From contig NZ_BCWQ01000003.1 of assembly GCF_001592285.1 (NCBI RefSeq), positions 1-64,000 of the forward strand: a stretch of 64,000 bases of DNA, given 5' to 3'. The stretch comes from Hydrogenophaga pseudoflava NBRC 102511 (GTDB lineage: Bacteria > Pseudomonadota > Gammaproteobacteria > Burkholderiales > Burkholderiaceae_C). Under the pieces are notes generated by a model. The model searched no databases, had not been told where the DNA came from, and saw nothing but the letters and a program-made list of their open reading frames with translations. The position numbers were made by a program, and so were the translations under genes. Shown piece by piece: positions 1 to 64,000 of the stretch (position 1 is the first letter of the stretch; every line of letters starts with the position of its first letter).

Positions 1-2
1 CA

Positions 3-1004
3 CACCGCTGGCCGACATATGGCATTCCCGAATACGTAGTGGCAGACAACGGCTTGGAGTTTCACGGTGTGGACCTCGAAGGCCTCGCCGTTGATCTTGG
101 TTTTCGTATCGAGTTTTGCCCGAAGCGCCAGCCGCGCTTCAAAGGAACCATTGAGCGGTACCTCAAAACCATCAACTACCACTTCGCGCACCAACTGCCA
201 GGCACCAGCTTTGCGCGCTTTCACCAAAGGGGCGACTACGACCCGCAGAAATGTGCGTTGATGACCCTCGCGGAGTTCAAGCATCTCTTCGAAAAGTGGG
301 TGCTCGATGTCTACGCGCAGACCATACACAAAGGCATCGGCACCACGCCTTGGCAGCGTTGGCACGAGGGCTTGGCCGCGCATGAGCCGCAATTGCCGGC
401 GGACCTTTCGGTTCTTCAGCAGCGGATCGGCCAAAGCGCAGCAAGAAAGCTCCGAAGGGACGGCTTTGAACTCAATGGCATTCGGTACAACGGTGACGTT
501 CTCGCGCCAATCCTGCGGCGATTCGGTGAGGGCGTGGAAATCCGAGTGGTGTTCGATCCGGAGGATCTGGGGAGCGTCTTTGTGTGGGGTCCAGAGGATT
601 CCGAGCCCAAAGCCGTCCAGGCGCTTGAGCTGGGCTATGCGCGCGGAATGACGAAGCAGCAAAACAGCCTGATCCACCAACTACTGCGCGAGGAGGGCGC
701 CAAGGTTGAAGACCGGGTGGCGCTGCAACGCGCTCGAAACGACATGACGAAGGCGGTTGAAGAGCTGATGGTCAGTCGAAAACAGAAAGCTCGACAACGC
801 TCGGCCCATCTGCGCGGCTTGAGCAGCAGCAAGCCGAACGGCACTCCTACACAAACGGATCAGGTTGCAGAAGTGCCAGTGCGTCATCCGGTCCTGACCG
901 TCAAGCCGACGGCCAAAACGCCTTCGGTGCCCCCTGACCTGCCTCGAATTCTCCCGGCATTTCAGATGAGCCCAGTCAAGCGAGGTCGCGATGGCAACAG
1001 TTGA
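3..1004 (+). CDS. tniA: TnsB/TniA-type DDE transposase, 5' part missing
   Basis: The reading frame is already open at the left edge (HRWPTYGIPEY...), so this is the C-terminal third to half of a longer protein. The visible part has the end of the retroviral-integrase-like fold: the Asp in VADNG near the edge and the Glu in GTIERY fit the second Asp and the Glu of a DDE triad. A Mu-type C-terminal region follows. This is the Tn7 TnsB / Tn5053 TniA family, which binds the transposon ends and does the strand transfer. Its last 14 bases overlap the downstream ATPase gene, as in a tni operon. The first catalytic Asp and the N-terminal DNA-binding domains lie outside the window. The GTG at 39 is inside the domain and is not a real start. 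Confidence 0.88.
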   Translation, partial: HRWPTYGIPEYVVADNGLEFHGVDLEGLAVDLGFRIEFCPKRQPRFKGTIERYLKTINYHFAHQLPGTSFARFHQRGDYDPQKCALMTLAEFKHLFEKWVLDVYAQTIHKGIGTTPWQRWHEGLAAHEPQLPADLSVLQQRIGQSAARKLRRDGFELNGIRYNGDVLAPILRRFGEGVEIRVVFDPEDLGSVFVWGPEDSEPKAVQALELGYARGMTKQQNSLIHQLLREEGAKVEDRVALQRARNDMTKAVEELMVSRKQKARQRSAHLRGLSSSKPNGTPTQTDQVAEVPVRHPVLTVKPTAKTPSVPPDLPRILPAFQMSPVKRGRDGNS

Positions 1005-1950
1005 CGCCTACTCACGACTGAAGCACTTTGATGAGCAGTACATACCCTTTCCACCATTCGTTGCAGCGATGACCGCCATCGAAGCCAATCTGCAGATGTA
1101 TCGAGAGGCAGGGGTGGCCACACACATGCTGGTCACGGGTGAAGCAGGCACCGGAAAGAGCAGCCTGTGTCGATGGTTGGCACATCAACACCCACTGCGT
1201 GTGCTGCCGGAACGCGACGTGGTCGAACTCCTGGTCACGGCCATTCCACCTGCTGCCTCCATTGCGAGCATCGCCAGCACGATGCTGGAGGCCCTCGGAG
1301 ACCCTTACGCAAGCACGGGGACGGTTTCGCAGAAGACCCACCGGGTGATCACGCTTTGCCGAGGGTGCGGTGTGGAGATGCTGTTGTTCGATGAAGCCCA
1401 GCACCTTCAAGATCGCGGTGACACCAAGACCCACTACATGGTGGGCGACTGGCTCAAGCACTTGATTGACGAGCTGGCCGTGCCCACCGTCTTGTTGGGT
1501 CTGCCTCGCCTGGAGAACGTCCTGCAGGTCAACGATCAATTGCGCAGGCGCTTCTCCTGTCGGCGCCGGCTGGCGGTCGGTCAAAGCGATACCGACAGCA
1601 TTGAGACCGAGTGTCTGCAGCTGTTCCTTTCGCTGACCTCGCTGATCGACATCCCCGTCTTGCCACATCCATACGGTGCTCAAGAAATGGGTGTGCGGCT
1701 GTACTACGCCAGCGATGGTCGGGTGGCCTACATCAAGAAGCTGCTGTTCGCTGCGCTGCGCTCAGCACTGGAGCAGGATCTGGATGCCATCGACGCACCC
1801 ATGCTGGAGAGGTCGTTCACCAACGAGATCTGGTGGGAGGGTGTCGGAAAACTCAACCCGTTCCATCCCGACTTCGAATGCCGACGTTTGGACCGCGGTG
1901 GTGAGCCGTTCCAAGTGGCGAGCAGCCCAGGAAAGCGCAGGTCGAAATGA
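991..1950 (+). CDS. tniB: TniB/TnsC-like AAA+ transposition ATPase
   Basis: A 319-aa P-loop ATPase with Walker A GEAGTGKS at about residues 50-57 and Walker B MLLFDEA at about 130-136. Proteins of this family (TniB, TnsC, MuB) bind target DNA and link the target selector (TniQ/TnsD) to the transposase. The start overlaps the end of the transposase gene. The stop overlaps the ATG of the next gene (ATGA), so the three genes are probably translationally coupled. Length is normal for TniB and no key residue is missing. Confidence 0.9.
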   Translation: MATVDAYSRLKHFDEQYIPFPPFVAAMTAIEANLQMYREAGVATHMLVTGEAGTGKSSLCRWLAHQHPLRVLPERDVVELLVTAIPPAASIASIASTMLEALGDPYASTGTVSQKTHRVITLCRGCGVEMLLFDEAQHLQDRGDTKTHYMVGDWLKHLIDELAVPTVLLGLPRLENVLQVNDQLRRRFSCRRRLAVGQSDTDSIETECLQLFLSLTSLIDIPVLPHPYGAQEMGVRLYYASDGRVAYIKKLLFAALRSALEQDLDAIDAPMLERSFTNEIWWEGVGKLNPFHPDFECRRLDRGGEPFQVASSPGKRRSK

Positions 1951-2966
1951 ACCACCATGTCGCCCCTGAGACGTTCCCCATCCGTCCCGTCCTGCGTGAA
2001 GGCGAAAGCCTGGGCGGATGGTGCTGGCAGCTCTATCCAGCCAACGGGCACCAGATTCCATCGGCCACGCGATCTGCCTTGCTGTTAATCCGAGCCACTC
2101 GCATTCTGAAGGCTGACAACGCCCTGAGCCAGCTCATGGGGTTCGAGCGCCTGAAGCCACTCCACGAACGAGAGAACAGCATCATCGACCCCTGGTCAGG
2201 GCAGCAAGCACCAGGGTGGTACGCGTGGTCCAAGCGACCGCGATTTTGCATTCAGTGCGCGGCCGTCTGCGAGTGCCACCTTGTGTACTGGGACCTCCCT
2301 CTAGTGTCTGCCTGTGCTGTGCATGGTTGCCTTCTGACGACCAGGTGCCATTCGTGCCGGCGCTACTGGAGTTGGCCAACCTTGAAACGTGGCTGGCGCT
2401 GCGTATGCGGCGCAAGGATTGCTGAAGGTATTGATCAGAAGGCGCCAGATCTCGAACTCCGCTTCAGCAAGATCTTGTGTGCAGCTGCCGATGCGCTGGT
2501 TTCCCCATCGGTCAAGAGTGCCGCCGTCGGATCCTCGCCGATCGATGCTGCGTACCAGACGCGAGACGTGTACGAAACCCTCTGGTGGCTGCTGAAGGTG
2601 CGAAGGGTACTGACCGACAAAGTCCAGGGTGGCATCTCGAAATACTGGCCCATGGTGAAGAGACGTGGTGCCCGCATGGTGCCCGGGTCATGGGAGAAAG
2701 CCTCGTTGATGGGATTTCCGGACACCATCAACCGCAAGGCTCAGCAAACGCTTCGTTGGTTCTCCAAGGAGTTCAAAACCACACCGGTTGATCTGCGCAG
2801 CCTCGAACGTTTGCGCGACGTGGAACGGCTGATGCATGAGCTCAGTGTTGAGCGCAATCCGATGGCCGGTTCGATCCTCAATGCCATTGAACGCGCGCGG
2901 CGCGAACCCTATGCAGGGATCTCTGGAGGAGTCGATGCTATTCAACCCTCGTTTGAGTCGCACTGA
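1947..2966 (+). CDS. tniQ: TniQ family target-selection protein (first copy)
   Basis: A 339-aa TniQ-like protein. The N-terminus (FPIRPVLREGESLGGWCWQL) carries the typical TniQ opening in which a Pro/Gly/Glu-rich stretch precedes an aromatic helix. A zinc-binding region follows at about residues 95-165 with CIQC, CAVHGC, CHSC and CVCG pairs. TniQ/TnsD proteins direct TniB/TnsC and the transposase to a target. The ATG overlaps the tniB stop. It is shorter than the second TniQ downstream and lacks that protein's long C-terminal helix-turn-helix array, so the two are probably not redundant. Confidence 0.85.
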   Translation: MNHHVAPETFPIRPVLREGESLGGWCWQLYPANGHQIPSATRSALLLIRATRILKADNALSQLMGFERLKPLHERENSIIDPWSGQQAPGWYAWSKRPRFCIQCAAVCECHLVYWDLPLVSACAVHGCLLTTRCHSCRRYWSWPTLKRGWRCVCGARIAEGIDQKAPDLELRFSKILCAAADALVSPSVKSAAVGSSPIDAAYQTRDVYETLWWLLKVRRVLTDKVQGGISKYWPMVKRRGARMVPGSWEKASLMGFPDTINRKAQQTLRWFSKEFKTTPVDLRSLERLRDVERLMHELSVERNPMAGSILNAIERARREPYAGISGGVDAIQPSFESH

Positions 2967-3211
2967 TCCGAACACGCGCCTCGCGAAACTGACCGCCTGA
3001 CTGCGTCTTCTCCTCGAGGATGAGGTTTCCAATGGCTCGAAACAACGACCGGACCCGCATCAGATTGTGGGTGGCCAGATGAGCGCTTTGTCGGGCCACC
3101 AAACAGAGGTGGCGATCTCCCTGTTGAACGTCCTGTTTGACGCGGCACACCAAAGAATCCTGGTGTTGCCCATCCTTCAATGGACACCATCAGCGCTCGG
3201 AGGTAGAGGAC

Positions 3212-5020
3212 ATGCATCTTGACCCAGCACACACCTTGGCGATTCGACCGCGACCACTGCCCGACGAAAGCACCCTTGGGTACTTGCAGAGAGTGGCGAA
3301 CGCAAACGGGCTCGGTTCAACAAGACAACTCTTTGCATCCCTGCACGCTCGCCAACAAGGCGCTTTCGACGAACTGTGCACCCGACTGCGGCTGAGCAGT
3401 GAAGAACGGCGTTTCCTGTTCGGATCCCTTCCCGCTCATTGGGCCCACACGGACATCCCGTTTGGGCTGGCCCATTCCGACTTCAATTCAACGCACGGGC
3501 GCTGGTGCACCCTGTGCCTGCGGGAGGGTGGGGTACTGCCTGGGCAATGGACCCTCAAGCTGGTCTGCACGTGCCCAAAGCATGGCACCTGGTTGAAGGA
3601 AGCTTGCTCCACGTGCGGTGCCCATCTCCGCTGGAGTGACATTGTGCAATCTGAAGGGAGTTGCCCCTGCGGGGCGAGCCTCTTGGAAGCTGATGTCGAG
3701 GATGCCGGCGGGGATGTACAGGCGTTGACGCTCTTGCTGTGCGGCGACTCCTCCGGAATGGCGAAGCTGGCATGCCTGTCTGGCTTGAGCACCCCTGCGA
3801 TTCATCGGCTGGTTCGGTACCTTGGTCCTTTTCAGGCAAACACCAGGCCATCGCATCCTGGCCAGACTTTGGACGTGCATCGACTCGACGTGGCCAGAGG
3901 CCTGGTGACTGGCGCTGCGTGTCTGTTGGCAAATTGGCCCACCAATCTCCACACGAGAATTGATGAGCTCAGAGCAGATGCACCCGAGAGCCCAAGCGTT
4001 CGCAGAACGTTTGATCCGCTGTACCGCGTGCTGTACGACGCCCTGCAGGAAGCCGAGTTTCGGTTCTTGCGCGATGCGTTTGAAGACTACCTGCACGTCC
4101 ACTGGTGGGGACTGATTTGCAAACGCAACAGACGCTTGCGGCCAGAGACCGCCAACGGCCACCCACGACTGAGCCTGCCTCAGATGGCCAAGGCTGCACG
4201 AGTCCCGCCGTCGGTGGTTCGCCACATGGTGCAAGCCGAACTGGTGCCCAGCAACTCTGCGGAGTTGAGGTCAGGTCGCCGTGCGCGGTCGATTCACCTC
4301 TCTGAGCTGCAAGGCATCCAAAGTGCCACGGACGGTGCGAGGTCACTCGAAGAGACGGCGCGGATGCTCTCGCTGCCCAGGCGCAGAGTCAGGGAGCTCA
4401 TCATGGGAGGCCTCTTGACCCCCCTGGTGTCCAGGCAAATCAACAAGGACGCAGCGGCGTGGCTCATCCCGAAAATGGAGATCGACCGGTTGCATGTTCA
4501 AACCATCCAGGCACCTGATGACAGCGACAGCATCCCCGCTCGCGACATCTTGAAGTACTGGCGGCTTGAGAAATATGAGTCGGTTGCCTTGATCGCAGCA
4601 CTTGTGGATGGGCGTTTGCCTGCGCAAGGCGATCGCCAGAGCAAAGTGCCCGTTGGCAAAGCGCTGTTGTGCGCAGTCGGAGCCAAAGAGTGGCTCCTCA
4701 GGCATCGAAGCCATGCACGAAAGGACTTCTCGGTGGACACCGCTGCGAGGGAGTTGGGCATCAAACAGCAAGTGGCTTACGACCTGGTGCGCTTGGGGAT
4801 ACTGCACTCAACCACTGTCGGCGTGCTCGGCCATCGCGTGTCACCCGATGATGTTGAGCGCTTCCAGGCAACCTACGTTTCTCTGGCAAGTCTGGCCAGC
4901 CAGGCACGCCGCTCGCCACGAGCTCTGTTGGCTGAGCTTTCCGCTTCACCGGTGTGCGGGCCATCCATTGATGGCACACGCCAATACTTCTACCGCCGGA
5001 CTGAAGTCGAATCCCTGTGA
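3212..5020 (+). CDS. TniQ/TnsD-like protein with several helix-turn-helix modules (second copy)
   Basis: A 602-aa protein. I start it at the ATG at 3212, preceded by AGGTAGAGGA; the frame is open 75 bases further up without a good ribosome site. The opening (LAIRPRPLPDESTLGYLQRV) is the TniQ signature, and a zinc-ribbon-like region follows (CTLC, CPKH, CSTC, CPCG). The C-terminal half has at least three segments that read like excisionase/MerR-type helix-turn-helices (around SLPQMAKAARVPPSVV, SLEETARMLSLPRRRV and DTAARELGIKQQVAY). In Tn7 the longer TnsD uses its C-terminal half to recognise a fixed attachment site, and I infer a similar role. A 245-bp gap separates it from the first TniQ. Confidence 0.82.
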   Translation: MHLDPAHTLAIRPRPLPDESTLGYLQRVANANGLGSTRQLFASLHARQQGAFDELCTRLRLSSEERRFLFGSLPAHWAHTDIPFGLAHSDFNSTHGRWCTLCLREGGVLPGQWTLKLVCTCPKHGTWLKEACSTCGAHLRWSDIVQSEGSCPCGASLLEADVEDAGGDVQALTLLLCGDSSGMAKLACLSGLSTPAIHRLVRYLGPFQANTRPSHPGQTLDVHRLDVARGLVTGAACLLANWPTNLHTRIDELRADAPESPSVRRTFDPLYRVLYDALQEAEFRFLRDAFEDYLHVHWWGLICKRNRRLRPETANGHPRLSLPQMAKAARVPPSVVRHMVQAELVPSNSAELRSGRRARSIHLSELQGIQSATDGARSLEETARMLSLPRRRVRELIMGGLLTPLVSRQINKDAAAWLIPKMEIDRLHVQTIQAPDDSDSIPARDILKYWRLEKYESVALIAALVDGRLPAQGDRQSKVPVGKALLCAVGAKEWLLRHRSHARKDFSVDTAARELGIKQQVAYDLVRLGILHSTTVGVLGHRVSPDDVERFQATYVSLASLASQARRSPRALLAELSASPVCGPSIDGTRQYFYRRTEVESL

Positions 5021-5139
5021 GTTCGAGAGGGATGCGCCGAGCGGTGCTCGGGGCCTCTCATGCGAATCCCCCGGAGACATCAAGGGAAACGGGGGTGAGC
5101 GGCGCGTGCAAAATCCGACCGCAAGTGGAGGAAAGAAAA

Positions 5140-5538
5140 ATGCTGGGCTGGATGTTTTGCGTCTTTAATTTGCCACCCGAAAGGGTTGACCGCCTTATCG
5201 GGCATGAGGCAACCGCCCCCTTCGTTTTGGCCTCATGGGAGGCAGGGATCGGCGGTCTGGACTGGGTAGAGGCGCTGCGGACAGCAGGCAAGGCCACCCA
5301 GCTGAAAAACGGCGGGTATCCGAACCGGTACACCGCCCTGGCGGCTGACGTTCTGCCGCTGATTCAAGGCGATGGAGTGAAGCCTGTCGACGATGGCATT
5401 TGGACGTTCGGAGTGGACGAAGGCGAGGAATACGCCTTGCCCCCGGGCTGGATGGGAAAACCCAATCTCCGTTTGGACAACATTCGAGGCTGCCCCCTCA
5501 ATGCAACCTTGACCATCGATGCCTGGGACTTGAGCTAG
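5140..5538 (+). CDS. Unrecognised 132-aa protein next to the transposition genes
   Basis: The start at 5140 is chosen because AGTGGAGGAAAG lies just upstream; the frame is open from 5017 but that part has no ribosome site and reads like non-coding sequence. The product has no signal peptide or membrane segment and no motif I recognise. Phrases such as LASWEAGIGGLDWVEAL and GGYPNRYTALAADVLP suggest a small globular domain. It sits 119 bp after the second TniQ gene and before a block of direct repeats, so it may be the last gene of the transposition module or its first cargo gene. No function is assigned. Confidence 0.55.
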   Translation: MLGWMFCVFNLPPERVDRLIGHEATAPFVLASWEAGIGGLDWVEALRTAGKATQLKNGGYPNRYTALAADVLPLIQGDGVKPVDDGIWTFGVDEGEEYALPPGWMGKPNLRLDNIRGCPLNATLTIDAWDLS

Positions 5539-5631
5539 TCGCCTCGAAATGCCGTGCCTTCGGGCTGAGGGCCGCGCGCCTTGAATGCCCACGTCTGAGC
5601 CAGCCGGCACGCATACGAACTCCCGGAGTCA

Positions 5632-5697
5632 TCGTGTTTTGACCCCTTCACCATCGTGTTCTGACCACCGAAGCTTCGTGTTTTGACCCCCTGTGGA
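5632..5697. repeat. Three direct repeats at exact 22-bp spacing
   Basis: TCGTGTTTTGACCCC at 5632, TCGTGTTCTGACCAC at 5654 and TCGTGTTTTGACCCC at 5676 are in the same orientation exactly 22 bp apart (units 1 and 3 identical over 15 bp). The array lies in the 380-bp gene-free stretch 5539-5918, directly downstream of the transposition genes. Transposase-binding sites at Tn7-type ends are about 22 bp long and repeated like this, so a TnsB/TniA-binding array is one reading. A leftover IS21-type multiple-repeat end is the main alternative. The rest of the gap shows no gene. Confidence 0.7.
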
Positions 5698-5918
5698 TCA
5701 CGCCCAGACGCTTGTTTGGACCGGGAGAGGGGGTAGCCCACATTTCGTGCCGTGGCACGTGAGGTCCATTTCCCCAGGCCGCTTTTCCCACGAACCATGC
5801 GCCTCATATCCACGCCAAGAATGGGCACACATGAAACACGCGCTCATGCAGAATGGGGATGCGGTCCGCCTGCATGGCGCGAGCGCAACACAATCCAAGG
5901 AAATGAGGGGAACCAGCA

Positions 5919-6137
5919 ATGTCCACACCGAGACACGTGCGCAAGCAGCTGATCATCCCGGCGGAGGTCGATCAACGCCTGACCGCTATTGCCATTGACA
6001 CGGGGACCACGGCCTCCGAGGTGGTTCGCAAAGCTCTAACGCTCTACATCATTGCGACCGAGAAGAAGCAGCAAGGCTTAAAGCTCGGGTTTGCTCGCCC
6101 CGACCAAACGCTTGAAACAGAGGTCATAGGCCTGTAG
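5919..6137 (+). CDS. Small ribbon-helix-helix (CopG/Arc-like) DNA-binding protein
   Basis: A 72-aa protein with the layout of a ribbon-helix-helix fold: a beta strand (KQLIIPAEV), a helix (DQRLTAIAIDTG), the turn at TTAS, then a second helix (EVVRKALTLYIIATE). Such proteins bind DNA as dimers and are often antitoxins or plasmid/transposon regulators. A purine-rich stretch (AAGGAAATGAGGGGA) lies upstream of the ATG. The next gene, a RES-domain protein, begins 178 bp downstream, so an antitoxin role is possible but not shown by the arrangement. Confidence 0.72.
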   Translation: MSTPRHVRKQLIIPAEVDQRLTAIAIDTGTTASEVVRKALTLYIIATEKKQQGLKLGFARPDQTLETEVIGL

Positions 6138-6315
6138 GAGCATTCACTACGACGAGCAGATACAGCCAACGGCGTACCCGGTTCCTGCCGACTTGGCGGA
6201 CAAAAGTTGTCTGAAGTCTGGAAGGACGATTTCCACCGAGCGGATCTATTTGCCATCGCAAGCGCAAGGATGGACGTGCGGCGGAATACTGCGCTGAGCA
6301 TATAGAACCTCACAT

Positions 6316-7644
6316 ATGCCCGAACACGCAATTTGCTTCCAATGCATTGATGACGACGTACTCAGTGCGATTGTTGAAAGCCAGGGCGAACCGCTGCTCT
6401 GCGAGTGCTGCGGTGAGAACGAAAACAACGCCTTTACCTATGAGCGTCTAGGCGAGGAGCTGGAACCGATTCTGCGCGAACACTTCGAAGTCGGTCCAAC
6501 TGTCCGCAGGTTCTACGATGACGACAAGGAGGGATGGGAGCAGGAAGGTGACCAACTGTCCTACATTGTCCAGGAGGTTCTTGGTCAAGATGTCGACAAT
6601 CCGGATGCGCTTGTCGACGCTCTCATCGCTGCTGAACACTATTGGCCGGGCGACGGGGGTGACGCGTTCTACGACGACACCCAACTCTATGTGGCGCGCA
6701 GGGCAACGCCGCATGCCTGGATGGCCGAATGGCATGCCCTTCAAGTCGAACTGGCGCAGAAGCGAAGGTTCTTCAGCGACACGGCGCGGAAGCTCTTCAA
6801 TCGGCTGTTCGAAGACGTCGCCAATGCCAGAGTCTTTGACCAAGACGCCGCTACTTGGCTGCCGGTGGTGGGTGAACTGCCGGCCGAAACAGAGGTGTTC
6901 CGCGCACGGGTAGTACGCGCCGACACAGAGTTGCGGACGTTTTTAGAAGCGCCTTCTCGAGAACTTGGAGCGCCTCCGCCAAAGAAGGCGGTAGCCGGTC
7001 GCATGAACGCGCCGGGAATCGCTGTCTTCTACGCAGCAATGGACGCGGACACCTGCCTTGCCGAGATGCGGCCTGCCATTGGGGGGCGTGTGTTGGTTGG
7101 CAAATTCAGGACGAAACAGACCCTCCGTGTTCTTGATTTCCGCCGACTCGAAGCCGGGGTGCTCGCTAAACTCAGCTACTTCGACTCAAAGTACTCCGAA
7201 CAGCGAGCGCGCGCCGTATTCTTGCGTCGCCTGCATGGACTAATCAGCCGCCCAGTCGTGCCTGGTCATGAAGATGAGTACCTCATCACGCAGACTCTGG
7301 CGGAGTACCTAGCGCACGTGCATCAGCCAGCTTTCGACTGCGTGATCTTTCAGTCGGTTCAGCGCCAAGGCGGCGCGAACATAGTCCTCTTTGGCCGTGA
7401 TGCCGTTGCGCCAATAGTCAGCCTAGACGCAGACAACGCGAACATCGGACCAGTGTTCGCGCCGCCACTAGCTGGAGGCGAGACTACAAACGACTTTAGC
7501 TTTCCCGTTGAGTACATCGCAGACAGTGCGAAGCTCTTCGCTACCCGATCCATCGAGTACTCACACGTGGAGCTTCACTTCTCCATCGACGACAACCACC
7601 TATTCGTACACGAGGAAAATTTCGATGATGGAGACTGGGAATAG
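6316..7644 (+). CDS. RES-domain protein with a zinc-binding, HEPN/RES-type N-terminus
   Basis: A 442-aa two-part protein. The N-terminus has CFQC (residues 7-10) and CECCG (29-33), a likely zinc site, then an acidic helical region. The C-terminal part matches the RES domain: VFRARV at about 195, GRMNAPGIAVFY at about 229, CLAEMRP at about 248, and further on TLAEYLAHV and FDCVIFQSVQ. Characterised RES toxins break down NAD+ by phosphorolysis, and the Arg, Tyr and Glu expected in the pocket are present. Typical RES toxins pair with an Xre-type antitoxin, which is absent here. An HNH nuclease follows after 67 bp, suggesting a two-gene module. The HEPN-type label for the N-terminus is from memory of similar architectures. 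Confidence 0.78.
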   Translation: MPEHAICFQCIDDDVLSAIVESQGEPLLCECCGENENNAFTYERLGEELEPILREHFEVGPTVRRFYDDDKEGWEQEGDQLSYIVQEVLGQDVDNPDALVDALIAAEHYWPGDGGDAFYDDTQLYVARRATPHAWMAEWHALQVELAQKRRFFSDTARKLFNRLFEDVANARVFDQDAATWLPVVGELPAETEVFRARVVRADTELRTFLEAPSRELGAPPPKKAVAGRMNAPGIAVFYAAMDADTCLAEMRPAIGGRVLVGKFRTKQTLRVLDFRRLEAGVLAKLSYFDSKYSEQRARAVFLRRLHGLISRPVVPGHEDEYLITQTLAEYLAHVHQPAFDCVIFQSVQRQGGANIVLFGRDAVAPIVSLDADNANIGPVFAPPLAGGETTNDFSFPVEYIADSAKLFATRSIEYSHVELHFSIDDNHLFVHEENFDDGDWE

Positions 7645-7711
7645 GCGTAAAGCCCATTATTTCGCTGCAAGGCAGCGTCGTGATCGTTCGTGAATACTGG
7701 GAAGGATTCCC

Positions 7712-8806
7712 GTGGCCTTGTACCTGCTCAAACCAGTGCTTTGGAACACCGAGAACTATGTCCGTCCATCCGGAGTGCGCGCATCCGGACAAAGCTTCCC
7801 GGGACTGAATGGCTACGGTCACGAAGAATGGAACAACTCGCCCAAGCTGCGATTTGTTGAGTCAAAGCAACGGTGGTGCGCTTTCCACACGGAAGGAGTA
7901 AAGAAGGCGCCGGTTGAAGAGCACGCAGGGCAGATCTTTGTCTTCATGACTGCAACGCACGATCGCGTTCAGCAACTGGTAGGAGTCGCTGGGAACGCCA
8001 TGTGTCTTTCTGCGGAAGATCAACTCCCAGAAAGGCGTCGATTGGCGAAGCTGCTAAAAATTGATTCATTCTGGTCAGACGCTTGGCGACTGCCCGCTGT
8101 CCAGCGCCGCTTTCAGAACGCCGGCACGTTTCAGCAGCACTTCAGCGCTGATGCTGCGTGGATTCCGAATTGGATCTGCCCGGAAGAGTTTTTCCTCTGG
8201 CTGGAAAAGCCTGTCACCCTAGACTCACAACGGCTTACAGACAAGAAAGCTTTGCCGATGATGTTTGCCGGGTATCAGCCTATCAGTCGCGAGACGGCGG
8301 CGCTGATCCTCAATCAGGTCACAACGCCACAACGCACCGATACCTGGGCTCGCTTGTTGGACGCGTTACTGAGCGCTCCCGATAGTCCGATGCCTCTCCA
8401 GGGCGAGCAAAGTGACCCAGCGACTACCAGGGCTGCACTCACGCAGCAGCGCATAGGTCAAGGCACCTTCCGCGAGGCCTTGAAGCAGCGGTGGGAGTCG
8501 GCTTGTGCAGTCACCGGCCTAACCTGTTCCGAGCTGCTTCGCGCTTCGCATGTGAGGCCGTGGAAGAACTCCAACTCACGACAGCGCCGCGACCCAGAGA
8601 ACGGCTTGTTGCTGGCCGCGCACATGGACGCCCTCTTCGACAGGGGACTGGTGTCGTTTGACTCGGCAGGCAAGATGCTGCTTTCCTCTAAGCTTGGCAG
8701 TGACGTCCGCCAGGATTTCGGCTTACCTCGCGCGCTCAGATACCCACCGAGCAAGCAACTGGAGGAGTACCTCGAGTACCACCGGGAATTCCTTTTCCAG
8801 AAGTAG
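7712..8806 (+). CDS. HNH endonuclease, restriction-like
   Basis: A 364-aa protein starting at GTG 7712 with GGGAAGGA just upstream. The C-terminal third is an HNH_2-type nuclease: CAVTG at about 265, the ASHVRPW histidine (H280), then DPENGLLL and AAHMDALFD (N297, H304), the usual H-N-H order. The N-terminal 100 residues (YLLKPVLWNTENYV..., HAGQIFVFMTAT) form a separate beta-rich domain I do not recognise; in restriction-like HNH proteins this position often holds a modified-base or target-recognition domain. It follows the RES gene closely on the same strand, so co-expression is likely. Defence is inferred from the nuclease type and the transposon context. Confidence 0.78.
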   Translation: MALYLLKPVLWNTENYVRPSGVRASGQSFPGLNGYGHEEWNNSPKLRFVESKQRWCAFHTEGVKKAPVEEHAGQIFVFMTATHDRVQQLVGVAGNAMCLSAEDQLPERRRLAKLLKIDSFWSDAWRLPAVQRRFQNAGTFQQHFSADAAWIPNWICPEEFFLWLEKPVTLDSQRLTDKKALPMMFAGYQPISRETAALILNQVTTPQRTDTWARLLDALLSAPDSPMPLQGEQSDPATTRAALTQQRIGQGTFREALKQRWESACAVTGLTCSELLRASHVRPWKNSNSRQRRDPENGLLLAAHMDALFDRGLVSFDSAGKMLLSSKLGSDVRQDFGLPRALRYPPSKQLEEYLEYHREFLFQK

Positions 8807-8831
8807 TCTTGGTGCTTTTTTTATTGCCGTC

Positions 8832-9682
8832 ATGAACCAAATCCAACGGGGTCAGCGGTTTCAGCAGTTGCACACCACCGACGCCATCTTTCTGATGCCC
8901 AACGCTTGGGACGTTGGTAGTGCGCTGGTGCTCGCATCCTGCGGCTTTCCTGCCATTGCCACTACGAGTGCAGGCGTGGCTTTCTCGCTGGGCTTCCCTG
9001 ATCAAGAAGCTGCTGTGAGCAGGGAAACCATGCTGGATCGCGTCGGGTCCATCGCTGCGGCAAGTCCACTTCCTGTCTCCGCCGATCTCCAGTCGGGCTA
9101 CGGTGCGAGTCCTGAAGAGGTTGGAGAAACCATCACGGTCGCAATTCGCGCTGGCGTGGTGGGCGCGAACATTGAGGACTACTGCGGCAATCCTGGGCAA
9201 GCCCTGTTCGACAGAGAGCACGCCGTCACACGCGTGCGGGCAGCAAGACGCGCCGCAGACGCGTCGGGAATACCCTTTGTTCTGACAGCCAGAACCGATG
9301 TCTACCTGACCGGCACAAGCAATCCATTTGCAGAAGCTGTCGAGCGATGCAACACGTACCGTGAGGCGGGTGCGGATTGCCTCTTTGTGTCGGGGCATCC
9401 GACCCCAAGACCATCGAAGCGCTCGTCCGGGAGATCAATGGCCCCCTCACCGTAGTCATGGGCCTGACAGGTTCCCCTCTCACCGTGCCCCAACTCGGAT
9501 CTTTGGGCGTTCGACGGGTCACCGTGGGCGGCAGCCTGGCACGTGCCACTTTCGGCTTGATTCGAAGGGCGGCGCAAGAGATGGCCGCGTCTGGAACGTT
9601 CTCATACGCCGACCAGCAAATCCCCGACGCGGAGCTATCCCAGTTCTTTGAAGATCAGCGTGGCACTGGCTTCGCCATGTAG
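8832..9682 (+). pseudogene. PEP-mutase/isocitrate-lyase family protein, frameshifted
   Basis: Translation from ATG 8832 gives a typical phosphoenolpyruvate mutase/isocitrate lyase superfamily protein: FLMPNAWDVGSA, TTSAGVAFSLGFPD, VSADLQSGYG, GANIEDY, LTARTDVYL. The homology breaks at TCGGGGCATCC (9391-9400) and resumes one frame over as GASDPKTIEALV through to the stop at 9682. Adding one G to the G run restores a continuous protein of about 283 aa, so this is a single-base deletion or a homopolymer error. Close relatives are usually annotated as 2,3-dimethylmalate or oxaloacetate decarboxylase-like. The gene follows the HNH gene by 25 bp. Confidence 0.75.
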
Positions 9683-9781
9683 GCGTACAGTTCAACGGTG
9701 GGCCGGACACGGGGTGTGGGCTGGGACTCGGCTCGTAGCCTAGATCGACAGTCACGAGTCGAAAAGTGAGCCGTCACGTTT

Positions 9782-9913
9782 TTTTCACTTTTCCTGGCAA
9801 GGATTCCGGCTTTTTTCACTATCTGTGTCACACGGGACTTGATCGCTGACAAGGTTGTTGAAAAACCCCTTGAAGATCAACCGGTCGCTTTTCACTTTCT
9901 GTGTCATCCGACA
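9782..9913. repeat. Direct repeats upstream of hipB: operator sites or a transposon end
   Basis: An 18-bp sequence, TTTTCACT(A/T)TCTGTGTCA, occurs at 9813-9830 and 9889-9906 with one mismatch, and a weaker copy (14/18) lies at 9782-9799. All are in the same direction. The last copy is followed by TCCGACA ending at 9913, which reads inward from the right as TGTCGGATGACA, compatible with the TGT...ACA ends of Tn7/Tn5053-like elements. Because hipB starts at 9947, the repeats could equally be HipB-type operators. The 266-bp gap 9683-9946 contains no gene. Confidence 0.5.
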
Positions 9914-9946
9914 AATGTCAGCTGCAACTTGCATTCAGGTCTTCAA

Positions 9947-10270
9947 ATGACCAAAATGCAAGCCATGACTGACAAAATACGGCTTCCCGATGAGTTGGGC
10001 GCCCAGCTGCGCTTGCGGCGCGAGGCCTTGGGATTGAGCAAATCCGAGCTGGCCTCCAAGGCCGGCAAGGTGCGCGAAGTCGTCTATCGGCTGGAGGCCG
10101 GTGAGGACACCACAGTCTCCTCCTTGCTGGCGGTCATGGCTGCCCTTGGCCTGTCGTTGAGGCTTGAAAATGCCGGCCTGCCGTCAGCCGCCGAGGTCGC
10201 CCGCCGCTTCCAGATGGACGACGAAGACGCGCCAGAGGGCGGAAGCTCCGGCCATGACCCAGCTGCCTGA
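9947..10270 (+). CDS. hipB: HipB-like Xre-family antitoxin/regulator
   Basis: A 107-aa protein with a classic Xre/Cro helix-turn-helix at about residues 14-70 (LRLRREALGLSKSELASKAG, then VYRLEAGEDTTVSSLLAVMA). HipB binds and inhibits the kinase HipA and represses the shared operon. I start it at the ATG at 9947; ATGs at 9956 and 9965 are also possible. The 3' end overlaps hipA by 17 bases, the usual arrangement. The repeats just upstream could be its binding sites. Confidence 0.85.
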   Translation: MTKMQAMTDKIRLPDELGAQLRLRREALGLSKSELASKAGKVREVVYRLEAGEDTTVSSLLAVMAALGLSLRLENAGLPSAAEVARRFQMDDEDAPEGGSSGHDPAA

Positions 10271-11492
10271 AAAGTTGCGTCAACTGCAGGTCGCCATTGG
10301 CGACCACGCGCAGGCGGGTCAGTTGCTCAAGGGGTCGACCTACGAGTTTCGTTACCTCGACGCTGACCCGTCGCAGATGTCGGTGGCCTTGCTCATGCCC
10401 GCCAGCGAGCGCCTGACCTGGCAGGACGGCGACCTGTTCCCCCCCATGGACCAGAACCTGCCCGAGGGCGATCTGTTCATGAAGATCCGGCAGCTGTTTC
10501 CCAAGCAGCCCATGACGCCCATGCACCTGCTGGCGCTGGTGGGCCGCAATGGCATCGGCCGGCTCGGCTACAGCCTGCCCGACACGCCCGAGCCAGCTGC
10601 GCCGAGGATGCTGAACAAAACCGAGCTGCTGCAGACCCGCTACACACCCGAGGTGTTCAACGAGCTGATCGCCGCCTACCTGAGCACCGGCGCCGGCATT
10701 GCTGGCGTGCAACCCAAGATCATGGTGCCCGACCGGCCCACGGTGCCCATTCCCTCTCTCATCGTCAAAGCCGCCAGCCCCGCCTATCCGGGCCTTGCCG
10801 CCAACGAATACCTGTGCCTAAGCACCGCCCGCCGGGCCGGTATCGAGACGCCTGGCTTCGAGCTCTCGCACGACGGGCAAATGCTGATCCTCGACCGCTT
10901 CGACCTCGTCACCCACACCGACGGACACATCGAACGTCTGGGCTTCGAAGACATCGCGGCGCTGGCCGGTCTGAGGGTGCGTGATGTGCTGTCGGACCGC
11001 AAATACCAGGGCAGCTACCAGCGCGTGGCCGAGCTGTTGCGGCAGCTGCAACTGCCGGCCCGCGAACTGCACCGCTTCTTCGAGCAGGTGGCCCTGTCCG
11101 TGATGGTCCGCAACGGCGACGCCCACCTCAAGAACTTCGGCGTGCTCTACCGCACCGCCAGCGACATCCGCCTCGCCCCGCTGTTCGACGTGGTCACCAC
11201 CGCCATCTACACCTACACCCAGTACCCCGGCGGGCCGGAGCTGACCGACCGCACGCTGGCCCTGAAGCTGTTCGCCGGCAGGCACCACAGCAAGGCCTAC
11301 CCCACACGCGACGAACTCATCGACTTCGGGCGCCGCATCTGCGGCGTGAGCCAGCCCGCGCAGACGTTGCAGCGCATTGCCGAGGCGATGCGCGCGACGC
11401 TGGAGGAGGCGCGGGGTGATCAGCGGGTGCCGGCGGAGTTGCTGGGGAAGTTGGGGCATGTGTGGGAAGAAGGGTTCGGGTATGGTCAGTGA
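10254..11492 (+). CDS. hipA: HipA-like serine/threonine kinase toxin
   Basis: A 412-aa HipA-family protein starting at ATG 10254 inside the end of hipB. It has the N-terminal couple_hipA-type beta domain, the GVQPK phosphate loop at 151-155, the catalytic stretch NGDAHLKN at about 287-294 and the metal-binding Asp in FDVVTT at about 312. HipA phosphorylates glutamyl-tRNA synthetase in E. coli and related targets elsewhere, halting translation and promoting persistence. All visible catalytic residues are intact, so the toxin is predicted to be active and controlled by HipB. Confidence 0.88.
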   Translation: MTQLPEKLRQLQVAIGDHAQAGQLLKGSTYEFRYLDADPSQMSVALLMPASERLTWQDGDLFPPMDQNLPEGDLFMKIRQLFPKQPMTPMHLLALVGRNGIGRLGYSLPDTPEPAAPRMLNKTELLQTRYTPEVFNELIAAYLSTGAGIAGVQPKIMVPDRPTVPIPSLIVKAASPAYPGLAANEYLCLSTARRAGIETPGFELSHDGQMLILDRFDLVTHTDGHIERLGFEDIAALAGLRVRDVLSDRKYQGSYQRVAELLRQLQLPARELHRFFEQVALSVMVRNGDAHLKNFGVLYRTASDIRLAPLFDVVTTAIYTYTQYPGGPELTDRTLALKLFAGRHHSKAYPTRDELIDFGRRICGVSQPAQTLQRIAEAMRATLEEARGDQRVPAELLGKLGHVWEEGFGYGQ

Positions 11493-11566
11493 ACTGCCGC
11501 TCCTCAAGGAGCGTCCTCAGCTGAGGGTGCTCCTACCGTCGGCATGATCTGCAACCCAGTAACGCC

Positions 11567-12410
11567 ATGACCAGCCAAGATTGGAACCGCCTCGAAGTTG
11601 AAGCCATCGTCGCTGATTACTTGAAAATGCTCAGCCTTGAACTGGCGGGACAGGCGTTCAGCAAGACAGCCCATCGCAGAGCGCTTCAACAAAAGCTCAA
11701 GGGGCGCACTGACGGTTCCATCGAGTTCAAACACTGCAACATCAGTGCAGTGATGAGGGATCTCGGATTCCCCACTGTTCGAGTGGTATCAACCGCGGTC
11801 CAACTACCAGAGCTTGTTGCGCGAAGTCGTTGAAGCGCAAGTCACTCGCCAGACCTCACTCGATTCACTGGCGCTCGCCGCTGTCGAGCAACCGGCTGTA
11901 AGCCCGGAGCTGATCGATTTCTCCAAAGTGGTCGCCAATGCACCCAAGCGTCAGCACGTCGCAACGGACGCCGCGCCCTACAGAGACTACGCACCCGTTA
12001 AACGTGACTACATCGCCCGAGAGGCCCGCAACACCAGCCTTGGAGTTGCCGGAGAAGAGTTTGTGGTTCGTTTCGAGCACTGGCGATTGAACCAGCTCGG
12101 CATGACCACGCTGGCAGACCGCGTCGAGCATGTCTCACAAACCAAAGGTGATGGTCTTGGCTACGACGTGCTGTCGTTCGACGCCAGTGGAAGGGAGCGC
12201 TTCATCGAGGTGAAGACGACCGCCTTTGGCAAAGAGACGCCCTTCTTTGTGACCCGAAACGAACTGGACTTTTCAAAAGACGCCAAAGACCACTTCGTCC
12301 TTTGCCGCCTGTTCGAGTTTCGCCAGGCACCACGTTTGGTTGCCCTCAATGGAGCACTCGATCAGCACTGCGCGCTGGACCCTGCGACCTACCGAGCGAG
12401 TTTCGCGTAA
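11567..12410 (+). pseudogene. DUF3883 nuclease-like protein, frameshifted
   Basis: The first half (ATG 11567: EAIVADYLKMLSLELAGQ, RRALQQKLKGRTDGSIEFK, ISAVMRDLGFP) is the helical N-terminal part of a known DUF3883 architecture. The rest (LFEWYQPRSNYQSLLREVV onward) lies in another frame and runs to 12410, with GVAGEEFVVRFEHWRL, KGDGLGYDVLSFD and RFIEVKTT, the Asp/E-x-K pattern of a PD-(D/E)xK nuclease-like fold. The shift is near 11771, where an extra A in CCCCACTG would separate LGFP from LFEWY. Removing it gives one continuous protein of about 280 aa. DUF3883 proteins often accompany restriction and defence genes. Confidence 0.75.
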
Positions 12411-12421
12411 CAACGCGAGAC

Positions 12422-12437
12422 GCCCTTGCGCAAGGGC
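12422..12437. terminator. Perfect palindrome between convergent genes
   Basis: GCCCTTGCGCAAGGGC is a 16-bp perfect inverted repeat in the 32-bp gap between the convergent ends of the DUF3883 gene and the NYN gene. It could terminate transcription from both sides. It lacks a T run, so terminator function is uncertain. Confidence 0.3.
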
Positions 12438-12442
12438 TGAAC

Positions 12443-13228
12443 TCAGTCGGCGGCGCCGGTCAACCGCACCTGGTTGGGCTGCTTCTCCGGCTTCAGCTCA
12501 AAACTCTGCGGAAACCGCTTGAAGAGGCGTGCACTGGAGGCGCTCTTGCTCAGCAGCTTCTTGTCGTGCAAGGCCTTGGCCGCATCCGATATCGGAATCC
12601 ACTCACCGGTCTTCAGCTTGGGGATGGCCTCCAGCACCATGTCCTGGGTGACCCGGTGAGCGGGTGTGACGGATGCAGCGGTTGCGGCTTTCGCGGCCAC
12701 CTTTTTGGTGGCGGGGGCCTTCTTGGCAGGCGCCTTCTTGGCGGCCGGTGCTGGAGCCGCGGCCTTCTTGGCCGGGGGCGGCGCCTTGGGGGTCGCGGCC
12801 GTGTGGGCGGCAGCGGTTCGGCCCACGTAGATCACGCCGTCATAGGCCTTCAGTGCTTCGGGTGCCATCTTGCGGTACTCGGACACGCAAAGAACCTTGA
12901 TGCCCCGCTCGCGCAGACGCACGACCAGGGGCACGAAGTCCGCGTCGCCCGAACCGACCACCAAGGTGTGCGGAGCAGGTGTCTGACAGGCCAGTTCCAT
13001 GGCGTCCACGGCGAGCGCCATGTCGGTGGTGTTCTTGGTGAGGTAGACGTTCAGGAACGGGCGAATGGCCCAGTCACGCAACGGTTCGGCCAGGCCCTTG
13101 AGGTTCTCCGCGCTGCCGTAGGCTCGCCGGACAGCGATGGGGCCTTCGGTGGCTTCGATAGAGTTGATGGCTTCGTTCACCCAGGCGGGCGAACTCAGGT
13201 TGTCGGCATCGATCAGGAAAACGATCAC
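12443..13228 (-). CDS. NYN-domain (LabA/DUF88-like) protein with Lys/Ala/Pro linker
   Basis: A 261-aa protein. I start it at the GTG at 13228 because GGGAGAG lies six bases upstream; a TTG five codons earlier is the alternative. The N-terminal 125 residues are an NYN (PIN-like) ribonuclease domain with FLIDADN, NTTDMALAVDAM and VVGSGDADFVPLV, giving the conserved acidic residues. A low-complexity Ala/Lys/Pro stretch follows (repeats of KKAPAKKA). The C-terminal 65 residues (HRVTQDMVLEAIPKL to the end) resemble a LOTUS/OST-HTH-type RNA-binding domain. An RNA-processing role is likely but the substrate is unknown. Confidence 0.82.
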   Translation of the reverse strand: MIVFLIDADNLSSPAWVNEAINSIEATEGPIAVRRAYGSAENLKGLAEPLRDWAIRPFLNVYLTKNTTDMALAVDAMELACQTPAPHTLVVGSGDADFVPLVVRLRERGIKVLCVSEYRKMAPEALKAYDGVIYVGRTAAAHTAATPKAPPPAKKAAAPAPAAKKAPAKKAPATKKVAAKAATAASVTPAHRVTQDMVLEAIPKLKTGEWIPISDAAKALHDKKLLSKSASSARLFKRFPQSFELKPEKQPNQVRLTGAAD

Positions 13229-13386
13229 GGTAGGCTCTCCCAAGGGCGGGTGTCCATCTTATGCGGGAGCAACGCCTACGCCGTCTCCCGCTGCTCCAAC
13301 CCGGTCAGCGCCCCCCACGCTCCCGTCCCGCCGATTGCGCACACGGCCGGTGATGCGCAGGTGGTGGGTATTGACGGCTTCGGCAT

Positions 13387-13824
13387 TCATGGGGTTTCGG
13401 GCAGCGGCAGCGCCGACGCCGGCAGGCCGAACACCTTGTCGAACGCCCAGTTGAAGACGAAGGTGTAGAGCAGGAAGAACAGCGCCAGCCCGATCTCCAG
13501 CACCAGCGCGTGCTGCAGCCCGATATCGAACCACCAGGCGAACAGCGGCACCAGCAGGACCAGGAAGCCCAGCTCGAAACCGACGGCGTGGGCCACGCGG
13601 CGCCCGAGGCCACGGCCGCGCACGCTCTGGCGCGCTTCCCAGCGCTCGAACAGGGTGTTGTAGACCAGGTTCCACACGATGGCGATCACCGCCGAGGCCA
13701 CCGCGATCACGCCGGCGCGCTCCAGGCTGGCGCCGGAACCGGCGGCCAGACCGGTGCTGCTGATGGCGATGGCAAACAGTTCGTAGAGGGTGACGTAGAC
13801 GATTTTTCGGCGGGCGCCTTGCAT
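13387..13824 (-). CDS. PACE family efflux transporter
   Basis: A 145-aa membrane protein made of two similar halves, each with two hydrophobic helices (the bacterial transmembrane pair). Features include RKIVYVTLYELFAI at the start, WNLVYNTLFERWEAR closing the first half and FNWAFDKVFGLP closing the second. The PACE family, whose founding member is AceI of Acinetobacter, exports biocides such as chlorhexidine and short diamines. The length is typical. The start is the ATG at 13824; the divergent thioredoxin-like gene begins about 60 bp away. The substrate cannot be told from sequence. Confidence 0.85.
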   Translation of the reverse strand: MQGARRKIVYVTLYELFAIAISSTGLAAGSGASLERAGVIAVASAVIAIVWNLVYNTLFERWEARQSVRGRGLGRRVAHAVGFELGFLVLLVPLFAWWFDIGLQHALVLEIGLALFFLLYTFVFNWAFDKVFGLPASALPLPETP

Positions 13825-13885
13825 GGGAATGGGAGGTGTGGGGTTACTGGGGCCGCAGGGGCGCGGCTATGCTCCCCCGATTGTG

Positions 13886-14251
13886 ATGTCTGGGCTGGAG
13901 CGCGCGATGCTGGATGTGGTCTGTCTGTGTGCCGAGTGGTGCAGTGCCTGCCGGGCCTGGCGGCCCGACTGGGACGTGGTCATCGCGCGCCACCCGGAGC
14001 ACCGCTGGCAGTGGCTGGACATCGAGGACGAGCCGGACCTGATGGACGAGGTGGGGCTGGACATCGAGACCTTCCCCACAGTGCTGATCGCCCGCGGTGG
14101 CCAGGCCCTGTTCCTCAGTGCGATCCCGCCGCAGCCGGCGTTTCTGGACCACCTGCTGGCCCGCCTGGGCGCCAAAGATGCCGCCCCGCAGGGCGTGGCG
14201 CCCGAGGCGGTGGCGCTGGCGCAGCGCCTGGCCGCGCGCCACCGCGCCTGA
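13886..14251 (+). CDS. Thioredoxin-like protein with a CSAC active site
   Basis: A 121-aa thioredoxin-fold protein with an AEWCSACRAW redox motif close to the N-terminus, the strand WQWLDIEDE, and the cis-Pro motif FPTVLIARGGQ. There is no signal peptide, so it should act in the cytoplasm. I place the start at ATG 13886; upstream frame is open but the next inner ATG (13907) is also possible, and no strong ribosome site decides between them. The CSAC pair differs from thioredoxin's CGPC, so its partner and redox potential probably differ. Confidence 0.75.
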   Translation: MSGLERAMLDVVCLCAEWCSACRAWRPDWDVVIARHPEHRWQWLDIEDEPDLMDEVGLDIETFPTVLIARGGQALFLSAIPPQPAFLDHLLARLGAKDAAPQGVAPEAVALAQRLAARHRA

Positions 14252-14311
14252 ACACCATTCCTTTCACCGAAGCACCGGAGCCGGGCGTCGATCCCCTGCG
14301 CGGCGTCGGCT

Positions 14312-15367
14312 TCAGGCGGTCAGCCCGAGGAAGCTGTCGAGGATGTGGAAGTGGTCGTCGTGGAAGCGGTCTTCCATCGCCGCGAGGTCGGCGATGGGCA
14401 CCCACTGCGCCGAGCGCGCGTCGTCGCTGCCCTGCACCTCGGGCGGCGGACGCTGGCCCAGGTCGAAGTGGTGGGCGTGGGTGATGACGCGGCCGCGCGC
14501 GCTGCGGTCGGGGTGGTCGAACACGCGCACGCCCTTGAGCGCGTGCGCGATGTCGGCCGGCAGCAGGTGCAGGCCGGTCTCTTCGTGCAGTTCGCGCAGG
14601 GCCGACTGGTAGACCGTCTCGCGCGGCTCCAGAAAGCCGCCGGGCAGGGCGAACAGGCCCTGGCCGGGCGCACGGTCGCGCACGATCAGCAGCACGTGGC
14701 CGGCGCACTGGATCAGCGCGTCGACCGTGACGAACACCGGCGGGTAGGGCGCGCTGGCCCACAAGGCCTTCTCGGCGCGCAGGCTGGCCCACTCCGTCCC
14801 CAGTTCGCGGTAGCAAGGCAGCTGGGCCCAGGCGCGCAGGAAGTCGATAGTTGAAGGCGGCACCTGGCTGACCAGGGCCGCGAGCGCGGGCTCCAGCGGG
14901 TGTCCGGCGGCGCCGAACAGCGCGTCGCGCACGGCGCTCGAATGCAGCGCGCCCTGCGAGCCCACGTCGTCCAGCAGCCAGCCGGGAAAGTCGTCGAGGT
15001 AGGTGCTGGTCGCGTCCTTGTGGTGGCCCACCAGCACGGTCTGGCCCGGCGGCAGGGTGCCCAGCTGCGCCTGCACGCCTTCGCGCACCGCCTGCACCCA
15101 GCGCTGGCCGTCGTAGTGGTCGCGCACCGGCAGAAAGCCCACACGCGCCGCCTCGTCGGTGCTCAGTGCCAGGCGGATCATCTCGACGCGCTCGGCCCAG
15201 GTGAAGGGGTTCTTGGGGCTGCGCGCCTGGAAGGCGGAACCGATGACGACCACCACGCGCGGTGCAAGCGCCAGGGCGCGGCGGATCACGGCGAGCTGCC
15301 CCAGGTGCAGGCCCTGGAAGCGGCCGATGCAGACGGCGGCGGCGAAGGTCGGGGTAGTGGCGTTCAT
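14312..15367 (-). CDS. nadM: Bifunctional NMN adenylyltransferase (NadM-like) / Nudix hydrolase
   Basis: A 351-aa two-domain protein matching the cyanobacterial slr0787 type. The N-terminal nucleotidyltransferase has GRFQGLHLGQ (15-24) and HSSAVRD (142-148, the ISSTxxR motif). The C-terminal Nudix box is at about 243-265 (GGFLEPRE...RELHEETG, complete). The first domain would make NAD+ from NMN, the second hydrolyses ADP-ribose in known members. Unusually, the second His of the HxGH motif is Gln (H21-L-G-Q24), so adenylyltransferase activity may be reduced or lost. It is the last gene of the NAD operon, a few bases after nadE. Confidence 0.82.
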   Translation of the reverse strand: MNATTPTFAAAVCIGRFQGLHLGQLAVIRRALALAPRVVVVIGSAFQARSPKNPFTWAERVEMIRLALSTDEAARVGFLPVRDHYDGQRWVQAVREGVQAQLGTLPPGQTVLVGHHKDATSTYLDDFPGWLLDDVGSQGALHSSAVRDALFGAAGHPLEPALAALVSQVPPSTIDFLRAWAQLPCYRELGTEWASLRAEKALWASAPYPPVFVTVDALIQCAGHVLLIVRDRAPGQGLFALPGGFLEPRETVYQSALRELHEETGLHLLPADIAHALKGVRVFDHPDRSARGRVITHAHHFDLGQRPPPEVQGSDDARSAQWVPIADLAAMEDRFHDDHFHILDSFLGLTA

Positions 15368-15372
15368 GGTGA

Positions 15373-17073
15373 TCAGAAGTGTTGGGCGGCGATGGGCATC
15401 TGGCGGCCGGAGCCGAAGGCACGGGCGCGCACACGGATGACGGGCGGGGCCTGGCGGCGCTTGTATTCACTGCGCGCGACCATGCGGCGCACACGGTCCA
15501 CCAGCGCCGGACCCTCGGGCTGCTGCAGCAGACGGGCCACGAAGGTCTCGACCTCGACACGCTCCTCGCGCGCCAGACCGTGGCCTTCGATCAGGTGCTT
15601 GAGCACCTCGTCGAGCACCTCGTAGGGCGGCAGGCTGTCGGTGTCCTTCTGGTCGGGTGCGAGTTCGGCCGAGGGGGGCTTCTCGATGATGGCCTGCGGA
15701 ATGATCTCGCGCCCGGCGGCGTCGTTCAGGTGGCGAGCGAGCGCGAACACCTCGGTCTTGTAGAGGTCGCCGATCAGGCCCAGGCCGCCGTTGGTGTCGC
15801 CGTAGAGCGTGCAGTAGCCGACCGACATCTCCGACTTGTTGCCGGTGGTCAGCAGCAGGTGGCCCCAGGTGTTGGAGTACTCCATGAGGACGGTGCCGCG
15901 GATGCGGGCCTGCAGGTTCTCCAGCGCCAGGCCTTGCAGCGGCGCACCGAAGGCCGCCTCGAAACCGGCGCTGTAGCCCTGCACCAGGCCGGCGATGGGG
16001 TGGCGGTGCAGGCGCACGGCCAGACCGTCGCATAGGGCCTGCGAGTCGTCCACCGAGCCCGCCGACGAAAACACCGAGGGCATGGTGATCGCCGTCACGC
16101 GATCCGGCCCGAAGGCTTCGGCCGCGAGCGCGATGGTGATGGCCGAATCGATGCCCCCGGACGAACCGATCACCGCCTGCGTGAAGCCGCAGCGGCGCGC
16201 GTAGTCGCGCAGGCCGAGCACGATCTGCTCGCGGTAGAAGGCCAGAGTGGACAAGCCCTCGGCGGGCACGGCAGGCAGTGCGCCACCCCGCGCGTCGCGG
16301 AAGCCGCTGGCCTCGAAGCGCAGCGTGGTGACGTCCTCGGCGAAGCGCTGCGCCTCGAACACCACGCCGGCTTTCGGCTCCACCGCGAAGGAGGCGCCGT
16401 CGTAGACCAGCTGGTCGTGGCCGCCGACCTGGTTGACATAGAGGATGGGCAGGCCGTGGCGGCGGCTGGCCGAGCCGAAGATCTGGTGGCGCTGTTCGCG
16501 CTTGCCGATGTGGGACGGGCTGGCGTTGATGGAGACCACCAGGTCGGGCGCGGCGTCGCGCAGCCGCTCGAACGGGTTGACCGTGTAGCCGCTGCCGTCG
16601 TCGTTCCAGCCGTCTTCGCAAATCAGGAAGCCGACCTGCGCGGTGCCGATGCGCAGCACCTTGGCCACGTCGGGGCCGGGCTCGAAGTGGCGGCGCTCGC
16701 TGAAGACGTTGTAGGTGGGCAGCAGCTGCTTGGCGTATTCGAGCAGCACTTCGCCCGCCCGGACCACGCGCAGCACGTTGCGCAGCGGCTTGCCCGGCCC
16801 TTGGTGGGCCGCCGGCATGCCGATCACCCAGTGCAGCGCGGGCATCTGGCGCGACGCTTGCAGCAGCGCCTCGAAGCCTGCGTCCACGCGGGCCATGAAG
16901 TGCGGTTCGTCCAGCAGGTCGCCGGGGTAGTAGCCGGTGAGCGAGAGTTCGGAGAAGACCACCAGCTCGGCACCGTCGTCGCAGGCGCGCTGCGCGGCCG
17001 CGACCATCTGGCGCACGTTGCCGTCCATGTCGCCCACGGTGACGTTGAGCTGGGCCAGGGTGATGGTGATCAT
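15373..17073 (-). CDS. nadE: Glutamine-dependent NAD+ synthetase
   Basis: A 566-aa enzyme that amidates nicotinic acid adenine dinucleotide to NAD+. The N-terminal nitrilase-fold glutaminase has the Glu in [14 protein letters not shown], the Lys in [10 protein letters not shown] and the Cys in FLICEDGW. The C-terminal synthetase has the ATP-binding SSGGIDSA loop and the [12 protein letters not shown] segment. The start is ATG 17073, which overlaps the pncB stop (ATGA), indicating translational coupling. The frame is open well upstream into pncB, but that part is pncB read in the wrong frame. Confidence 0.95.
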
Positions 17074-18266
17074 GTGGCCTCCGCAGGCACGTTGAACACC
17101 TGGCGCAGGTAGGCCAGGAAGGTGGCGTCGTCGCACAGGGTCTTGCCGGGCGAGTCCGACAACTTGGCCACCGGCTGGCCGTTGGCGCTGGTGAGCTTCA
17201 TGACGATGTTGAGCGTCTGCAATCCGACGTCGTTGGACAAATGGGTGCCGATGCCGAAGCCCAGCTGCGTGCGGTCGCCCAGCGCGCGGTAGATGGCGAT
17301 GGCCTTGTCCACGGTCAGACCGTCGGAGAACACCAGGCGCTTGGTGTGCGGGTCGATGCGCAGCTTGGCGTAGTGGGCCAGGGCCTTTTCGGCCCAGACC
17401 AGCGGGTCGCCCGAGTCGTGGCGCAGACCGTCGAACAGCTTGGCGAAATAGAGGTCGAAGTCGGCCAGGAAAGCGTCCATGCCGACCACGTCGGTCAGCG
17501 CGATGCCGAGGTCGCCGCGGTACTCCTGCACCCAGTCCTCCAGCGCGGCCTTCTGCGAATCGCGCAGGCGCACGCCCAGCGCCTGGTAGGTCTGCAGGTA
17601 CTCGTGCGCCATGGTGCCGATGGGCACCAGACCGAGGTCGCACGCCAGCCGCACATTGGAGGTGCCCTTGAACACCTGGGGCAGGCGCGCGCTGAAGGCC
17701 TGCACCACCTCGCGCTGCCAGGGCCGCGAGAAGCGGCGGCGCACGCCGAAGTCGAACAGCTCGAAGGGGTGGCGCAGGGCGGGCTGCTGCACGAAGGCCT
17801 CGATGGTGGCGATCTTGGCCTCCAGCCGGCGGCGACCCTCGACCTCGGCCGCCGCACGGTCGAAGCGGCGGAAGTACAGCTCGTTGACGATGGCCAGCAC
17901 GAAGATCTCGAAGGCCATGACGTGCACCTGCGGCCCCTTCGCCACGATGCGCAGCTGGTCGCCCTCGGCGAAGGCCTGGATGAAGCCGCGCTGGAAACGG
18001 AAGATGCGCAGGAAGTCGACGAAGTCGCTCTTGATGTAGCGCAGGCCGCCGAGGTAGCGCAGCTCGTCTTCGGTGAACGAGAGGGCGCACAGCGCGTCCA
18101 GTTCGGCGTTGACCTCGTCCAGCAGTTCGGTCAGCGGGTAAGCGGGCTGGTTGCGGCAGACGAAGCGGTACTCGGCCTGCGTCTGCGGGTGGCGGTGCAG
18201 CATGGTCTGCCACATCGTGAACTTGTAGAGGTCTGTGTCCAGCAGGCTGGTGATGACGGGTTCCAT
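17070..18266 (-). CDS. pncB: Nicotinate phosphoribosyltransferase
   Basis: A 398-aa enzyme of the Preiss-Handler pathway that converts nicotinate and PRPP to nicotinate mononucleotide. It opens with [14 protein letters not shown] and has the catalytic-loop motif RHDSGDP, followed later by [10 protein letters not shown], the PRPP-binding part. I prefer ATG 18266 (MEPVITSLL) because it matches the family start; an ATG seven codons earlier overlaps pncA. The gene overlaps both neighbours slightly, so pncA-pncB-nadE form a tight operon. Confidence 0.94.
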
Positions 18267-18279
18267 GGTGGCTCCGGGT

Positions 18280-19143
18280 TCAGGCATCGGCCTGCAGCTG
18301 GGGAAGGACCTCGGCGCAGGTGGCCAGGCGCGCGCCCTGGCGCTGCAGATCCGACAGGAAAGCGGCGGCCTGCGTCTCGAAGCCGGTGACCGGACTCATC
18401 GCGTCGGTGAGCAGCATCAGCTTGTCGATCCGGCGTGAGGGCAGGTGCTGCGCCAGGTGTTCGACGGTGGCCTTGACGCAGTGGCTGCTGGCCTCGCCCG
18501 CGATGACGATGCGCTCGGCCTCGTCGAGGCGGACGATCAGCGCGGTGTTGAGCTGCGTGTCGTCGTCGGCCGCGTCGGGCACCTCGGCCTGCAGGGCGCT
18601 GTAGTGCTCGGTCCAGGGGTTGCTGCCCTTGGTGACCTTCTGCACCACGCCCAGGCGCCGGTCCTCCCAGCGGTTGTAGGCGGCCCGGACGGCGGGGTGC
18701 ACGTTGTGGCCCCAGCTGCCGATCTCGCAGTGCACGGGCCAGACCATCAGCGTGTAGCGGCCGGCCTGCTCCAGCGCGTCGAGGTAGGCGAGCGTGCGGG
18801 GCAGGGCGCTCGCATCGCGCGGCCGGTACTCGCCTGCGCGGACCTGGGCCGCAGTGATGGCGGTGAACGGCGCCACGGCCGCGCCTTCGCCGGTCTGCCA
18901 GAAGGTGGGGTGGGCGATGTCGTAGCGCTGGTGCGAATCGAGGGTGACGACGATGCGGTGAATGCCACCACCCCCGGCGTCGATCAGCGCGGCCAGGCGC
19001 AGCATGTCGGCGTGGGCGCCGCTGACCGGCAGCGCAGGTGCGGCGGGGGTCTGGCGCAGCGGGTCCACGGCGCGCCATTCCTCGGGCAGGTCACAGAAGT
19101 CGTTCTGCGGGTCGATGACCAACAAAGTGGTGCAGCTGCTCAT
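18280..19143 (-). CDS. pncA: Nicotinamidase-like isochorismatase-family hydrolase
   Basis: A 287-aa cysteine hydrolase. The catalytic Asp is in [10 protein letters not shown] near the N-terminus and the nucleophile Cys is in [15 protein letters not shown] metal-site His pair is plausible in [14 protein letters not shown]. It is longer than E. coli PncA (about 210 aa) but the surrounding pncB, nadE and nadM genes support nicotinamide deamidation as its role. It is the first gene of the operon; GGAGGACACC precedes the ATG. A divergent AT-rich dyad region lies 150 bp upstream. Confidence 0.87.
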
Positions 19144-19291
19144 GGTGTCCTCCTGGGTCGATGGTAGGTGAGGGCGCGCCTTTCCCCGGGCGCTGAGCCC
19201 TGCCCGGCGGTTTGTCGACGTGCTCCAGGGCGCCTCGCCGCAAGCCTGCGCGGGTGATCGGCGGCGGCAGAATGAGCCATTTTTAAAACCA

Positions 19292-19321
19292 GTAAAAATA
19301 AAAAACTAGCTTTTTATTTAC
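19292..19321. promoter_or_regulatory. AT-rich inverted repeat between pncA and the RRM gene
   Basis: GTAAAAATAAAAAACTAG faces GCTTTTTATTTAC, an imperfect inverted repeat centred on CTAG, in a strongly AT-rich island inside high-GC DNA. The 391-bp intergenic region 19144-19534 separates two divergent genes and has no gene of its own. The dyad may be an operator for the NAD operon or part of the promoter of the RRM gene, which has a leader of about 200 bp. No regulator can be named from the sequence. Confidence 0.45.
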
Positions 19322-19534
19322 ATAAGGCATATGATTCGCCGGTGAGCGGGGTTCGCTGGCATGCGCCAACCGAAGCCCCAAGGCTGGCAGCCCCTGTGCC
19401 GCACAGCCCGTCTCCCTGCCCTGCGGCCTTGCGGCTCCTGCGGCATCTGTCCTCGCGGCATCCTTTGAAGCCGCTTCTCTCTGCGCCACCGGGGCTGTGT
19501 CCCGACCACGGCGCCACTCTCTGAAAGGCTCGCC

Positions 19535-19831
19535 ATGAGCACCAAACTGTACGTGGGCAACCTGCCCTACTCCGCCGACGACCATTCGTTGCGCACCAAC
19601 TTCGCCGAGTTCGGCGATGTGGCATCCGCCAAGATCATGATGGACCGCGACAGCGGCCGCTCCAAGGGCTTCGGCTTTGTGGAAATGGGCTCGTCCGAGC
19701 AGGCCGAAGCCGCCATCAAAGGCCTGAACGGCCTGTCCGTCGGTGGCCGCAACATCGTCGTCAACGTGTCGCGCCCGAAAGAGTCGACCGGCGGTGGCTA
19801 CGGCGACCGTGGCGGACGCGGCGGCTACTGA
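19535..19831 (+). CDS. RRM-type RNA-binding protein
   Basis: A 98-aa protein with one RNA recognition motif: RNP2 LYVGNL at about residues 5-10 and RNP1 KGFGFVEM at about 46-53, then a short Gly/Arg-rich tail (GGGYGDRGGRGGY). These small single-RRM proteins are common in cyanobacteria and betaproteobacteria and often respond to cold. GAAAGGCTCGCC precedes the ATG. A clear rho-independent terminator follows the stop. Confidence 0.93.
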   Translation: MSTKLYVGNLPYSADDHSLRTNFAEFGDVASAKIMMDRDSGRSKGFGFVEMGSSEQAEAAIKGLNGLSVGGRNIVVNVSRPKESTGGGYGDRGGRGGY

Positions 19832-19854
19832 GCCCCCACGCTCCTCGCAAAGAA

Positions 19855-19880
19855 GCCGGCCCACTGGGCCGGTTTTTTTT
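19855..19880 (+). terminator. Rho-independent terminator of the RRM gene
   Basis: GCCGGCCC-ACT-GGGCCGGT forms a strong GC stem with a three-base loop, followed by eight T residues, 23 bp after the stop codon of the RRM gene. It also lies beyond the end of the convergent metY gene. Confidence 0.9.
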
Positions 19881-19902
19881 CGTCGATCGTTGGCCGATGG
19901 CT

Positions 19903-21189
19903 TCAGGCCTGAACCGCGCGGTCCAGCGCCTGGTCGATGTCCCAGAGGATGTCGTCGATGTGCTCCAGGCCGACCGAGATGCGCACCATGTCCGGCGGCA
20001 CGCCGGCCGCGAGCTGCTGCGCTTCGTCGAGCTGGCGGTGGGTGGTGCTGGCCGGGTGGCTGATGAGGGTGCGCGTGTCGCCGATGTTGACCAGGTGGCT
20101 CATGAACTGCGCGCTCTCGATGAATTTCACGCCCTGGGCCAGACCGCCCTTGACCCCGAACGCGAGCAGGCCCGAGGCGCCGCGCATCTGCTGCTTCATC
20201 AGCTCGTGCTGCGGGTGGTCGGGCAGGCCGGGGTAGTTGACCCAGCCCACGCGCGGGTCGTCCTTGAGGTACTGCGCGACGGCCAGCGCGTTGGCGCAGT
20301 GGCGCTCCATGCGCAGCGGCAGGGTTTCGACGCCCTGCAGGATCTGCCAGGCGCTGGTGGGCGCGAGCGCCGCGCCGAACACGCGCAGGCCTTCCATGCG
20401 GCAGCGCATGGTGAAGCCGAAGTTGCCGAAGGTCTCGTAGAACCTGACGCCGTGGTAGCCGGGCGAGGGCTCGGTCATGCCGGGGAACTTGCCGTTGTCC
20501 CACGGGAAGGTACCGCTCTCGACCACCACGCCGCCCAGCGTGCTGCCGTGGCCCGCGAGGTACTTGGTGGCGCTGTGCACCACGATGTCGGCGCCGAAGC
20601 GGATCGGGTTGCAGAGGAAGGGGCTGGGCACGGTGTTGTCCACCACCAGCGGCAGGCCGTGCGCATGGGCCACGTCGGCAATGGCCGTGATGTCCAGCAC
20701 CACCATGCTGGGGTTGCCCAGGGTCTCGGCAAACAACGCGCGGGTGTTGGGGCGGATCGCGGCGGCGAAAGCCTCGGGGTCGGTGGCATCGACAAACGTG
20801 GTCTCGATGCCGAACTTTTTCAGGTTGACGGCCAGCATGGTCACGCTGCCGCCGTACAGCGCGCCGGCCGCGACCACGTGGTCACCCGCCTGCAGCAGCG
20901 TGGTCAGCGCCAGCGCCTCGGCCGCCATGCCGCTGGCCGTGGCCACCGCGGCGCGCCCGCCTTCGAGCGCCGCCACGCGCTCTTCCAGCGCCGCCACCGT
21001 GGGGTTGGACAGGCGCGAGTAGACGTTGCCGAAGGTCTGCAGGTTGAACAGGCTGGCCGCGTGGTCGGCGCTGTCGAACACGAAGCTGGTGGTCTGGTAG
21101 ATCGGCAGGGCGCGCGCGCCGGTGGCGGCGTCGGGGATCTGGCCGGCGTGGATGGCCAGGGTCTCGGGCTGGAAGTTGCGGTCGGCCAT
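19903..21189 (-). CDS. metY: O-acetylhomoserine sulfhydrylase
   Basis: A 428-aa PLP enzyme of the Cys/Met metabolism family. The PLP Lys is in VVHSATKYLAGHG; other family features are PIYQTTSFVFDSADHAA, YSRLSNPT and LISHPASTTH. The length and the SRLSNPT segment fit MetY rather than MetB or MetC. It makes homocysteine directly from O-acetylhomoserine and sulfide. The gene ends near the terminator shared with the RRM gene, and the CoA-binding gene lies just upstream on the same strand. Confidence 0.92.
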   Translation of the reverse strand: MADRNFQPETLAIHAGQIPDAATGARALPIYQTTSFVFDSADHAASLFNLQTFGNVYSRLSNPTVAALEERVAALEGGRAAVATASGMAAEALALTTLLQAGDHVVAAGALYGGSVTMLAVNLKKFGIETTFVDATDPEAFAAAIRPNTRALFAETLGNPSMVVLDITAIADVAHAHGLPLVVDNTVPSPFLCNPIRFGADIVVHSATKYLAGHGSTLGGVVVESGTFPWDNGKFPGMTEPSPGYHGVRFYETFGNFGFTMRCRMEGLRVFGAALAPTSAWQILQGVETLPLRMERHCANALAVAQYLKDDPRVGWVNYPGLPDHPQHELMKQQMRGASGLLAFGVKGGLAQGVKFIESAQFMSHLVNIGDTRTLISHPASTTHRQLDEAQQLAAGVPPDMVRISVGLEHIDDILWDIDQALDRAVQA

Positions 21190-21193
21190 GGTG

Positions 21194-21661
21194 TCAGACC
21201 TGCTTCGGCCGGTGGGCCGAGATGACCTTGGTGTTGACGCCGGCCCAGTTCAGGCCGCCGAAGAGGCGCGCGTGTTCGATCTTCACGCAGCGGTCCCAGA
21301 CCGAGTCGAGCCCGCCCTCAGTCGCGATGCGGTCGGCCTCCTCGCTCATCAGGCCCAGCTGCTGCCACAGCGTTTTTGCGCCGATGGCGACCGCGCTCCT
21401 CGCAATCGCCGGGATCTCCTCGACCTTGCGGAACACGTCCACCATGTCGACCGGGAAGGGGATGTCCTCCAGCCGCGCATAACTCTTCTCGCCCAGGATC
21501 TCGGGGTAGCGCGGGTTCACCGGCACGATGCGGTAGCCGCGCTCCTGCATGTACTTGGCGGCGAAGTAGCTGGGGCGGTGCCATTCGGCCGAGAGGCCGA
21601 CCACGGCGATGGTGCGGTCGCGCGCGAGGATGCCGCGCAGGGTGGGGATGTCGTCTTGCAT
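21194..21661 (-). CDS. CoA-binding (YccU-like) domain protein
   Basis: A 155-aa protein with a Rossmann-type CoA-binding domain: TIAVVGLSAEWHRPSYFAAK, GYRIVPVNPRYPEILGEKSY and the closing KIEHARL. The start is ATG 21661; the frame is open further up, but that part is antisense to the ferredoxin gene. It sits 4 bp upstream of metY on the same strand, so they are probably co-transcribed. The family is widespread and its function is poorly defined. Confidence 0.85.
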   Translation of the reverse strand: MQDDIPTLRGILARDRTIAVVGLSAEWHRPSYFAAKYMQERGYRIVPVNPRYPEILGEKSYARLEDIPFPVDMVDVFRKVEEIPAIARSAVAIGAKTLWQQLGLMSEEADRIATEGGLDSVWDRCVKIEHARLFGGLNWAGVNTKVISAHRPKQV

Positions 21662-21680
21662 GGCCCGACACAATACCGCC

Positions 21681-21920
21681 ATGGCGAGCGAACGCAAGGC
21701 ACTGCCTGTCATCGACACGACCCGCTGCACCGGCTGCGGCTGGTGCGTGGCGGTGTGCCCGCCGCACGTGCTCTCGCTGGCGGTGGTGCCGGGCTGGCAG
21801 AAGAAGAGCACGCTGCGCGACGAGGCCGGCTGCACCGGCTGCGCGAAGTGCGCGGTGCGCTGCCCGTTCGACGCGATCGCCATGCAGCGCCTGGGCGGCG
21901 GTCCCTTGGACGAGGGATGA
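21681..21920 (+). CDS. Small 2[4Fe-4S] ferredoxin-like protein
   Basis: A 79-aa protein with two cluster motifs, CTGCGWCVAVCP and CTGCAKCAVRCP, both complete C-x2-C-x2-C-x3-CP. It starts at ATG 21681, 19 bp from the divergent CoA-binding gene. An insertion of about 25 residues (LSLAVVPGWQKKSTLRDEAG) separates the clusters. Redox partners are unknown; nothing nearby requires an obvious electron donor. Confidence 0.85.
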   Translation: MASERKALPVIDTTRCTGCGWCVAVCPPHVLSLAVVPGWQKKSTLRDEAGCTGCAKCAVRCPFDAIAMQRLGGGPLDEG

Positions 21921-21989
21921 AGCCCCCGCGCGAGCGTCCTACAGTGGCCCTCCGGCTTCCTAGGGGAAGCGTTTCACATCGGAGGTTCC

Positions 21990-22598
21990 ATGGACATCAC
22001 CGACATGATCCGCGCCGTCCAGGGCGCGCTGGGCATCGAGACCGACGGCCGTGCCGGACCACAGACCTGGGGCGCCATCTACGCCGCCCTGGTCAAGCCG
22101 ACGATCAACCGCAAGCCGCCCGAACAGGCCCTCTCCGCGGTGGACCCGCGCAGCGAAACCGCCATCGCCACCCTGCTGCCGGAAGCCCGGCCCATGGCGC
22201 GCGCGCTGGTGCAGAAGGCGGCCGCCAGCGGCATCCAGATCAAGGTGATCAGCGGCACCCGCAGCTTCGCCGAACAGGACGCGCTGTTTGCCAAGGGACG
22301 CACCGCACCGGGCCCCAAGGTCACCAACGCGCGCGGCGGCTTCTCCAACCACAACTTCGGCATCGCCTTCGACATCGGCGTCTTCAGCGGCAACAGGTAC
22401 CTGCCGGAGTCGCCCAAGTACAAGGCGGTCGGCGTGCTGGGCATGGAGCTGGGGCTGGAGTGGGGCGGCAACTGGACCACCATCGTCGACCAGCCCCACT
22501 TCCAGCTGCGCCCGGCCTGGGCACAGGACCTCCCGGAACGCGAGATGCTGGCGAGCCTGCGCGAGCGGCTCGCCAGCGGGCAACCGGTGTTCGCCTGA
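21990..22598 (+). CDS. M15-type peptidoglycan peptidase (L-Ala-D-Glu endopeptidase-like)
   Basis: A 202-aa protein with GGAGG before ATG 21990. Residues about 6-34 (MIRAVQGALGIETDGRAGPQTWGA) resemble a short peptidoglycan-binding segment. The catalytic domain has SGTRSFAEQDALFAKGR, the zinc motif SNHNFGIAFDIG and the second zinc motif DQPHFQL, as in phage and ChiX-type endopeptidases. No signal peptide is visible, so export would need a holin or lysis. It converges on the last gene of the large operon with a gap of 18 bp. Confidence 0.85.
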   Translation: MDITDMIRAVQGALGIETDGRAGPQTWGAIYAALVKPTINRKPPEQALSAVDPRSETAIATLLPEARPMARALVQKAAASGIQIKVISGTRSFAEQDALFAKGRTAPGPKVTNARGGFSNHNFGIAFDIGVFSGNRYLPESPKYKAVGVLGMELGLEWGGNWTTIVDQPHFQLRPAWAQDLPEREMLASLRERLASGQPVFA

Positions 22599-22616
22599 GC
22601 GGCACCGGCCGCCGGC

Positions 22617-25109
22617 TCAGGCCGGCATGGGCACGATGAAGGCCGGCCCCGACTGCTGGCCGGTCTGCCCGGGCACCGGCTGGCCCAGGTTGTTGTAGCC
22701 CGTCACCGTGAAGCTGTAGGTGAACGGCCCGCCACCGGCCGACGGCGGCTGCACCAGCACCACGGTCTTCTCTTCGAGCTGGCTGGGCGTGAACAGCACG
22801 CTGGCGAAGTCGGGCTCGTCGCCCGGCCCGCGCAGGTCCACCTTCAGCGCGATCAGCGCACCCAGCGTGGCCTGGGGCAGGCGCACCCGGATGCGCTGCG
22901 TGACGCCGACGCCGTCCATGATCACCGCCACGTTGCCGTCGGCCGCCACCTGGCCGGACTCGAACACCGAACCATCGCCGCGCACCACCGTGGTCTCGTA
23001 GGTGAAGGGCGGTGGCTCGGGCACCAGGGTGGGGATGCGCAGCGAGCGGCGGTCGAGCCGGGTCTCGTCGTAGATCTCCTGGAACTCGCGCCGGTAGCCC
23101 GAGGACGGCTCGTGGTAGCGGATGTCGACCACCGCCTCCATCAGGTTGGTCTGGTCCAGCAGGGGGATGAGGCGGATGTTGAGCTCGCCCTCGAAGGGCT
23201 CGTTGATGATCACCGCCGGGTCGGCGGTGGTGATCCAGTCTTCCTGCACGCGCAGGTTGCCCGACTTGAGGAAGTAGCGCGCCCGGTAGCGGAAGCTGCG
23301 GGTGGCGTTGTTGGCCAGCCGCAGGCGCCAGTGCTTGGTGGCCTCGCCGGGCTTGAGCAGCAAGGTCTTCTCGACCCGGAAGGCGTTGGAGGGGTCGTCG
23401 TAGACCAGCTCGACCTCCACCTGCGTGATCTCGCCGCTGTCCATGTCGCCCAGCGACACCTCGACGTCCATCAGTTCCACATGGTCGAGCGGCGCAATCA
23501 CCAGCTGGCGCGTGCGCTCCACCACCCAGCCGGTGGAGACCTGCGTGTTGGCCGCCGTCCAGTCGCTGTTGGGCGTGAAGGTGATGTCCAGCTTGTAGCG
23601 GTAGCTCAGGTCGCGCCGGTCGTTGAGGAAGGTGGTGAAGGTGCGCGGATCGGTCTTGCCGGGCACGAACAGGAAGCCGTCGACGTGCTGGGCGTCCTCG
23701 TTGGGCGGGCGCTCGCCGGGGTATTCCAGGTTCACCGCCACGCTGGCGATGCCGGCCTGCGCGAGGTCGGTGCCCATGGAGACGGTGGCGATCAGGCGCT
23801 GGAAGAAGCTGTCGTCCAGGCTCACGCTGCGGATGCGGTCGGCCAGGTTGAAGCCCGCCACCACGGTGCCGAACATGCCCTGCGGTGCGGCCGTGCGGGC
23901 CTCGGCCGACTGCATGGAATAGTCGAAGGTGCGCACCTGCAGCTCGTCCTGGTGCACGAACTTGAGCGAGAAGGCCACCTGGAACGGCGAGATCGAGCTG
24001 TTGCCGGCCGGCCCCGCCGCGCCCCCGCTGCCGGCGTTGGCGGCCGCCGCGCTGCGGTTGACGGTGCTGGTGGACGGCACGCCCTCGGACGGCCCGTGCA
24101 CCGCCGGCGCGGTGGTGGGCGTGGCGGTGGACGGTGCGCCCATGGGCGGCGCCAGGGCGGTGCCGGTCTGCGGCCCGGTCAGGCCGCCGAACAGCGACTG
24201 CAGCTGGCCCAGCATGCCCAGGTTGCCCGACTGGCGCGTCATGAAGCTCGGAGGCTCCAGCGCCGATTCGAAGAAGTCCTCCAGCAGCTTGGTCTGGAAC
24301 CACTGCCAGGCGTCGTCGGCCTTCTTGCGCAGGTCCTCGTCGTCGGTGAAGTTCATCACCTCGATCTGCACCGAGCCGTTGTCGCGCAGCTTCTGGAAGG
24401 CCACGCCGATGTCGGCGGCGAGGCTGACCATGCCGATCGATCCGCGGGCGCCCAGCTCGGCCTCCAGGGTCTCGTAGACGCGCTTGTATTCGGCGCGGAT
24501 CTTGATGCGGAACGAGGGGCGCAGGCCCAGGAACTCCAGGTTGTAGATCACCCCCACCGGGCTGATGCCGGTGCGCAGGCCGGCCTCCATCAGGGTGGCG
24601 GCCTCGCGGTCGAGCATCATGGCGAAGGTGGCGCGGTTGAAGCCGAACAGCGAAGGCTGTGTCGCGCCGTACACCTCCTCGTAGAGCTTGAGGCCGCGCG
24701 CCGCGGTGGGCGAGGGGGCCGGGGCGCCCTCGGGCGGGTCCTCGGCGGCGTCCTTGACCACCGACAGCCGCACCGTGCCCTTGCGGAACTGGATCGGCAC
24801 CAGCTTGACGTCGCCGTCGGCGAAGCGGCCGAGCTCGCCCTTGATGCTGCCCAGCGTGCGGTCGTCGACGCCGAGGTCGACGGTGAAGGCCATGAAGCCG
24901 CCGCCCAGCGACTGGCCGCCCGCGTCGGGGTCGAAGTCGGGGTTGTCGGTGATGTCGCGCCGGTACTTGAGGAACAGGAACTCGGGCACGCCGTCGTTGA
25001 GGGCGAGCCGGGGCCGCTCGGGCACGTAATAGAACAGGTTGGTGTCTTCGTGATCGCGGTAGATCATCAGGCCACGGATGGGGCCGATCGGTGCGTCGAG
25101 GTACAGCAT
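22617..25109 (-). CDS. Large beta-repeat paralogue (operon gene 9, 830 aa)
   Basis: The last gene of the 22.6-42 kb operon. It starts at ATG 25109 (MLYLDAPIG), 17 bp after the protease stop; the frame continues upstream but into the protease gene in the wrong frame. The N-terminus shares the pattern D-x(4-6)-FY-x2-P...D-x-G-x-P-x-F...KY with four other proteins of the operon. A middle part has SLFGFNRATFAMMLDREA and GVIYNLEFLGLRPSFRI, matching the 781-aa paralogue. A Pro/Ala/Thr/Gly-rich linker lies at about residues 330-370. The C-terminal half contains beta-sandwich-like repeats (VEVELVYDDPSNAF, VVDIRYHEPSSGY). No signal peptide or membrane segment. Function unknown. Confidence 0.85.
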   Translation of the reverse strand: MLYLDAPIGPIRGLMIYRDHEDTNLFYYVPERPRLALNDGVPEFLFLKYRRDITDNPDFDPDAGGQSLGGGFMAFTVDLGVDDRTLGSIKGELGRFADGDVKLVPIQFRKGTVRLSVVKDAAEDPPEGAPAPSPTAARGLKLYEEVYGATQPSLFGFNRATFAMMLDREAATLMEAGLRTGISPVGVIYNLEFLGLRPSFRIKIRAEYKRVYETLEAELGARGSIGMVSLAADIGVAFQKLRDNGSVQIEVMNFTDDEDLRKKADDAWQWFQTKLLEDFFESALEPPSFMTRQSGNLGMLGQLQSLFGGLTGPQTGTALAPPMGAPSTATPTTAPAVHGPSEGVPSTSTVNRSAAAANAGSGGAAGPAGNSSISPFQVAFSLKFVHQDELQVRTFDYSMQSAEARTAAPQGMFGTVVAGFNLADRIRSVSLDDSFFQRLIATVSMGTDLAQAGIASVAVNLEYPGERPPNEDAQHVDGFLFVPGKTDPRTFTTFLNDRRDLSYRYKLDITFTPNSDWTAANTQVSTGWVVERTRQLVIAPLDHVELMDVEVSLGDMDSGEITQVEVELVYDDPSNAFRVEKTLLLKPGEATKHWRLRLANNATRSFRYRARYFLKSGNLRVQEDWITTADPAVIINEPFEGELNIRLIPLLDQTNLMEAVVDIRYHEPSSGYRREFQEIYDETRLDRRSLRIPTLVPEPPPFTYETTVVRGDGSVFESGQVAADGNVAVIMDGVGVTQRIRVRLPQATLGALIALKVDLRGPGDEPDFASVLFTPSQLEEKTVVLVQPPSAGGGPFTYSFTVTGYNNLGQPVPGQTGQQSGPAFIVPMPA

Positions 25110-25126
25110 GTCAGGCTCCTTGGTGG

Positions 25127-28100
25127 TCAGGCGGGGTGGTGGAACCAGCGGATCCAGTCGCCCAGGTCGTTGTCGCCCATGGACTCCAGCGCCTGGGCCG
25201 GGTCTTCGTAGCGACGGGGCGGGGCGGCCGCGCCGCCATTGGGTGCGGCGCCAGCGGGTGGTGAACTGCCTGCGTACTGCGGGTTCTTGAAGAACACCCG
25301 GCCCGACTCGCCGCGCAGCGCCACCACCGCATGCAGACCGGTGTGGGCCGCGTCGCTGGGCGGCGCGCCCCAGTGCACCACCAGCAGCATCGGGTCGCGC
25401 GCCTGCTGGATGCGCTGCACGAAGTCGTTGCGCAAGGCATCGGTGGGCTGCGGCGCCTGCTGCGTCGAGTGAGCACGCCCCAGCAGCCCGCTGAGCGCCC
25501 GCTGCAGCTGGGCCGCCGTCACGCCGCGCCGCATGGTCTCCTGGAACACGGTGTTGACGCCGTTGGGTGCGTCCGGCGGCGCCGACGGGTCGTACTCGGG
25601 CCAGGCGCTGCCGCGCGCATAGCGCAGCACGGCCGACTGGAAGCCCAGCTCGGCGTTGGTCCGCACAAAGAAGGGCAGCGAGGCGGTGCCGGCGTAGCGC
25701 GCCACCTGGTAGACCCCGGGCGGCACCTCGATCAGATCGCCGTTGGCGAGGGTGGCCTTGGCCTCGCGGCCGAGCAGGCCGCGCAGCAGGCGCACGTATT
25801 CCGAGGCGTTGGTGTTGATCAGCAGCGTCTGCACGCTGGTGGGCCCGCAGGTGCTGGCCGTGCCCTGGTTGGTCTGGCCGTTGGGGTCCATGATTTCGGT
25901 CAGCGCGTCGTCGACCAGCTGTTCGGCAGCGGTGACACCGGCGATGTCGGGGTGCGGATCGATCTGCAGCAGCGCCAGCAGGTGGTCCACCAGCAGCTCG
26001 CGGTCCTTGAGGTCCGGCTGCTTGAGGATGGACATCTCCAGGTTGGCGGCGTTGCGAAAGCGCGTGTCCAGCAGGGTCGGCAGCTTCTGCCGCGCGCCCG
26101 GCCCGGCGAACAGCCACAGCATCAGGATCTTGCCGCGCGTGGCGGTCTCGATCTCGTTGGTGAAGAAGCGGTGGCTGAACACCCCTGCCAGCGACTGGCG
26201 GTCGGGCGAGTCGTCCGGCAGGTTGTTCCACAACCATTGCAGGAAGGCCCCCCAGGGCACCGGCATGGCGTCGACCGCGGCCTGGTCCGGCGCCACCTGC
26301 GAAGCGGCCGAGAGGTTGGTCTGGATGATGGCCAGCCGCTGCGCCAGCGGGTCGTTCTGGAAGCTGGCATCGGGCGGCCAGATCAGCACCGAGGCCGCGC
26401 CGGTGGGGTTCAGACGCACGCGGTAGTAGAGGTTGGGCGACATGGTGGACTGGCCCGCCCGCGCCTTGCGCAGCTCCTCGCGGTAGCCGTCCCACAGGGT
26501 CTGGGGCATCTGCCAGCGCGCCCGGTTGCCGGTCAGGCGGATCACCTGCACCGGTAGCTGAATCTGCTGGTTGCCGCCCGCGGCCTTGGTGATGGTGACG
26601 TCCAGCGCCTGGCCGGTGTTGTAGTAGCGCAGCGGCACATAGCCGGTGCTGGGCGCGAGCAGGGCCTGCGGGTCCCAGGCCAGCTCGATCACCGCCTCGC
26701 CGTTCTCGTTGGCGCTGATCTCGAAGGTCGGCGGCGTGTCGGCCTCGGTCCAGTTGTAGAGCATGGTGCGGATGCGCACCCAGTTGCGGCTGGCAAAGGC
26801 CGGGTAGTTGTAGGCCACGGCGGCCTCGATGTCGAGCTTGCCGTGGCCCCAGTTGTTGTTGGGCGCCGCACTGCCGGTGCCGGTCTGCGCGTCCTTGCGC
26901 GCCGTGGCCTGCAGGCCCAGGCGGATCTGCTCCTGGCGCAGGGTCGGGTTCTTCTCCAGGATCAGGGCCACGGTGCCCGCGACCATGGGCGTGGACATGC
27001 TGGTGCCGGCCATGAGCTGGTAGGTGCCGCTCGCGTCGGTGGTGCCGGGGCTGGTTTCGTCGATGGACATCGCCGACATGACGAACTCGCCCGGCGCGCT
27101 CAGGTCGGGCTTGATGCGCCCGTCGCGCGTGGGCCCGCGGCTGGAGAAGTCCGACAGCGTGCCCTTGTTGCCACCGGCATCGGCACCGGCACCGGTCTTG
27201 GTGCGGTAGCAGCCCACCGCGATGGCCTCTCGCGCACTGGCCGGGATGGCCACCGACTTGCTGACCGTGTCGGGGCTGCCGGTCCAGACCGGGTTGCCGT
27301 CCACCGGGCGCTCGATCCAGGCGTCGAACGGCACGGCGGTGGTGCCGGCGTTGGTCAGCGTGATGCGCCAGGTGCCGCTGGCGATGGACGCCGCCGTGCC
27401 CCGGGTCAGCCGGATCAGGATCTCGTTGTCGTGGTTCTGCACGCTGTCGATGCGCGAATCGATCGCCACCACATTGCCCCCGGCCAGGGTGTGGACCAGC
27501 GTGGTCGGCGCCGCGGCGCTGGCCGGCGGCACCACCACCGGCGTGGCCACGCCCGCCGGGTTGGTCAGGGTGACCGACAGCCGCTGGTTGCCGGGGTACC
27601 AGAGGTCGATGGTGTCGTCCACCACGTCGCCCGCCGGCACGCTGAAGGTCTGCACCAGGTTGCCCGAGGCCGGCACACTGCCGCTGACGGCGATGGCGTT
27701 GTCGGCCTGGTTGCCCGACGAACAGACATAGGCCCGGCCGGGGAAACCCAGCTCGCGGTTGATCGCCTGCTCCAGCAGGGTCGTGCCGTCGTGGGGGCCG
27801 ACGTTCATGCTCTGGCTCTGGTTGACCACCACCGGCCGGTTCAGGGCGGCCGCCACGCTGTAGATGTAGTGCAGGGCGTCGACCGTGCGCACCGAGTTGG
27901 CCAGCTGCAGCGTGCCGTCGCTGCCCCGGCTGTCGTTGCGCACCATGATGATGTCGGCCTCGGGCGCGACCCCGGCGAAGGTGCCGGCCGCGCGGCCGTT
28001 GCCCGCCGCGATGCCCGCCACGTGGGTGCCGTGGGCACCCCGGTCGCGGTGGCGCACCACGCTGTGGGGGTTGGCGTTGCCCAGGGCGCTGTTGATCTGG

Positions 28101-28636
28101 GTGTCGGTGTACTCGACGCCGTAGCTGTAGCCGGCCGGCGCCGCCTCGCCCGCCGCCGGCACGAGGAACTGGTCCCAGATGCGCAGGATGCGCGTGCTGC
28201 CGTCGGCCCTGCGGAAGCTGGCGTGGGTGTAGTCGATGCCCGAATCGATCAGGCCCACGATCACGTTGCGCCCCCGGTAGGCGGTGGGCGGCGTGCCGAT
28301 GCCGGGACTGCGCGTGTTGCCCAGGTGGGCGTCGGCCGTGGCGATGTCGAGCATGGGATGCATCAGGCGCGCGCCCTCGATGCGGACCACACCTTCAATG
28401 ACCGCGAGGGCGTCGATGGCCGACACCGCGATGTCGCCCGTCAGCACGTCGTCGGTCCGGCTGGCGATCTGCAGGCCGGCCGTCACGAGCGGGCCGGTCT
28501 CGCCGTTGAACTGCACCAGCACCGACACGCGCTGGCCATCGGCCGAGAAGCCGTAGCGGTCCAGCAGGTCGGCCGGCAGCTGGTTGCCGGCCTTCAGCCG
28601 GAGGTTGAGATTCAGGGAGGCGTCGATCTTGCTCAT
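25127..28636 (-). CDS. S8 subtilisin-like protease with C-terminal cysteine-peptidase-like domain
   Basis: A 1169-aa protein. Residues 1-105 look like an I9-type propeptide (VSVLVQFNGETGP...GVVRIEGARLMHPMLD). The S8 triad is complete: D131 in GLIDSGID, H202 in GAHGTHVAG, S546 in AGTSMSTP; the oxyanion Asn is in VCSSGNQ. A beta-sandwich insert lies between H202 and S546. The C-terminal part contains STCGPTSVQTLL (C930), GLHAVVAL (H1102) and FFKNPQ (N1118), the order and spacing of a papain/C39-like peptidase. There is no classical signal peptide. In the operon it follows a free-standing propeptide-like gene and precedes the last beta-repeat gene. The second catalytic domain is my inference from motifs. 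Confidence 0.88.
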   Translation of the reverse strand: MSKIDASLNLNLRLKAGNQLPADLLDRYGFSADGQRVSVLVQFNGETGPLVTAGLQIASRTDDVLTGDIAVSAIDALAVIEGVVRIEGARLMHPMLDIATADAHLGNTRSPGIGTPPTAYRGRNVIVGLIDSGIDYTHASFRRADGSTRILRIWDQFLVPAAGEAAPAGYSYGVEYTDTQINSALGNANPHSVVRHRDRGAHGTHVAGIAAGNGRAAGTFAGVAPEADIIMVRNDSRGSDGTLQLANSVRTVDALHYIYSVAAALNRPVVVNQSQSMNVGPHDGTTLLEQAINRELGFPGRAYVCSSGNQADNAIAVSGSVPASGNLVQTFSVPAGDVVDDTIDLWYPGNQRLSVTLTNPAGVATPVVVPPASAAAPTTLVHTLAGGNVVAIDSRIDSVQNHDNEILIRLTRGTAASIASGTWRITLTNAGTTAVPFDAWIERPVDGNPVWTGSPDTVSKSVAIPASAREAIAVGCYRTKTGAGADAGGNKGTLSDFSSRGPTRDGRIKPDLSAPGEFVMSAMSIDETSPGTTDASGTYQLMAGTSMSTPMVAGTVALILEKNPTLRQEQIRLGLQATARKDAQTGTGSAAPNNNWGHGKLDIEAAVAYNYPAFASRNWVRIRTMLYNWTEADTPPTFEISANENGEAVIELAWDPQALLAPSTGYVPLRYYNTGQALDVTITKAAGGNQQIQLPVQVIRLTGNRARWQMPQTLWDGYREELRKARAGQSTMSPNLYYRVRLNPTGAASVLIWPPDASFQNDPLAQRLAIIQTNLSAASQVAPDQAAVDAMPVPWGAFLQWLWNNLPDDSPDRQSLAGVFSHRFFTNEIETATRGKILMLWLFAGPGARQKLPTLLDTRFRNAANLEMSILKQPDLKDRELLVDHLLALLQIDPHPDIAGVTAAEQLVDDALTEIMDPNGQTNQGTASTCGPTSVQTLLINTNASEYVRLLRGLLGREAKATLANGDLIEVPPGVYQVARYAGTASLPFFVRTNAELGFQSAVLRYARGSAWPEYDPSAPPDAPNGVNTVFQETMRRGVTAAQLQRALSGLLGRAHSTQQAPQPTDALRNDFVQRIQQARDPMLLVVHWGAPPSDAAHTGLHAVVALRGESGRVFFKNPQYAGSSPPAGAAPNGGAAAPPRRYEDPAQALESMGDNDLGDWIRWFHHPA

Positions 28637-28690
28637 GATGGTGTTCTCCAGAGATCGAAGGGATCGCGAGGGCGGCGGACGCGCCGGGCG

Positions 28691-29041
28691 TCAGGGGTTC
28701 GGCCGGACGCCGTCGGCGGGCGGACCGTCGTCGGTGTCCGGTGCCAGCGGCGCGGCGGCCGACAGCGCCCGGACCGACGGCAGGCGCGCCAGCTCGGCCA
28801 GCGCCCTCAGCGGCAGCCGCAGGGTCTGCAGGTCGGTCGGCGCGGGGCCTGCCGCGGCCGTGGGCGGGCGGTTCCAGACGCCCCCCAGCCGGGCCACCTG
28901 GTCCAGGTCGGCGGCGCTGGGTGTGGAGGCCCATTGCAGGAGCACATCGACCACCGGGTTGTCCTGCGGGGCCAGCAGGCGGATCTGCAGGCTGGTCGGT
29001 GCGTCGATCTTGTTCAGGTAGGAGGTGTCGTCGTTGTCCAT
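28691..29041 (-). CDS. Free-standing S8 propeptide-like small protein
   Basis: A 116-aa protein starting at ATG 29041, 54 bp upstream of the protease gene. Its sequence parallels the propeptide of that protease: LNKIDAPTSLQIRL against MSKIDASLNLNLRL at the start, VDVLLQW against VSVLVQF, then LPLRALAELARLPSVRALSAAAPL against VSAIDALAVIEGVVRIEGARLMHP. No catalytic residues. I infer a duplicated propeptide acting in trans as inhibitor or folding chaperone; the similarity is weak enough that a search or structure prediction is needed to settle it. Confidence 0.65.
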   Translation of the reverse strand: MDNDDTSYLNKIDAPTSLQIRLLAPQDNPVVDVLLQWASTPSAADLDQVARLGGVWNRPPTAAAGPAPTDLQTLRLPLRALAELARLPSVRALSAAAPLAPDTDDGPPADGVRPNP

Positions 29042-29056
29042 GGGGCGCTCCGGTGG

Positions 29057-29899
29057 TCAGTGAAGCGGCGGCGCGTGGCCGCCGTGGTGGAGGGTCTGCT
29101 TGGGGCCGCGCAGCACGAAGTGCACCGTCTCCAGCGAACCGTCGGGGTGCAGGCTGATTTCGAGGGCCGCGCCGATCACCTGCGACGGCGGGTCCGGCAG
29201 GTCCGGTGCCAGCAGCTTGTAGAGCGCCTGGGCGAAGCAGCCGTCGCCCCCCAGGCTGTGCACCGCCTCGGTCAGCCGGTCGCACTTGTCCCGCGTCTCG
29301 GGCACCAGCGCCCACAGGCTGCTGGCCACCCGCAGCGCGGGCTGCTCGCCACCGGGACCGCGCAGGCCCAGGCTCCAGGGCCGGCTGCGCGGCGGCAGGG
29401 GGCGGCCCAGCAGGGTCGCCCAGACATCGGCCACCGTCGACCAGGCCCTCGACAGGCCCAGCAGGCGCAGCGCATCGGCCGCGTCGGCCTGGCGCGGCAG
29501 GTGGTAGGAAAACCAGGGCTCGGTCTTGTGGTCGGCGTCGATGCGGTAGAGGGTCGCCAGCGCGCCCACGCGCGGGTGCAGGCCCTGCTGCGGACGCTCC
29601 CAGCCCCATGCCTGCGGCTGCCAGCCGGGGGCACCGATCACCACCTGGCCCACCTCCTGGCCGTCCAGCCAGTGGGTCCAGCGCTGCGCACCCGGGGCGG
29701 ACGGGCGCCGGGTCCAGAGGTTGAGTCGGCGCGCGCCCGGCGCCTGCACCGACACCAGCGCGCCGCTGCCGGCCTCGATGCAGGTGCGGAAAGACAGGTC
29801 GGTCGCCAGCGCGTCGCCCTCGACCCGGGGCACGAAGGCGCGCGGCCCGAGTCCGGCCAGCAGGCCCGCGTGCTGCATCCATGAGGGTGTGGTCTGCAT
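29057..29899 (-). CDS. Unrecognised 280-aa protein of the large operon
   Basis: Starts at ATG 29899, three bases after the stop of the upstream 781-aa gene, and ends 15 bp before the propeptide-like gene, so it is embedded in the operon. It has no signal peptide or membrane helices. Visible features are an N-terminal Trp/Gly/Arg-rich region (LNLWTRRPSAPG, WTHWLDGQEVGQVV), a mid-helical stretch (ADALRLLGLSRAWSTVADVWATLL) and C-terminal strands ending LETVHFVLRGPKQ, then a His-rich tail. I recognise no family. Confidence 0.8.
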   Translation of the reverse strand: MQTTPSWMQHAGLLAGLGPRAFVPRVEGDALATDLSFRTCIEAGSGALVSVQAPGARRLNLWTRRPSAPGAQRWTHWLDGQEVGQVVIGAPGWQPQAWGWERPQQGLHPRVGALATLYRIDADHKTEPWFSYHLPRQADAADALRLLGLSRAWSTVADVWATLLGRPLPPRSRPWSLGLRGPGGEQPALRVASSLWALVPETRDKCDRLTEAVHSLGGDGCFAQALYKLLAPDLPDPPSQVIGAALEISLHPDGSLETVHFVLRGPKQTLHHGGHAPPLH

Positions 29900-29902
29900 G
29901 AT

Positions 29903-32248
29903 TCAGCCCCTGGGTGGAACGGTCGAGAGCATGAGGAAGCGGTCGCGCGTCGAGCGCCGGCCGGAGCTCTTTTCAAAGCCGGTGGTGAGCACGTAGGTCA
30001 GCTCGTAGGTGTAGTCGCGCAGGGACGCGTCCTGCAGCTTGACGCGCCAGGGCGCGCCCACGCCGGGTTGCACGAAGGACTGCTGGTCCTCCTCGTGCAC
30101 GTTGTTGGCGTCGTCGTCGTAGCGCAGGGTCAGCACGATGCGCTCGACGCCATTGGCGGACAGCGGCGGCCCCACCAGCTCGGGCTGCACCTCCATCAGC
30201 TTGACGAAGGTTTCGCCCACGGTGAGGGTGCTCTTGTCTTCCTGCTGGAAGCCAGTGGAGGTGACGTTGCCGTCGACATCGATGATGGTCTGGCCGTACT
30301 CGTAGCGCCGCCTGGACGGGTCGACCACCGGGATCTCCCACACCTGGGCGGTGTGGATGTTGGTGGTGTCGAACACGATGGACTCGGTGGCCGAGACGCC
30401 ATTGGCCGGGTCGCTGTAGCGCAGGTCGACGATCAGGTTGAGGATGCGCGTGCGGTCACCCGCGACGACGATGCGCACCTTGGGGCGCGGCGGCATCGGG
30501 TCGCGCACGATCACCAGGTCGCTGGAGGTGCGCTGCCAGCCTTCCTCCACCGTGCCGCCACCGGCCTTCAGGTAGCTCAGGCGGTAGTCGATGCCCGGGT
30601 CCGCGGCCTTGTCGGTGCGCAGGGCCAGGCGCATGCTGCTGTCGCCCTTGTGCAGCATCTTCGAGTCCTCATGGGTCCACGCCCCGGTGCTGTGCCGCAG
30701 GTGCACGAACACGCCGGAGTAGCGGTCCCATGGGAAATTGGTGTCGACCTGCACTTCCAGCGCCAGCCGCCGGTACAGCTCGTCGGGCGAGATCACCAGC
30801 AGCTGCGAATCGTGCGGGCGCCAGCCGCTGCTCACGCTGTGGGTCGGTCCGGGCAGTGCCGAGGGCTTGAAGAAGACGCTGTAGCGGTAGAAGTACTGGT
30901 GCCCGATGTCCGGGTTGTACCAGGACGAACGCTTGACGCGGTCGTCGGGCGAGTCGAACAGGAAGGACCATTCGGCGTCCGGGTCGGCCAGCGGGTCGAA
31001 GTGGTCGGGCGAGCGGTACTGCACGTCCAGCGCCACGCTGTGGATGGCGTCGCCGGCGTAGTCGGCGTTGACCATGGCGTCGAAGGTGGTGGTGTTCCAC
31101 AGCGCGTCGTTGCCGTCCACCACGGTCACCACGTCCTCTTTCGTCAGGCCGAAGTCCTCGAAGAACAGGCTGATGTGCGCCTGCGGCGCGATCTTGCGCG
31201 AGACCGCCTTGTTGACCGTGTAGTCGACCTGGATCGAACGGATTTCCTCGGTGCTCACCTCGCGCCGGCTGTAGCCCGCGCTGGGCCAGAGGTGGACGAT
31301 GTTGCGGACCTGGCGCGCGGTGCTGAGCACGGTGCTCACGGTCTGGTCGTCGGGTGTGGCCTCGTTGGGGTTGGGCGCCGGCTCGAAGAACTTCTCCAGC
31401 ACCAGCTCGGTCAGGTCCTTGCGCACCTGGTTGAACTCCTCCTCCACCACCGCCGCCTCTTCGCCTTCGAGCTCCAGCGAGGCCTTGATGCTGATGATCT
31501 TTTTTTCCTCCAGCCGCTCGACGATGTCGTCCAGGTCGACCGTGACAAACACGAGGTCGAGGCCGAAGTGCTCCTGGATGAAGTGGTAGACCTGTTCCCA
31601 GTCGGCCTGCACATCGACCCGGTAGGCGGTCTGCATGCCCACGAACTCCAGGTTGTAGACCACGCCCGCCGGCATGAAGCCCTCGAAGGCGCCGTAGAGC
31701 AGCTTGGTCGCCTTGCGGCTGAGCATGGCGCTGAAGATGGCCCGGTTGTCGCCGTACAGCGAGGGCACGCCGCTGGACTTGAGGAAGGGCACCCAGCGCT
31801 GCTCGGCATCGACCGGATCGGCCGGGGCCGGCGGCGGGGTCGGGTTGGTGGGGTCCACCGGCCTGGGCAGCTCGGTGGTGCGGTCCAGGAAGGTCAGCTG
31901 CACCGTGCCGCCCTTGTAGGGCAGGGGCGCCAGCCGCGGCGTGTCGGCCAGGTTCATCTCGCGCTTGATGAAGCGCTCGGCCTTGCGCACCGCCTCGCTG
32001 TCCCAGGCCAGGTCGGTGTCGAACACCAGGAAGCCGGCCACGTCGTCCTCGGCGGCCGTGCCGTCGGGGTTGCGCTCGATCTCGTCCTGGGCTTCCTTGA
32101 GGATGATGAAGCGGATGGCGGGGCGGCCCTGCTCGTCCACCGAAAGCTTGGGGCGGTTGGGGAAGTAATAGAACTGGAGGGGGTCGTGAAAGTCACTCAT
32201 GACCGTCATCCCCTCGACCTGGAAATAGGGCGGGCCGAACGAGAGCAT
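29903..32248 (-). CDS. Large beta-repeat paralogue (operon gene 5, 781 aa)
   Basis: Starts at ATG 32248 (MLSFGPPYFQVEG) with CAGGAGAC upstream. The N-terminal domain has FYYFPNRPKLSVDEQGRP, the operon's shared motif. The central part has SLYGDNRAIFSAMLSRKA and GVVYNLEFVGMQTAYRV, a predicted coiled, acidic stretch (about 245-285, ELEGEEAAVVEEEF), and a domain with Trp/Tyr-rich strands. The C-terminal part has at least two beta-sandwich-type repeats (LIVDLRYSDPANGV, VLTLRYDDDANNV). No signal peptide or membrane segment. It is most like the 830-aa last gene. No function is known. Confidence 0.85.
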   Translation of the reverse strand: MLSFGPPYFQVEGMTVMSDFHDPLQFYYFPNRPKLSVDEQGRPAIRFIILKEAQDEIERNPDGTAAEDDVAGFLVFDTDLAWDSEAVRKAERFIKREMNLADTPRLAPLPYKGGTVQLTFLDRTTELPRPVDPTNPTPPPAPADPVDAEQRWVPFLKSSGVPSLYGDNRAIFSAMLSRKATKLLYGAFEGFMPAGVVYNLEFVGMQTAYRVDVQADWEQVYHFIQEHFGLDLVFVTVDLDDIVERLEEKKIISIKASLELEGEEAAVVEEEFNQVRKDLTELVLEKFFEPAPNPNEATPDDQTVSTVLSTARQVRNIVHLWPSAGYSRREVSTEEIRSIQVDYTVNKAVSRKIAPQAHISLFFEDFGLTKEDVVTVVDGNDALWNTTTFDAMVNADYAGDAIHSVALDVQYRSPDHFDPLADPDAEWSFLFDSPDDRVKRSSWYNPDIGHQYFYRYSVFFKPSALPGPTHSVSSGWRPHDSQLLVISPDELYRRLALEVQVDTNFPWDRYSGVFVHLRHSTGAWTHEDSKMLHKGDSSMRLALRTDKAADPGIDYRLSYLKAGGGTVEEGWQRTSSDLVIVRDPMPPRPKVRIVVAGDRTRILNLIVDLRYSDPANGVSATESIVFDTTNIHTAQVWEIPVVDPSRRRYEYGQTIIDVDGNVTSTGFQQEDKSTLTVGETFVKLMEVQPELVGPPLSANGVERIVLTLRYDDDANNVHEEDQQSFVQPGVGAPWRVKLQDASLRDYTYELTYVLTTGFEKSSGRRSTRDRFLMLSTVPPRG

Positions 32249-32268
32249 GTCAGTCTCCTGGGCTGTGG

Positions 32269-34959
32269 TCAGGGCTGGGGCGCCAGCTCGGGCACGAACT
32301 TGGGCAGCGGAAAGTGCTTCTTGTCCGTGCGCACCGGCGTCTGCGGGAAGGCCGTGCCGTCCTTGTTGAAGTAGGTGATCTGCAGCTCGTACCCGGTCGG
32401 CGAATCCGCCCGCACGGGGATGCGGAACACCTGGTCGACCGGCTCGGTGAACAGGAAGGAGTCGTTGAAGCGGATCTGGTTGGCCGCGTCCTCGTAGCGC
32501 ACGCTCACCTCCACCACCGGCGTGTCGATGAAGCTGACGAAGCGCGGCAGCAGCGTGACCTTGATCTCGGGCGTGAGCAGCCGGGGCAGCACCACCTCGG
32601 TCCGGTCGTCCATTACCTCGGGCTCCTTCACCGTGCGGCCGTCGGCGGTGTGGAAGGTGACCTGGTAGCGGTACTGGCGCGGGCTGGCGTCGGCGATCGG
32701 CACGCGCCACTCCTCGATCTTGTCGCCCTTGACGAAGGTGAAGGTCTCGACCTTCTGGATGCTGTTGGCCGCGTCGGCGTAGCGCATCGTGGTCTCCACC
32801 ACCGGGCTGGCGTCGAAGTCCACCACGTTGGGCAGCAGCTTGACCACCAGCTGCGGCACGGTCCGCACCACGATGGGCAGGGCCTGGTCGCCGTCCATCC
32901 GGGTCCATTCCCCCTCTCGCAGGTCGCCGTTCTGGAAGGTGGTCAGCACCTTGTATTCGAACTGGCGCACCTGGCTGTTGCGCAGCACCACCGACCAGGT
33001 CTTGAACTCGTTGATGGCCTTGAGCGAGAAGGCCTCGTCGGCGCGGTAGTTGTTGGCCGCATCCTCGTAGCGCAGGCTCACCACCGACTGCACCACGCCG
33101 GCCCAGTCGCCCGTGGGCACGAGCCGCACGTCCAGCTTGTCGTACAGCGGCGCGTTGATCAGCAGCTGCCGGGCCGTGGTCTCGGTCCAGTCGGTCTCGA
33201 TGCGCTGGCCGTCCTTGAGGAAGAAGTGCGAGCGGTAGCGCACCGGCCGGTCCCAGTTGGTGAAGATGACGCGGTTGTAGGTCTGTTCCTGCTGGCCGTC
33301 GAGCAGGCGGAAGGTCTCGATCTCCTCGTTCACACCCGAGCTGGTGTCGGCGTAGGCCACCTCCACCTGCACCTGGTCGACCGTCTGCGCGAAGTCGATC
33401 TGCCCCGCCAGCAGGCGCACGTGGACCCGGCCCGCATCGGGTATCGAGAGGTTGAGCTGCGGCGAGCGCTCGCGCTCCCAGCGCGTGAAGTCGCCGGGCG
33501 GCTTGCCCTGGAAGGCGATGCGGTAGCGGTACTGGTACTCGCGCTTGGCACCGATCAGGCTGGGGTCCCACTCGCCGCGCGTGCTGTCCTTGCTGAAGGT
33601 GAAGGTCTGCTGCTTCTCCACCATGTCGCCGTTCTCGTCGCGGCCTTCGTACTGCACCTGCGCCTCGACGAAGGCAATCGGGTTGTGCTCCCAGTCGGCG
33701 AAGGCCGAGACCTTCAGGCCCAGCGTCATGAAGAAGGGGTCGTTGAGGTCGGCCACGCGCACGTACTTGCCGATCTCCTGGGCCGACATGCCGGCGAAGA
33801 AGGACTGCATGGTGCCCTGCGGGTGCACCGGCCACTCGGCGATGCTCCTGATCTCCTCGTGGTAGGCGATGGAGGTGAACTCCATCTCCTGCTCGGACTT
33901 GAAGAAGTACACCTTGCGTTCGTCGTCCATGGCCACCGGGTCTTCGGTGGCGGCGGGCGCGTCCTCCTTCTTGAAGAACTTCTCTTCCATCAGGTTGGTG
34001 ACGATCTCCATCGCCGTGGCGCGCAGCTCGTTGACGAACTTGTCGTCGAGCTTGAGCGTGCCGGTGTCGAAGCTGATCTTGATCAGGTTGGACTCCACCG
34101 CCATCTTCAGGTGCTGGTCGAAGTGGTAGAGCTCGTCCTCGTTGCATTCGTTGCCCTCGAAGTCGTGCATCACCGCGCGCAGGCCCTGGTAGACGCTGCG
34201 CGTGTCGGCCTCGATGGACAGGCGCACCGGCGGCAGGCGCGCCCACATCTTGAGGTCGAAGCGCACCTGGATCGGCGTCAGGTCGCTGCCGCCCGTGCCG
34301 TCGCGGTTGACCAGGGTCTTCTCCATGAAGGTCGCGCCGGCCTCGGTCAGGTCCATGTTGGCGCTGGCCACGTTGCTGCCCACCAGCGACAGCGGGCCTT
34401 CGACCACGCGGTGGCTGACCAGCGAGGCGGCCTGCGGCGCGCTCACGCTGAAGGTGCCTTCGGTCCAGGTGGGCACCGAGAGGATCACCGTGGGCGGCTT
34501 GTTGCCGGGCGGCGCTTCGGGCGCGTCCGGCCGCAGCCCGAGCTTGACGTCGTGGATCGACAGCGAGGTGCTCATGGACCGGTTGTTGGCGTAGGCCCAG
34601 CTGCTCAGGCGCATGCCTTCGACCCGCTCGTTGTGGGCCTCGGCCAGGGCCTTCAGGCGCCGGTACTCGTCGTCCACCAGATCCTGCAGACGCTGCACCA
34701 GCGCGGCCTGGTCCTGTTCGGCCACCCGCATCTCCACGTCGAAGGCCATGAAGCCGCCGCCGCGCCCCAGCGCCGGGTTGGCCACCCGGTCCTGGTCGCC
34801 GAAGGCGTACTTGATCAGCAGGAAGACGGGGTTGTCGTTCTGGTCGCGCCGGACAGAGATGTAGTCCGGGATCACGTAGAACTTCCAGAACATGGTGTCG
34901 TCCTGGTAGACGGTGACGCGCAGGTCTTCGAAATACGCGTAGGCGGGCACTTTGAGCAT
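32269..34959 (-). CDS. Large beta-repeat paralogue (operon gene 4, 896 aa)
   Basis: Starts at ATG 34959 (MLKVPAYAYFEDL) after CAGGAGAACC. It shares with the next upstream gene the opening MLKVPA, a GRGGGFMAFDVEM-like motif, DLTPIQVRFDLKMWARLPPVR and HPQGTMQSFFAGMSAQEI, so the two are close paralogues. The C-terminal half is a tandem array of about 100-residue beta-rich modules, each with a (V/L)RY-x-D-x-A-N core (SLRYEDAANNY, TMRYADAANSI, SVRYEDAANQI). No signal peptide or membrane segment. This is the longest paralogue. Repeats of this type suggest a structural or binding role; this is inference. Confidence 0.85.
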   Translation of the reverse strand: MLKVPAYAYFEDLRVTVYQDDTMFWKFYVIPDYISVRRDQNDNPVFLLIKYAFGDQDRVANPALGRGGGFMAFDVEMRVAEQDQAALVQRLQDLVDDEYRRLKALAEAHNERVEGMRLSSWAYANNRSMSTSLSIHDVKLGLRPDAPEAPPGNKPPTVILSVPTWTEGTFSVSAPQAASLVSHRVVEGPLSLVGSNVASANMDLTEAGATFMEKTLVNRDGTGGSDLTPIQVRFDLKMWARLPPVRLSIEADTRSVYQGLRAVMHDFEGNECNEDELYHFDQHLKMAVESNLIKISFDTGTLKLDDKFVNELRATAMEIVTNLMEEKFFKKEDAPAATEDPVAMDDERKVYFFKSEQEMEFTSIAYHEEIRSIAEWPVHPQGTMQSFFAGMSAQEIGKYVRVADLNDPFFMTLGLKVSAFADWEHNPIAFVEAQVQYEGRDENGDMVEKQQTFTFSKDSTRGEWDPSLIGAKREYQYRYRIAFQGKPPGDFTRWERERSPQLNLSIPDAGRVHVRLLAGQIDFAQTVDQVQVEVAYADTSSGVNEEIETFRLLDGQQEQTYNRVIFTNWDRPVRYRSHFFLKDGQRIETDWTETTARQLLINAPLYDKLDVRLVPTGDWAGVVQSVVSLRYEDAANNYRADEAFSLKAINEFKTWSVVLRNSQVRQFEYKVLTTFQNGDLREGEWTRMDGDQALPIVVRTVPQLVVKLLPNVVDFDASPVVETTMRYADAANSIQKVETFTFVKGDKIEEWRVPIADASPRQYRYQVTFHTADGRTVKEPEVMDDRTEVVLPRLLTPEIKVTLLPRFVSFIDTPVVEVSVRYEDAANQIRFNDSFLFTEPVDQVFRIPVRADSPTGYELQITYFNKDGTAFPQTPVRTDKKHFPLPKFVPELAPQP

Positions 34960-34992
34960 GGTGGTTCTCCTGGCGGTGGGTGTGCGGTGGGG

Positions 34993-37584
34993 TCAGGGTG
35001 CGGGCTGCCAGCGCGGAATCACCAGCAAGGGCTTGTCGGTGTGGGCCAGCGGCAGGGTGTGGGGCGTCTGGTCGGGCGCCACGAAGTAGGTGATCTGGTA
35101 GCTGTAGAAGCGGCGACTGAGGTCGCCAACCTCGACCGTCCAGCTCAGCGTCGCGCGCTCGCTGAAGGCCACCGCGTGGCTGGCGTCGATGCCGTGCACC
35201 TCGTCCTGGTAGCGCAGGTCCACCGTCACCAGCGGTGTCTGGGCGAAATCGATCAGCGCGCCGACCAGCTGCACCGTGAGCGAGCCCGGCCGGGGCGGCT
35301 GGTAGGGCGGCAGCACGAGCACCGGGTCCTCTTCCTCGAAGGGCGGCAGCACCACCGGGTCGCCGGTGGCCGGGAAGTGCGTCACCTGCACGCGGTAGCG
35401 CACCGGTGTGCCGGCGGGCACGTCCACGTTCCACACCACCGGCTGCTTGGCCCGGAACACGAAGGTCTCCTGCCGGCCGGTGGGCAGGTGGGTCAGGCCG
35501 ACCTCGGTCAGCGGCGCGGCGGCCAGATCGAGCCGGTCGGGAATGATCTGGATCTGGTGGCGCGGCGGCGCCTGGACCACGATGGGCAGGGTCTCCTCGC
35601 CCGTGTGGCTCTGCCACGGTCCCTGCTGGAAGCGGCCGTCCTTGAAGCTGGCGTGCACGCGGTACTCGAAGCCCCGGCGGTTCTGGTCGCGCAGCGCCAC
35701 TTCCCAGGTGCGGAACTCCTGGCTGGTCTTGAGCACCAGGCTTTCCTCGCGCCGCAGGCCATTGGGGGCGTCCTCGTAGCGCAGGTCGACGATCACCTGG
35801 GCCACACCGTCCCAACCGTCGCCGGCGGGCAGCAGGCGCACGCGCAGCAGGCCGCGGGCCGGCTGGTTGACGATGAGCTGGTGGCCGGAGAGTTCCTGCC
35901 AGTCGGGGTCTTCCACCACCTCGCCGCTGAGCATCCGAAAGCGCTGGCGGTAGAGCACCGGGCGCGCGCGCGGTTCAAAAATCTGCCGGTCGTACACACC
36001 GCTTGTGCTGGTCTTGTCCAGCAGCACGGTCTGTTCCTGGCGCGGCACACCGGCGGCCGGGTCTTCGTAGGCCAGCAGCACCTGCACCTGCCGCACCTGG
36101 TTCTCGAAGTCGATGTCGCCCGCGCGCACCTCGACGAACACCCGGCCGGCGGCCGGCACGGAAATGTTGAGGTCGTTGCGGCTGGCGGCTTCCCAGCGGG
36201 TGAACGAGCCGAACGCCCGGCCGGCGAACTTGAAGCGGTAGCGGTATTCGTAGCCACGCTCGTCGCCGATCAGCTTGGGCTCCCACTTCTGCGGCTGGTT
36301 GCCGGTGAAGGTGAAGGTCTTGAGCTTTTCCTGGCGGTCGCCGTTGGCGTCGCGGCCGGCGTAGCGCAGCTCGACCTCGACCGCCTCCAGCCCCGCGGGA
36401 TCAAAAGGCGCGAACACGCGGGCCGTGAGGTTGAGCGACTGGAACACCGGATCGTCCAGCACCACCACGCGCACGAAGTTCGCGATCTGCGCCGCCGACA
36501 TGCCGCGGAAGAAGGTCTGCAGCGTGCCCTGCGGGTGGATGGGCCAGGACACCACGCTGTTCTGCTCCAGGCTCAGTTCCAGCTTCACGTGCATGCTGTC
36601 CTGCTGCTTGCGCAGGTACTTCTTGGTCCGGTCGCGGCGGCCCGAGAGCGCCTCGTCGGGCACGTCGCCCGAGCCCGAGGGCCGGTGCGCCTCGGCCGGG
36701 TCGTCGGTGAAGAAGTTCGACTCCACCAGCTGCTGCATCACCTCCAGCGCGTAGCGCCGCAGCTCGGCGATCACCGCGTCGTCGAGCGAGCCGCTGCCGG
36801 TGTCGATCTGCACCGTGATCAGGCCGGCCACCTCGGCCGAGGCGGTGTCGATGTCGCTGTGCTGGAAGTCGTAGGTGGTGCAGTGGTCGACACCGGCGCC
36901 GTCCATGATCTTGCGCACCTGCTCGTACATGCGCTGCGAGTCGGCCTTCACATGGATGCGCACCGGCGGCAGGCGGGCCCAGAAGCTCAGGTCGTAGCGC
37001 ACCTGGATCGGCGTCAGGTCGGAGGCCCCGGCGGCCCCACCGCCGCCGGTGAGGGTGCGCTCCATGAAGGTGGCGCCCTCGCTGGTGAGGTCCATGCTGA
37101 ACACCGAGACGTTGTCGGCCAGCAGGGACGGCGCGCCGCTGGCCACGCGCTTGCTCACCAGCACGCTGGTCTGCGGCGCGTCCATGGCCACCGTGCCGCC
37201 GGTGTAGGTGGGGGTGCCGAAGTCCACCGGCGGTGGTGCGGTCATGCCCTGCACCGAAGCCTTCTCCTCGGCACTGCCGGCCTGGCGGCGCGCGAACTCG
37301 GTGTCCACCCAGGCCTGCAGGTTGGCGCGCACTGCCTCGCGCTGCGCGTCGTCCAGCTCGAACACCACGTCGACGTTGAGGTAGCCGCCGCCGCGCGGCA
37401 GCGTGGGGTTGCGCGCCAGCTCCTCGTCGGACAGCGCGTACTTGACCAGCAGGAACACCGGCTGGCCGTCGGCGTCCAGGCGCACCCGGGGCTGGTCTGC
37501 CACGGGGTAGAAGCGGTGCCAGAGCGTGTCGTCGGCGTAGACGGTGACGCCGTCGACGGTTCGGAAGGCGGGGACTTTCAGCAT
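34993..37584 (-). CDS. Large beta-repeat paralogue (operon gene 3, 863 aa)
   Basis: Starts at ATG 37584 (MLKVPAFRTVDGVTVY). Closely related to the 896-aa gene downstream throughout: RGGGYLNVDVVF, GASDLTPIQVRYDLSFWARLPPVR, HPQGTLQTFFRGMSAAQI. The same beta modules follow (VLLAYEDPAAGV, VDLRYEDAPNGL, VDLRYQDEVHGI). An acidic Ser/Gly/Pro-rich loop lies around residues 300-320. No signal peptide or membrane segment. The pair probably arose by tandem duplication and has diverged, so each likely has a distinct place in the assembly. Confidence 0.85.
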   Translation of the reverse strand: MLKVPAFRTVDGVTVYADDTLWHRFYPVADQPRVRLDADGQPVFLLVKYALSDEELARNPTLPRGGGYLNVDVVFELDDAQREAVRANLQAWVDTEFARRQAGSAEEKASVQGMTAPPPVDFGTPTYTGGTVAMDAPQTSVLVSKRVASGAPSLLADNVSVFSMDLTSEGATFMERTLTGGGGAAGASDLTPIQVRYDLSFWARLPPVRIHVKADSQRMYEQVRKIMDGAGVDHCTTYDFQHSDIDTASAEVAGLITVQIDTGSGSLDDAVIAELRRYALEVMQQLVESNFFTDDPAEAHRPSGSGDVPDEALSGRRDRTKKYLRKQQDSMHVKLELSLEQNSVVSWPIHPQGTLQTFFRGMSAAQIANFVRVVVLDDPVFQSLNLTARVFAPFDPAGLEAVEVELRYAGRDANGDRQEKLKTFTFTGNQPQKWEPKLIGDERGYEYRYRFKFAGRAFGSFTRWEAASRNDLNISVPAAGRVFVEVRAGDIDFENQVRQVQVLLAYEDPAAGVPRQEQTVLLDKTSTSGVYDRQIFEPRARPVLYRQRFRMLSGEVVEDPDWQELSGHQLIVNQPARGLLRVRLLPAGDGWDGVAQVIVDLRYEDAPNGLRREESLVLKTSQEFRTWEVALRDQNRRGFEYRVHASFKDGRFQQGPWQSHTGEETLPIVVQAPPRHQIQIIPDRLDLAAAPLTEVGLTHLPTGRQETFVFRAKQPVVWNVDVPAGTPVRYRVQVTHFPATGDPVVLPPFEEEDPVLVLPPYQPPRPGSLTVQLVGALIDFAQTPLVTVDLRYQDEVHGIDASHAVAFSERATLSWTVEVGDLSRRFYSYQITYFVAPDQTPHTLPLAHTDKPLLVIPRWQPAP

Positions 37585-37633
37585 GGGGTCACCTCTGTGG
37601 AGGGTGGGCGCACCGGGGCGGTGGGGCGCGGGT

Positions 37634-39436
37634 TCATGTCGGCACCTGCTCGACGAGCAGTTCGGGGGTCTGGTCCACGCGCCAGGGGCCGACGCGCAGC
37701 GGGCGGGTGGCGCCAGTGGCCGGGTCGCGGCCGACCCAGTGCAGGCGCCAGGCGTAGGAACGGGGCTGCAGCAGGCTGCGGCGCCAGTAGGACCAGCGGC
37801 GTGCCTGCCCCGCCTCCAGCGTCAGCAGGGTGCCGCTGGCGCCGTCGGCGGGCACGGTGTCGCTGGCCAGCAGCTCCACCGCCACCAGCGCCGTCGCCCC
37901 GGCCAGCGGTTCGGCCAGGCGCAGGTCGACCGTTTCTGGCGCCGTGGGCTCCAGCGCCCAGCCGTTCAGGCGCAGACCCTCTGTCGGCAAGGGGCCGGAC
38001 CAGAAAAGCTGCTCCGCCCCGTCGCCCGCGCGGGCCATGGCCTGGGCCGTCACCGGGGTCAGGCGCTCGTCGCCGGTCAGGCACACCCAGGCGTCCGGGG
38101 TCTGCGGGTTCAGTTCGATGGATCGGGTCGGGCCGCTGGCGGGAGTCACCACCAGCCGCACCGCCACGGCGTGGGCCCAGAGCGAGGGGTCGGCCGCCAC
38201 CGGCACCGGGCGCACGCCGGCCTCCGCCTCGCCGATCACCAGTTGCAGGCCCTGCACCGGCACGAAGTCCGGCGACGACAGCGTCAGCGGCAGCTGCCCT
38301 TCCCGGGCCACCACCGCCAGCGTGCGGTGCGACAGTTCCAGGCCGGCACCGAAGGCGGGGCCGACCACCGACAGGGCGTGCAGCCCGGTGCGGGCATCGA
38401 AGCGGAAGGTGTGGTGCACCCAGGCCCCGCTGGGACCGCGGTAGCGCAGCTCCACGTCCAGCTGGGCCAGGCCGCGGGGGTGCAGGGGCAGGGCGCAGAG
38501 CACGTGCACCGTGACCCGCTGCATGGGGCGGAACGGCGTGACCACCGGAAAGGCCAGGGCGTGCCCGGCCCATTGGCGGTGGGCCTCGCTCACCGACCAG
38601 CCCAGGCGCCGCTCGACGGTGTCGGGCAGGGGCAGGTCCAGGCGCCACGAGAGGCCGTCGACCGCGTCGGTCAGCGGCACCCCGGGGTGCCACTCGAAGC
38701 CCTCGCCCACGCGGCGGAACAGGCTCTGGCGCGCGCTGCGCGCGGCCTGCAGCGCCAGTGCTTCGGTGTCGGCCGGTACCGCGTCGTCCAGCAGCGGCTG
38801 CCAGCGCAGCAGGCCCGCTGGCAGGCTCAGGAAGGCGCGGTCGAGGTCCCGGGCGCTGGCCGGCGCATCGGCGGGCAGCAGGGCCTGCAGCTGGTCGTGC
38901 AGGGTGGTGCCGGTGGTCGTCACCACCCAGGGCAGGCCGGGCCGCAGCCCCGGCACGCGCAGCCGCAGCTCCAGCTCCACCGGTTCCGGCCCGCCGGCCT
39001 CGGCCTCGCGCACCAGTGCCGTGACGATGCGGGTGTCGTCCGGGCCCAGGTGATGGGTGAGCGAGAGGGCATCGGCCGAGCCCACGGCCACGGGCTGCCA
39101 CTGACCGGACGCCTGCACCAGGTCGCCCGACACGCCGCGCAGCACCAGGCGGGCCTCGGCCTGCGCCACCGGCGCGGGCTCCAGCGCATGGCCGGCCAGC
39201 GACGGCTCGCGGGCCAGGGCATCGAGGTGGGTGTGGTCCAGCGCCAGGAAGGCCTGCAGCAGGCCGCCGTCCTGCGCCGCGCCGTCGTCGGCGGTGCGCC
39301 GCAGCAGCGTGAAGCGCGGCAAGCCGTCGGCGTCCAGCGCCAGGGCCACGCGGTCCGGCAGGACATACAGCCGGTGCGCGTCCCGGTGGTCGGGGAACAC
39401 GTCCGGGAAGTCGGGCAGCGGCCGGGTGAGCATCAT
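37634..39436 (-). CDS. Beta-rich paralogue with shared N-terminal motif (operon gene 2, 600 aa)
   Basis: Starts at ATG 39436 two bases after the stop of the first operon gene, with GCAGGAGTGACC upstream, so coupling is likely. The N-terminus (DVFPDHRDAHRLYVLPDR then LDADGLPRFTLL) matches the common domain of the other large proteins, but the central conserved block is not evident and the protein is shorter. The rest is beta-rich with Trp-containing strands (ALAFPVVTPF, VELRYRGPSGAWVHHTF, RRWSYWRRSLLQPRSYAWRLHWVG). It ends in a strand-rich module like those of its neighbours. No signal peptide or membrane segment. Confidence 0.82.
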   Translation of the reverse strand: MMLTRPLPDFPDVFPDHRDAHRLYVLPDRVALALDADGLPRFTLLRRTADDGAAQDGGLLQAFLALDHTHLDALAREPSLAGHALEPAPVAQAEARLVLRGVSGDLVQASGQWQPVAVGSADALSLTHHLGPDDTRIVTALVREAEAGGPEPVELELRLRVPGLRPGLPWVVTTTGTTLHDQLQALLPADAPASARDLDRAFLSLPAGLLRWQPLLDDAVPADTEALALQAARSARQSLFRRVGEGFEWHPGVPLTDAVDGLSWRLDLPLPDTVERRLGWSVSEAHRQWAGHALAFPVVTPFRPMQRVTVHVLCALPLHPRGLAQLDVELRYRGPSGAWVHHTFRFDARTGLHALSVVGPAFGAGLELSHRTLAVVAREGQLPLTLSSPDFVPVQGLQLVIGEAEAGVRPVPVAADPSLWAHAVAVRLVVTPASGPTRSIELNPQTPDAWVCLTGDERLTPVTAQAMARAGDGAEQLFWSGPLPTEGLRLNGWALEPTAPETVDLRLAEPLAGATALVAVELLASDTVPADGASGTLLTLEAGQARRWSYWRRSLLQPRSYAWRLHWVGRDPATGATRPLRVGPWRVDQTPELLVEQVPT

Positions 39437-39438
39437 GG

Positions 39439-41973
39439 TCACTCCTGCGGCAACGTCACCTGCAGATGGCCGACCCCGGCCAGTCCGTCGTGCACGCGTT
39501 CGCCACCCCGCGCATCCACCGCCACCAGCCGGTAGCGGTAACCAGGCTCCAGGCCCAGGATGCGCGCCACCACCGGCTTGCGCAGGCTCACCGTCTGCAC
39601 CAGCGTGCCGGCGTCGAGCGTCACCACCGGACCGTCGTCGAACTCGACCCGCAGCGACGTCAGCGCACCGGGACCGAAGAACAGCGGGCTGGCCGACACC
39701 TGCACCTCGAACGTGGCCTCGGTGAAGGCCTCGGTGACGGTGAGCTGGCCCATGAGCCGGGCGAGGTCGGGCTGGATGTCCAGGTCCAGCGCCGGGCTGA
39801 CCGACAGCAGCGGGAAGGCCGCGGGCTCGACGGCCAGGCGCAGGTCCAGGGTCTGGCCCGGCGCCACCGCAGCGGCCGGTGGCAGCTCCAGGGGGCGCAC
39901 GGTCACGGTCTGCGCGACACCGGTGGCCGGGTCGGTCCACACGCCCAGCTCCTGCGGGTGGACCCCGTTGACGCGCACCGGGCTCTCGATGCGGTTGCGC
40001 AGGGTCACGACGTGGTGGCCGGGCACGCCGTCGGGGTCGGGGCGCAGCAGCTGGGGATCGAACACGCTGCCGGTGTTGTCCTTGAGCGAGACCACCAGCG
40101 GGATGTCGACCTGCGTGCCGTCGCTGATGGTGGCCGTCACCCAGCCCTGCATGCCGATGCCCGCCGGCGACTGGAAGGCGGCCGCCAGACGCACGAACTG
40201 CGCCTCGTCCAGCGACAGCTCGTCGGTGATGCCCTCGTCGAAGCGGATCACCGCGTCGGGCCGCTCCTGCAGCGCCGGGGGCGCGCCGTCGGCGGTCGGC
40301 ACGCCCAGGGTGAGCCGGGCCGACCGGGGGGTGAGCGCGGTCAGGCGCGCCGCGGGACCAAAGCGCTGGCGCGCCAGCAGAAGGAAGGCCTGGCCGAGGT
40401 GGGGCCGCGCCTGGAACGCCAGGCGCACCCGGTAGGACAGCGCCTCGCTCTCGGTGGCCACGTCGGTGATGGCGAACACCAGCGAGGGCAGGAAGGGGCT
40501 GGCGTCGCTGCGCGCGAGCCGGAACTCCTGCGGCTCGTAGTAGACCTGGTCGCGCACCAGCGAATCCTGGAAGAAGGTCACGCTCTGGCCCTCGGCCACC
40601 AGGTCGTGCTTGAACAGCACATGGGCCTGCGAGGGGTCGCGCGGCGCATCGAGCATGTAGCCGTCGGCCTGGGGGTCGAAGGTGCAGGCCAGCGACTGCG
40701 TGCACTCGACCTCGCGCCGCACCAGCACCGGCCGGCCCTTCTTGTCGATGGCCACGCGCCGCGGCAGGGTGCGCAGCACGCGCGCCGTCTCTTCCCGGGA
40801 CAGCGCCTCGTCCAGATCGGGGTTGTGGTGCGGGCGCCGTACGCCCCGCGCGAGTGCCAGCGTGGCGGCACTGGCGCGGTCGGCCCGCAGGCTGGCGATC
40901 GCGGGCATCCGCGGCCCCGCCGCCGCCACCACCGCCAGCGGCTGGGTGCGCAGCGTGCTCAGCACCGCGGGGCTGATGCGCACCATGTCGATGTCCGGCC
41001 GCAGCGGGGCCACCGCCGGCCGGTCGTGCAGCCACCACTGCTGCCAGGTGCGCTGGCCGATCGTGGCCTTGCACACCACCTCCAGCCGGGCGCGGTGCAC
41101 CGGCGAGGTGATGATCTGGTGGATGCGGTCGTAGTCCTCCTGGGCGTGGAAGGGCAGCGTGCAGCGGTGCACGCTGCCGCCCAGCGGGTTCAGCGGGCCG
41201 AGCGGCTCCCAGATCAGCGGCTGCGCCGGCGCGGCGGCCACCGAGCGGGCCATGACGTAGTTGCTCAGGCGATCGGTGCGGCCATCGGCGTCGGTGTAGT
41301 CGTCCAGCACGTCCACCACCAGCGTCTGGCCGCTGCGGCGGGCGGTGAGGGTGGTGACCTTGAAGCCGAAGGCGTAGACACCGGTCAGCGCGTCGCCCGA
41401 GGGCATGGCCGTGGTCTCGCCCCAGTCGCAGTCGCTCGGGTGGCACTTGCCGAAGCCGTGCATGAACCAGCCGCCGTCGGCCCGCCGCCCGATCAGCAGG
41501 CGGGTCATGCCCCGCGTGGCCGCATCGGTGTTTTCCCACTGGCCCTCCCAGGTCAGCGTCGCCGGGTCGGCCGCCGCCACCACCGGCATTTCGTACCCCA
41601 GCCGCAGCGTGGCGGTGTGCTCAAGCGTGCGCATGGCGAAGCGCGCATCGACGGCGTGCACCGCCAGCAGCTCGATGTTCAGCCAGCCCAGCGGACCGAG
41701 CGGGTCGTCGTCGGCCGTGCGCAGGCGCAACCGGGAGGTGTGGCGCCCGCCCACCGTGTTCCATTCGTAGCGCGGCAGCTGGTACCGGGCGCTGGCATCG
41801 TCCGATGCCTCGTAGAGCACCTGGGGTTGGAGGGAGCCGTCCGGGCTCACCGGCACCGGGGCCTGTGCAGCCGCTGTCGTCACCGGATGCACCTTGGGCG
41901 TGAGCAGCAGCGTCTTGAGCTCGAAAGCTTGCAGCTGGTTGCTCATCAACAGAACCTGCTCGTCGCTTGCCAT
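39439..41973 (-). CDS. First gene of the large operon: 844-aa beta-rich protein
   Basis: Starts at ATG 41973 with GCAGGAGCGG upstream. It lacks the FY-x2-P domain of the other large proteins. A segment at about residues 165-245 contains WFMHGFGKCHPSDCDWGE followed by GVYAFGFKVTTLTA, a Cys-containing beta module whose CHPSDCDWG pattern I have seen in uncharacterised bacterial proteins, where it may bind a ligand. The central part is mixed. The C-terminal 300 residues look like two or more beta-sandwich domains (VRVNGVHPQELGVWT, TFEVQVSASPLFFG). No signal peptide or membrane segment. It may be a base or cap component of an assembly; this is speculation. Confidence 0.82.
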   Translation of the reverse strand: MASDEQVLLMSNQLQAFELKTLLLTPKVHPVTTAAAQAPVPVSPDGSLQPQVLYEASDDASARYQLPRYEWNTVGGRHTSRLRLRTADDDPLGPLGWLNIELLAVHAVDARFAMRTLEHTATLRLGYEMPVVAAADPATLTWEGQWENTDAATRGMTRLLIGRRADGGWFMHGFGKCHPSDCDWGETTAMPSGDALTGVYAFGFKVTTLTARRSGQTLVVDVLDDYTDADGRTDRLSNYVMARSVAAAPAQPLIWEPLGPLNPLGGSVHRCTLPFHAQEDYDRIHQIITSPVHRARLEVVCKATIGQRTWQQWWLHDRPAVAPLRPDIDMVRISPAVLSTLRTQPLAVVAAAGPRMPAIASLRADRASAATLALARGVRRPHHNPDLDEALSREETARVLRTLPRRVAIDKKGRPVLVRREVECTQSLACTFDPQADGYMLDAPRDPSQAHVLFKHDLVAEGQSVTFFQDSLVRDQVYYEPQEFRLARSDASPFLPSLVFAITDVATESEALSYRVRLAFQARPHLGQAFLLLARQRFGPAARLTALTPRSARLTLGVPTADGAPPALQERPDAVIRFDEGITDELSLDEAQFVRLAAAFQSPAGIGMQGWVTATISDGTQVDIPLVVSLKDNTGSVFDPQLLRPDPDGVPGHHVVTLRNRIESPVRVNGVHPQELGVWTDPATGVAQTVTVRPLELPPAAAVAPGQTLDLRLAVEPAAFPLLSVSPALDLDIQPDLARLMGQLTVTEAFTEATFEVQVSASPLFFGPGALTSLRVEFDDGPVVTLDAGTLVQTVSLRKPVVARILGLEPGYRYRLVAVDARGGERVHDGLAGVGHLQVTLPQE

Positions 41974-42250
41974 GTCCGCTCCTGCAAGAGGTGCCCCCGG
42001 TGGCCCTGACCCGGTGGACGGACCAGCGCGGCGGGGGGAGGGGACCCAATGTAGGAGTGCAGAACGGCGGTGACATCCTTCCGACTAGGGACCGGCGGCC
42101 GCAAGGATCACCCGTTTTGAGGACAAGTCCGCGCCCGTATAACCGATCCGCCGCCGCACCGCCGGGCGGCAGGAACAAAGGCGTTCCGGTTCCCGTTTTC
42201 CCCGCGGGCGCCAGCGCTGTTTGCTGCACCGCGTCATGATTTCTTCATGT

Positions 42251-42267
42251 GCCCGCACGGTGCGGGC
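42251..42267. promoter_or_regulatory. Perfect 8-bp dyad in the divergent region before the operon
   Basis: GCCCGCAC-G-GTGCGGGC is a perfect inverted repeat in the 321-bp region 41974-42294 between the large operon and the divergent nitroreductase gene. It lacks a T run, so it is more likely a regulatory dyad than a terminator. No strong sigma-70 promoter is visible for the operon; a TTATAC at about 42136-42141 on the minus strand is the best -10 candidate and has no good -35. Confidence 0.35.
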
Positions 42268-42294
42268 GCCCCACCTCCCCGGAGCACCCGTTTC

Positions 42295-42960
42295 ATGAGC
42301 GACCTGTCGCAACCCACCCACGCCCCCGTCCTGCTGGACAAACTGCAATGGCGCTACGCCACCAAGAAGATGGACCCGTCCCGCGCCGTGCCGCAGGACA
42401 AGGTCGAGCGCATCGTCGAGGCCGCGCGCCTGGCGCCCACCTCCAGCGGCCTGCAGCCGTTTGAAATCATCGTCGTCACCAGCAAAACGGTGCGCGAACA
42501 GATCCAGCCCATCGCCTGGAACCAGGCCCAGATCACCGACGGTTCGCACCTGCTGGTGTTCGCCGCCTGGGACACCTACACGGCCGAGCGCATCAACCAC
42601 ATGTTCGACCTGGTGAACACCGAGCGCGGTTTCACCAATGAGGGCTGGGAGAACTACCGCCAGATGCTGCTGAACAGCTACCCGCAGCGCGACGCGCAGG
42701 TGAACTTCGAGCACGCCGCCCGCCAGGCCTACATCGGCCTGGGCGCCGCTCTGATCGCCGCCGCGTTTGAAGAAGTGGACGCCACGCCGATGGAAGGCTT
42801 CGACCCCGCCAAGCTGGACGAGATCCTCAAGCTGCGCGAGCGCGGCCTGCGCAGCGTGGCCATCGTGCCGCTGGGCTACCGCGCCACCGACGGCGACTGG
42901 CTGGTGAACCTGAAGAAGGTGCGCCGCCCGCTGGAACAGTTCGTCACCGAAGTGAAGTGA
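42295..42960 (+). CDS. Nitroreductase-family NAD(P)H-dependent oxidoreductase
   Basis: A 221-aa FMN-binding protein. Family features are KLQWRYATKKMDPSRAVP at the start, VEAARLAPTSSGLQPFEI (the FMN-binding loop), HAARQAYIGLGAALIAA and the C-terminal VPLGYRATDGDWL. Such enzymes reduce nitroaromatics, quinones or related compounds with NAD(P)H. I start it at ATG 42295; an ATG 48 bases earlier lies in a GC-rich leader. It is convergent with the chemotaxis receptor gene and divergent from the large operon. Confidence 0.88.
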   Translation: MSDLSQPTHAPVLLDKLQWRYATKKMDPSRAVPQDKVERIVEAARLAPTSSGLQPFEIIVVTSKTVREQIQPIAWNQAQITDGSHLLVFAAWDTYTAERINHMFDLVNTERGFTNEGWENYRQMLLNSYPQRDAQVNFEHAARQAYIGLGAALIAAAFEEVDATPMEGFDPAKLDEILKLRERGLRSVAIVPLGYRATDGDWLVNLKKVRRPLEQFVTEVK

Positions 42961-42982
42961 TCCGCCCGGGCGGCGGCGGGCC

Positions 42983-44548
42983 TCAGGCGGCCTGCAGCGC
43001 CCGGCGGTCGATCTGGAACGCCGCCACCGAGGCCACCAGCTCGCGGGCCTGGTCGTCCAGGCTCTGCGAGGCCGCGGCGGTCTCTTCCACCAGGGCCGCG
43101 TTCTGCTGCGTGGCCTGGTCCAGCTGGGTGATGGCCTCGCCCATCTGGGTCACGCCGGTGCTCTGCTCCTGCATGGCAGAGGCAATGTCCACCACCAGCT
43201 GGTTCACCCGCCGGATGGATGCCACCACCCCGGTCATCGCCGCGCCGGCCTGATCGGCCAGTGCGGCGCCCGTGCCGACCTGGTCCACGCTGGCCTCGAT
43301 CAGCTGCTTGATCTGCCGCGCCGCGTCGGCCGAACGGCCGGCCAGCGCCCGCACCTCCGAGGCCACCACGGCAAAGCCGCGCCCCTGTTCGCCGGCCCGC
43401 GCCGCCTCCACCGCCGCGTTGAGCGCGAGGATGTTGGTCTGGAAAGCGATGCCGTCGATCACGCCGATGATCTCGGCGATGCGCCGCGAGGCGTCCTCGA
43501 TGCTGCGCATGGTGCGCACCACCGAGGCCACGGTCTCGCCGCCGGCCTCGGCCGCCTGCGAGGCGTCGGTGGACAGCGTGCGGGCCGCCTGCGCGCTGTC
43601 GGCGTTCAGGGCGATGGCGCTGCTGAGCTGCTCCATCGACGCGGCCGACTGTTCCAGCGCGCTGGCCTGCGCCTCGGTGCGGGCGCTCAGGTCCTTGTTG
43701 GCGCTGGCGATCTGCGCCGAGGCCGAACCCACATGGTCCACCCCGCGGTGCACCTGGCCCACCAGGCTGCGCAACCCGTCCTGCATCACCCCCAGCGACT
43801 GCAGCAGCTCGGCCACCTCGTCGCGGCCCTGCACCGGCACGTCCTTGGTGAGGTCACCGGACGCAATGCGACCGGCCACCGCCACGCCTTCGCGCAGCGG
43901 CCGCACGATGCTGCGGGCCAGCACCACCGAGGCCAGCAGGCCCAGCACCAGCGCCGCCGCCCCCAGGCCGATCTGCAGCAGCTGGGCACCGCCGATGGAG
44001 CGCCCCACGGCCTGGCCATGTTCCTGCGCCAGGCGGTCCTGCAGTGCGCGCAGGGTGTCGATGGGTTGCTGCAGGCGCGCCAGCGCCGGCAGGGTCTCGC
44101 TGCGCAGCAGCTGCTGGGCCTCCTCAATGCGGCCTTCCTTCGCCAGCGGACCGACCTTGACGAACGAGGCCACATAGGCGGCGCGGGAGCTGCGCAGCTC
44201 GGCCAGCGCGGCCTTGCCTTCGGGCCGTTCCACCAGCCGGTCCAGCGTGAGCAGGGCCTCGTCAATGGCCTTGCGGTTGGCGTCGATGCGCGCCTGCACC
44301 ACGGGTATCTGCGAGGGCTCCACCAGCAGCAGCTCGGCTGTGTTCAGGCCGTTGGCCCGCGTGGCCGTGTCGATCACCGACACCGCCGCCACCTTCACCA
44401 TTTCGCGCTCGATCAGCTGGCTGTTTTCCTGCCCGATCAGCCGCAACGACAGCAGCGACGAGGCCACCAGCCCCGCAATGAGCAACAACATCAAACCGAA
44501 ACCGGCCGCCAGCCGCGCACCGATCCGGAACCTGGACACACCCCACAT
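42983..44548 (-). CDS. Methyl-accepting chemotaxis protein
   Basis: A 521-aa chemoreceptor. It starts at ATG 44548 ([13 protein letters not shown]) after CAGGAGTTCAGC. Layout: a first membrane helix ([21 protein letters not shown]), a periplasmic four-helix-type sensor, a second helix ([22 protein letters not shown]), a HAMP segment, then the signalling domain with the hairpin tip [25 protein letters not shown] shortened here to its core [19 protein letters not shown]. It signals to CheA/CheW. The ligand is unknown; a MCP of this type often senses organic acids or aromatics. Confidence 0.93.
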
Positions 44549-44684
44549 GCTGAACTCCTGGCGCGCGCACACCGCGGCCTGATGCGGAGTTCTTCGGCGC
44601 GGGGCGGGCGGGCTGAATAGTCCTGAAGAACTATGGCGGGCCTAAGATCCGGGACACCTCGCCACCCACCGCCGCCGACACGCC

Positions 44685-45935
44685 ATGTCCCAGGAATCCC
44701 GCCGCACCAGCCAGACCGGGGTCGTGCTGCGCCTGGGCAGCACGCAGACCCTGGCCTGGGCCTCGTCCTACTACCTGCCTGCCCTGCTGGCGGCGCCGCT
44801 GGCCGCCGAGCTGGGCCTGGCGGTCACCCAGGTGTTCGGTGCCTTCACGCTGGCACTGGTGATCTCGGCCCTGGTCGGGCCGGCCGCGGGCCGCGCCATC
44901 GACCGCCACGGCGGGCGCGCGGTGCTGCGGGTCACCAACCTGCTGTTTGCCGCCGGCCTGGCGGCGCTGGGCCTGGCGCAGGTCGGGTGGCAGGTCTGGG
45001 CCGCGTGGTGCGTGATCGGCGTGGCCATGGGCAGCGGGCTCTACGACGCGGCCTTCGCCACGCTGGTGCGGCTCTACCCGGTCAGCGCGCGCAACGCCAT
45101 CACCGGCATCACGCTGATCGCCGGCTTCGCCAGCACCGTGGGCTGGCCGCTCACACAGTGGGGCCTGGACACACTGGGCTGGCGCGGCACCTGCCTGGGC
45201 TGGGCGGCGCTGCACCTCGTGCTGGGCCTGCCGCTGCACGGCGGGTTGCCGCGCGGGCGGGAGGAAGAGGCGCCGCCGGTGCGGGCCGAATCCGCGCCCA
45301 CCGCACCCGCCGACTCGGGCGCACCGGCGCAGGCACCCGCCGGCAATGGCGTCGCCATCGTGCTCGCCGCCGTGTTCGCCATCGCCTGGTTCACCAGCAC
45401 CGCCATGGCCGCGCACCTGCCGCTGCTGCTGCAGGCGCAGGGCCTGTCGGCCTCCACCGCACTGGGCGTGGCCATGCTGGTCGGCCCGGCGCAGGTGGCG
45501 GGGCGGCTGCTGGAATTCGGCCTGCTGCGCCGCGCCCACCCGCTGCTCTCCAGCCGCTTCGCGACCGCGGGGCACCCCATCGGCGTGGCGTTGCTGGCCC
45601 TGGGCGGGCCGCTGGGCGCCTGGCTGTTCGCCGTGATGCACGGCATGGGCAACGGCATCCTGACCATCGCCAAGGGCACGCTGCCGCTGGTGGTGTTCGG
45701 TGCCGCGGGTTATGGCGAGCGCCAGGGCTGGCTGATGGCGCCGGCCCGGGTGTCGCAGGCGTTTGCGCCGCTGCTGTTCGGCCTGGCCATGGCGCACTGG
45801 GGCGGCCACGCGCTCTGGCTCACGGCAGGGCTCGGGCTGCTGGCGCTGGCCCTGCTGCAGGGACTGGCGCTGCACATGGCGCGCCGCAGCGCGGCCGTGG
45901 CGCCTACGAGCCCACGGCCTGACGCGCCAGCTTGA
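44685..45935 (+). CDS. MFS transporter
   Basis: A 416-aa protein with about twelve hydrophobic segments. The first part has TQTLAWASSYYLPALLA, then GPAAGRAIDRHGGR, the A-motif-like loop between helices 2 and 3. A central cytoplasmic loop (about 185-225, Pro/Ala/Glu-rich) divides two six-helix halves. The end overlaps that of the convergent mobR gene by 32 bp. It lies near mobR/mobA and could import an aromatic acid such as 3-hydroxybenzoate, but this is based on position only. Confidence 0.87.
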   Translation: MSQESRRTSQTGVVLRLGSTQTLAWASSYYLPALLAAPLAAELGLAVTQVFGAFTLALVISALVGPAAGRAIDRHGGRAVLRVTNLLFAAGLAALGLAQVGWQVWAAWCVIGVAMGSGLYDAAFATLVRLYPVSARNAITGITLIAGFASTVGWPLTQWGLDTLGWRGTCLGWAALHLVLGLPLHGGLPRGREEEAPPVRAESAPTAPADSGAPAQAPAGNGVAIVLAAVFAIAWFTSTAMAAHLPLLLQAQGLSASTALGVAMLVGPAQVAGRLLEFGLLRRAHPLLSSRFATAGHPIGVALLALGGPLGAWLFAVMHGMGNGILTIAKGTLPLVVFGAAGYGERQGWLMAPARVSQAFAPLLFGLAMAHWGGHALWLTAGLGLLALALLQGLALHMARRSAAVAPTSPRPDAPA

Positions 45936-46323
45936 GGAAGCGCGCCCGGTCTGCCTCGCCCAGGGACGCGAGGATCTCGTCCTGCAGGTTGCGCACCACC
46001 GGCACCAGCGCCTGGAGGATGCGCTCGCCCTCGGCCGTCAGCGACAGCACGCGCGCGCGGCGGTCGCGTTCGCTGATGACGCGGTCGACCCAGCCCTTCT
46101 GCTCCAGCCGCTCGATCACGCCGCCGATGGTGGCGCGGTCGTAGGCGATCAGCTCGGCCACGGTCGCCTGGTCCGTGCCCGGGTGGTGGCCGATGGCGTC
46201 CAGCGCTGCGAACTGCACCGGCGTCAGGTCGAAGCCCGCCGCCTGCGTGCGCTGCACGAACACCTGCGTGGACAGCTGGTGCAGCCGGCGGATCAGGTGT
46301 CCCGCCATGTCGAGTGAGTCCAT
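45904..46323 (-). CDS. mobR: MarR-family regulator, probably MobR
   Basis: A 139-aa winged-helix protein starting at ATG 46323 (MDSLDMAGHL). It has the MarR recognition region (DQATVAELIAYDRATIGGVIERLEQKG) and wing (SERDRRARVLSLTAEG). The gene is divergent from a MobA-like hydroxylase, as in Comamonas testosteroni, where MobR represses mobA and 3-hydroxybenzoate releases it. The symbol follows from that arrangement. A palindrome overlapping the mobA promoter is a likely binding site. Confidence 0.85.
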   Translation of the reverse strand: MDSLDMAGHLIRRLHQLSTQVFVQRTQAAGFDLTPVQFAALDAIGHHPGTDQATVAELIAYDRATIGGVIERLEQKGWVDRVISERDRRARVLSLTAEGERILQALVPVVRNLQDEILASLGEADRARFLKLARQAVGS

Positions 46324-46356
46324 GCCTGCGCTCCGTTTCAAAGACTATTGATAAGT

Positions 46357-46398
46357 ATACGTACCGTATTGACACGAATTAGTAAGCATAGATATCAT
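46357..46398 (+). promoter_or_regulatory. mobA promoter with overlapping MobR-type operator
   Basis: ATACG-TAC-CGTAT, a perfect 5-bp dyad, at 46357-46369 abuts TTGACA at 46369-46374. After an 18-bp spacer comes TATCAT at 46393-46398, a good -10. The hydroxylase gene starts 50 bp further on. A repressor bound to the dyad would block the -35 region. Binding itself is inferred. Confidence 0.6.
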
Positions 46399-46447
46399 TT
46401 GCCCCCACCCATCGCCTCCCGGCGACCTTCCCATCAGGAGACACCCC

Positions 46448-48358
46448 ATGCAGTTCTACAAAGACGGTTTTCGCGGCGGCAACCCCGACATCAAGCAGGC
46501 CGCGCCCAACCGCCGCAACCGGGGCGTCAACGAACCCCTGCCGGAGAAGGTGGACGTGCTGATCGCCGGTACCGGCCCGGCCGGCCTGTGTCTGGCCGCG
46601 CAACTGGCGGCCTTCCCGGAGATCGACACCCTGATCGTCGAGCGCATGGCCAGCAACATCATCAAAGGCAAGGCCGACGGCATCAACACGCGCACCATGG
46701 AAATGTTCCAGGCCTTCGGTTTCGCCGACAAGGTCAAGCGCGAGACCTACTGGGTCAACCAGACCGCGTTCTGGATGCCCGACCCCGCCAACCCCTCGCA
46801 CATCCGGCGCGTGGGCCGGGTGCAGGACGTGGCCGACGACAGCTCGGAGATGCCGCACATCCTGATCAACCAGGCGCGGCTGCACGAGCTGTTCCTGGAG
46901 GTGATGGCGAACTCGCCCTCGCGCCTGGCGCCCGACTACGGCTGGGAGATCGTGGGCCTGACCATCGACGAGACCACCGACGACCACCCGGTGACCGTGA
47001 CGCTCAAGGACTCGACCGGCATCAACTGGGGCGCCACGCGCACCGTGCGCGCCAACTACGTGGTCGGCTGCGACGGCGCGCACTCGGCGGTGCGCAAGGC
47101 GATTGGCGGCGTGCTGCACGGCGACGCGGCCAACCAGGCCTGGGGCGTGATGGACATCCTGGCCAACACCGACTTCCCCGATGTGCGCCAGAAGTGCCTG
47201 ATCTCCTCGGCCAACGAAGGCAACGTGCTGATCCTGCCGCGCGAGGGCGGCTACGTGTTCCGCATGTACGTGGAGCTGGACAAGCTCAAGGACGGCGAGA
47301 AGGCCGCGAGCAAGAAGTTCACGCAGGACGACATGATCGCGGCCGCGAACCGCATCATCAAACCCTACTCGCTGGACGTGAAGGAAATCGTCTGGTGGTC
47401 GATCTACGACATCGGCCACAGCATCACCGACAAGTTCGACGACGTGCCCGAAGGCAGCAACCGCGCGCCGCGCGTGTTCACCGCCGGCGACGCCTGCCAC
47501 ACCCATTCGCCCAAGGCGGGGCAGGGCATGAACGTGTCGATGCAGGACACCTTCAACCTCGGCTGGAAGCTGGTGCATGTGCTGCAGGGCCGCGCCGACC
47601 CCAGCCTGCTGCGCAGCTACAGCAAAGAACGCCTGACCGAGGCCAAGCGCCTGGTCGAGACCGACCACGAGTGGTCGCGCATCATGTCCGCGCCGACCAC
47701 GCAGGCCGAGCGCGAGGGCACCGAAGAGCCGCGCATCATCCGCCAGTTCAAGGCCAACCTCGAGTTCACCGGCGGCACCGCGGTGAAGTACGACACCTCG
47801 ACCCTGTTCGCGCCCGGCACGCACCAGGCGCTGGCCAGGGGCGAAGAGATTGGCCGCCGCTTTCACTCCGCGCCGGTGGTGCGCCTGTCGGACGCCAAGC
47901 AGATGCAGCTGGGCCATGCGGCCGAGGCCGACGCGCGCTGGCGGATCTACGCCTTCGCGGGCCAAGGCGACGTGGGCCAGTCCGGCGCACCCATGGCCCG
48001 CCTGGCCGACTGGCTGGAGAACGACCCTCAGTCACCGGTCGTGAAGCACACGCGCAAGGGCGAAGACATCGACGCCATCATCGACGTGCGCGCTATCTTC
48101 CAGCCGACCTTCGACCAGCTCGACTACGGCCAGATGCCCTCGCTGCTCAAGCCCAGGACCGGCAAGCTCGGCCTGCAGGACCACGAGAAGGTTTTCTGCG
48201 TGGACCACAAGGGCGCGGGCGACATCTACGACATGCGCGGCATTCACCGCGAGCGCGGTTGTCTCATCGTCGTGCGGCCCGACCAGTACGTGGCGAACGT
48301 GCTGCCGCTGGACGCGCGCGAGGAACTCTCGGCGTTCTTTGCCGGGGTGTTGCGCTGA
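46448..48358 (+). CDS. mobA: 3-hydroxybenzoate 4-monooxygenase (MobA-like flavoprotein)
   Basis: A 636-aa FAD-dependent aromatic hydroxylase of the phenol 2-monooxygenase type. It has the FAD motif IAGTGPAGLCLA, the DG motif VVGCDGAHSAVRKA, the GD motif FTAGDACHTHSPKAGQG and a C-terminal thioredoxin-like domain. The length and the divergent MarR-type gene fit MobA of Comamonas testosteroni, which makes protocatechuate from 3-hydroxybenzoate with NADPH and O2. No ring-cleavage genes are in the window, so the rest of the pathway must lie elsewhere. Confidence 0.87.
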   Translation: MQFYKDGFRGGNPDIKQAAPNRRNRGVNEPLPEKVDVLIAGTGPAGLCLAAQLAAFPEIDTLIVERMASNIIKGKADGINTRTMEMFQAFGFADKVKRETYWVNQTAFWMPDPANPSHIRRVGRVQDVADDSSEMPHILINQARLHELFLEVMANSPSRLAPDYGWEIVGLTIDETTDDHPVTVTLKDSTGINWGATRTVRANYVVGCDGAHSAVRKAIGGVLHGDAANQAWGVMDILANTDFPDVRQKCLISSANEGNVLILPREGGYVFRMYVELDKLKDGEKAASKKFTQDDMIAAANRIIKPYSLDVKEIVWWSIYDIGHSITDKFDDVPEGSNRAPRVFTAGDACHTHSPKAGQGMNVSMQDTFNLGWKLVHVLQGRADPSLLRSYSKERLTEAKRLVETDHEWSRIMSAPTTQAEREGTEEPRIIRQFKANLEFTGGTAVKYDTSTLFAPGTHQALARGEEIGRRFHSAPVVRLSDAKQMQLGHAAEADARWRIYAFAGQGDVGQSGAPMARLADWLENDPQSPVVKHTRKGEDIDAIIDVRAIFQPTFDQLDYGQMPSLLKPRTGKLGLQDHEKVFCVDHKGAGDIYDMRGIHRERGCLIVVRPDQYVANVLPLDAREELSAFFAGVLR

Positions 48359-48391
48359 GGCAAGGCGGCGCGGCCAGCGACGGGGCCGGCC

Positions 48392-49102
48392 TCAGAGCCG
48401 GCGGGCGTAGATGAACCGGCCGTTGGCCTGCCAGAGCAGGGTGAGTGCGCCCCACCGCTCCAACAGACCCAGGGTGGACGAGCGGTCGGCAGCCGTCACC
48501 GACCACATCTTGCTGCCCTCGTCCTCGAACACGGGCGCGCCGAACAGGGACCGCAGCGTCTCCTCGGCGTTGGCCTTGTGGATGCCCTGAAGCCGTTCCA
48601 GCAGCACCCGTTCATCGGGCGTCATCGCCGCCACCGCCTGCGCGTTGCGCGCTTCCAGCAAGCCCGAGGTGTCGGCGCCGTGGCGCCAGGAGCTCAGCAG
48701 CCCGTCCGAACTCTCGATGCCGAAAATGTCCATCAGCTCTTCGAGGTAGCCGACGAACCGGTCCTGGTCCTCGCCCTCGGCGGAATCGAACTTCTTCATC
48801 ACCGGCTTGAACAGGCCCAGCACGACCGGCTTCGTCTGCCGGGACGGCGGCAGCTTGCGCAGGTCGCGCGCCAGCTGGTTCACCCAGGCTTCGTACCGGA
48901 GCCGGTCCGCTTCCTTCAGGTCCACGCGGTAGAACGGCTCGTTCACGAACTTCTTTTTGGCGATGAAGCGGTCCAGGGCCTGACGGCGGTCCTCGGCGGC
49001 CGAACTCTGAGCTGCGGGGTCGGCCCAGACGTGGATGGACACCGCGCCGAGCAGGGCGGATAGGAGAAGGGCGCGGCGGGAGGGGGAGGTACAGGCCGGC
49101 AT
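48392..49102 (-). CDS. Exported protein of unknown function
   Basis: A 236-aa protein starting at ATG 49102. Its N-terminus is a signal peptide: SRR, then a hydrophobic run (ALLLSALLGAVSIHVWA) and a cleavable AWADP-like end. The mature part is charged and helical, with ALDRFIAKKKFVNEPFYRVDLKEADRLRYEAWVNQL shortened here to ALDRFIAKKKF and NEPFYRVDLKEADR as landmarks, and ends in a strand-rich stretch (TLLWQANGRFIYARRL). I do not recognise the family. Its neighbours give no hint of function. Confidence 0.75.
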   Translation of the reverse strand: MPACTSPSRRALLLSALLGAVSIHVWADPAAQSSAAEDRRQALDRFIAKKKFVNEPFYRVDLKEADRLRYEAWVNQLARDLRKLPPSRQTKPVVLGLFKPVMKKFDSAEGEDQDRFVGYLEELMDIFGIESSDGLLSSWRHGADTSGLLEARNAQAVAAMTPDERVLLERLQGIHKANAEETLRSLFGAPVFEDEGSKMWSVTAADRSSTLGLLERWGALTLLWQANGRFIYARRL

Positions 49103-49186
49103 TGCTCGCCCAGGAGGGTGTGGTGGAGGTTCGGAGGTGAACAAGTTCGCCAATCTTGCGACGGAGGGGCCGGGGAATGCGCCGCC

Positions 49187-49654
49187 TCAGCGGCCGGCAC
49201 CCGGCGCCACCAGTCCGCGGCGCGGGATGGGCGTGGAGAACACGATCGAGGTCCGCGTCTCGCCGTAGCCATTGATGGACGAGAGGAACCGTTCCAGGTC
49301 TTCCAGGCTGCGCGCCACCACGGTCACCACATAGGAATCCGCCCCTGCGACGTGGTGGCATTCCAGCACCTCGGGCGCACGGCGCAGCTTGTCGATGAAC
49401 GCCTTCTTGCCCGGCTGCTGCACCGTGATGCCGACGATGGCGCGCACCGGATAGCCGGCCAGCGCCGGGTCCACGTCGGCGCTCACCGCACGCACCACGC
49501 CCGCGTCCTTCAGCCGCTTCAGGCGTTCGACCGTGGCGGGCACCGACAGGCCCGCGGCCATGGCCAGGGTCTTGAGCGGCGCCCGGCCATCGGCCTGCAA
49601 CGCCATCAGCAGCGCCCATGCCTTGGCGTCCAGTTCCAGCGTCGTCTCGGCCAT
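49187..49654 (-). CDS. Lrp/AsnC-family transcriptional regulator
   Basis: A 155-aa protein with an N-terminal helix-turn-helix (LKTLAMAAGLSVPATVERLKRL) and a C-terminal RAM/ligand-binding domain (VRAIVGITVQQPGKKAF, VLECHHVAGADSYVVTV). Lrp-type proteins assemble into octamers and respond to amino acids. It is divergent from a LysE-family exporter gene, a common pair, so it probably controls export of an amino acid. A dyad in the shared promoter region is a candidate site. Confidence 0.92.
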   Translation of the reverse strand: MAETTLELDAKAWALLMALQADGRAPLKTLAMAAGLSVPATVERLKRLKDAGVVRAVSADVDPALAGYPVRAIVGITVQQPGKKAFIDKLRRAPEVLECHHVAGADSYVVTVVARSLEDLERFLSSINGYGETRTSIVFSTPIPRRGLVAPGAGR

Positions 49655-49662
49655 ACACGCCT

Positions 49663-49686
49663 TTCACCTGAAAAATCGATGGTGAA
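49663..49686. promoter_or_regulatory. Candidate Lrp-type operator between lrp-like and lysE-like genes
   Basis: TTCACC-N12-GGTGAA is a perfect 6-bp inverted repeat in the 93-bp divergent region, and a further TCTCACCTGA follows at about 49693. Lrp-family proteins commonly bind such spaced dyads in the promoter they share with an exporter. Binding is inferred from position. Confidence 0.5.
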
Positions 49687-49747
49687 CGCGATTCTCACCT
49701 GAGATAGCGCCTGTGCAGCGCACCAGGGCCTGCCGACAATCTGGTCC

Positions 49748-50380
49748 ATGGACACGCTTCATTCATTCCCCCTGGCCGGGCTGTTCGTTCAGTCGATGCT
49801 CATCGGACTCTCCATCGCGGCACCGGTCGGGCAGATCGGCATCCTGGCCATCCAGCGCACGCTGGACCACGGCCGCGCCGCCGGCCTGGCCACGGGCCTC
49901 GGCGCCGCGTTGGCCGACGCGGTCTACGGCGCCATCGGCGCGTTCGGTGTCGCCGGCCTCATCAAATGGCTGCTGGGCCTGAAGCTGTGGCTGGGCCTGT
50001 TTGGCGGCGGGTTCCTGCTGTGGCTGGCGTGGCGCATCGCGCACAAGCCGCCGGTGCGGCGCAACGGCCAGCACCCGCCACCGGGCACCCTGCTGCGGTA
50101 CGTCTCGGGCACCTTCCTGCTGACGCTGTCGAACCCCACCACCATCCTGTCGTTCATGGCGGTGTTCGGTGCGCTGGCGGGTGGTGCGCCCGTGCTCTCG
50201 CCCTGGGTGATGGTGCTGGGCGTGCTGCTGGGCTCGGCCCTGTGGTGGCTGATCCTGTCCACGGGCGTGGCATGGCTGCGCGAGCGCTTCGACGAGCGCT
50301 GGCAGCGCGCGGTCAACCTCGGCTCGGCCGCGCTGCTGGCCGCCCTGGGGCTGTGGCAACTGGGTCAGCTCGTGGCTTAG
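49748..50380 (+). CDS. LysE-family amino-acid exporter
   Basis: A 210-aa membrane protein with about six helices. It has the family opening GLFVQSMLIGLSIAAPVGQIG and the GLATGLGAALADAVYGAIGAFG segment, followed by FLLTLSNPTTILSFMAVFGA. These proteins export amino acids such as lysine, threonine or homoserine lactone. Its regulator is most likely the divergent Lrp-type protein. The substrate is not evident. Confidence 0.9.
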   Translation: MDTLHSFPLAGLFVQSMLIGLSIAAPVGQIGILAIQRTLDHGRAAGLATGLGAALADAVYGAIGAFGVAGLIKWLLGLKLWLGLFGGGFLLWLAWRIAHKPPVRRNGQHPPPGTLLRYVSGTFLLTLSNPTTILSFMAVFGALAGGAPVLSPWVMVLGVLLGSALWWLILSTGVAWLRERFDERWQRAVNLGSAALLAALGLWQLGQLVA

Positions 50381-50431
50381 GGTCGACAATCGACGCTGCC
50401 TCAGCCACGGCCCTTTTCAGGAGTTTCATCA

Positions 50432-51178
50432 GTGGACATCCCCCGGATTTTCAACATCACGGAAAGCGCGCATCGCATTCACAACCCGATCACCGCGGAC
50501 AAGCTCGCCACGCTGGGCGCGGCGCTGCGCATGGCCCCCGAAACCCGGGTGCTGGACCTGGGCAGCGGTTCGGGTGAAATGCTGTGCACCTGGGCGCGCG
50601 ACCACCAGATCGTCGGCACGGGCATCGACATGAGCCCGCTGTTCACCGAACAGGCGCAGCAGCGGGCTCAGGCGCTGGGTGTCGCGCACCAGGTCCGCTT
50701 CATTCACGGCGATGCCGCCGGCCATGTGGCGGACGAGCCGGTCGACGTGGCGGCCTGTGTCGGCGCCACCTGGATCGGCGGCGGCGTGGCCGGCACCATC
50801 GCGCTGCTGAAGCGCAGCCTGCGCGACGGCGGGATGCTGCTCATCGGCGAACCCTTCTGGCGCCAGCTGCCGCCCAGCGATGCGGTGGCACAAGGCTGCC
50901 AGGCGCACGCGGTGTCCGACTTCCTCACGCTGCCGCAGCTGCTGACCTCGTTCGCCGAACTGGGCCACGACGTGGTGGAAATGGTGCTGGCCGACCAGGA
51001 CGGCTGGGACCGCTACGAAGCGGCCAAGTGGCTCACCATGCGCCGCTGGCTGGAAGCGAACCCTGGCGACGAACTGGCCGCAGAAGTTCGCGCCCAGTTG
51101 CACTCGGAACCGGTGCGCTACGCGACCTACACACGCGAGTACCTGGGCTGGGGCGTGTTTGCGCTGATGGCGCGGTAG
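50432..51178 (+). CDS. Class I SAM-dependent methyltransferase
   Basis: A 248-aa protein starting at GTG 50432 with CAGGAGTTTCATC upstream. Motif I is VLDLGSGSGEM; the following strand VGTGIDMSPLF carries the acidic residue that binds the SAM ribose, and DVAACVGATWIGGG is the motif IV region. The substrate is unknown. It follows the exporter by 51 bp and may be co-transcribed. Confidence 0.85.
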   Translation: MDIPRIFNITESAHRIHNPITADKLATLGAALRMAPETRVLDLGSGSGEMLCTWARDHQIVGTGIDMSPLFTEQAQQRAQALGVAHQVRFIHGDAAGHVADEPVDVAACVGATWIGGGVAGTIALLKRSLRDGGMLLIGEPFWRQLPPSDAVAQGCQAHAVSDFLTLPQLLTSFAELGHDVVEMVLADQDGWDRYEAAKWLTMRRWLEANPGDELAAEVRAQLHSEPVRYATYTREYLGWGVFALMAR

Positions 51179-51199
51179 GCGCGGGCGCCACGGCCGCCG

Positions 51200-52177
51200 C
51201 TACTGCGGCACCAGCCCGGCCGACTTCACCAGCTCCGCGTGCAGCTTGATGTCGCTGGCGATCAGGCGCTGCAGTTCTTTGGGCGAGCTGGTCGCCACCT
51301 CGATGCCGCTCTCGGCCAGCCTGGCCTTGAGCTCGGGGTCGAACGCGGCCTGCACCGCGCGGTTGAGCTGGTCCACGATGGGGCGCGGCGTCTTGGCCGG
51401 CGCCAGCAGCGCCATCCAGGCCGAGAGGTTCATGTCGGCCACGCCCGCCTCGGCCATGGTGGGCACCTGCGGCATCACCGGCGAGCGGGTCGGGCTCATC
51501 ACGCCCAGCGCGTGCAGCTTGCCCGACGCGACGTGCGGCACCGCCTCGGGCATCACCGCGAACATCACGTCCACCGTGCCAGCCAGCGTGTCGTTGATGG
51601 CCAGCGCGCCGCCCTTGTAGGGCACGTGCAGCATCTTCACCTTGGCGCGCGATTCGAACAGCAGGCCGCCCAGGTGCTGCGGGCTGCCGTCGCCCGACGA
51701 AGCGTAGGTGATGCCGCCCGGCTTGGCCTTGGCCGCCGCGATCAGCGCTGCGACCGAGGGGTACTTCTGCTTGTCCTTGACGATCAGCACCATGGGCTGG
51801 TTGACCAGGCGGGTGACGGGCGTGAAGTCCGCCTCGGGGTCGTAGGGCAGTGTCTTGAACACGCTCTTGTTGGTGGTCAGGAACGAGGCCGGCGACACCG
51901 CGAGCGTGTGGCCATCCGGCGCCGCCTTGGCCACCACCGGCATGCCGATCTGGCCCGAGGCGCCGCCGCGGTTGTCCACGATGAAGGGCACGCCCAGCGA
52001 CGCGTTCAGCTTCTGGCCCAGCGCCCGCGCGATCATGTCCACACTGCCGCCAGCGGGCAGGGCCACGACCAGCTTGACGGTCTGGTCCGGGTACTTGCCT
52101 TGCGCGGCCGACAGGCCGGAGAAGGACAGGGCGGCGAGGGCGGCGGCACAGGCCAGGGTGGTGCGGCGGTCGGGCAT
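51200..52177 (-). CDS. Bug-family (TctC-like) solute-binding protein
   Basis: A 325-aa periplasmic protein. I start it at ATG 52177 (MPDRRTTLACAAALAALSF), which gives a clean signal peptide ending SGLSAAQG. Family features are VKLVVALPAGGSVDMIARAL, VDNRGGASGQIG and YASSGDGSPQHLGG. Such proteins bind carboxylates for TTT transporters or act alone as sensors. No TctA/TctB genes are near, as is common for this very large family in Burkholderiales. Confidence 0.92.
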   Translation of the reverse strand: MPDRRTTLACAAALAALSFSGLSAAQGKYPDQTVKLVVALPAGGSVDMIARALGQKLNASLGVPFIVDNRGGASGQIGMPVVAKAAPDGHTLAVSPASFLTTNKSVFKTLPYDPEADFTPVTRLVNQPMVLIVKDKQKYPSVAALIAAAKAKPGGITYASSGDGSPQHLGGLLFESRAKVKMLHVPYKGGALAINDTLAGTVDVMFAVMPEAVPHVASGKLHALGVMSPTRSPVMPQVPTMAEAGVADMNLSAWMALLAPAKTPRPIVDQLNRAVQAAFDPELKARLAESGIEVATSSPKELQRLIASDIKLHAELVKSAGLVPQ

Positions 52178-52304
52178 GAAGGGCTCCTGAAAAGCGGGGT
52201 GGGGCGCGCACCGTGCCAGTGCGCGTGTGTGCAGTGCCTGCAGCCCCATGCAAGACACGCGCCCAGCCGCCGGCCGCGTGCTGCCCCCCGCCCTGGTCGC
52301 AGGC

Positions 52305-52880
52305 TCAGGCCTTGCCCCCGGCCCCGGACTGGTGCGTGTGCACGCCCTGCATCCAGGCCATCAGGTCGACATGGCCGGAGGCGGGCGCGGCCCTGGCGCT
52401 GCGCGGGGCCTCGTCGTCCGGTGCCAGGCGGCGGCGCCTGGGTTTGACGAAGCGCGCCACATGGCGCGGCGCCTCCGGGCTCTCGGCGGCCAGGTTGTCC
52501 AGGATCGCGCAGTGGGCGTGGTCGTCGCCCGCGCAGGCGCGCACCAGCCCTTCGAGCCCGGCCTTCATCTCGGCGATTTCCCTGAGCTTCTCGTCCAGAT
52601 CCGCCAGGTGGCGCAGGGCGATGGTCTTGACCTCGCGGCTGGTGCGCCGGTCGTCGCCCCAGCGGCCGATCAGCTCGGCGATCTGCGGCACGGAAAAACC
52701 CAGCCGCCTGGACTGGCGGATGAAGCGCAGCACCGACACCTCCCGCTCGCCGTACAGGCGGTAGCCCGATTCGGTGCGCTCGGCCGGCGGCAGCAGGCCG
52801 GTCTGCTCGTAGTGGCGGACCATCTTGGGCGAGACGCCGGCGGCTTTGGCGGCTTCACCGATGTTCATGAGCGGGTTCAT
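52305..52880 (-). CDS. cueR: CueR-like MerR-family copper regulator
   Basis: A 191-aa MerR protein: MNIGEAAKAAGVSPKMVRHYEQTGLL opens with the helix-turn-helix, shown here by its core GEAAKAAGVSPKMVRHYEQT, then a dimer helix and the metal loop CAGDDHAHC, whose two Cys fit the Cu(I)-binding pair of CueR. It is longer than E. coli CueR (135 aa) because of a basic tail (RFVKPRRRRLAPDD and onward). It is next to copZ and copA and its own promoter has a MerR-type 19-bp spacer. Confidence 0.88.
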   Translation of the reverse strand: MNPLMNIGEAAKAAGVSPKMVRHYEQTGLLPPAERTESGYRLYGEREVSVLRFIRQSRRLGFSVPQIAELIGRWGDDRRTSREVKTIALRHLADLDEKLREIAEMKAGLEGLVRACAGDDHAHCAILDNLAAESPEAPRHVARFVKPRRRRLAPDDEAPRSARAAPASGHVDLMAWMQGVHTHQSGAGGKA

Positions 52881-52919
52881 GGGAAGGCTCCTCGAAACGG
52901 AAAGGACACGGTGGCCCGG

Positions 52920-52950
52920 ACTGTCGTCCTTGCCACCGTGTCAAGGTCAA
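52920..52950 (-). promoter_or_regulatory. MerR-type promoter of cueR
   Basis: On the minus strand TTGACC, a 19-bp spacer containing the dyad CCTTGACAC/GTGGCAAGG, then GACAGT. The long spacer and the dyad centred in it are hallmarks of promoters activated by MerR-family proteins. It faces cueR. Confidence 0.65.
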
Positions 52951-52980
52951 GTGACCATGGGACGCCCATGGTCTGCGCGC

Positions 52981-53172
52981 TCAGGCCGGCGGGTAGCCGG
53001 CGTCGGCCAGGGCCTCGGCCAGCACCGCGCGGTCTTCGTCGCTCTGCACGGTGACCTTGCGCGCCTGCAGGTCCACCTGGAACTTGCAGGCCGGGTCGGC
53101 CAGGTGCAGCGTCTGGCCCACCATCCCGGCGCAATGGCCGCAGGTCATGTCGGGCAACTGGAATTCATGCAT
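52981..53172 (-). CDS. copZ: CopZ-like copper chaperone (HMA domain)
   Basis: A 63-aa single heavy-metal-associated domain. It opens MHEFQLPDMTCGHC with the metal-binding Cys pair in MTCGHC. CopZ delivers Cu(I) to CopA and CueR. It starts at ATG 53172 with CAGGAGTGCG upstream, just downstream of a MerR-type promoter, and is divergent from copA. Confidence 0.9.
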   Translation of the reverse strand: MHEFQLPDMTCGHCAGMVGQTLHLADPACKFQVDLQARKVTVQSDEDRAVLAEALADAGYPPA

Positions 53173-53204
53173 GTCGCACTCCTGAAAAAAGTTGAGGAGC
53201 GGCC

Positions 53205-53235
53205 AGTCTGGGCATTGCCACAGCGGCAAGGTCAA
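53205..53235 (-). promoter_or_regulatory. MerR-type promoter of copZ
   Basis: On the minus strand TTGACC, a 19-bp spacer containing CTTGCCGCTGTGGCAA (a near-perfect dyad), then CAGACT. Same design as the cueR and copA promoters, so CueR control is likely. Confidence 0.65.
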
Positions 53236-53261
53236 GGGCCGTGGCCCGGCGCGGAGGGCGT

Positions 53262-53292
53262 TTGACCTTGCCACTGCGTCACACCCGAGAGT
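53262..53292 (+). promoter_or_regulatory. MerR-type promoter of copA
   Basis: TTGACC, a 19-bp spacer starting CTTGCCACTGCGTCAC, then GAGAGT, 30 bp before copA. The spacer length matches MerR-activated promoters and the dyad resembles those of cueR and copZ. Confidence 0.65.
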
Positions 53293-53322
53293 GCGGGCTC
53301 CCCCTCACACCAGGAGATCGCC

Positions 53323-55519
<2,197 letters not shown>

Positions 55520-55539
<20 letters not shown>

Positions 55540-55918
55540 CCGGGACGCCCGTTCGCAGCGTGTTGTGCACCTCGGCCACGGCATCGGTCTCGCGCAGCAG
55601 GCGCTCCACCGCCTCGGGCGCAGCGGGCGACTGGACCCGGGCCCGGTAGCGGACATCGGACGCGGCCAGGCCCACGCCCTCGAACGACGCCGTGGCCTCG
55701 ACTTCGACCTGGGTCAGCTCCATGCCCAGGCGGCGCGCTTCGCGGTAGAGGTCGTTGGCGTAGCAGGTGGCCAGGGCCAGCATGAGGAATTCGCCGCCGT
55801 TCACGGCCGAGCCGCCACCGGCCCTGGGCGGCACGGCCAGCGGCTGCTCCGCATCGCCCGTGCGCACCGACACGGCGTGCTGGCCGGCTGAGCTGACAAC
55901 GCGGGCGCTGATCTGCAC
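55520..55918 (-). CDS. OsmC-family protein
   Basis: A 132-aa OsmC-fold protein. I start it at GTG 55918 because AAGGAGG lies five bases upstream. Family features are [28 protein letters not shown] (shortened: [15 protein letters not shown]), with one conserved Cys, and [15 protein letters not shown]. OsmC/Ohr proteins reduce organic hydroperoxides via Cys pairs; here a single clear Cys is visible, so peroxidase activity is uncertain. A second OsmC gene lies 13 bp upstream on the same strand. Confidence 0.8.
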
Positions 55919-55931
55919 GGTGGCCTCCTTC

Positions 55932-56447
55932 TCAGACGAGCGTGACCTCGACCCGCGACGGGACGGCCCGGCGCACCGCATCGCCCACCGGGGAGTGCGC
56001 CTCGGCCCAGGCGACGATCTCGTGCAGCTGTTCGGCGGACGCCCCCTCCGCCGCGATGCGCACGCGGATGCTCACGCTCTGCGGTCCCGGCGGCACGCCA
56101 TCCCCCAGCCCCAGGATGCCCCGGTCGTCGGAGACGCTGTCCACCGTGACCTCCAGCCGGCTCAGCACGATGCCCAGTTGCGCGGCGCGCAGGGCGATGA
56201 CGGTGGCGTCGCAGCTGGCCAGGGCCGCGCGCAGATACCAGCCGGGTGTGGGCGCGCTCGCGGCGCCGCCGATGCCCTTGGGCATGTCGCTGACCAGGGT
56301 CTCGCCGCCGGGGCCGGTGGCGACGCAGCGCAGGCCCTGCTCGACGACGGCCGTGGCGGCCTTGTCGGTGGACAGCGCCTTCTCCGGGTGCTCGGAAAAG
56401 TACCTCGTCACGCCCTCGATCGATTGCTGGATGTGTGCAAGCGTCAT
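55932..56447 (-). CDS. OsmC-family protein (second copy)
   Basis: A 171-aa OsmC-like protein starting at ATG 56447. It has [25 protein letters not shown] with one Cys, and a C-terminal half ([40 protein letters not shown]) typical of the fold. It is probably co-transcribed with the shorter OsmC gene downstream. The two share little sequence beyond the fold. Confidence 0.8.
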
Positions 56448-56633
56448 GCGGTTTCTCCAGTGGCGGCCAACCGGTGCCGGAAACGGCGGACCAGTCTACC
56501 CGTGACCGATCCCTGCATGCAGCCCGGCCGCCGGGCGGCGCGGCGACGGGGCACCACGCTTCGGCGCAGCCCGAAGCATCCGCGGCCCGATCAGGCGGAC
56601 AGTCCACCCCTGTTCCACACCGGTACCCGCACC

Positions 56634-56972
56634 ATGCCCATCACCTGCTTCATCCGCTACCAGATCGACCCCTTCCAGCGCGAGGCTTTTCGCCGCTACG
56701 CCGAGGCCTGGGGCCGCATCATTCCCCGCTGCGGCGGGAACCTGCTCGGCTACTTCCTGCCGCACGAAGGCAGCAATCACATCGCCTGGGGGCTGATCGG
56801 CTTCGACGACATGGCCGCCTACGAGCGCTACCGCGCCGTGCTGCGCGCCGACCCCGAAGGCCGCGCCAACTTCGAGCTGGCGCAGGCGCAGCGCTTCATC
56901 CTGCGTGAGGAACGCAGCTGGCTCGAAGACGTGGCCGGCACGGTCCATCGGCCGCGGCAGGTGGCGCCGTGA
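56634..56972 (+). CDS. NIPSNAP-family small protein
   Basis: A 112-aa protein with a NIPSNAP/dimeric alpha-beta barrel pattern: [39 protein letters not shown] and the [16 protein letters not shown] helix. Such proteins often act as small monooxygenase-like or carrier domains; the role here is unknown. The frame is open upstream but ATG 56634 starts the conserved domain. An ArsR-type gene follows 37 bp later on the same strand. Confidence 0.8.
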
Positions 56973-57009
56973 TGGTGGAAGCATGGCCCGCTGCGTTACG
57001 CTGAGGCCC

Positions 57010-57699
57010 ATGAGCCGCAACACCCCGCACGAACCCCGCCTCGCCCGCGTGGCCGCCATGGTGGCCGACCCGGCGCGCTCGCGCATGCTCGCCTACCTGC
57101 TCAGCGGCGAGTGCGCCAGCGCCAGCGAGCTGGCCAAGGCCGCATCCGTCACGCCCGCCACCGCCAGCGGCCACCTCGCCCAGCTGCTGGAAGCGCGCTT
57201 CGTGGTCTGCGAACCGCGCGGCCGCCACCGCTACTACCGCCTCGCCGACGCCGACGTGGCCCACGCGCTGGAAGCCCTGGCCGTGGTGGCCGAGCGCGGC
57301 GACCACGAGCAGCAATGGGCCTCGCCCGAACGGGCGCGCCTGCGCGAGGCGCGCTGCTGCTACGGGCACCTGGCGGGGCGCCTCGGCGTCCGGCTGTTCG
57401 ACGGCCTGATGGCGGCCGATGGATTGCAGCCGGTGAGCAACGGCTACGCCCTCACCGACAGCGGCCGCGCGTGGTGCCAGCGTCTGGGCTTCGAGCCACC
57501 GGAGCCCGGCAGGAAGCGGCGCTACGCCTACCCCTGCCTGGACTGGTCCGAGCGGCGCGACCACCTGGCGGGCGAACTGGCCGACCGGCTGTACCAGCAC
57601 CTGGTGGCGCAGGGCTGGGTGCGGCGCGGGGCGGGTCGCGATGTGGCGGTCACGCCAGTGGGGCAACAGGAACTGATGGCCTTGCTCACCACCCCATGA
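57010..57699 (+). CDS. ArsR-type regulator with a C-terminal extension
   Basis: A 229-aa winged-helix protein starting at ATG 57010. The N-terminal 95 residues are an ArsR-type DNA-binding domain (LAYLLSGECASASELAKAAS, VTPATASGHLAQLLEARFVV). The rest is a basic, Cys-containing C-terminal extension not typical of short ArsR proteins. The stop overlaps the ATG of the next gene (ATGA), so the two are coupled. The inducer cannot be told. Confidence 0.85.
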   Translation: MSRNTPHEPRLARVAAMVADPARSRMLAYLLSGECASASELAKAASVTPATASGHLAQLLEARFVVCEPRGRHRYYRLADADVAHALEALAVVAERGDHEQQWASPERARLREARCCYGHLAGRLGVRLFDGLMAADGLQPVSNGYALTDSGRAWCQRLGFEPPEPGRKRRYAYPCLDWSERRDHLAGELADRLYQHLVAQGWVRRGAGRDVAVTPVGQQELMALLTTP

Positions 57700-58352
57700 A
57701 CCCCACACGCAAAGTGCTGCTCGCCGGCGCCACCGGCCTGGTGGGCGGACAGATGCTGCAAGCCCTGCTGGCCGACCCGACGGTGGCGCAGGTGCATGCG
57801 CTGACCCGCCGCGACCTGAACCTGCACCACCCCAAGCTGCAGCCCCTGCGCGTCGACTTCACGCGCCTGCCTGCGCTGCCACCCGCCGAAGAGCTCTACC
57901 TCGCGCTGGGCACCACCATCAAGGTGGCGGGCAGCCAGGCGGCCTTCCGTGCGGTGGACCTCGACGCCAACCTCGCGGTGGCGCGCGCCGCAGTGGCCGC
58001 GGGCGTGCGGCGCATCGGCCTGGTCAGCGCGGCCGGTGCCAGCGCGCAGTCGTCCGTGTTCTACAACCGCGTCAAGGGCGAGCTGGAAGATGCGCTGCGC
58101 GCGCTGGACCTGCAGGCCCTGGTGCTGGCACAGCCTTCATTGCTGCTCGACCTGCGCGACGGCCTGCAACAGCCGCCGCGCCTGGGCGAACGCATCGCCA
58201 TTCCCATCGCCCGCGTGCTGGCGCCGCTGTTTCCGGGGCGCTACCAACCGGTGCATGCGCGGGCGGTCGCGCTGGCGCTGCTGCGCACGGTACCGACCGC
58301 GCAGGGCGTGGTCGTGCTGGCGTCGGATGCGCTGGCGCGCATCGGCCGCTGA
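57696..58352 (+). CDS. NAD(P)-binding Rossmann-fold protein
   Basis: A 218-aa atypical SDR-like protein with the cofactor loop VLLAGATGLVGGQML, RIGLVSAAGASAQSSVFYNRVKGELEDAL (active-site region without the classical Tyr-Lys pair) and a C-terminal part ending VVVLASDALARIGR. The family is often annotated as nucleoside-diphosphate-sugar epimerase-like. It is translated with the ArsR-type gene. Confidence 0.82.
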   Translation: MNPTRKVLLAGATGLVGGQMLQALLADPTVAQVHALTRRDLNLHHPKLQPLRVDFTRLPALPPAEELYLALGTTIKVAGSQAAFRAVDLDANLAVARAAVAAGVRRIGLVSAAGASAQSSVFYNRVKGELEDALRALDLQALVLAQPSLLLDLRDGLQQPPRLGERIAIPIARVLAPLFPGRYQPVHARAVALALLRTVPTAQGVVVLASDALARIGR

Positions 58353-58415
58353 GGTCGGCCAGGGCGAACTGTGCAAGGGGCCGAACGCCCCGAACGCAAC
58401 GTCAGCCAGCCACCA

Positions 58416-59045
58416 TCAGCCCTTGGCGGGCGGGTTGGACCTGGGCTTGAAGATGTGAATCGCCTCCCCGCGCGCCAGCATGTCCACCAGCTGCTCGATG
58501 CGACGGGCACGCGTCTCGGGCTTCACGGCGGTCTGGACGCGCCACAGCACCGCGTAGCGGTTGCTCGCATTGAGCGTGGCAAAGAAGGCCTTGGCGGGCG
58601 GCTGTGCGTCCAGCGCCGCCTGCAGGTCGTCGGGCACCACCGAGGTCCGCGCGCCGTCGTAGGCCCTGGCCCAGCGGCCGTCGGCCTTGGCCGCGTCCAC
58701 TTGCGCGAGACCCGGCGCCTGCATGCGCCCCGCCGCGATGAGCGCCGCGACCTTCTCCACATTGACCTTCGACCAGACGCTGCGCGCACGCCGTGGCGTG
58801 AAGCGCTGCAGAAAGTGCTGGTCGTCCAGCCCCTTCTTCTGGCCATCGATCCAGCCCCAGCACAGCGCGATCTCCACCGCTTCGGCGTAGGTGACGCTGG
58901 GCTCGTCGGCGCCCCGTTTGGCGATCTGGAGCCAGAGGCCGTCGGAACTGGCGTGGTGCTTCTTCAGCCAGGTCTCGAACGCCTTGGCGTTCCTGAACAG
59001 GCTCGGGGCAGGTTGAACCTGAAGGCCGGGTTCCCGGGTGCTCAT
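58416..59045 (-). CDS. YdeI/OmdA-like protein
   Basis: A 209-aa protein of the YdeI family (bacteriocin-protection, OmdA-type). Features are FRNAKAFETWLKKHH, VEIALCWGWIDGQKKGLDDQHF, FTPRRARSVWSKVNVEKV and the C-terminal domain with VVPDDLQAALDAQPPAKAFFATL. The ATG overlaps the stop of the hydrolase gene (ATGA), so the two are co-translated. Function in bacteria is poorly known. Confidence 0.85.
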   Translation of the reverse strand: MSTREPGLQVQPAPSLFRNAKAFETWLKKHHASSDGLWLQIAKRGADEPSVTYAEAVEIALCWGWIDGQKKGLDDQHFLQRFTPRRARSVWSKVNVEKVAALIAAGRMQAPGLAQVDAAKADGRWARAYDGARTSVVPDDLQAALDAQPPAKAFFATLNASNRYAVLWRVQTAVKPETRARRIEQLVDMLARGEAIHIFKPRSNPPAKG

Positions 59046-59938
59046 CGCTGCGTGGACGGCGCCTGCGCCGCGTGCGCGCGCAGCCAGGCCACGATGTCGG
59101 CGGTCACCTCGTCGCGGTTGGTCTCGTTCAGGATTTCGTGGCGGCCGCCCGGGTAGAGCTTCACCGTCACGTCAGCAAGCCCCGCGTCGCGGTAGCGCTG
59201 GCCCAGCAGCTGGATCAGCGCGCCGCCGCCGGCCAGCGGATCGGCGTCACCGGAGGCGATCAGCACCGGCAAGTCGCGGCGGATGCCGGCCAGCCGTGCC
59301 GGGTCGGCCACGCGGGGCGCGGGCTCGAACAGGGCGGGGATCACATCGGCCGGCACGTCCCAGCCGCACCAGGGATTCGCCACGTAGGCGTCCACCTCGG
59401 CGGGGTCGCGCGACAGCCACTCGTAGCCCGTGCGGTGCTCGAAGCCCGCGTTGAAGGCTTCGAGCCCGGCCGGTCCGTCCGCGGGCGCGCTGGCCATGGC
59501 CGCGGCAAACGCGTCCAGCGCGGTCGAGCCGGACAGCACCACGCCCGACCAGGTGGCGGAGTGGTCGAGCATGGCCGCCTGCGCGGCAAACGACCCCATC
59601 GAATGCGCGAACAGGAACACCGGCAGGCCGCCGTGCTGCGCGCGCAGCGCGGCGCCGAACTGCGCGACGTCGGCGATCAGGCCGCCGAAGCCGGCCGCAC
59701 CGAAGTCGCCCAGCCGCCCGCTGGCGGTGCGCCCGTGCCCGCGGTGGTCGACCGCGTGGACCACGAAGCCGGCCGCGTTGAGCGCCCGGGCAAAGCGGTC
59801 GTAGCGCTCGCCATGTTCGGCCAGCCCGTGCGCGATCTGCACCACGCCGGCGGGCTGGTCGTCCACGTCGGACCAGGTGTAGGTGACGACGCGGGTGCCG
59901 TCTGCGTCGGAGAGGAAGGAGGAGGTTGAGGTGCTCAT
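59042..59938 (-). CDS. Alpha/beta hydrolase, monoacylglycerol-lipase-like
   Basis: A 298-aa hydrolase starting at ATG 59938. The nucleophile is in FAHSMGSFAA, the Asp in LIASGDADPLAGG and the His in YPGGRHEILNE; the oxyanion region is VQIAHGLAEHGERY. This is the monoglyceride-lipase-like family, often acting on acyl esters. It overlaps the YdeI-like gene by four bases. Confidence 0.9.
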   Translation of the reverse strand: MSTSTSSFLSDADGTRVVTYTWSDVDDQPAGVVQIAHGLAEHGERYDRFARALNAAGFVVHAVDHRGHGRTASGRLGDFGAAGFGGLIADVAQFGAALRAQHGGLPVFLFAHSMGSFAAQAAMLDHSATWSGVVLSGSTALDAFAAAMASAPADGPAGLEAFNAGFEHRTGYEWLSRDPAEVDAYVANPWCGWDVPADVIPALFEPAPRVADPARLAGIRRDLPVLIASGDADPLAGGGALIQLLGQRYRDAGLADVTVKLYPGGRHEILNETNRDEVTADIVAWLRAHAAQAPSTQR

Positions 59939-60087
59939 CGCTGCATTCTCACCCCGCCCGCGCCCCGCCCGACCTAGTGAAAACGGCAGGGCGCGCATGC
60001 TGCAAGTGGCTGCGGCGGGCGAGTGAGCGGGTCGGGCGGAGTCCCGCCCTGGAAAGGACACAGGCAAGCATTGGCGGCCCGACAGGT

Positions 60088-60537
60088 TCACGCTTTGGCC
60101 CGCGGCTTCATACGGAAACTCACGCCCATGCGATTGATGGCGTTCATGGCGGCAATCGTGAGCGTCAGATCCACCAGATCCTTCTCACCAAACACGGCCA
60201 ACGCGGCCGCATAGGCGTCATCGGATGCGTGGGTCTCGCTCACGCGCGTCACCTCCTCGGACCATGCCAGCGCGGCGCGCTCCTGCTCAGAGAAGAGGTA
60301 TTCCGCCTCGTGCCAGACGGGAACGAGCACCACCTTCTCCACCGACATGCCTTCGGCAAGCAGGTCCCGCGTGTGGATGTCGATGCAGTGCGCGCAGCCG
60401 TTGATCTGCGACACGCGCAGGAAGACCAGGTGCGTCAGCAAGCTCGGAAGGCCGGTGCTCTTGGTGACAAAGTGGTGCAGCGTGCCGACAGCCTTGGCAC
60501 CCTCAGGAGAGACTTGGAACCAAACAGCGCGATTCAT
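60088..60537 (-). CDS. Carboxymuconolactone-decarboxylase-family (AhpD-like) protein
   Basis: A 149-aa AhpD-fold protein with the redox pair INGCAHCIDIHTRDL. It is the usual partner of ECF41 sigma factors and is preceded by a promoter matching their consensus. It is more likely a peroxidase-type redox protein than a true decarboxylase, given the CxxC motif. The 149-bp gap 59939-60087 upstream of its 3' end shows no gene. Confidence 0.9.
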   Translation of the reverse strand: MNRAVWFQVSPEGAKAVGTLHHFVTKSTGLPSLLTHLVFLRVSQINGCAHCIDIHTRDLLAEGMSVEKVVLVPVWHEAEYLFSEQERAALAWSEEVTRVSETHASDDAYAAALAVFGEKDLVDLTLTIAAMNAINRMGVSFRMKPRAKA

Positions 60538-60597
60538 GAATCAATTTCCTTCGATGTGAATGATGGGCGGAGGCCAAAACCGACCTCCCGCTCCCAA

Positions 60598-60624
60598 GAC
60601 GTTTGACCCGAAGGCGCTGTGACA
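60598..60624 (-). promoter_or_regulatory. ECF41-type promoter of the CMD gene
   Basis: On the minus strand TGTCACA, a 16-bp spacer, then CGTC, 60 bp before the CMD-family gene start. This matches the promoter described for ECF41 sigma factors. The sigma gene lies just upstream, so this is probably its main local target. Confidence 0.75.
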
Positions 60625-60697
60625 CCAGTTGGAAAAAAAGCTGCGGACGCCGCCATGCCGCGCACGTTGTCGCGGCCACACACCGGAACCGGCGGCA

Positions 60698-61627
60698 TCA
60701 GTGAGGATTCGGCAGGGGCAGCAAGTAGCTCTGGCGTTTGACACCCGCCAGCTTCGCAGGATTGCGCTGTATCCGCACCTGCGAGATGCGGCCACCGTCG
60801 AACTCGAAGGCCTGGACGGACTCCAGTTCCCCTTGCAGGTAACGCAAGAGCGCCCACTCGCCGTTCAACAAGGCCAGTTCGAGTCGCATGCTGTCGCCAT
60901 GTCGCCGGTGGTGCGCGTAGTAAAGCTGGGCAATGCGCCGGGCCCCACTCAAAGGTGAGCGCAAGCTTGGACCGACCCCGCCAAAGTCGCCCATCAGGGC
61001 GGCCTCCTCAGCCAGCAGCGCCTGGATCCCCTGGAAGTCACCCTCCGTGATGGTCTGGATCAGGCGACGCAGAATCGCGTACTGTTCCTGCGGCGGGGTT
61101 CGCGCGTGCTCCCGATCTGCGCCGCGCACTTTCTTCAAACGTTGCTTGGCGCGGTGCACGATCTGCCGGGCCGACGCCTCGCTCTTGCCAATGGCCGCTG
61201 CGACCTGCTCATAGTCGACTTCAAAGACCTCACGGAGCAAGAACGCAGCCCGCGCCTCCGGGGTCAGGCAATCGAGCAGCACCAGGAAGGCGATGGAAAC
61301 GTCATCGGCGAGTTCGCGGATCTGCTCCGGCGAGGCTGGTCCATCCTCGACCAGGGGCTCGGGAAGCCAGAGGCCCGGGTAGGCTTCACGTCGCAGCTTG
61401 GCAGCGCGCAGTCGATCGATGGCCATGCGCGTGGTGACCGTGACCAGCCAAGCCTCTGGAATGAGCACGGCGGCATGTGGATCCTTGAGTTCATCGTGCC
61501 AACGCAGCCAGACATCCTGCACCAAGTCCTCGGTCTCCTGGACGGAGCCAAGCATTCGATAGCCGATGGCCATCAGCCTTGGTCGCAAGCGTGAAAAGAC
61601 TTCTTCAGACGGTAGGGACAAAGTCAC
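60698..61627 (-). CDS. sigJ: ECF41-type RNA polymerase sigma factor (SigJ-like)
   Basis: A 309-aa sigma factor starting at GTG 61627 with AAGGAATATC upstream. Sigma-70 region 2 is seen in YRMLGSVQETEDLVQDVWLRW and region 4 in LREVFEVDYEQVAAAIGKSEASARQIVHRAKQRL (core: VAAAIGKSEASARQIVHRAK). A C-terminal SnoaL-like extension ends with NPAKLAG and YLLPLPNP, typical of ECF41 and needed for its regulation. No anti-sigma factor is present, as usual in this group. Confidence 0.9.
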   Translation of the reverse strand: MTLSLPSEEVFSRLRPRLMAIGYRMLGSVQETEDLVQDVWLRWHDELKDPHAAVLIPEAWLVTVTTRMAIDRLRAAKLRREAYPGLWLPEPLVEDGPASPEQIRELADDVSIAFLVLLDCLTPEARAAFLLREVFEVDYEQVAAAIGKSEASARQIVHRAKQRLKKVRGADREHARTPPQEQYAILRRLIQTITEGDFQGIQALLAEEAALMGDFGGVGPSLRSPLSGARRIAQLYYAHHRRHGDSMRLELALLNGEWALLRYLQGELESVQAFEFDGGRISQVRIQRNPAKLAGVKRQSYLLPLPNPH

Positions 61628-61752
61628 CTTTTTGATATTCCTTCTATCGCCGTTCCTGCACGCGCAGCGCGGAGCCTGACCCATTGTGAGACATCCATTG
61701 AGCACCCCATCGAAAACATGTCGGGCTGCCTACAGTCCAGCGACTCCCGAGC

Positions 61753-62003
61753 GAGGCCTGGGGCGATGACGTCCCCGACGGCAAAGTCACTGACATCCGC
61801 CGCGCGGTCCAGGCCACGGCCGAGGAAACGGTGGCGTTTTCGTGGGTCGAAGGCCGGACAAGTCCACGCGCGACGCCGGCATGAAGAAGATGCTGGAAGA
61901 CCCGCGCATGGACCCGACCAACCCCGACAACCCGCCCATGCCCTTCGACGGCAAGCGCATGATCTTCGGCGGCTTTGAAGCGGTGGTCGAAGTGAAGGCC
62001 TAA
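61753..62003 (+). pseudogene. DUF1428 (YbaA-like) gene remnant, truncated and frameshifted
   Basis: Reading from 61753 gives [20 protein letters not shown] and [12 protein letters not shown]; then the frame shifts by one base (a lost T in GAA(T)GG) and continues [19 protein letters not shown] to PFDGKRMIFGGFEAVVEVKA. This is the C-terminal two thirds of a DUF1428 protein. The N-terminal third is gone, so the gene is broken twice. Confidence 0.75.
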
Positions 62004-62015
62004 GCGGCTGTTCGG

Positions 62016-62621
62016 TCAGGCGTCGATCTGCATCGCCGGGCGCGCCTGCACCTTCTGCAGCCAGGCGTTGGTGACCGGGTGCTGGTCCACCGGCGCGCCG
62101 AGGTAGACGCTGTAGCCAATCACGGAGGCCACGATCAGGTCGGCCAACGTGTACGCATCGCCCAGCAACCAGGGCTTCTGGCTCAGGCGCCCATCGAGCA
62201 CGGTGAGCAGCTCGTCCAGGGCCTTGTGCGCCGCGGTGCCGTGGGCGTCGTCGGGTGTGCCCATGTTTTTCGCGGCCTGCAGGCGGTAGAGCTGCGCGCC
62301 GTAGGTCACATAGGACCAGATGCTCCACGACATCGCCTGCAGGTGTTCGGGCGTGCCGCCGGCCGGCCACAGGCCGCTTTGCACGCCAAAGGTGTGGCCC
62401 AGCCACAGCTCGATCGCCAGCGCCTCGAACATCGGCGCGCCGTCCACCGTCATCGTGGGCACCTTGCCGTTGGGGTTCAAGGCCAGGTAGTCGGGCCGGC
62501 GCTGCTCGCCGGTGGTGATGTCGACCTTGACGCGCTCGTGCGGCACGCCGAGTTCGGCGAGGGCGCAGGCAACCGGTGTGGCGCTGGACATGGGGTGCCA
62601 GTAGAGAACGATCTGGGGCAT
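62016..62621 (-). CDS. Glutathione S-transferase
   Basis: A 201-aa GST starting at ATG 62621. The thioredoxin-like N-terminal domain has YWHPMSSATPVACALAELG and the glutathione-binding NPNGKVPTM and FEALAIELWL. The helical C-terminal domain contains DAYTLADLIVASVIGY. The substrate is unknown. Confidence 0.9.
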   Translation of the reverse strand: MPQIVLYWHPMSSATPVACALAELGVPHERVKVDITTGEQRRPDYLALNPNGKVPTMTVDGAPMFEALAIELWLGHTFGVQSGLWPAGGTPEHLQAMSWSIWSYVTYGAQLYRLQAAKNMGTPDDAHGTAAHKALDELLTVLDGRLSQKPWLLGDAYTLADLIVASVIGYSVYLGAPVDQHPVTNAWLQKVQARPAMQIDA

Positions 62622-62737
62622 GAGAGGCTCCTTGATGAAGATGTGAACAGCGGGCCCGGCACCGCGCCGAACCCGTGGCTGCAATGTCGCGCCCATTGCG
62701 GACAGTTTTGGCCCTCAATCAAAGTTAGAGTGCGGCC

Positions 62738-63706
62738 ATGCTGTCATCGTCCTCACGCCTGCTGCGCGTCCTCTCGCTGCTGCAGACCCGCAGCCACTGG
62801 GCCGGCCCCGAGCTGGCCGAGCGGCTTGAGGTTCACCCGCGCACGCTGCGGCGCGACATCGACCGGCTGCGCCAGCTCGGCTACCCCATCCACGCCAGCA
62901 GCGGCGTGGCGGGCGGCTATGCGTTTCGCGCGGGGCAGTCGCTGCCGCCGCTGCTGCTGGACGACGAAGAGGCGCTGGCCGTGGCCATTGCCCTGCAGAT
63001 CGCCGCGGCCGGCACCGTGAGCGGCGTGGAAGAAAGCTCGCTGCGCGCGCTGGTGAAACTGGAACAGGTGATGCCCACCCGCCTGCGCCGCCGCACGGGC
63101 GCACTGCGCTCGGCCATCGTGCCGGTGCAGCGCATGGGGCCCACCATCGACGCCAGCGTGCTCGCCACCCTGGCCACGGCCTGCCGCGACCAGTTGCAAG
63201 TGGGGTTCAGCTACCGCGACCTGCGCGGCCAGGCCAGCGTGCGCCAGGTGCAGCCGCACGGGCTGGTGCACACCGGCCACCACTGGTACCTCGTGGCCTG
63301 GGACCCGGCGCGCGACGACTGGCGCACCTTCCGCATCGACCGCGTGCAGGGCACACCCCGCACCGGCGCGCACTTCGCGCCACGCCCGCCGCCCGCGGGC
63401 GACCTGCGCGCCTACGTCACCGGGGCCATGGCCGGCGTGCACCAGCAGGGCGAGCAGGCGCGCGTGGTGCTGCACCAGCCGCGCGAGGTGATGGCGAAAA
63501 CCATTCCCCCATCCGCCGCCACGCTGGAAGCGATCGACGACGCACACTGCCTCATGCTCTGCGGCACCGGCCAACTGGACTCGCTGGTCTACTGGCTCAT
63601 GGCGCTGGACGTGGAGTTTGATGTGCTGGAGCCGCCCGCGCTGAAGGAGCGGCTGCGCCGGGCGAGTGAGCGGGTGGGAAGGAGTTTGGCGCGGGGTGGG
63701 GGGTAG
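62738..63706 (+). CDS. WYL-domain transcriptional regulator (YafY-like)
   Basis: A 322-aa regulator: an N-terminal winged helix (WAGPELAERLEVHPRTLRRDIDRL, core: LAERLEVHPRTLRRDIDRL), a linker, then a WYL domain (HWYLVAWDPARDDWRTFRIDRV) and a C-terminal extension. WYL proteins sense nucleic acids or nucleotides and regulate DNA-damage or defence genes. It is divergent from the GST gene, which may be its target. Confidence 0.88.
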   Translation: MLSSSSRLLRVLSLLQTRSHWAGPELAERLEVHPRTLRRDIDRLRQLGYPIHASSGVAGGYAFRAGQSLPPLLLDDEEALAVAIALQIAAAGTVSGVEESSLRALVKLEQVMPTRLRRRTGALRSAIVPVQRMGPTIDASVLATLATACRDQLQVGFSYRDLRGQASVRQVQPHGLVHTGHHWYLVAWDPARDDWRTFRIDRVQGTPRTGAHFAPRPPPAGDLRAYVTGAMAGVHQQGEQARVVLHQPREVMAKTIPPSAATLEAIDDAHCLMLCGTGQLDSLVYWLMALDVEFDVLEPPALKERLRRASERVGRSLARGGG

Positions 63707-63981
63707 GTCTCGGCGGCTGTGGCGAAAAGTTTGGGTCTACTTTAGGCTCAAGTGGTCTTCTGCGTCACGCGCTCATCCTTAAAGGCGTCCATGTGTTTCG
63801 ATAGTCGGCCGCGTGGGACCCAACATACAACGCAAGCGACCCAGGCATCCTTCATCGAAATTCCCGACGTCCATGAACATGAGGTACGCTATCAACCGCA
63901 GTTACTCATTAACCAATTCACTGCATTTGGGTATTCGCTGACATACTCATTTCCTATAACGCACAGAAAAGGAGGAGTGCA

Positions 63982-64000
63982 ATGCGCGCTTTGTTAGACG
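63982..64000 (+). CDS. Start of a PIN-domain (VapC-like) toxin gene, cut by the window end
   Basis: GAAAAGGAGGAGTGCA precedes an ATG that opens MRALLD, the common start of VapC-type PIN toxins, in which the Asp is a metal ligand. Only six codons are visible. The 275-bp stretch 63707-63981 before it is AT-richer and has no convincing gene; an antitoxin gene is not apparent. Confidence 0.4.

Follow-up and report, generated by a model that had tools for sequence, protein, structure and literature searches.

Several described systems share individual features with the locus analyzed here. Type 10 secretion, as represented by ChiWXYZ of Serratia and by the lysis cassette that releases the Yersinia entomophaga Tc toxin, is similar in having a phage-type L-Ala-D-Glu endolysin. 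The endolysin of the island likewise lies outside any visible prophage and is inherited with large leaderless proteins, but it is not adjoined by holin or spanins, and its cargo belongs to an unrelated protein family. The M15 protein of the island matches Ply500 and was compared with the Serratia marcescens type 10 system (PMC10847048). Polymorphic toxin systems, as outlined in sections of PMC3482391, also combine a constant body with an apparently exchangeable toxic-type domain, and in the island a small adjacent protein diverges together with the variable domain; however, the variable part is N-terminal or a separate gene instead of C-terminal, no known trafficking domain occurs in the island, and an immunity role of the 116-aa protein is a candidate one. 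Sets of protease, EAD1, and STAND proteins have been described as conflict systems, some of them with peptidoglycan-attacking effectors, and, as far as the consulted parts of that account go (PMC7159879), these NTP-dependent EAD systems have proteases as effectors in common with the island; EAD1 and STAND genes precede its Paracoccus relative, whereas the nine window genes hold neither NTPase nor EAD. The S8 domain of the locus matches IetS of the IetAS anti-phage system (4.8e−8, PADLOC), but the match spans just ~100 residues and no ATPase is found among the nine genes. The Csp germination proteases activate a peptidoglycan hydrolase, and CspB is the best solved relative of the S8 domain (4i0w, 8.5e−38), but the S8 protein reaches 144 bits against a curated CspBA cut-off of 1250 (NCBIfam), and the host is, we presume, a non-spore-former. 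Phages, tailocins, eCIS, T6SS, and Tc complexes differ in that no tail, sheath, baseplate, or TcA/B/C homolog was found among the eight non-protease proteins.

Set against these systems, the locus is best explained, tentatively and at less than even confidence, as a large soluble complex whose enzyme payload would be swappable and which would be released by endolysin-driven lysis in a type-10-secretion-like manner. Its features in the window (the whole stretch of 64,000 nucleotides that was analyzed) are the following:

21890..42213, no strand: inserted unit comprising the M15 gene and the nine-gene operon, edges from BLASTN against an empty site
21990..22598, plus strand: M15 L-Ala-D-Glu endopeptidase of 202 aa (phage-type endolysin), running convergently to the operon, whose end is 18 bp away
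22617..25109, minus strand: gene 9, 830-aa beta-repeat paralog
25127..28636, minus strand: gene 8, 1169-aa fusion protein
28307..28636, minus strand: S8 prodomain of gene 8, residues 1-110, resembling gene 7
26792..28306, minus strand: S8 subtilase domain of gene 8, residues 111-615, PF00082
25127..26791, minus strand: papain-like half of gene 8, residues 616-1169, with Q-x5-C and H-x15-N
28691..29041, minus strand: gene 7, 116-aa free prodomain-like protein, proposed inhibitor of the S8 domain
29057..29899, minus strand: gene 6, 280-aa (or 273-aa) protein
29903..32248, minus strand: gene 5, 781-aa beta-repeat paralog
32269..34959, minus strand: gene 4, 896-aa beta-repeat paralog
34993..37584, minus strand: gene 3, 863-aa beta-repeat paralog
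37634..39436, minus strand: gene 2, 600-aa probable distant, shorter beta-repeat paralog, by N-domain HMM and repeat HMM
39439..41973, minus strand: gene 1, 844-aa protein with a possible diverged N-domain near residues 466-558
41974..42213, no strand: stretch separating gene 1 from the right insertion edge, upstream of the operon and still part of the inserted unit, presumed promoter

All nine minus-strand reading frames were found at the places and with the lengths given in an earlier note on this DNA, separated by small gaps (2, 49, 33, 20, 3, 15, 54, and 17 bp in order of transcription); for gene 6, the gene caller chose a start 7 codons later (273 vs. 280 aa). The note had also seen no evident signal peptide or membrane segment, and none is obvious by hydropathy in the nine proteins (maximum 19-residue Kyte-Doolittle mean of 1.56); as signal peptides are missing, the proteins are expected to be made in the cytoplasm. 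Its gene set was right for the nine genes but missed a tenth, the M15 gene, as well as the fact that the 1169-aa protein is composite.

The M15 gene and the nine genes form a single inserted unit of ~20.3 kb, because a close Hydrogenophaga genome (G632, L086) has an empty site, where the BLASTN alignment with the window ends at 21889 and restarts at 42214. In a second genome (G828, L087) the alignment ends at 21884 and restarts at 42136, which leaves the right edge uncertain by ~80 bp. The empty site is an ordinary chromosomal one, and the G+C content is 70.3% in the inserted unit vs. 66.7% in the remaining window. The M15 protein matches LysB4 (9e−24) and Ply500 (2vo9, 3e−23) in the PDB and a PHROG endolysin (6e−32), matches that, together with the chromosomal empty site, identify it as a phage-type endolysin outside a prophage; it contains H121-x6-D128 and D167-x2-H170, which we take to be the M15 metal-site pattern. 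It is present in 5 of 45 Hydrogenophaga genomes (completeness ≥ 90%), exactly the five that carry a locus of the beta-repeat family, although these genomes are related and do not represent 45 independent trials. Two of these carriers (G500 and G797) have an operon of another type (~25% identity), which the M15 gene adjoins in G500, while in G797 it is 1.1 Mb off. Further endolysin-like genes were found in G797, next to the type II locus (PHROG endolysin, 1.4e−7; the lysozyme look of this neighbor gave no Pfam or PDB match), and in G060 (Amidase_3, 7e−12; PHROG endolysin, 4e−9), and no peptidoglycan hydrolase was noticed in 8 of 14 loci. Neither holin nor spanin was seen in the island, no extra gene was called in the inserted unit, and no hydrophobic small reading frame was seen upstream of the operon within it.

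The locus might instead be what is left of a phage, of a tailocin, or of an injection machine. Its phage-type endolysin speaks for this, as does a protein of 1197 aa in the distant locus of G710 that resembles tape-measure proteins (4e−7), a likeness due perhaps to long helices alone. This origin is very improbable, as none of the nine proteins matched a structural protein of phages or a part of an injection machine, no phage structural gene was recognized among the island genes (PHROGs), two of the paralogs matched nothing in 50,697 phage records, and four pattern matches of one paralog in viral contigs encoded no relative. As one hypothesis, the earlier note proposed an assembly, secreted or phage-like, whose own protease processes it. 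This is upheld in part, as regards the co-inherited phage-type endolysin, but neither phage homology of the large proteins nor a dedicated maturation protease was borne out.

In the payload reading that we favor, the conserved body would consist of the beta-repeat proteins, each with an N-terminal domain followed by Ig-like repeats, and of the 844-aa protein. Five paralogs had been counted initially: the 863-, 896-, 781-, and 830-aa proteins are clear ones (best BLAST E of all six pairs ≤ 7e−23), while a fifth, the 600-aa protein, is weakly supported by HMM (shared N-terminal domain, E 7e−6 with a best shuffled decoy of 0.07; repeat HMM, 2e−6). A sixth may be the 844-aa protein (profile-profile P 8e−4 over 95 columns, at a reported probability of just 24%), its match to the N-domain HMM when taken alone (E 0.28) being worse than that of the best decoy; its relatives occur in Pararhizobium (1e−68), G060, type II Hydrogenophaga, G872, and G1039. 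In gene 9, which has the lowest dN/dS of the nine (0.06), the N-terminal domain covers residues ~1-285 and is followed by a linker (~286-380) and by Ig-like repeats from ~380 on. The N-domain is also found in two Ruegeria proteins (7e−15 and 1e−13), between which lies a gene with a peptidoglycan-binding domain (5e−12); both presumably are exported, judging by what we take to be a signal-peptide pattern.

The four clear paralogs belong to no family in Pfam, NCBIfam, PHROGs, or PADLOC. Outside the S8 domain, none of the nine proteins has a convincing match in these four libraries, in keeping with the initial view of an undescribed system, and no paper describing this gene set was found in the open-licence PMC literature, judged by titles and abstract starts. 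The best stray match, Csm5 for the 896-aa protein (PADLOC, 0.0013), and those in Pfam and PHROGs (from 0.016 up) were taken as chance; for the eight non-protease proteins, nothing better than E 0.01 was obtained in Pfam, NCBIfam, or PHROGs. A profile of 16 paralogs gave a best E of 0.77 against the PDB and was discarded. AlphaFold2 had little confidence in its predictions of the 830-aa paralog (14 sequences; mean pLDDT 59.6) and of the isolated N-domain (64.3), which provide no structural evidence for a complex. With Foldseek, the 830-aa model had generic tandem Ig/macroglobulin-type matches alone, and homology to complement or alpha-2-macroglobulin, in spite of many matches, was set aside; the N-domain model had no match at E ≤ 0.001, and its best VIA-align Z of 5.6 is below a meaningful level. 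Cysteines are scarce in the four paralogs (2 in 3370 residues) and in 19 relatives (24 in 15132), compared with 66 in 9207 residues of 33 flanking genes, where 5 of 26 proteins > 150 aa are cysteine-free; this is a weak sign of the favored reading.

The payload in this operon would be a zymogen-like S8 subtilase fused to a papain-like domain, the older component. The dual protease of the earlier note corresponds to gene 8: its first half matches PF00082 (4.3e−44, Pfam) and has a complete S8 triad (D131/H202/S546), and in the C-terminal half Q924-C930 and H1102-N1118 follow a papain-like catalytic spacing (spacing and numbering as we presume them for papain). All 5 aligned sequences, three of which are close orthologs, keep Q-x5-C and H-x15-N unchanged, and the profile of these five had no peptidase match in the PDB. 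In Pararhizobium and in G060, the papain-like half has a free-standing counterpart (40% and 26% identity) that corresponds to gene 8 from residue 619 on, and by such sequence comparison the 1169-aa protein is a fusion of an S8 subtilase with a separate papain-like half. The 116-aa protein had been called propeptide-like, and it does resemble the S8 prodomain of gene 8 (z 4.8, a value reached in none of 1000 shuffles, with a maximum of 2.8 among 96 control windows), as does the equivalent pair of strain A37 (z 2.9, 7 of 1000 shuffles); its gene is missing in Pararhizobium, where the S8 half is missing too. We propose that it acts as an inhibitor, so that the subtilase would be restrained both by its own prodomain and by this free prodomain-like protein. 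The 280-aa protein resembles a 304-aa Pararhizobium protein at the same place (2e−11), and for membership in the 298-aa family of the type II loci hhalign gave it a probability of just 6.6%.

The nine genes and the M15 gene are under purifying selection (dN/dS 0.05-0.28 against H. pseudoflava; 0.06-0.39 for the seven genes compared with A37). In gene 8, divergence from A37 changes in a step near residue 600, with a dS of 0.73 in the S8 half including the prodomain vs. 0.37 in the other half (0 of 5000 codon permutations gave a step as large). Identity to A37 is 68% for the S8 domain, 51% for the prodomain, and 48% for the 116-aa protein (dS 1.12), which is as diverged as the prodomain, compared with ~95% for the C-terminal half. 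It is as if the S8 half and the 116-aa protein had been exchanged together in A37, but patchy recombination or fast evolution could mimic such a cassette exchange, since genes 1 and 2 are strongly diverged as well (dS 0.59 and 0.69), and a dS of 0.80 is found over the 69 codons that end the papain-like half.

Lack of a conserved gene order in any other genome had been named beforehand as a result that would refute the proposal, but the order is kept in two further Hydrogenophaga and, for eight genes (26-47% identity), in Pararhizobium, where neither the 116-aa gene nor the S8 half is present. The family reaches from beta- and alphaproteobacteria to cyanobacteria, and the body was found in at least 3 of 398 genomes of the phylum; other samples gave at least 2/299, 3/399, 5/67, 3/289, and 1/42, counts that include the window or center genome, come from overlapping samples and, in several cases, from scoring just a few candidates per genome. 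The enzymes associated with related bodies are diverse: a caspase C14 in the type II operon (2e−23), trypsins, a PLD-like protein, a tyrosinase with what we presume to be a Tat-like leader, a NAL1-like gene that we take to encode a protease, and an Hbl-like toxin (2e−12). No enzyme or toxin was recognized in 5 of 14 loci (G872, G1039, G710, Calothrix, and Ruegeria) by a scan that covered part of their genes, with the G710 contig ending near its locus, and a payload is thus not established as universal. Several candidates in related loci were dismissed: terpene chemistry in type II (Trp_DMAT at 0.04-0.053 and a DADDTA motif, which we associate with terpene cyclases), an OmpA-like insert seen by eye in the type II 970-aa protein, and a nuclease look of two Calothrix proteins (the latter two with no Pfam match); the toroid and 298-aa families of type II had no meaningful PDB match. 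Given that the enzymes in related loci are unrelated ones, or that none was recognized there, a role of the protease dedicated to maturing the assembly is improbable, and its behavior is closer to that of an exchangeable payload.

Given that its neighbors comprise hydrolases (S8, trypsin, and PLD-like) together with an oxidase (tyrosinase), the body might be an extracellular or surface scaffold that holds proteases and oxidases for nutrition or matrix building and is no weapon. A general likeness to tandem Ig-like domains and to adhesin domains is seen in the repeats, and the sources given for relatives (soil, hot spring, and seaweed) would fit. We nevertheless regard this as improbable: no attachment domain or secretion signal was found among the nine proteins, a Hbl-like pore-former and a caspase would be odd for nutrition, and the body is rare, with the 3 of 398 genomes of the phylum including its own.

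The main rival of the payload reading is an intracellular defence or programmed-death device, in which the repeat proteins would sense or scaffold, infection would free the protease from its inhibitor, and the endolysin would kill the cell. The caspase of the type II operon speaks for it, as do the EAD1-trypsin, EAD1 protein, and STAND-like ATPase directly upstream of the Paracoccus locus, such sets being treated as conflict systems in the parts of PMC7159879 used above. A patchy distribution, insertion as a unit, and the nine proteins with no evident signal peptide agree with it too. We consider it unlikely on balance, as NTPase and EAD are missing from the nine genes (Pfam), PADLOC is significant only for the S8 protein, and the M15 gene is convergent and outside the operon. 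The tyrosinase with its presumed Tat-like leader and the Hbl-like toxin also poorly suit a purely internal role. An EAD1 search of the window genome gave no match, but the control likewise matched nowhere.

In the favored payload reading, the adjacent M15 enzyme would cut the peptidoglycan of the producing cell and set the large proteins free, as in type 10 secretion, and the freed complex would act on other cells or on extracellular protein. More tentatively still, the loci may represent an undescribed class of multi-protein weapons, in which Ig-like repeat giants carry unrelated payloads (S8 protease with inhibitor, caspase, trypsin, phospholipase, tyrosinase, and Hbl-like pore-former) and exit, in Hydrogenophaga, by means of a co-inherited endolysin; no trafficking domain was matched among the nine proteins (Pfam).

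The body proteins lie outside described families, yet they recur across bacterial classes with their order kept and with unrelated enzymes next to them or joined by fusion within the set. Should the defence reading be true, the locus would stand for a novel immune device built on a protease. Were the payload reading true instead, it would constitute a new delivery or conflict system with natural domain joints visible in the sequence, and it would tie endolysins to the release of large leaderless proteins beyond the studied type 10 systems.

The earlier note's coordinates and lengths for nine minus-strand genes separated by 2–54 bp were re-derived and agree, and all nine are also encoded by H. 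pseudoflava CZa25-1 (locus L012; protein identity 87–98%) and Hydrogenophaga sp. A37 (locus L011; 48–97%). Between the window and L012, dN/dS ranges from 0.05 to 0.28 across these genes and the adjacent M15 gene.

21990–22598, convergent to the operon: M15 peptidase, 202 aa
22617–41973, minus strand: operon of nine genes (genes 1–9: 844, 600, 863, 896, 781, 280, 116, 1169 and 830 aa)

The N-terminal ~285 residues of the 863-, 896-, 781- and 830-aa proteins form a shared domain, which a series of Ig-like repeats follows; in the predicted model of the 830-aa paralog, block pLDDT is mostly 58–91 beyond residue 500. This beta-repeat family extends distantly to the 600-aa protein and perhaps also to the 844-aa protein. 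Searches of Pfam, NCBIfam, PADLOC and PHROGs gave the eight proteins besides the S8 one no match below E 0.001, and a profile of 16 paralogs had no match in the PDB (best E 0.77). Cysteines make up 2 of 3370 residues in the four clear paralogs and 24 of 15132 in 19 relatives from other loci, as compared with 66 of 9207 in 33 flanking genes.

The operon lies in an inserted unit. G632, a close genome without it, aligns with the window up to position 21889 and again from 42214 (93–94% identity on both flanks), and the intervening 20.3 kb hold the nine genes plus the M15 gene. The same site is empty in G828 (edges 21884/42136), and in G785 the two genes flanking the insertion are likewise neighbours of each other. 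At 14312–19143 the window also has four adjacent genes resembling an NAD-salvage set (presumably nicotinamidase, NAPRT, NAD synthetase and a nucleotidyltransferase), at least three of which adjoin the empty site in G632 as well.

The M15 protein matches the endolysins LysB4 (9e-24) and Ply500 (3e-23) as well as PHROG endolysins (6e-32), and retains the M15 metal-site spacing. M15 (E <= 1e-10) was found in 5 of the 45 Hydrogenophaga genomes that are at least 90% complete, and the identical five carry a beta-repeat locus (5 of 67 when genomes of any quality are counted), a coincidence with a chance of 1 in 1.2 million under independence, although Hydrogenophaga genomes are related. By contrast, 18 of 39 genomes have the flanking nitroreductase, and the operon is absent from 13 of these. 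The M15 gene adjoins a second kind of operon (type II) in G500, while in G797 it lies 3.3 kb from the nitroreductase, where the nine genes are absent, with the type II operon 1.1 Mb away; tblastn gave no trace of the nine proteins in the ~3.2 kb between nitroreductase and lone M15 (L085:7446–10662), the operon's place elsewhere.

The 1169-aa product of gene 8 had been described as a giant S8 protease, which holds for residues 111–615, an S8 subtilase with its catalytic triad in place (nearest solved structure: the CspB germination protease, 8.5e-38); it is not a single protease, having a second, unrelated half. Residues 619–1168 correspond to an entire free-standing Pararhizobium gene (588 aa, 40% identity), and residues 619 to 1124 to a free-standing gene in G060 (536 aa, 26% identity). 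Across five aligned sequences this papain-like half has invariant Gln, Cys, His and Asn residues, with spacings of 6 and 16, those of papain. The older component is thus probably the papain-like half, to which the S8 half was added.

Identity between A37 and the window is 68% in the S8 domain, 51% in its prodomain and 48% in the 116-aa protein, versus ~95% in the papain-like half. dS is 0.73 in the S8 half with prodomain and 0.37 in the papain-like half (a gap equalled in 0 of 5000 codon permutations), and reaches 1.12 in the 116-aa gene; L012 has no comparable divergence step within gene 8. Exchange of the 116-aa gene together with the S8 cassette would leave such a pattern, but against a clean exchange, dS is also raised in genes 1 and 2 (0.59 and 0.69) and in the final 69 codons of gene 8 (0.80), the remaining genes lying at 0.29–0.36. 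Similarity between the 116-aa protein and the S8 prodomain scores z 4.8 (2.9 for the A37 pair), where the best of 96 controls reached 2.8, and Pararhizobium lacks both the 116-aa gene and S8; this likeness and joint absence suggest a putative inhibitor of S8.

Fourteen loci were compared: the three of the window type (type I: window, L012, L011), those of G060, G710, and G872 and G1039 (class of G710), the type II loci of G500 and G797, and plasmid loci of Pararhizobium qamdonense (p2), Paracoccus SMMA_5_TC (its sister SMMA_5, with the same genes, was left out of the count), Azospirillum lipoferum 4B, Calothrix NIES-4101 and Ruegeria YS9. Pararhizobium keeps the gene order of the window (genes 1–6, the papain-like gene, gene 9; 26–47% identity); two genes upstream (L021:27–4298), a 1423-aa protein combines P450, a hydrophobic stretch and a DyP-peroxidase-like part. 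The type II loci (G500, L029:5326–19901 with L030:1–2526; G797, L059:7581–19901 with L060:1–4999) encode the beta-repeat family at ~25% identity to the window type alongside a caspase C14 gene, a 298-aa protein, an alpha-toroid-like protein containing DADDTA, and a 970-aa paralog whose linker has an additional stretch that looks OmpA-like by eye and had no match in Pfam. In G1039 a 757-aa protein (L101:2369–4642) starts like one paralog type and ends like another, which is how a fusion of two genes through an internal deletion would look. The Calothrix locus (L091:19965–31460) encodes a paralog of 775 aa, an N-domain of 209 aa standing alone, a protein of 1494 aa whose end resembles the paralog, and two further proteins (309 and 346 aa). 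Near a contig end in G710 (L028:7148–10741), a paralog is adjoined by a 1197-aa protein that by eye begins like a propeller and has long helices; in PHROGs it resembles tape-measure proteins (4e-7). At the Ruegeria locus the N-domain is present and repeats were not found; two short proteins with this domain, both apparently bearing a signal peptide, enclose a peptidoglycan-binding-domain gene (L058:11829–17262), and may represent a minimal version that is exported.

Nine of the 14 loci have a recognisable enzyme or toxin within their gene run: S8 plus papain-like in the three type I loci, papain-like in Pararhizobium, papain-like, an amidase and a NAL1-type protein (which we take to be a protease) in G060, caspase C14 in G500 with a 97% identical counterpart in G797, PLD-like, tyrosinase and trypsin genes in Paracoccus, and an Hbl-like toxin in Azospirillum. 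Papain-like assignments were made by motif and homology, without a Pfam match. None was recognised among the part of the genes scanned at the other five (G872, G1039, G710, Calothrix, Ruegeria). In Azospirillum (L090:16475–24279) the gene resembling Hbl-family pore-forming toxins, together with two neighbours that look helical, immediately precedes a beta-repeat protein, and a 279-aa and a toroid-like protein are also encoded. An endolysin-like gene lies in or adjoins six loci (the three of type I, G500, G797 and G060); none was noticed at the other eight.

We tentatively favour a soluble assembly, in which the beta-repeat proteins and an associated enzyme or toxin would come together, this payload would be swappable, and the whole would leave the producing cell through the action of an endolysin. 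The chief competing reading is a conflict system inside the cell, for which the type II caspase and the Paracoccus neighbours are the best evidence; in Paracoccus, genes immediately upstream (EAD1-trypsin, EAD1 protein, STAND-like ATPase) run straight into the locus, in a gene run with five beta-repeat paralogs (L022:10414–36266). Conflict-system gene sets with such parts are described in PMC7159879. Since sequence alone does not separate the two readings, the endolysin-released assembly is rated as possible, somewhat short of an even chance, and the conflict system as somewhat less likely.

Type 10 secretion comes close to the window system in one respect, the endolysin: as stated in PMC5778951, ChiX, an L-Ala-D-Glu endopeptidase required for chitinase secretion, is structurally nearest to Ply500, which the window M15 also matches. 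That system has a holin and spanins, whereas none are visible at the window locus. Release by a lysis cassette is also described, in PMC10847048, for the Yersinia entomophaga Tc complex. Taken as whole systems, type 10 secretion, polymorphic toxins, EAD systems, IetAS and phage-like machines each have at least one tested defining feature that the window system lacks. The single parts (S8, M15, caspase, trypsin) are ordinary; the beta-repeat family and the gene combination had no counterpart in the protein-family libraries or the literature searched. We rate the locus as categorically new as a gene system, with a putative function.
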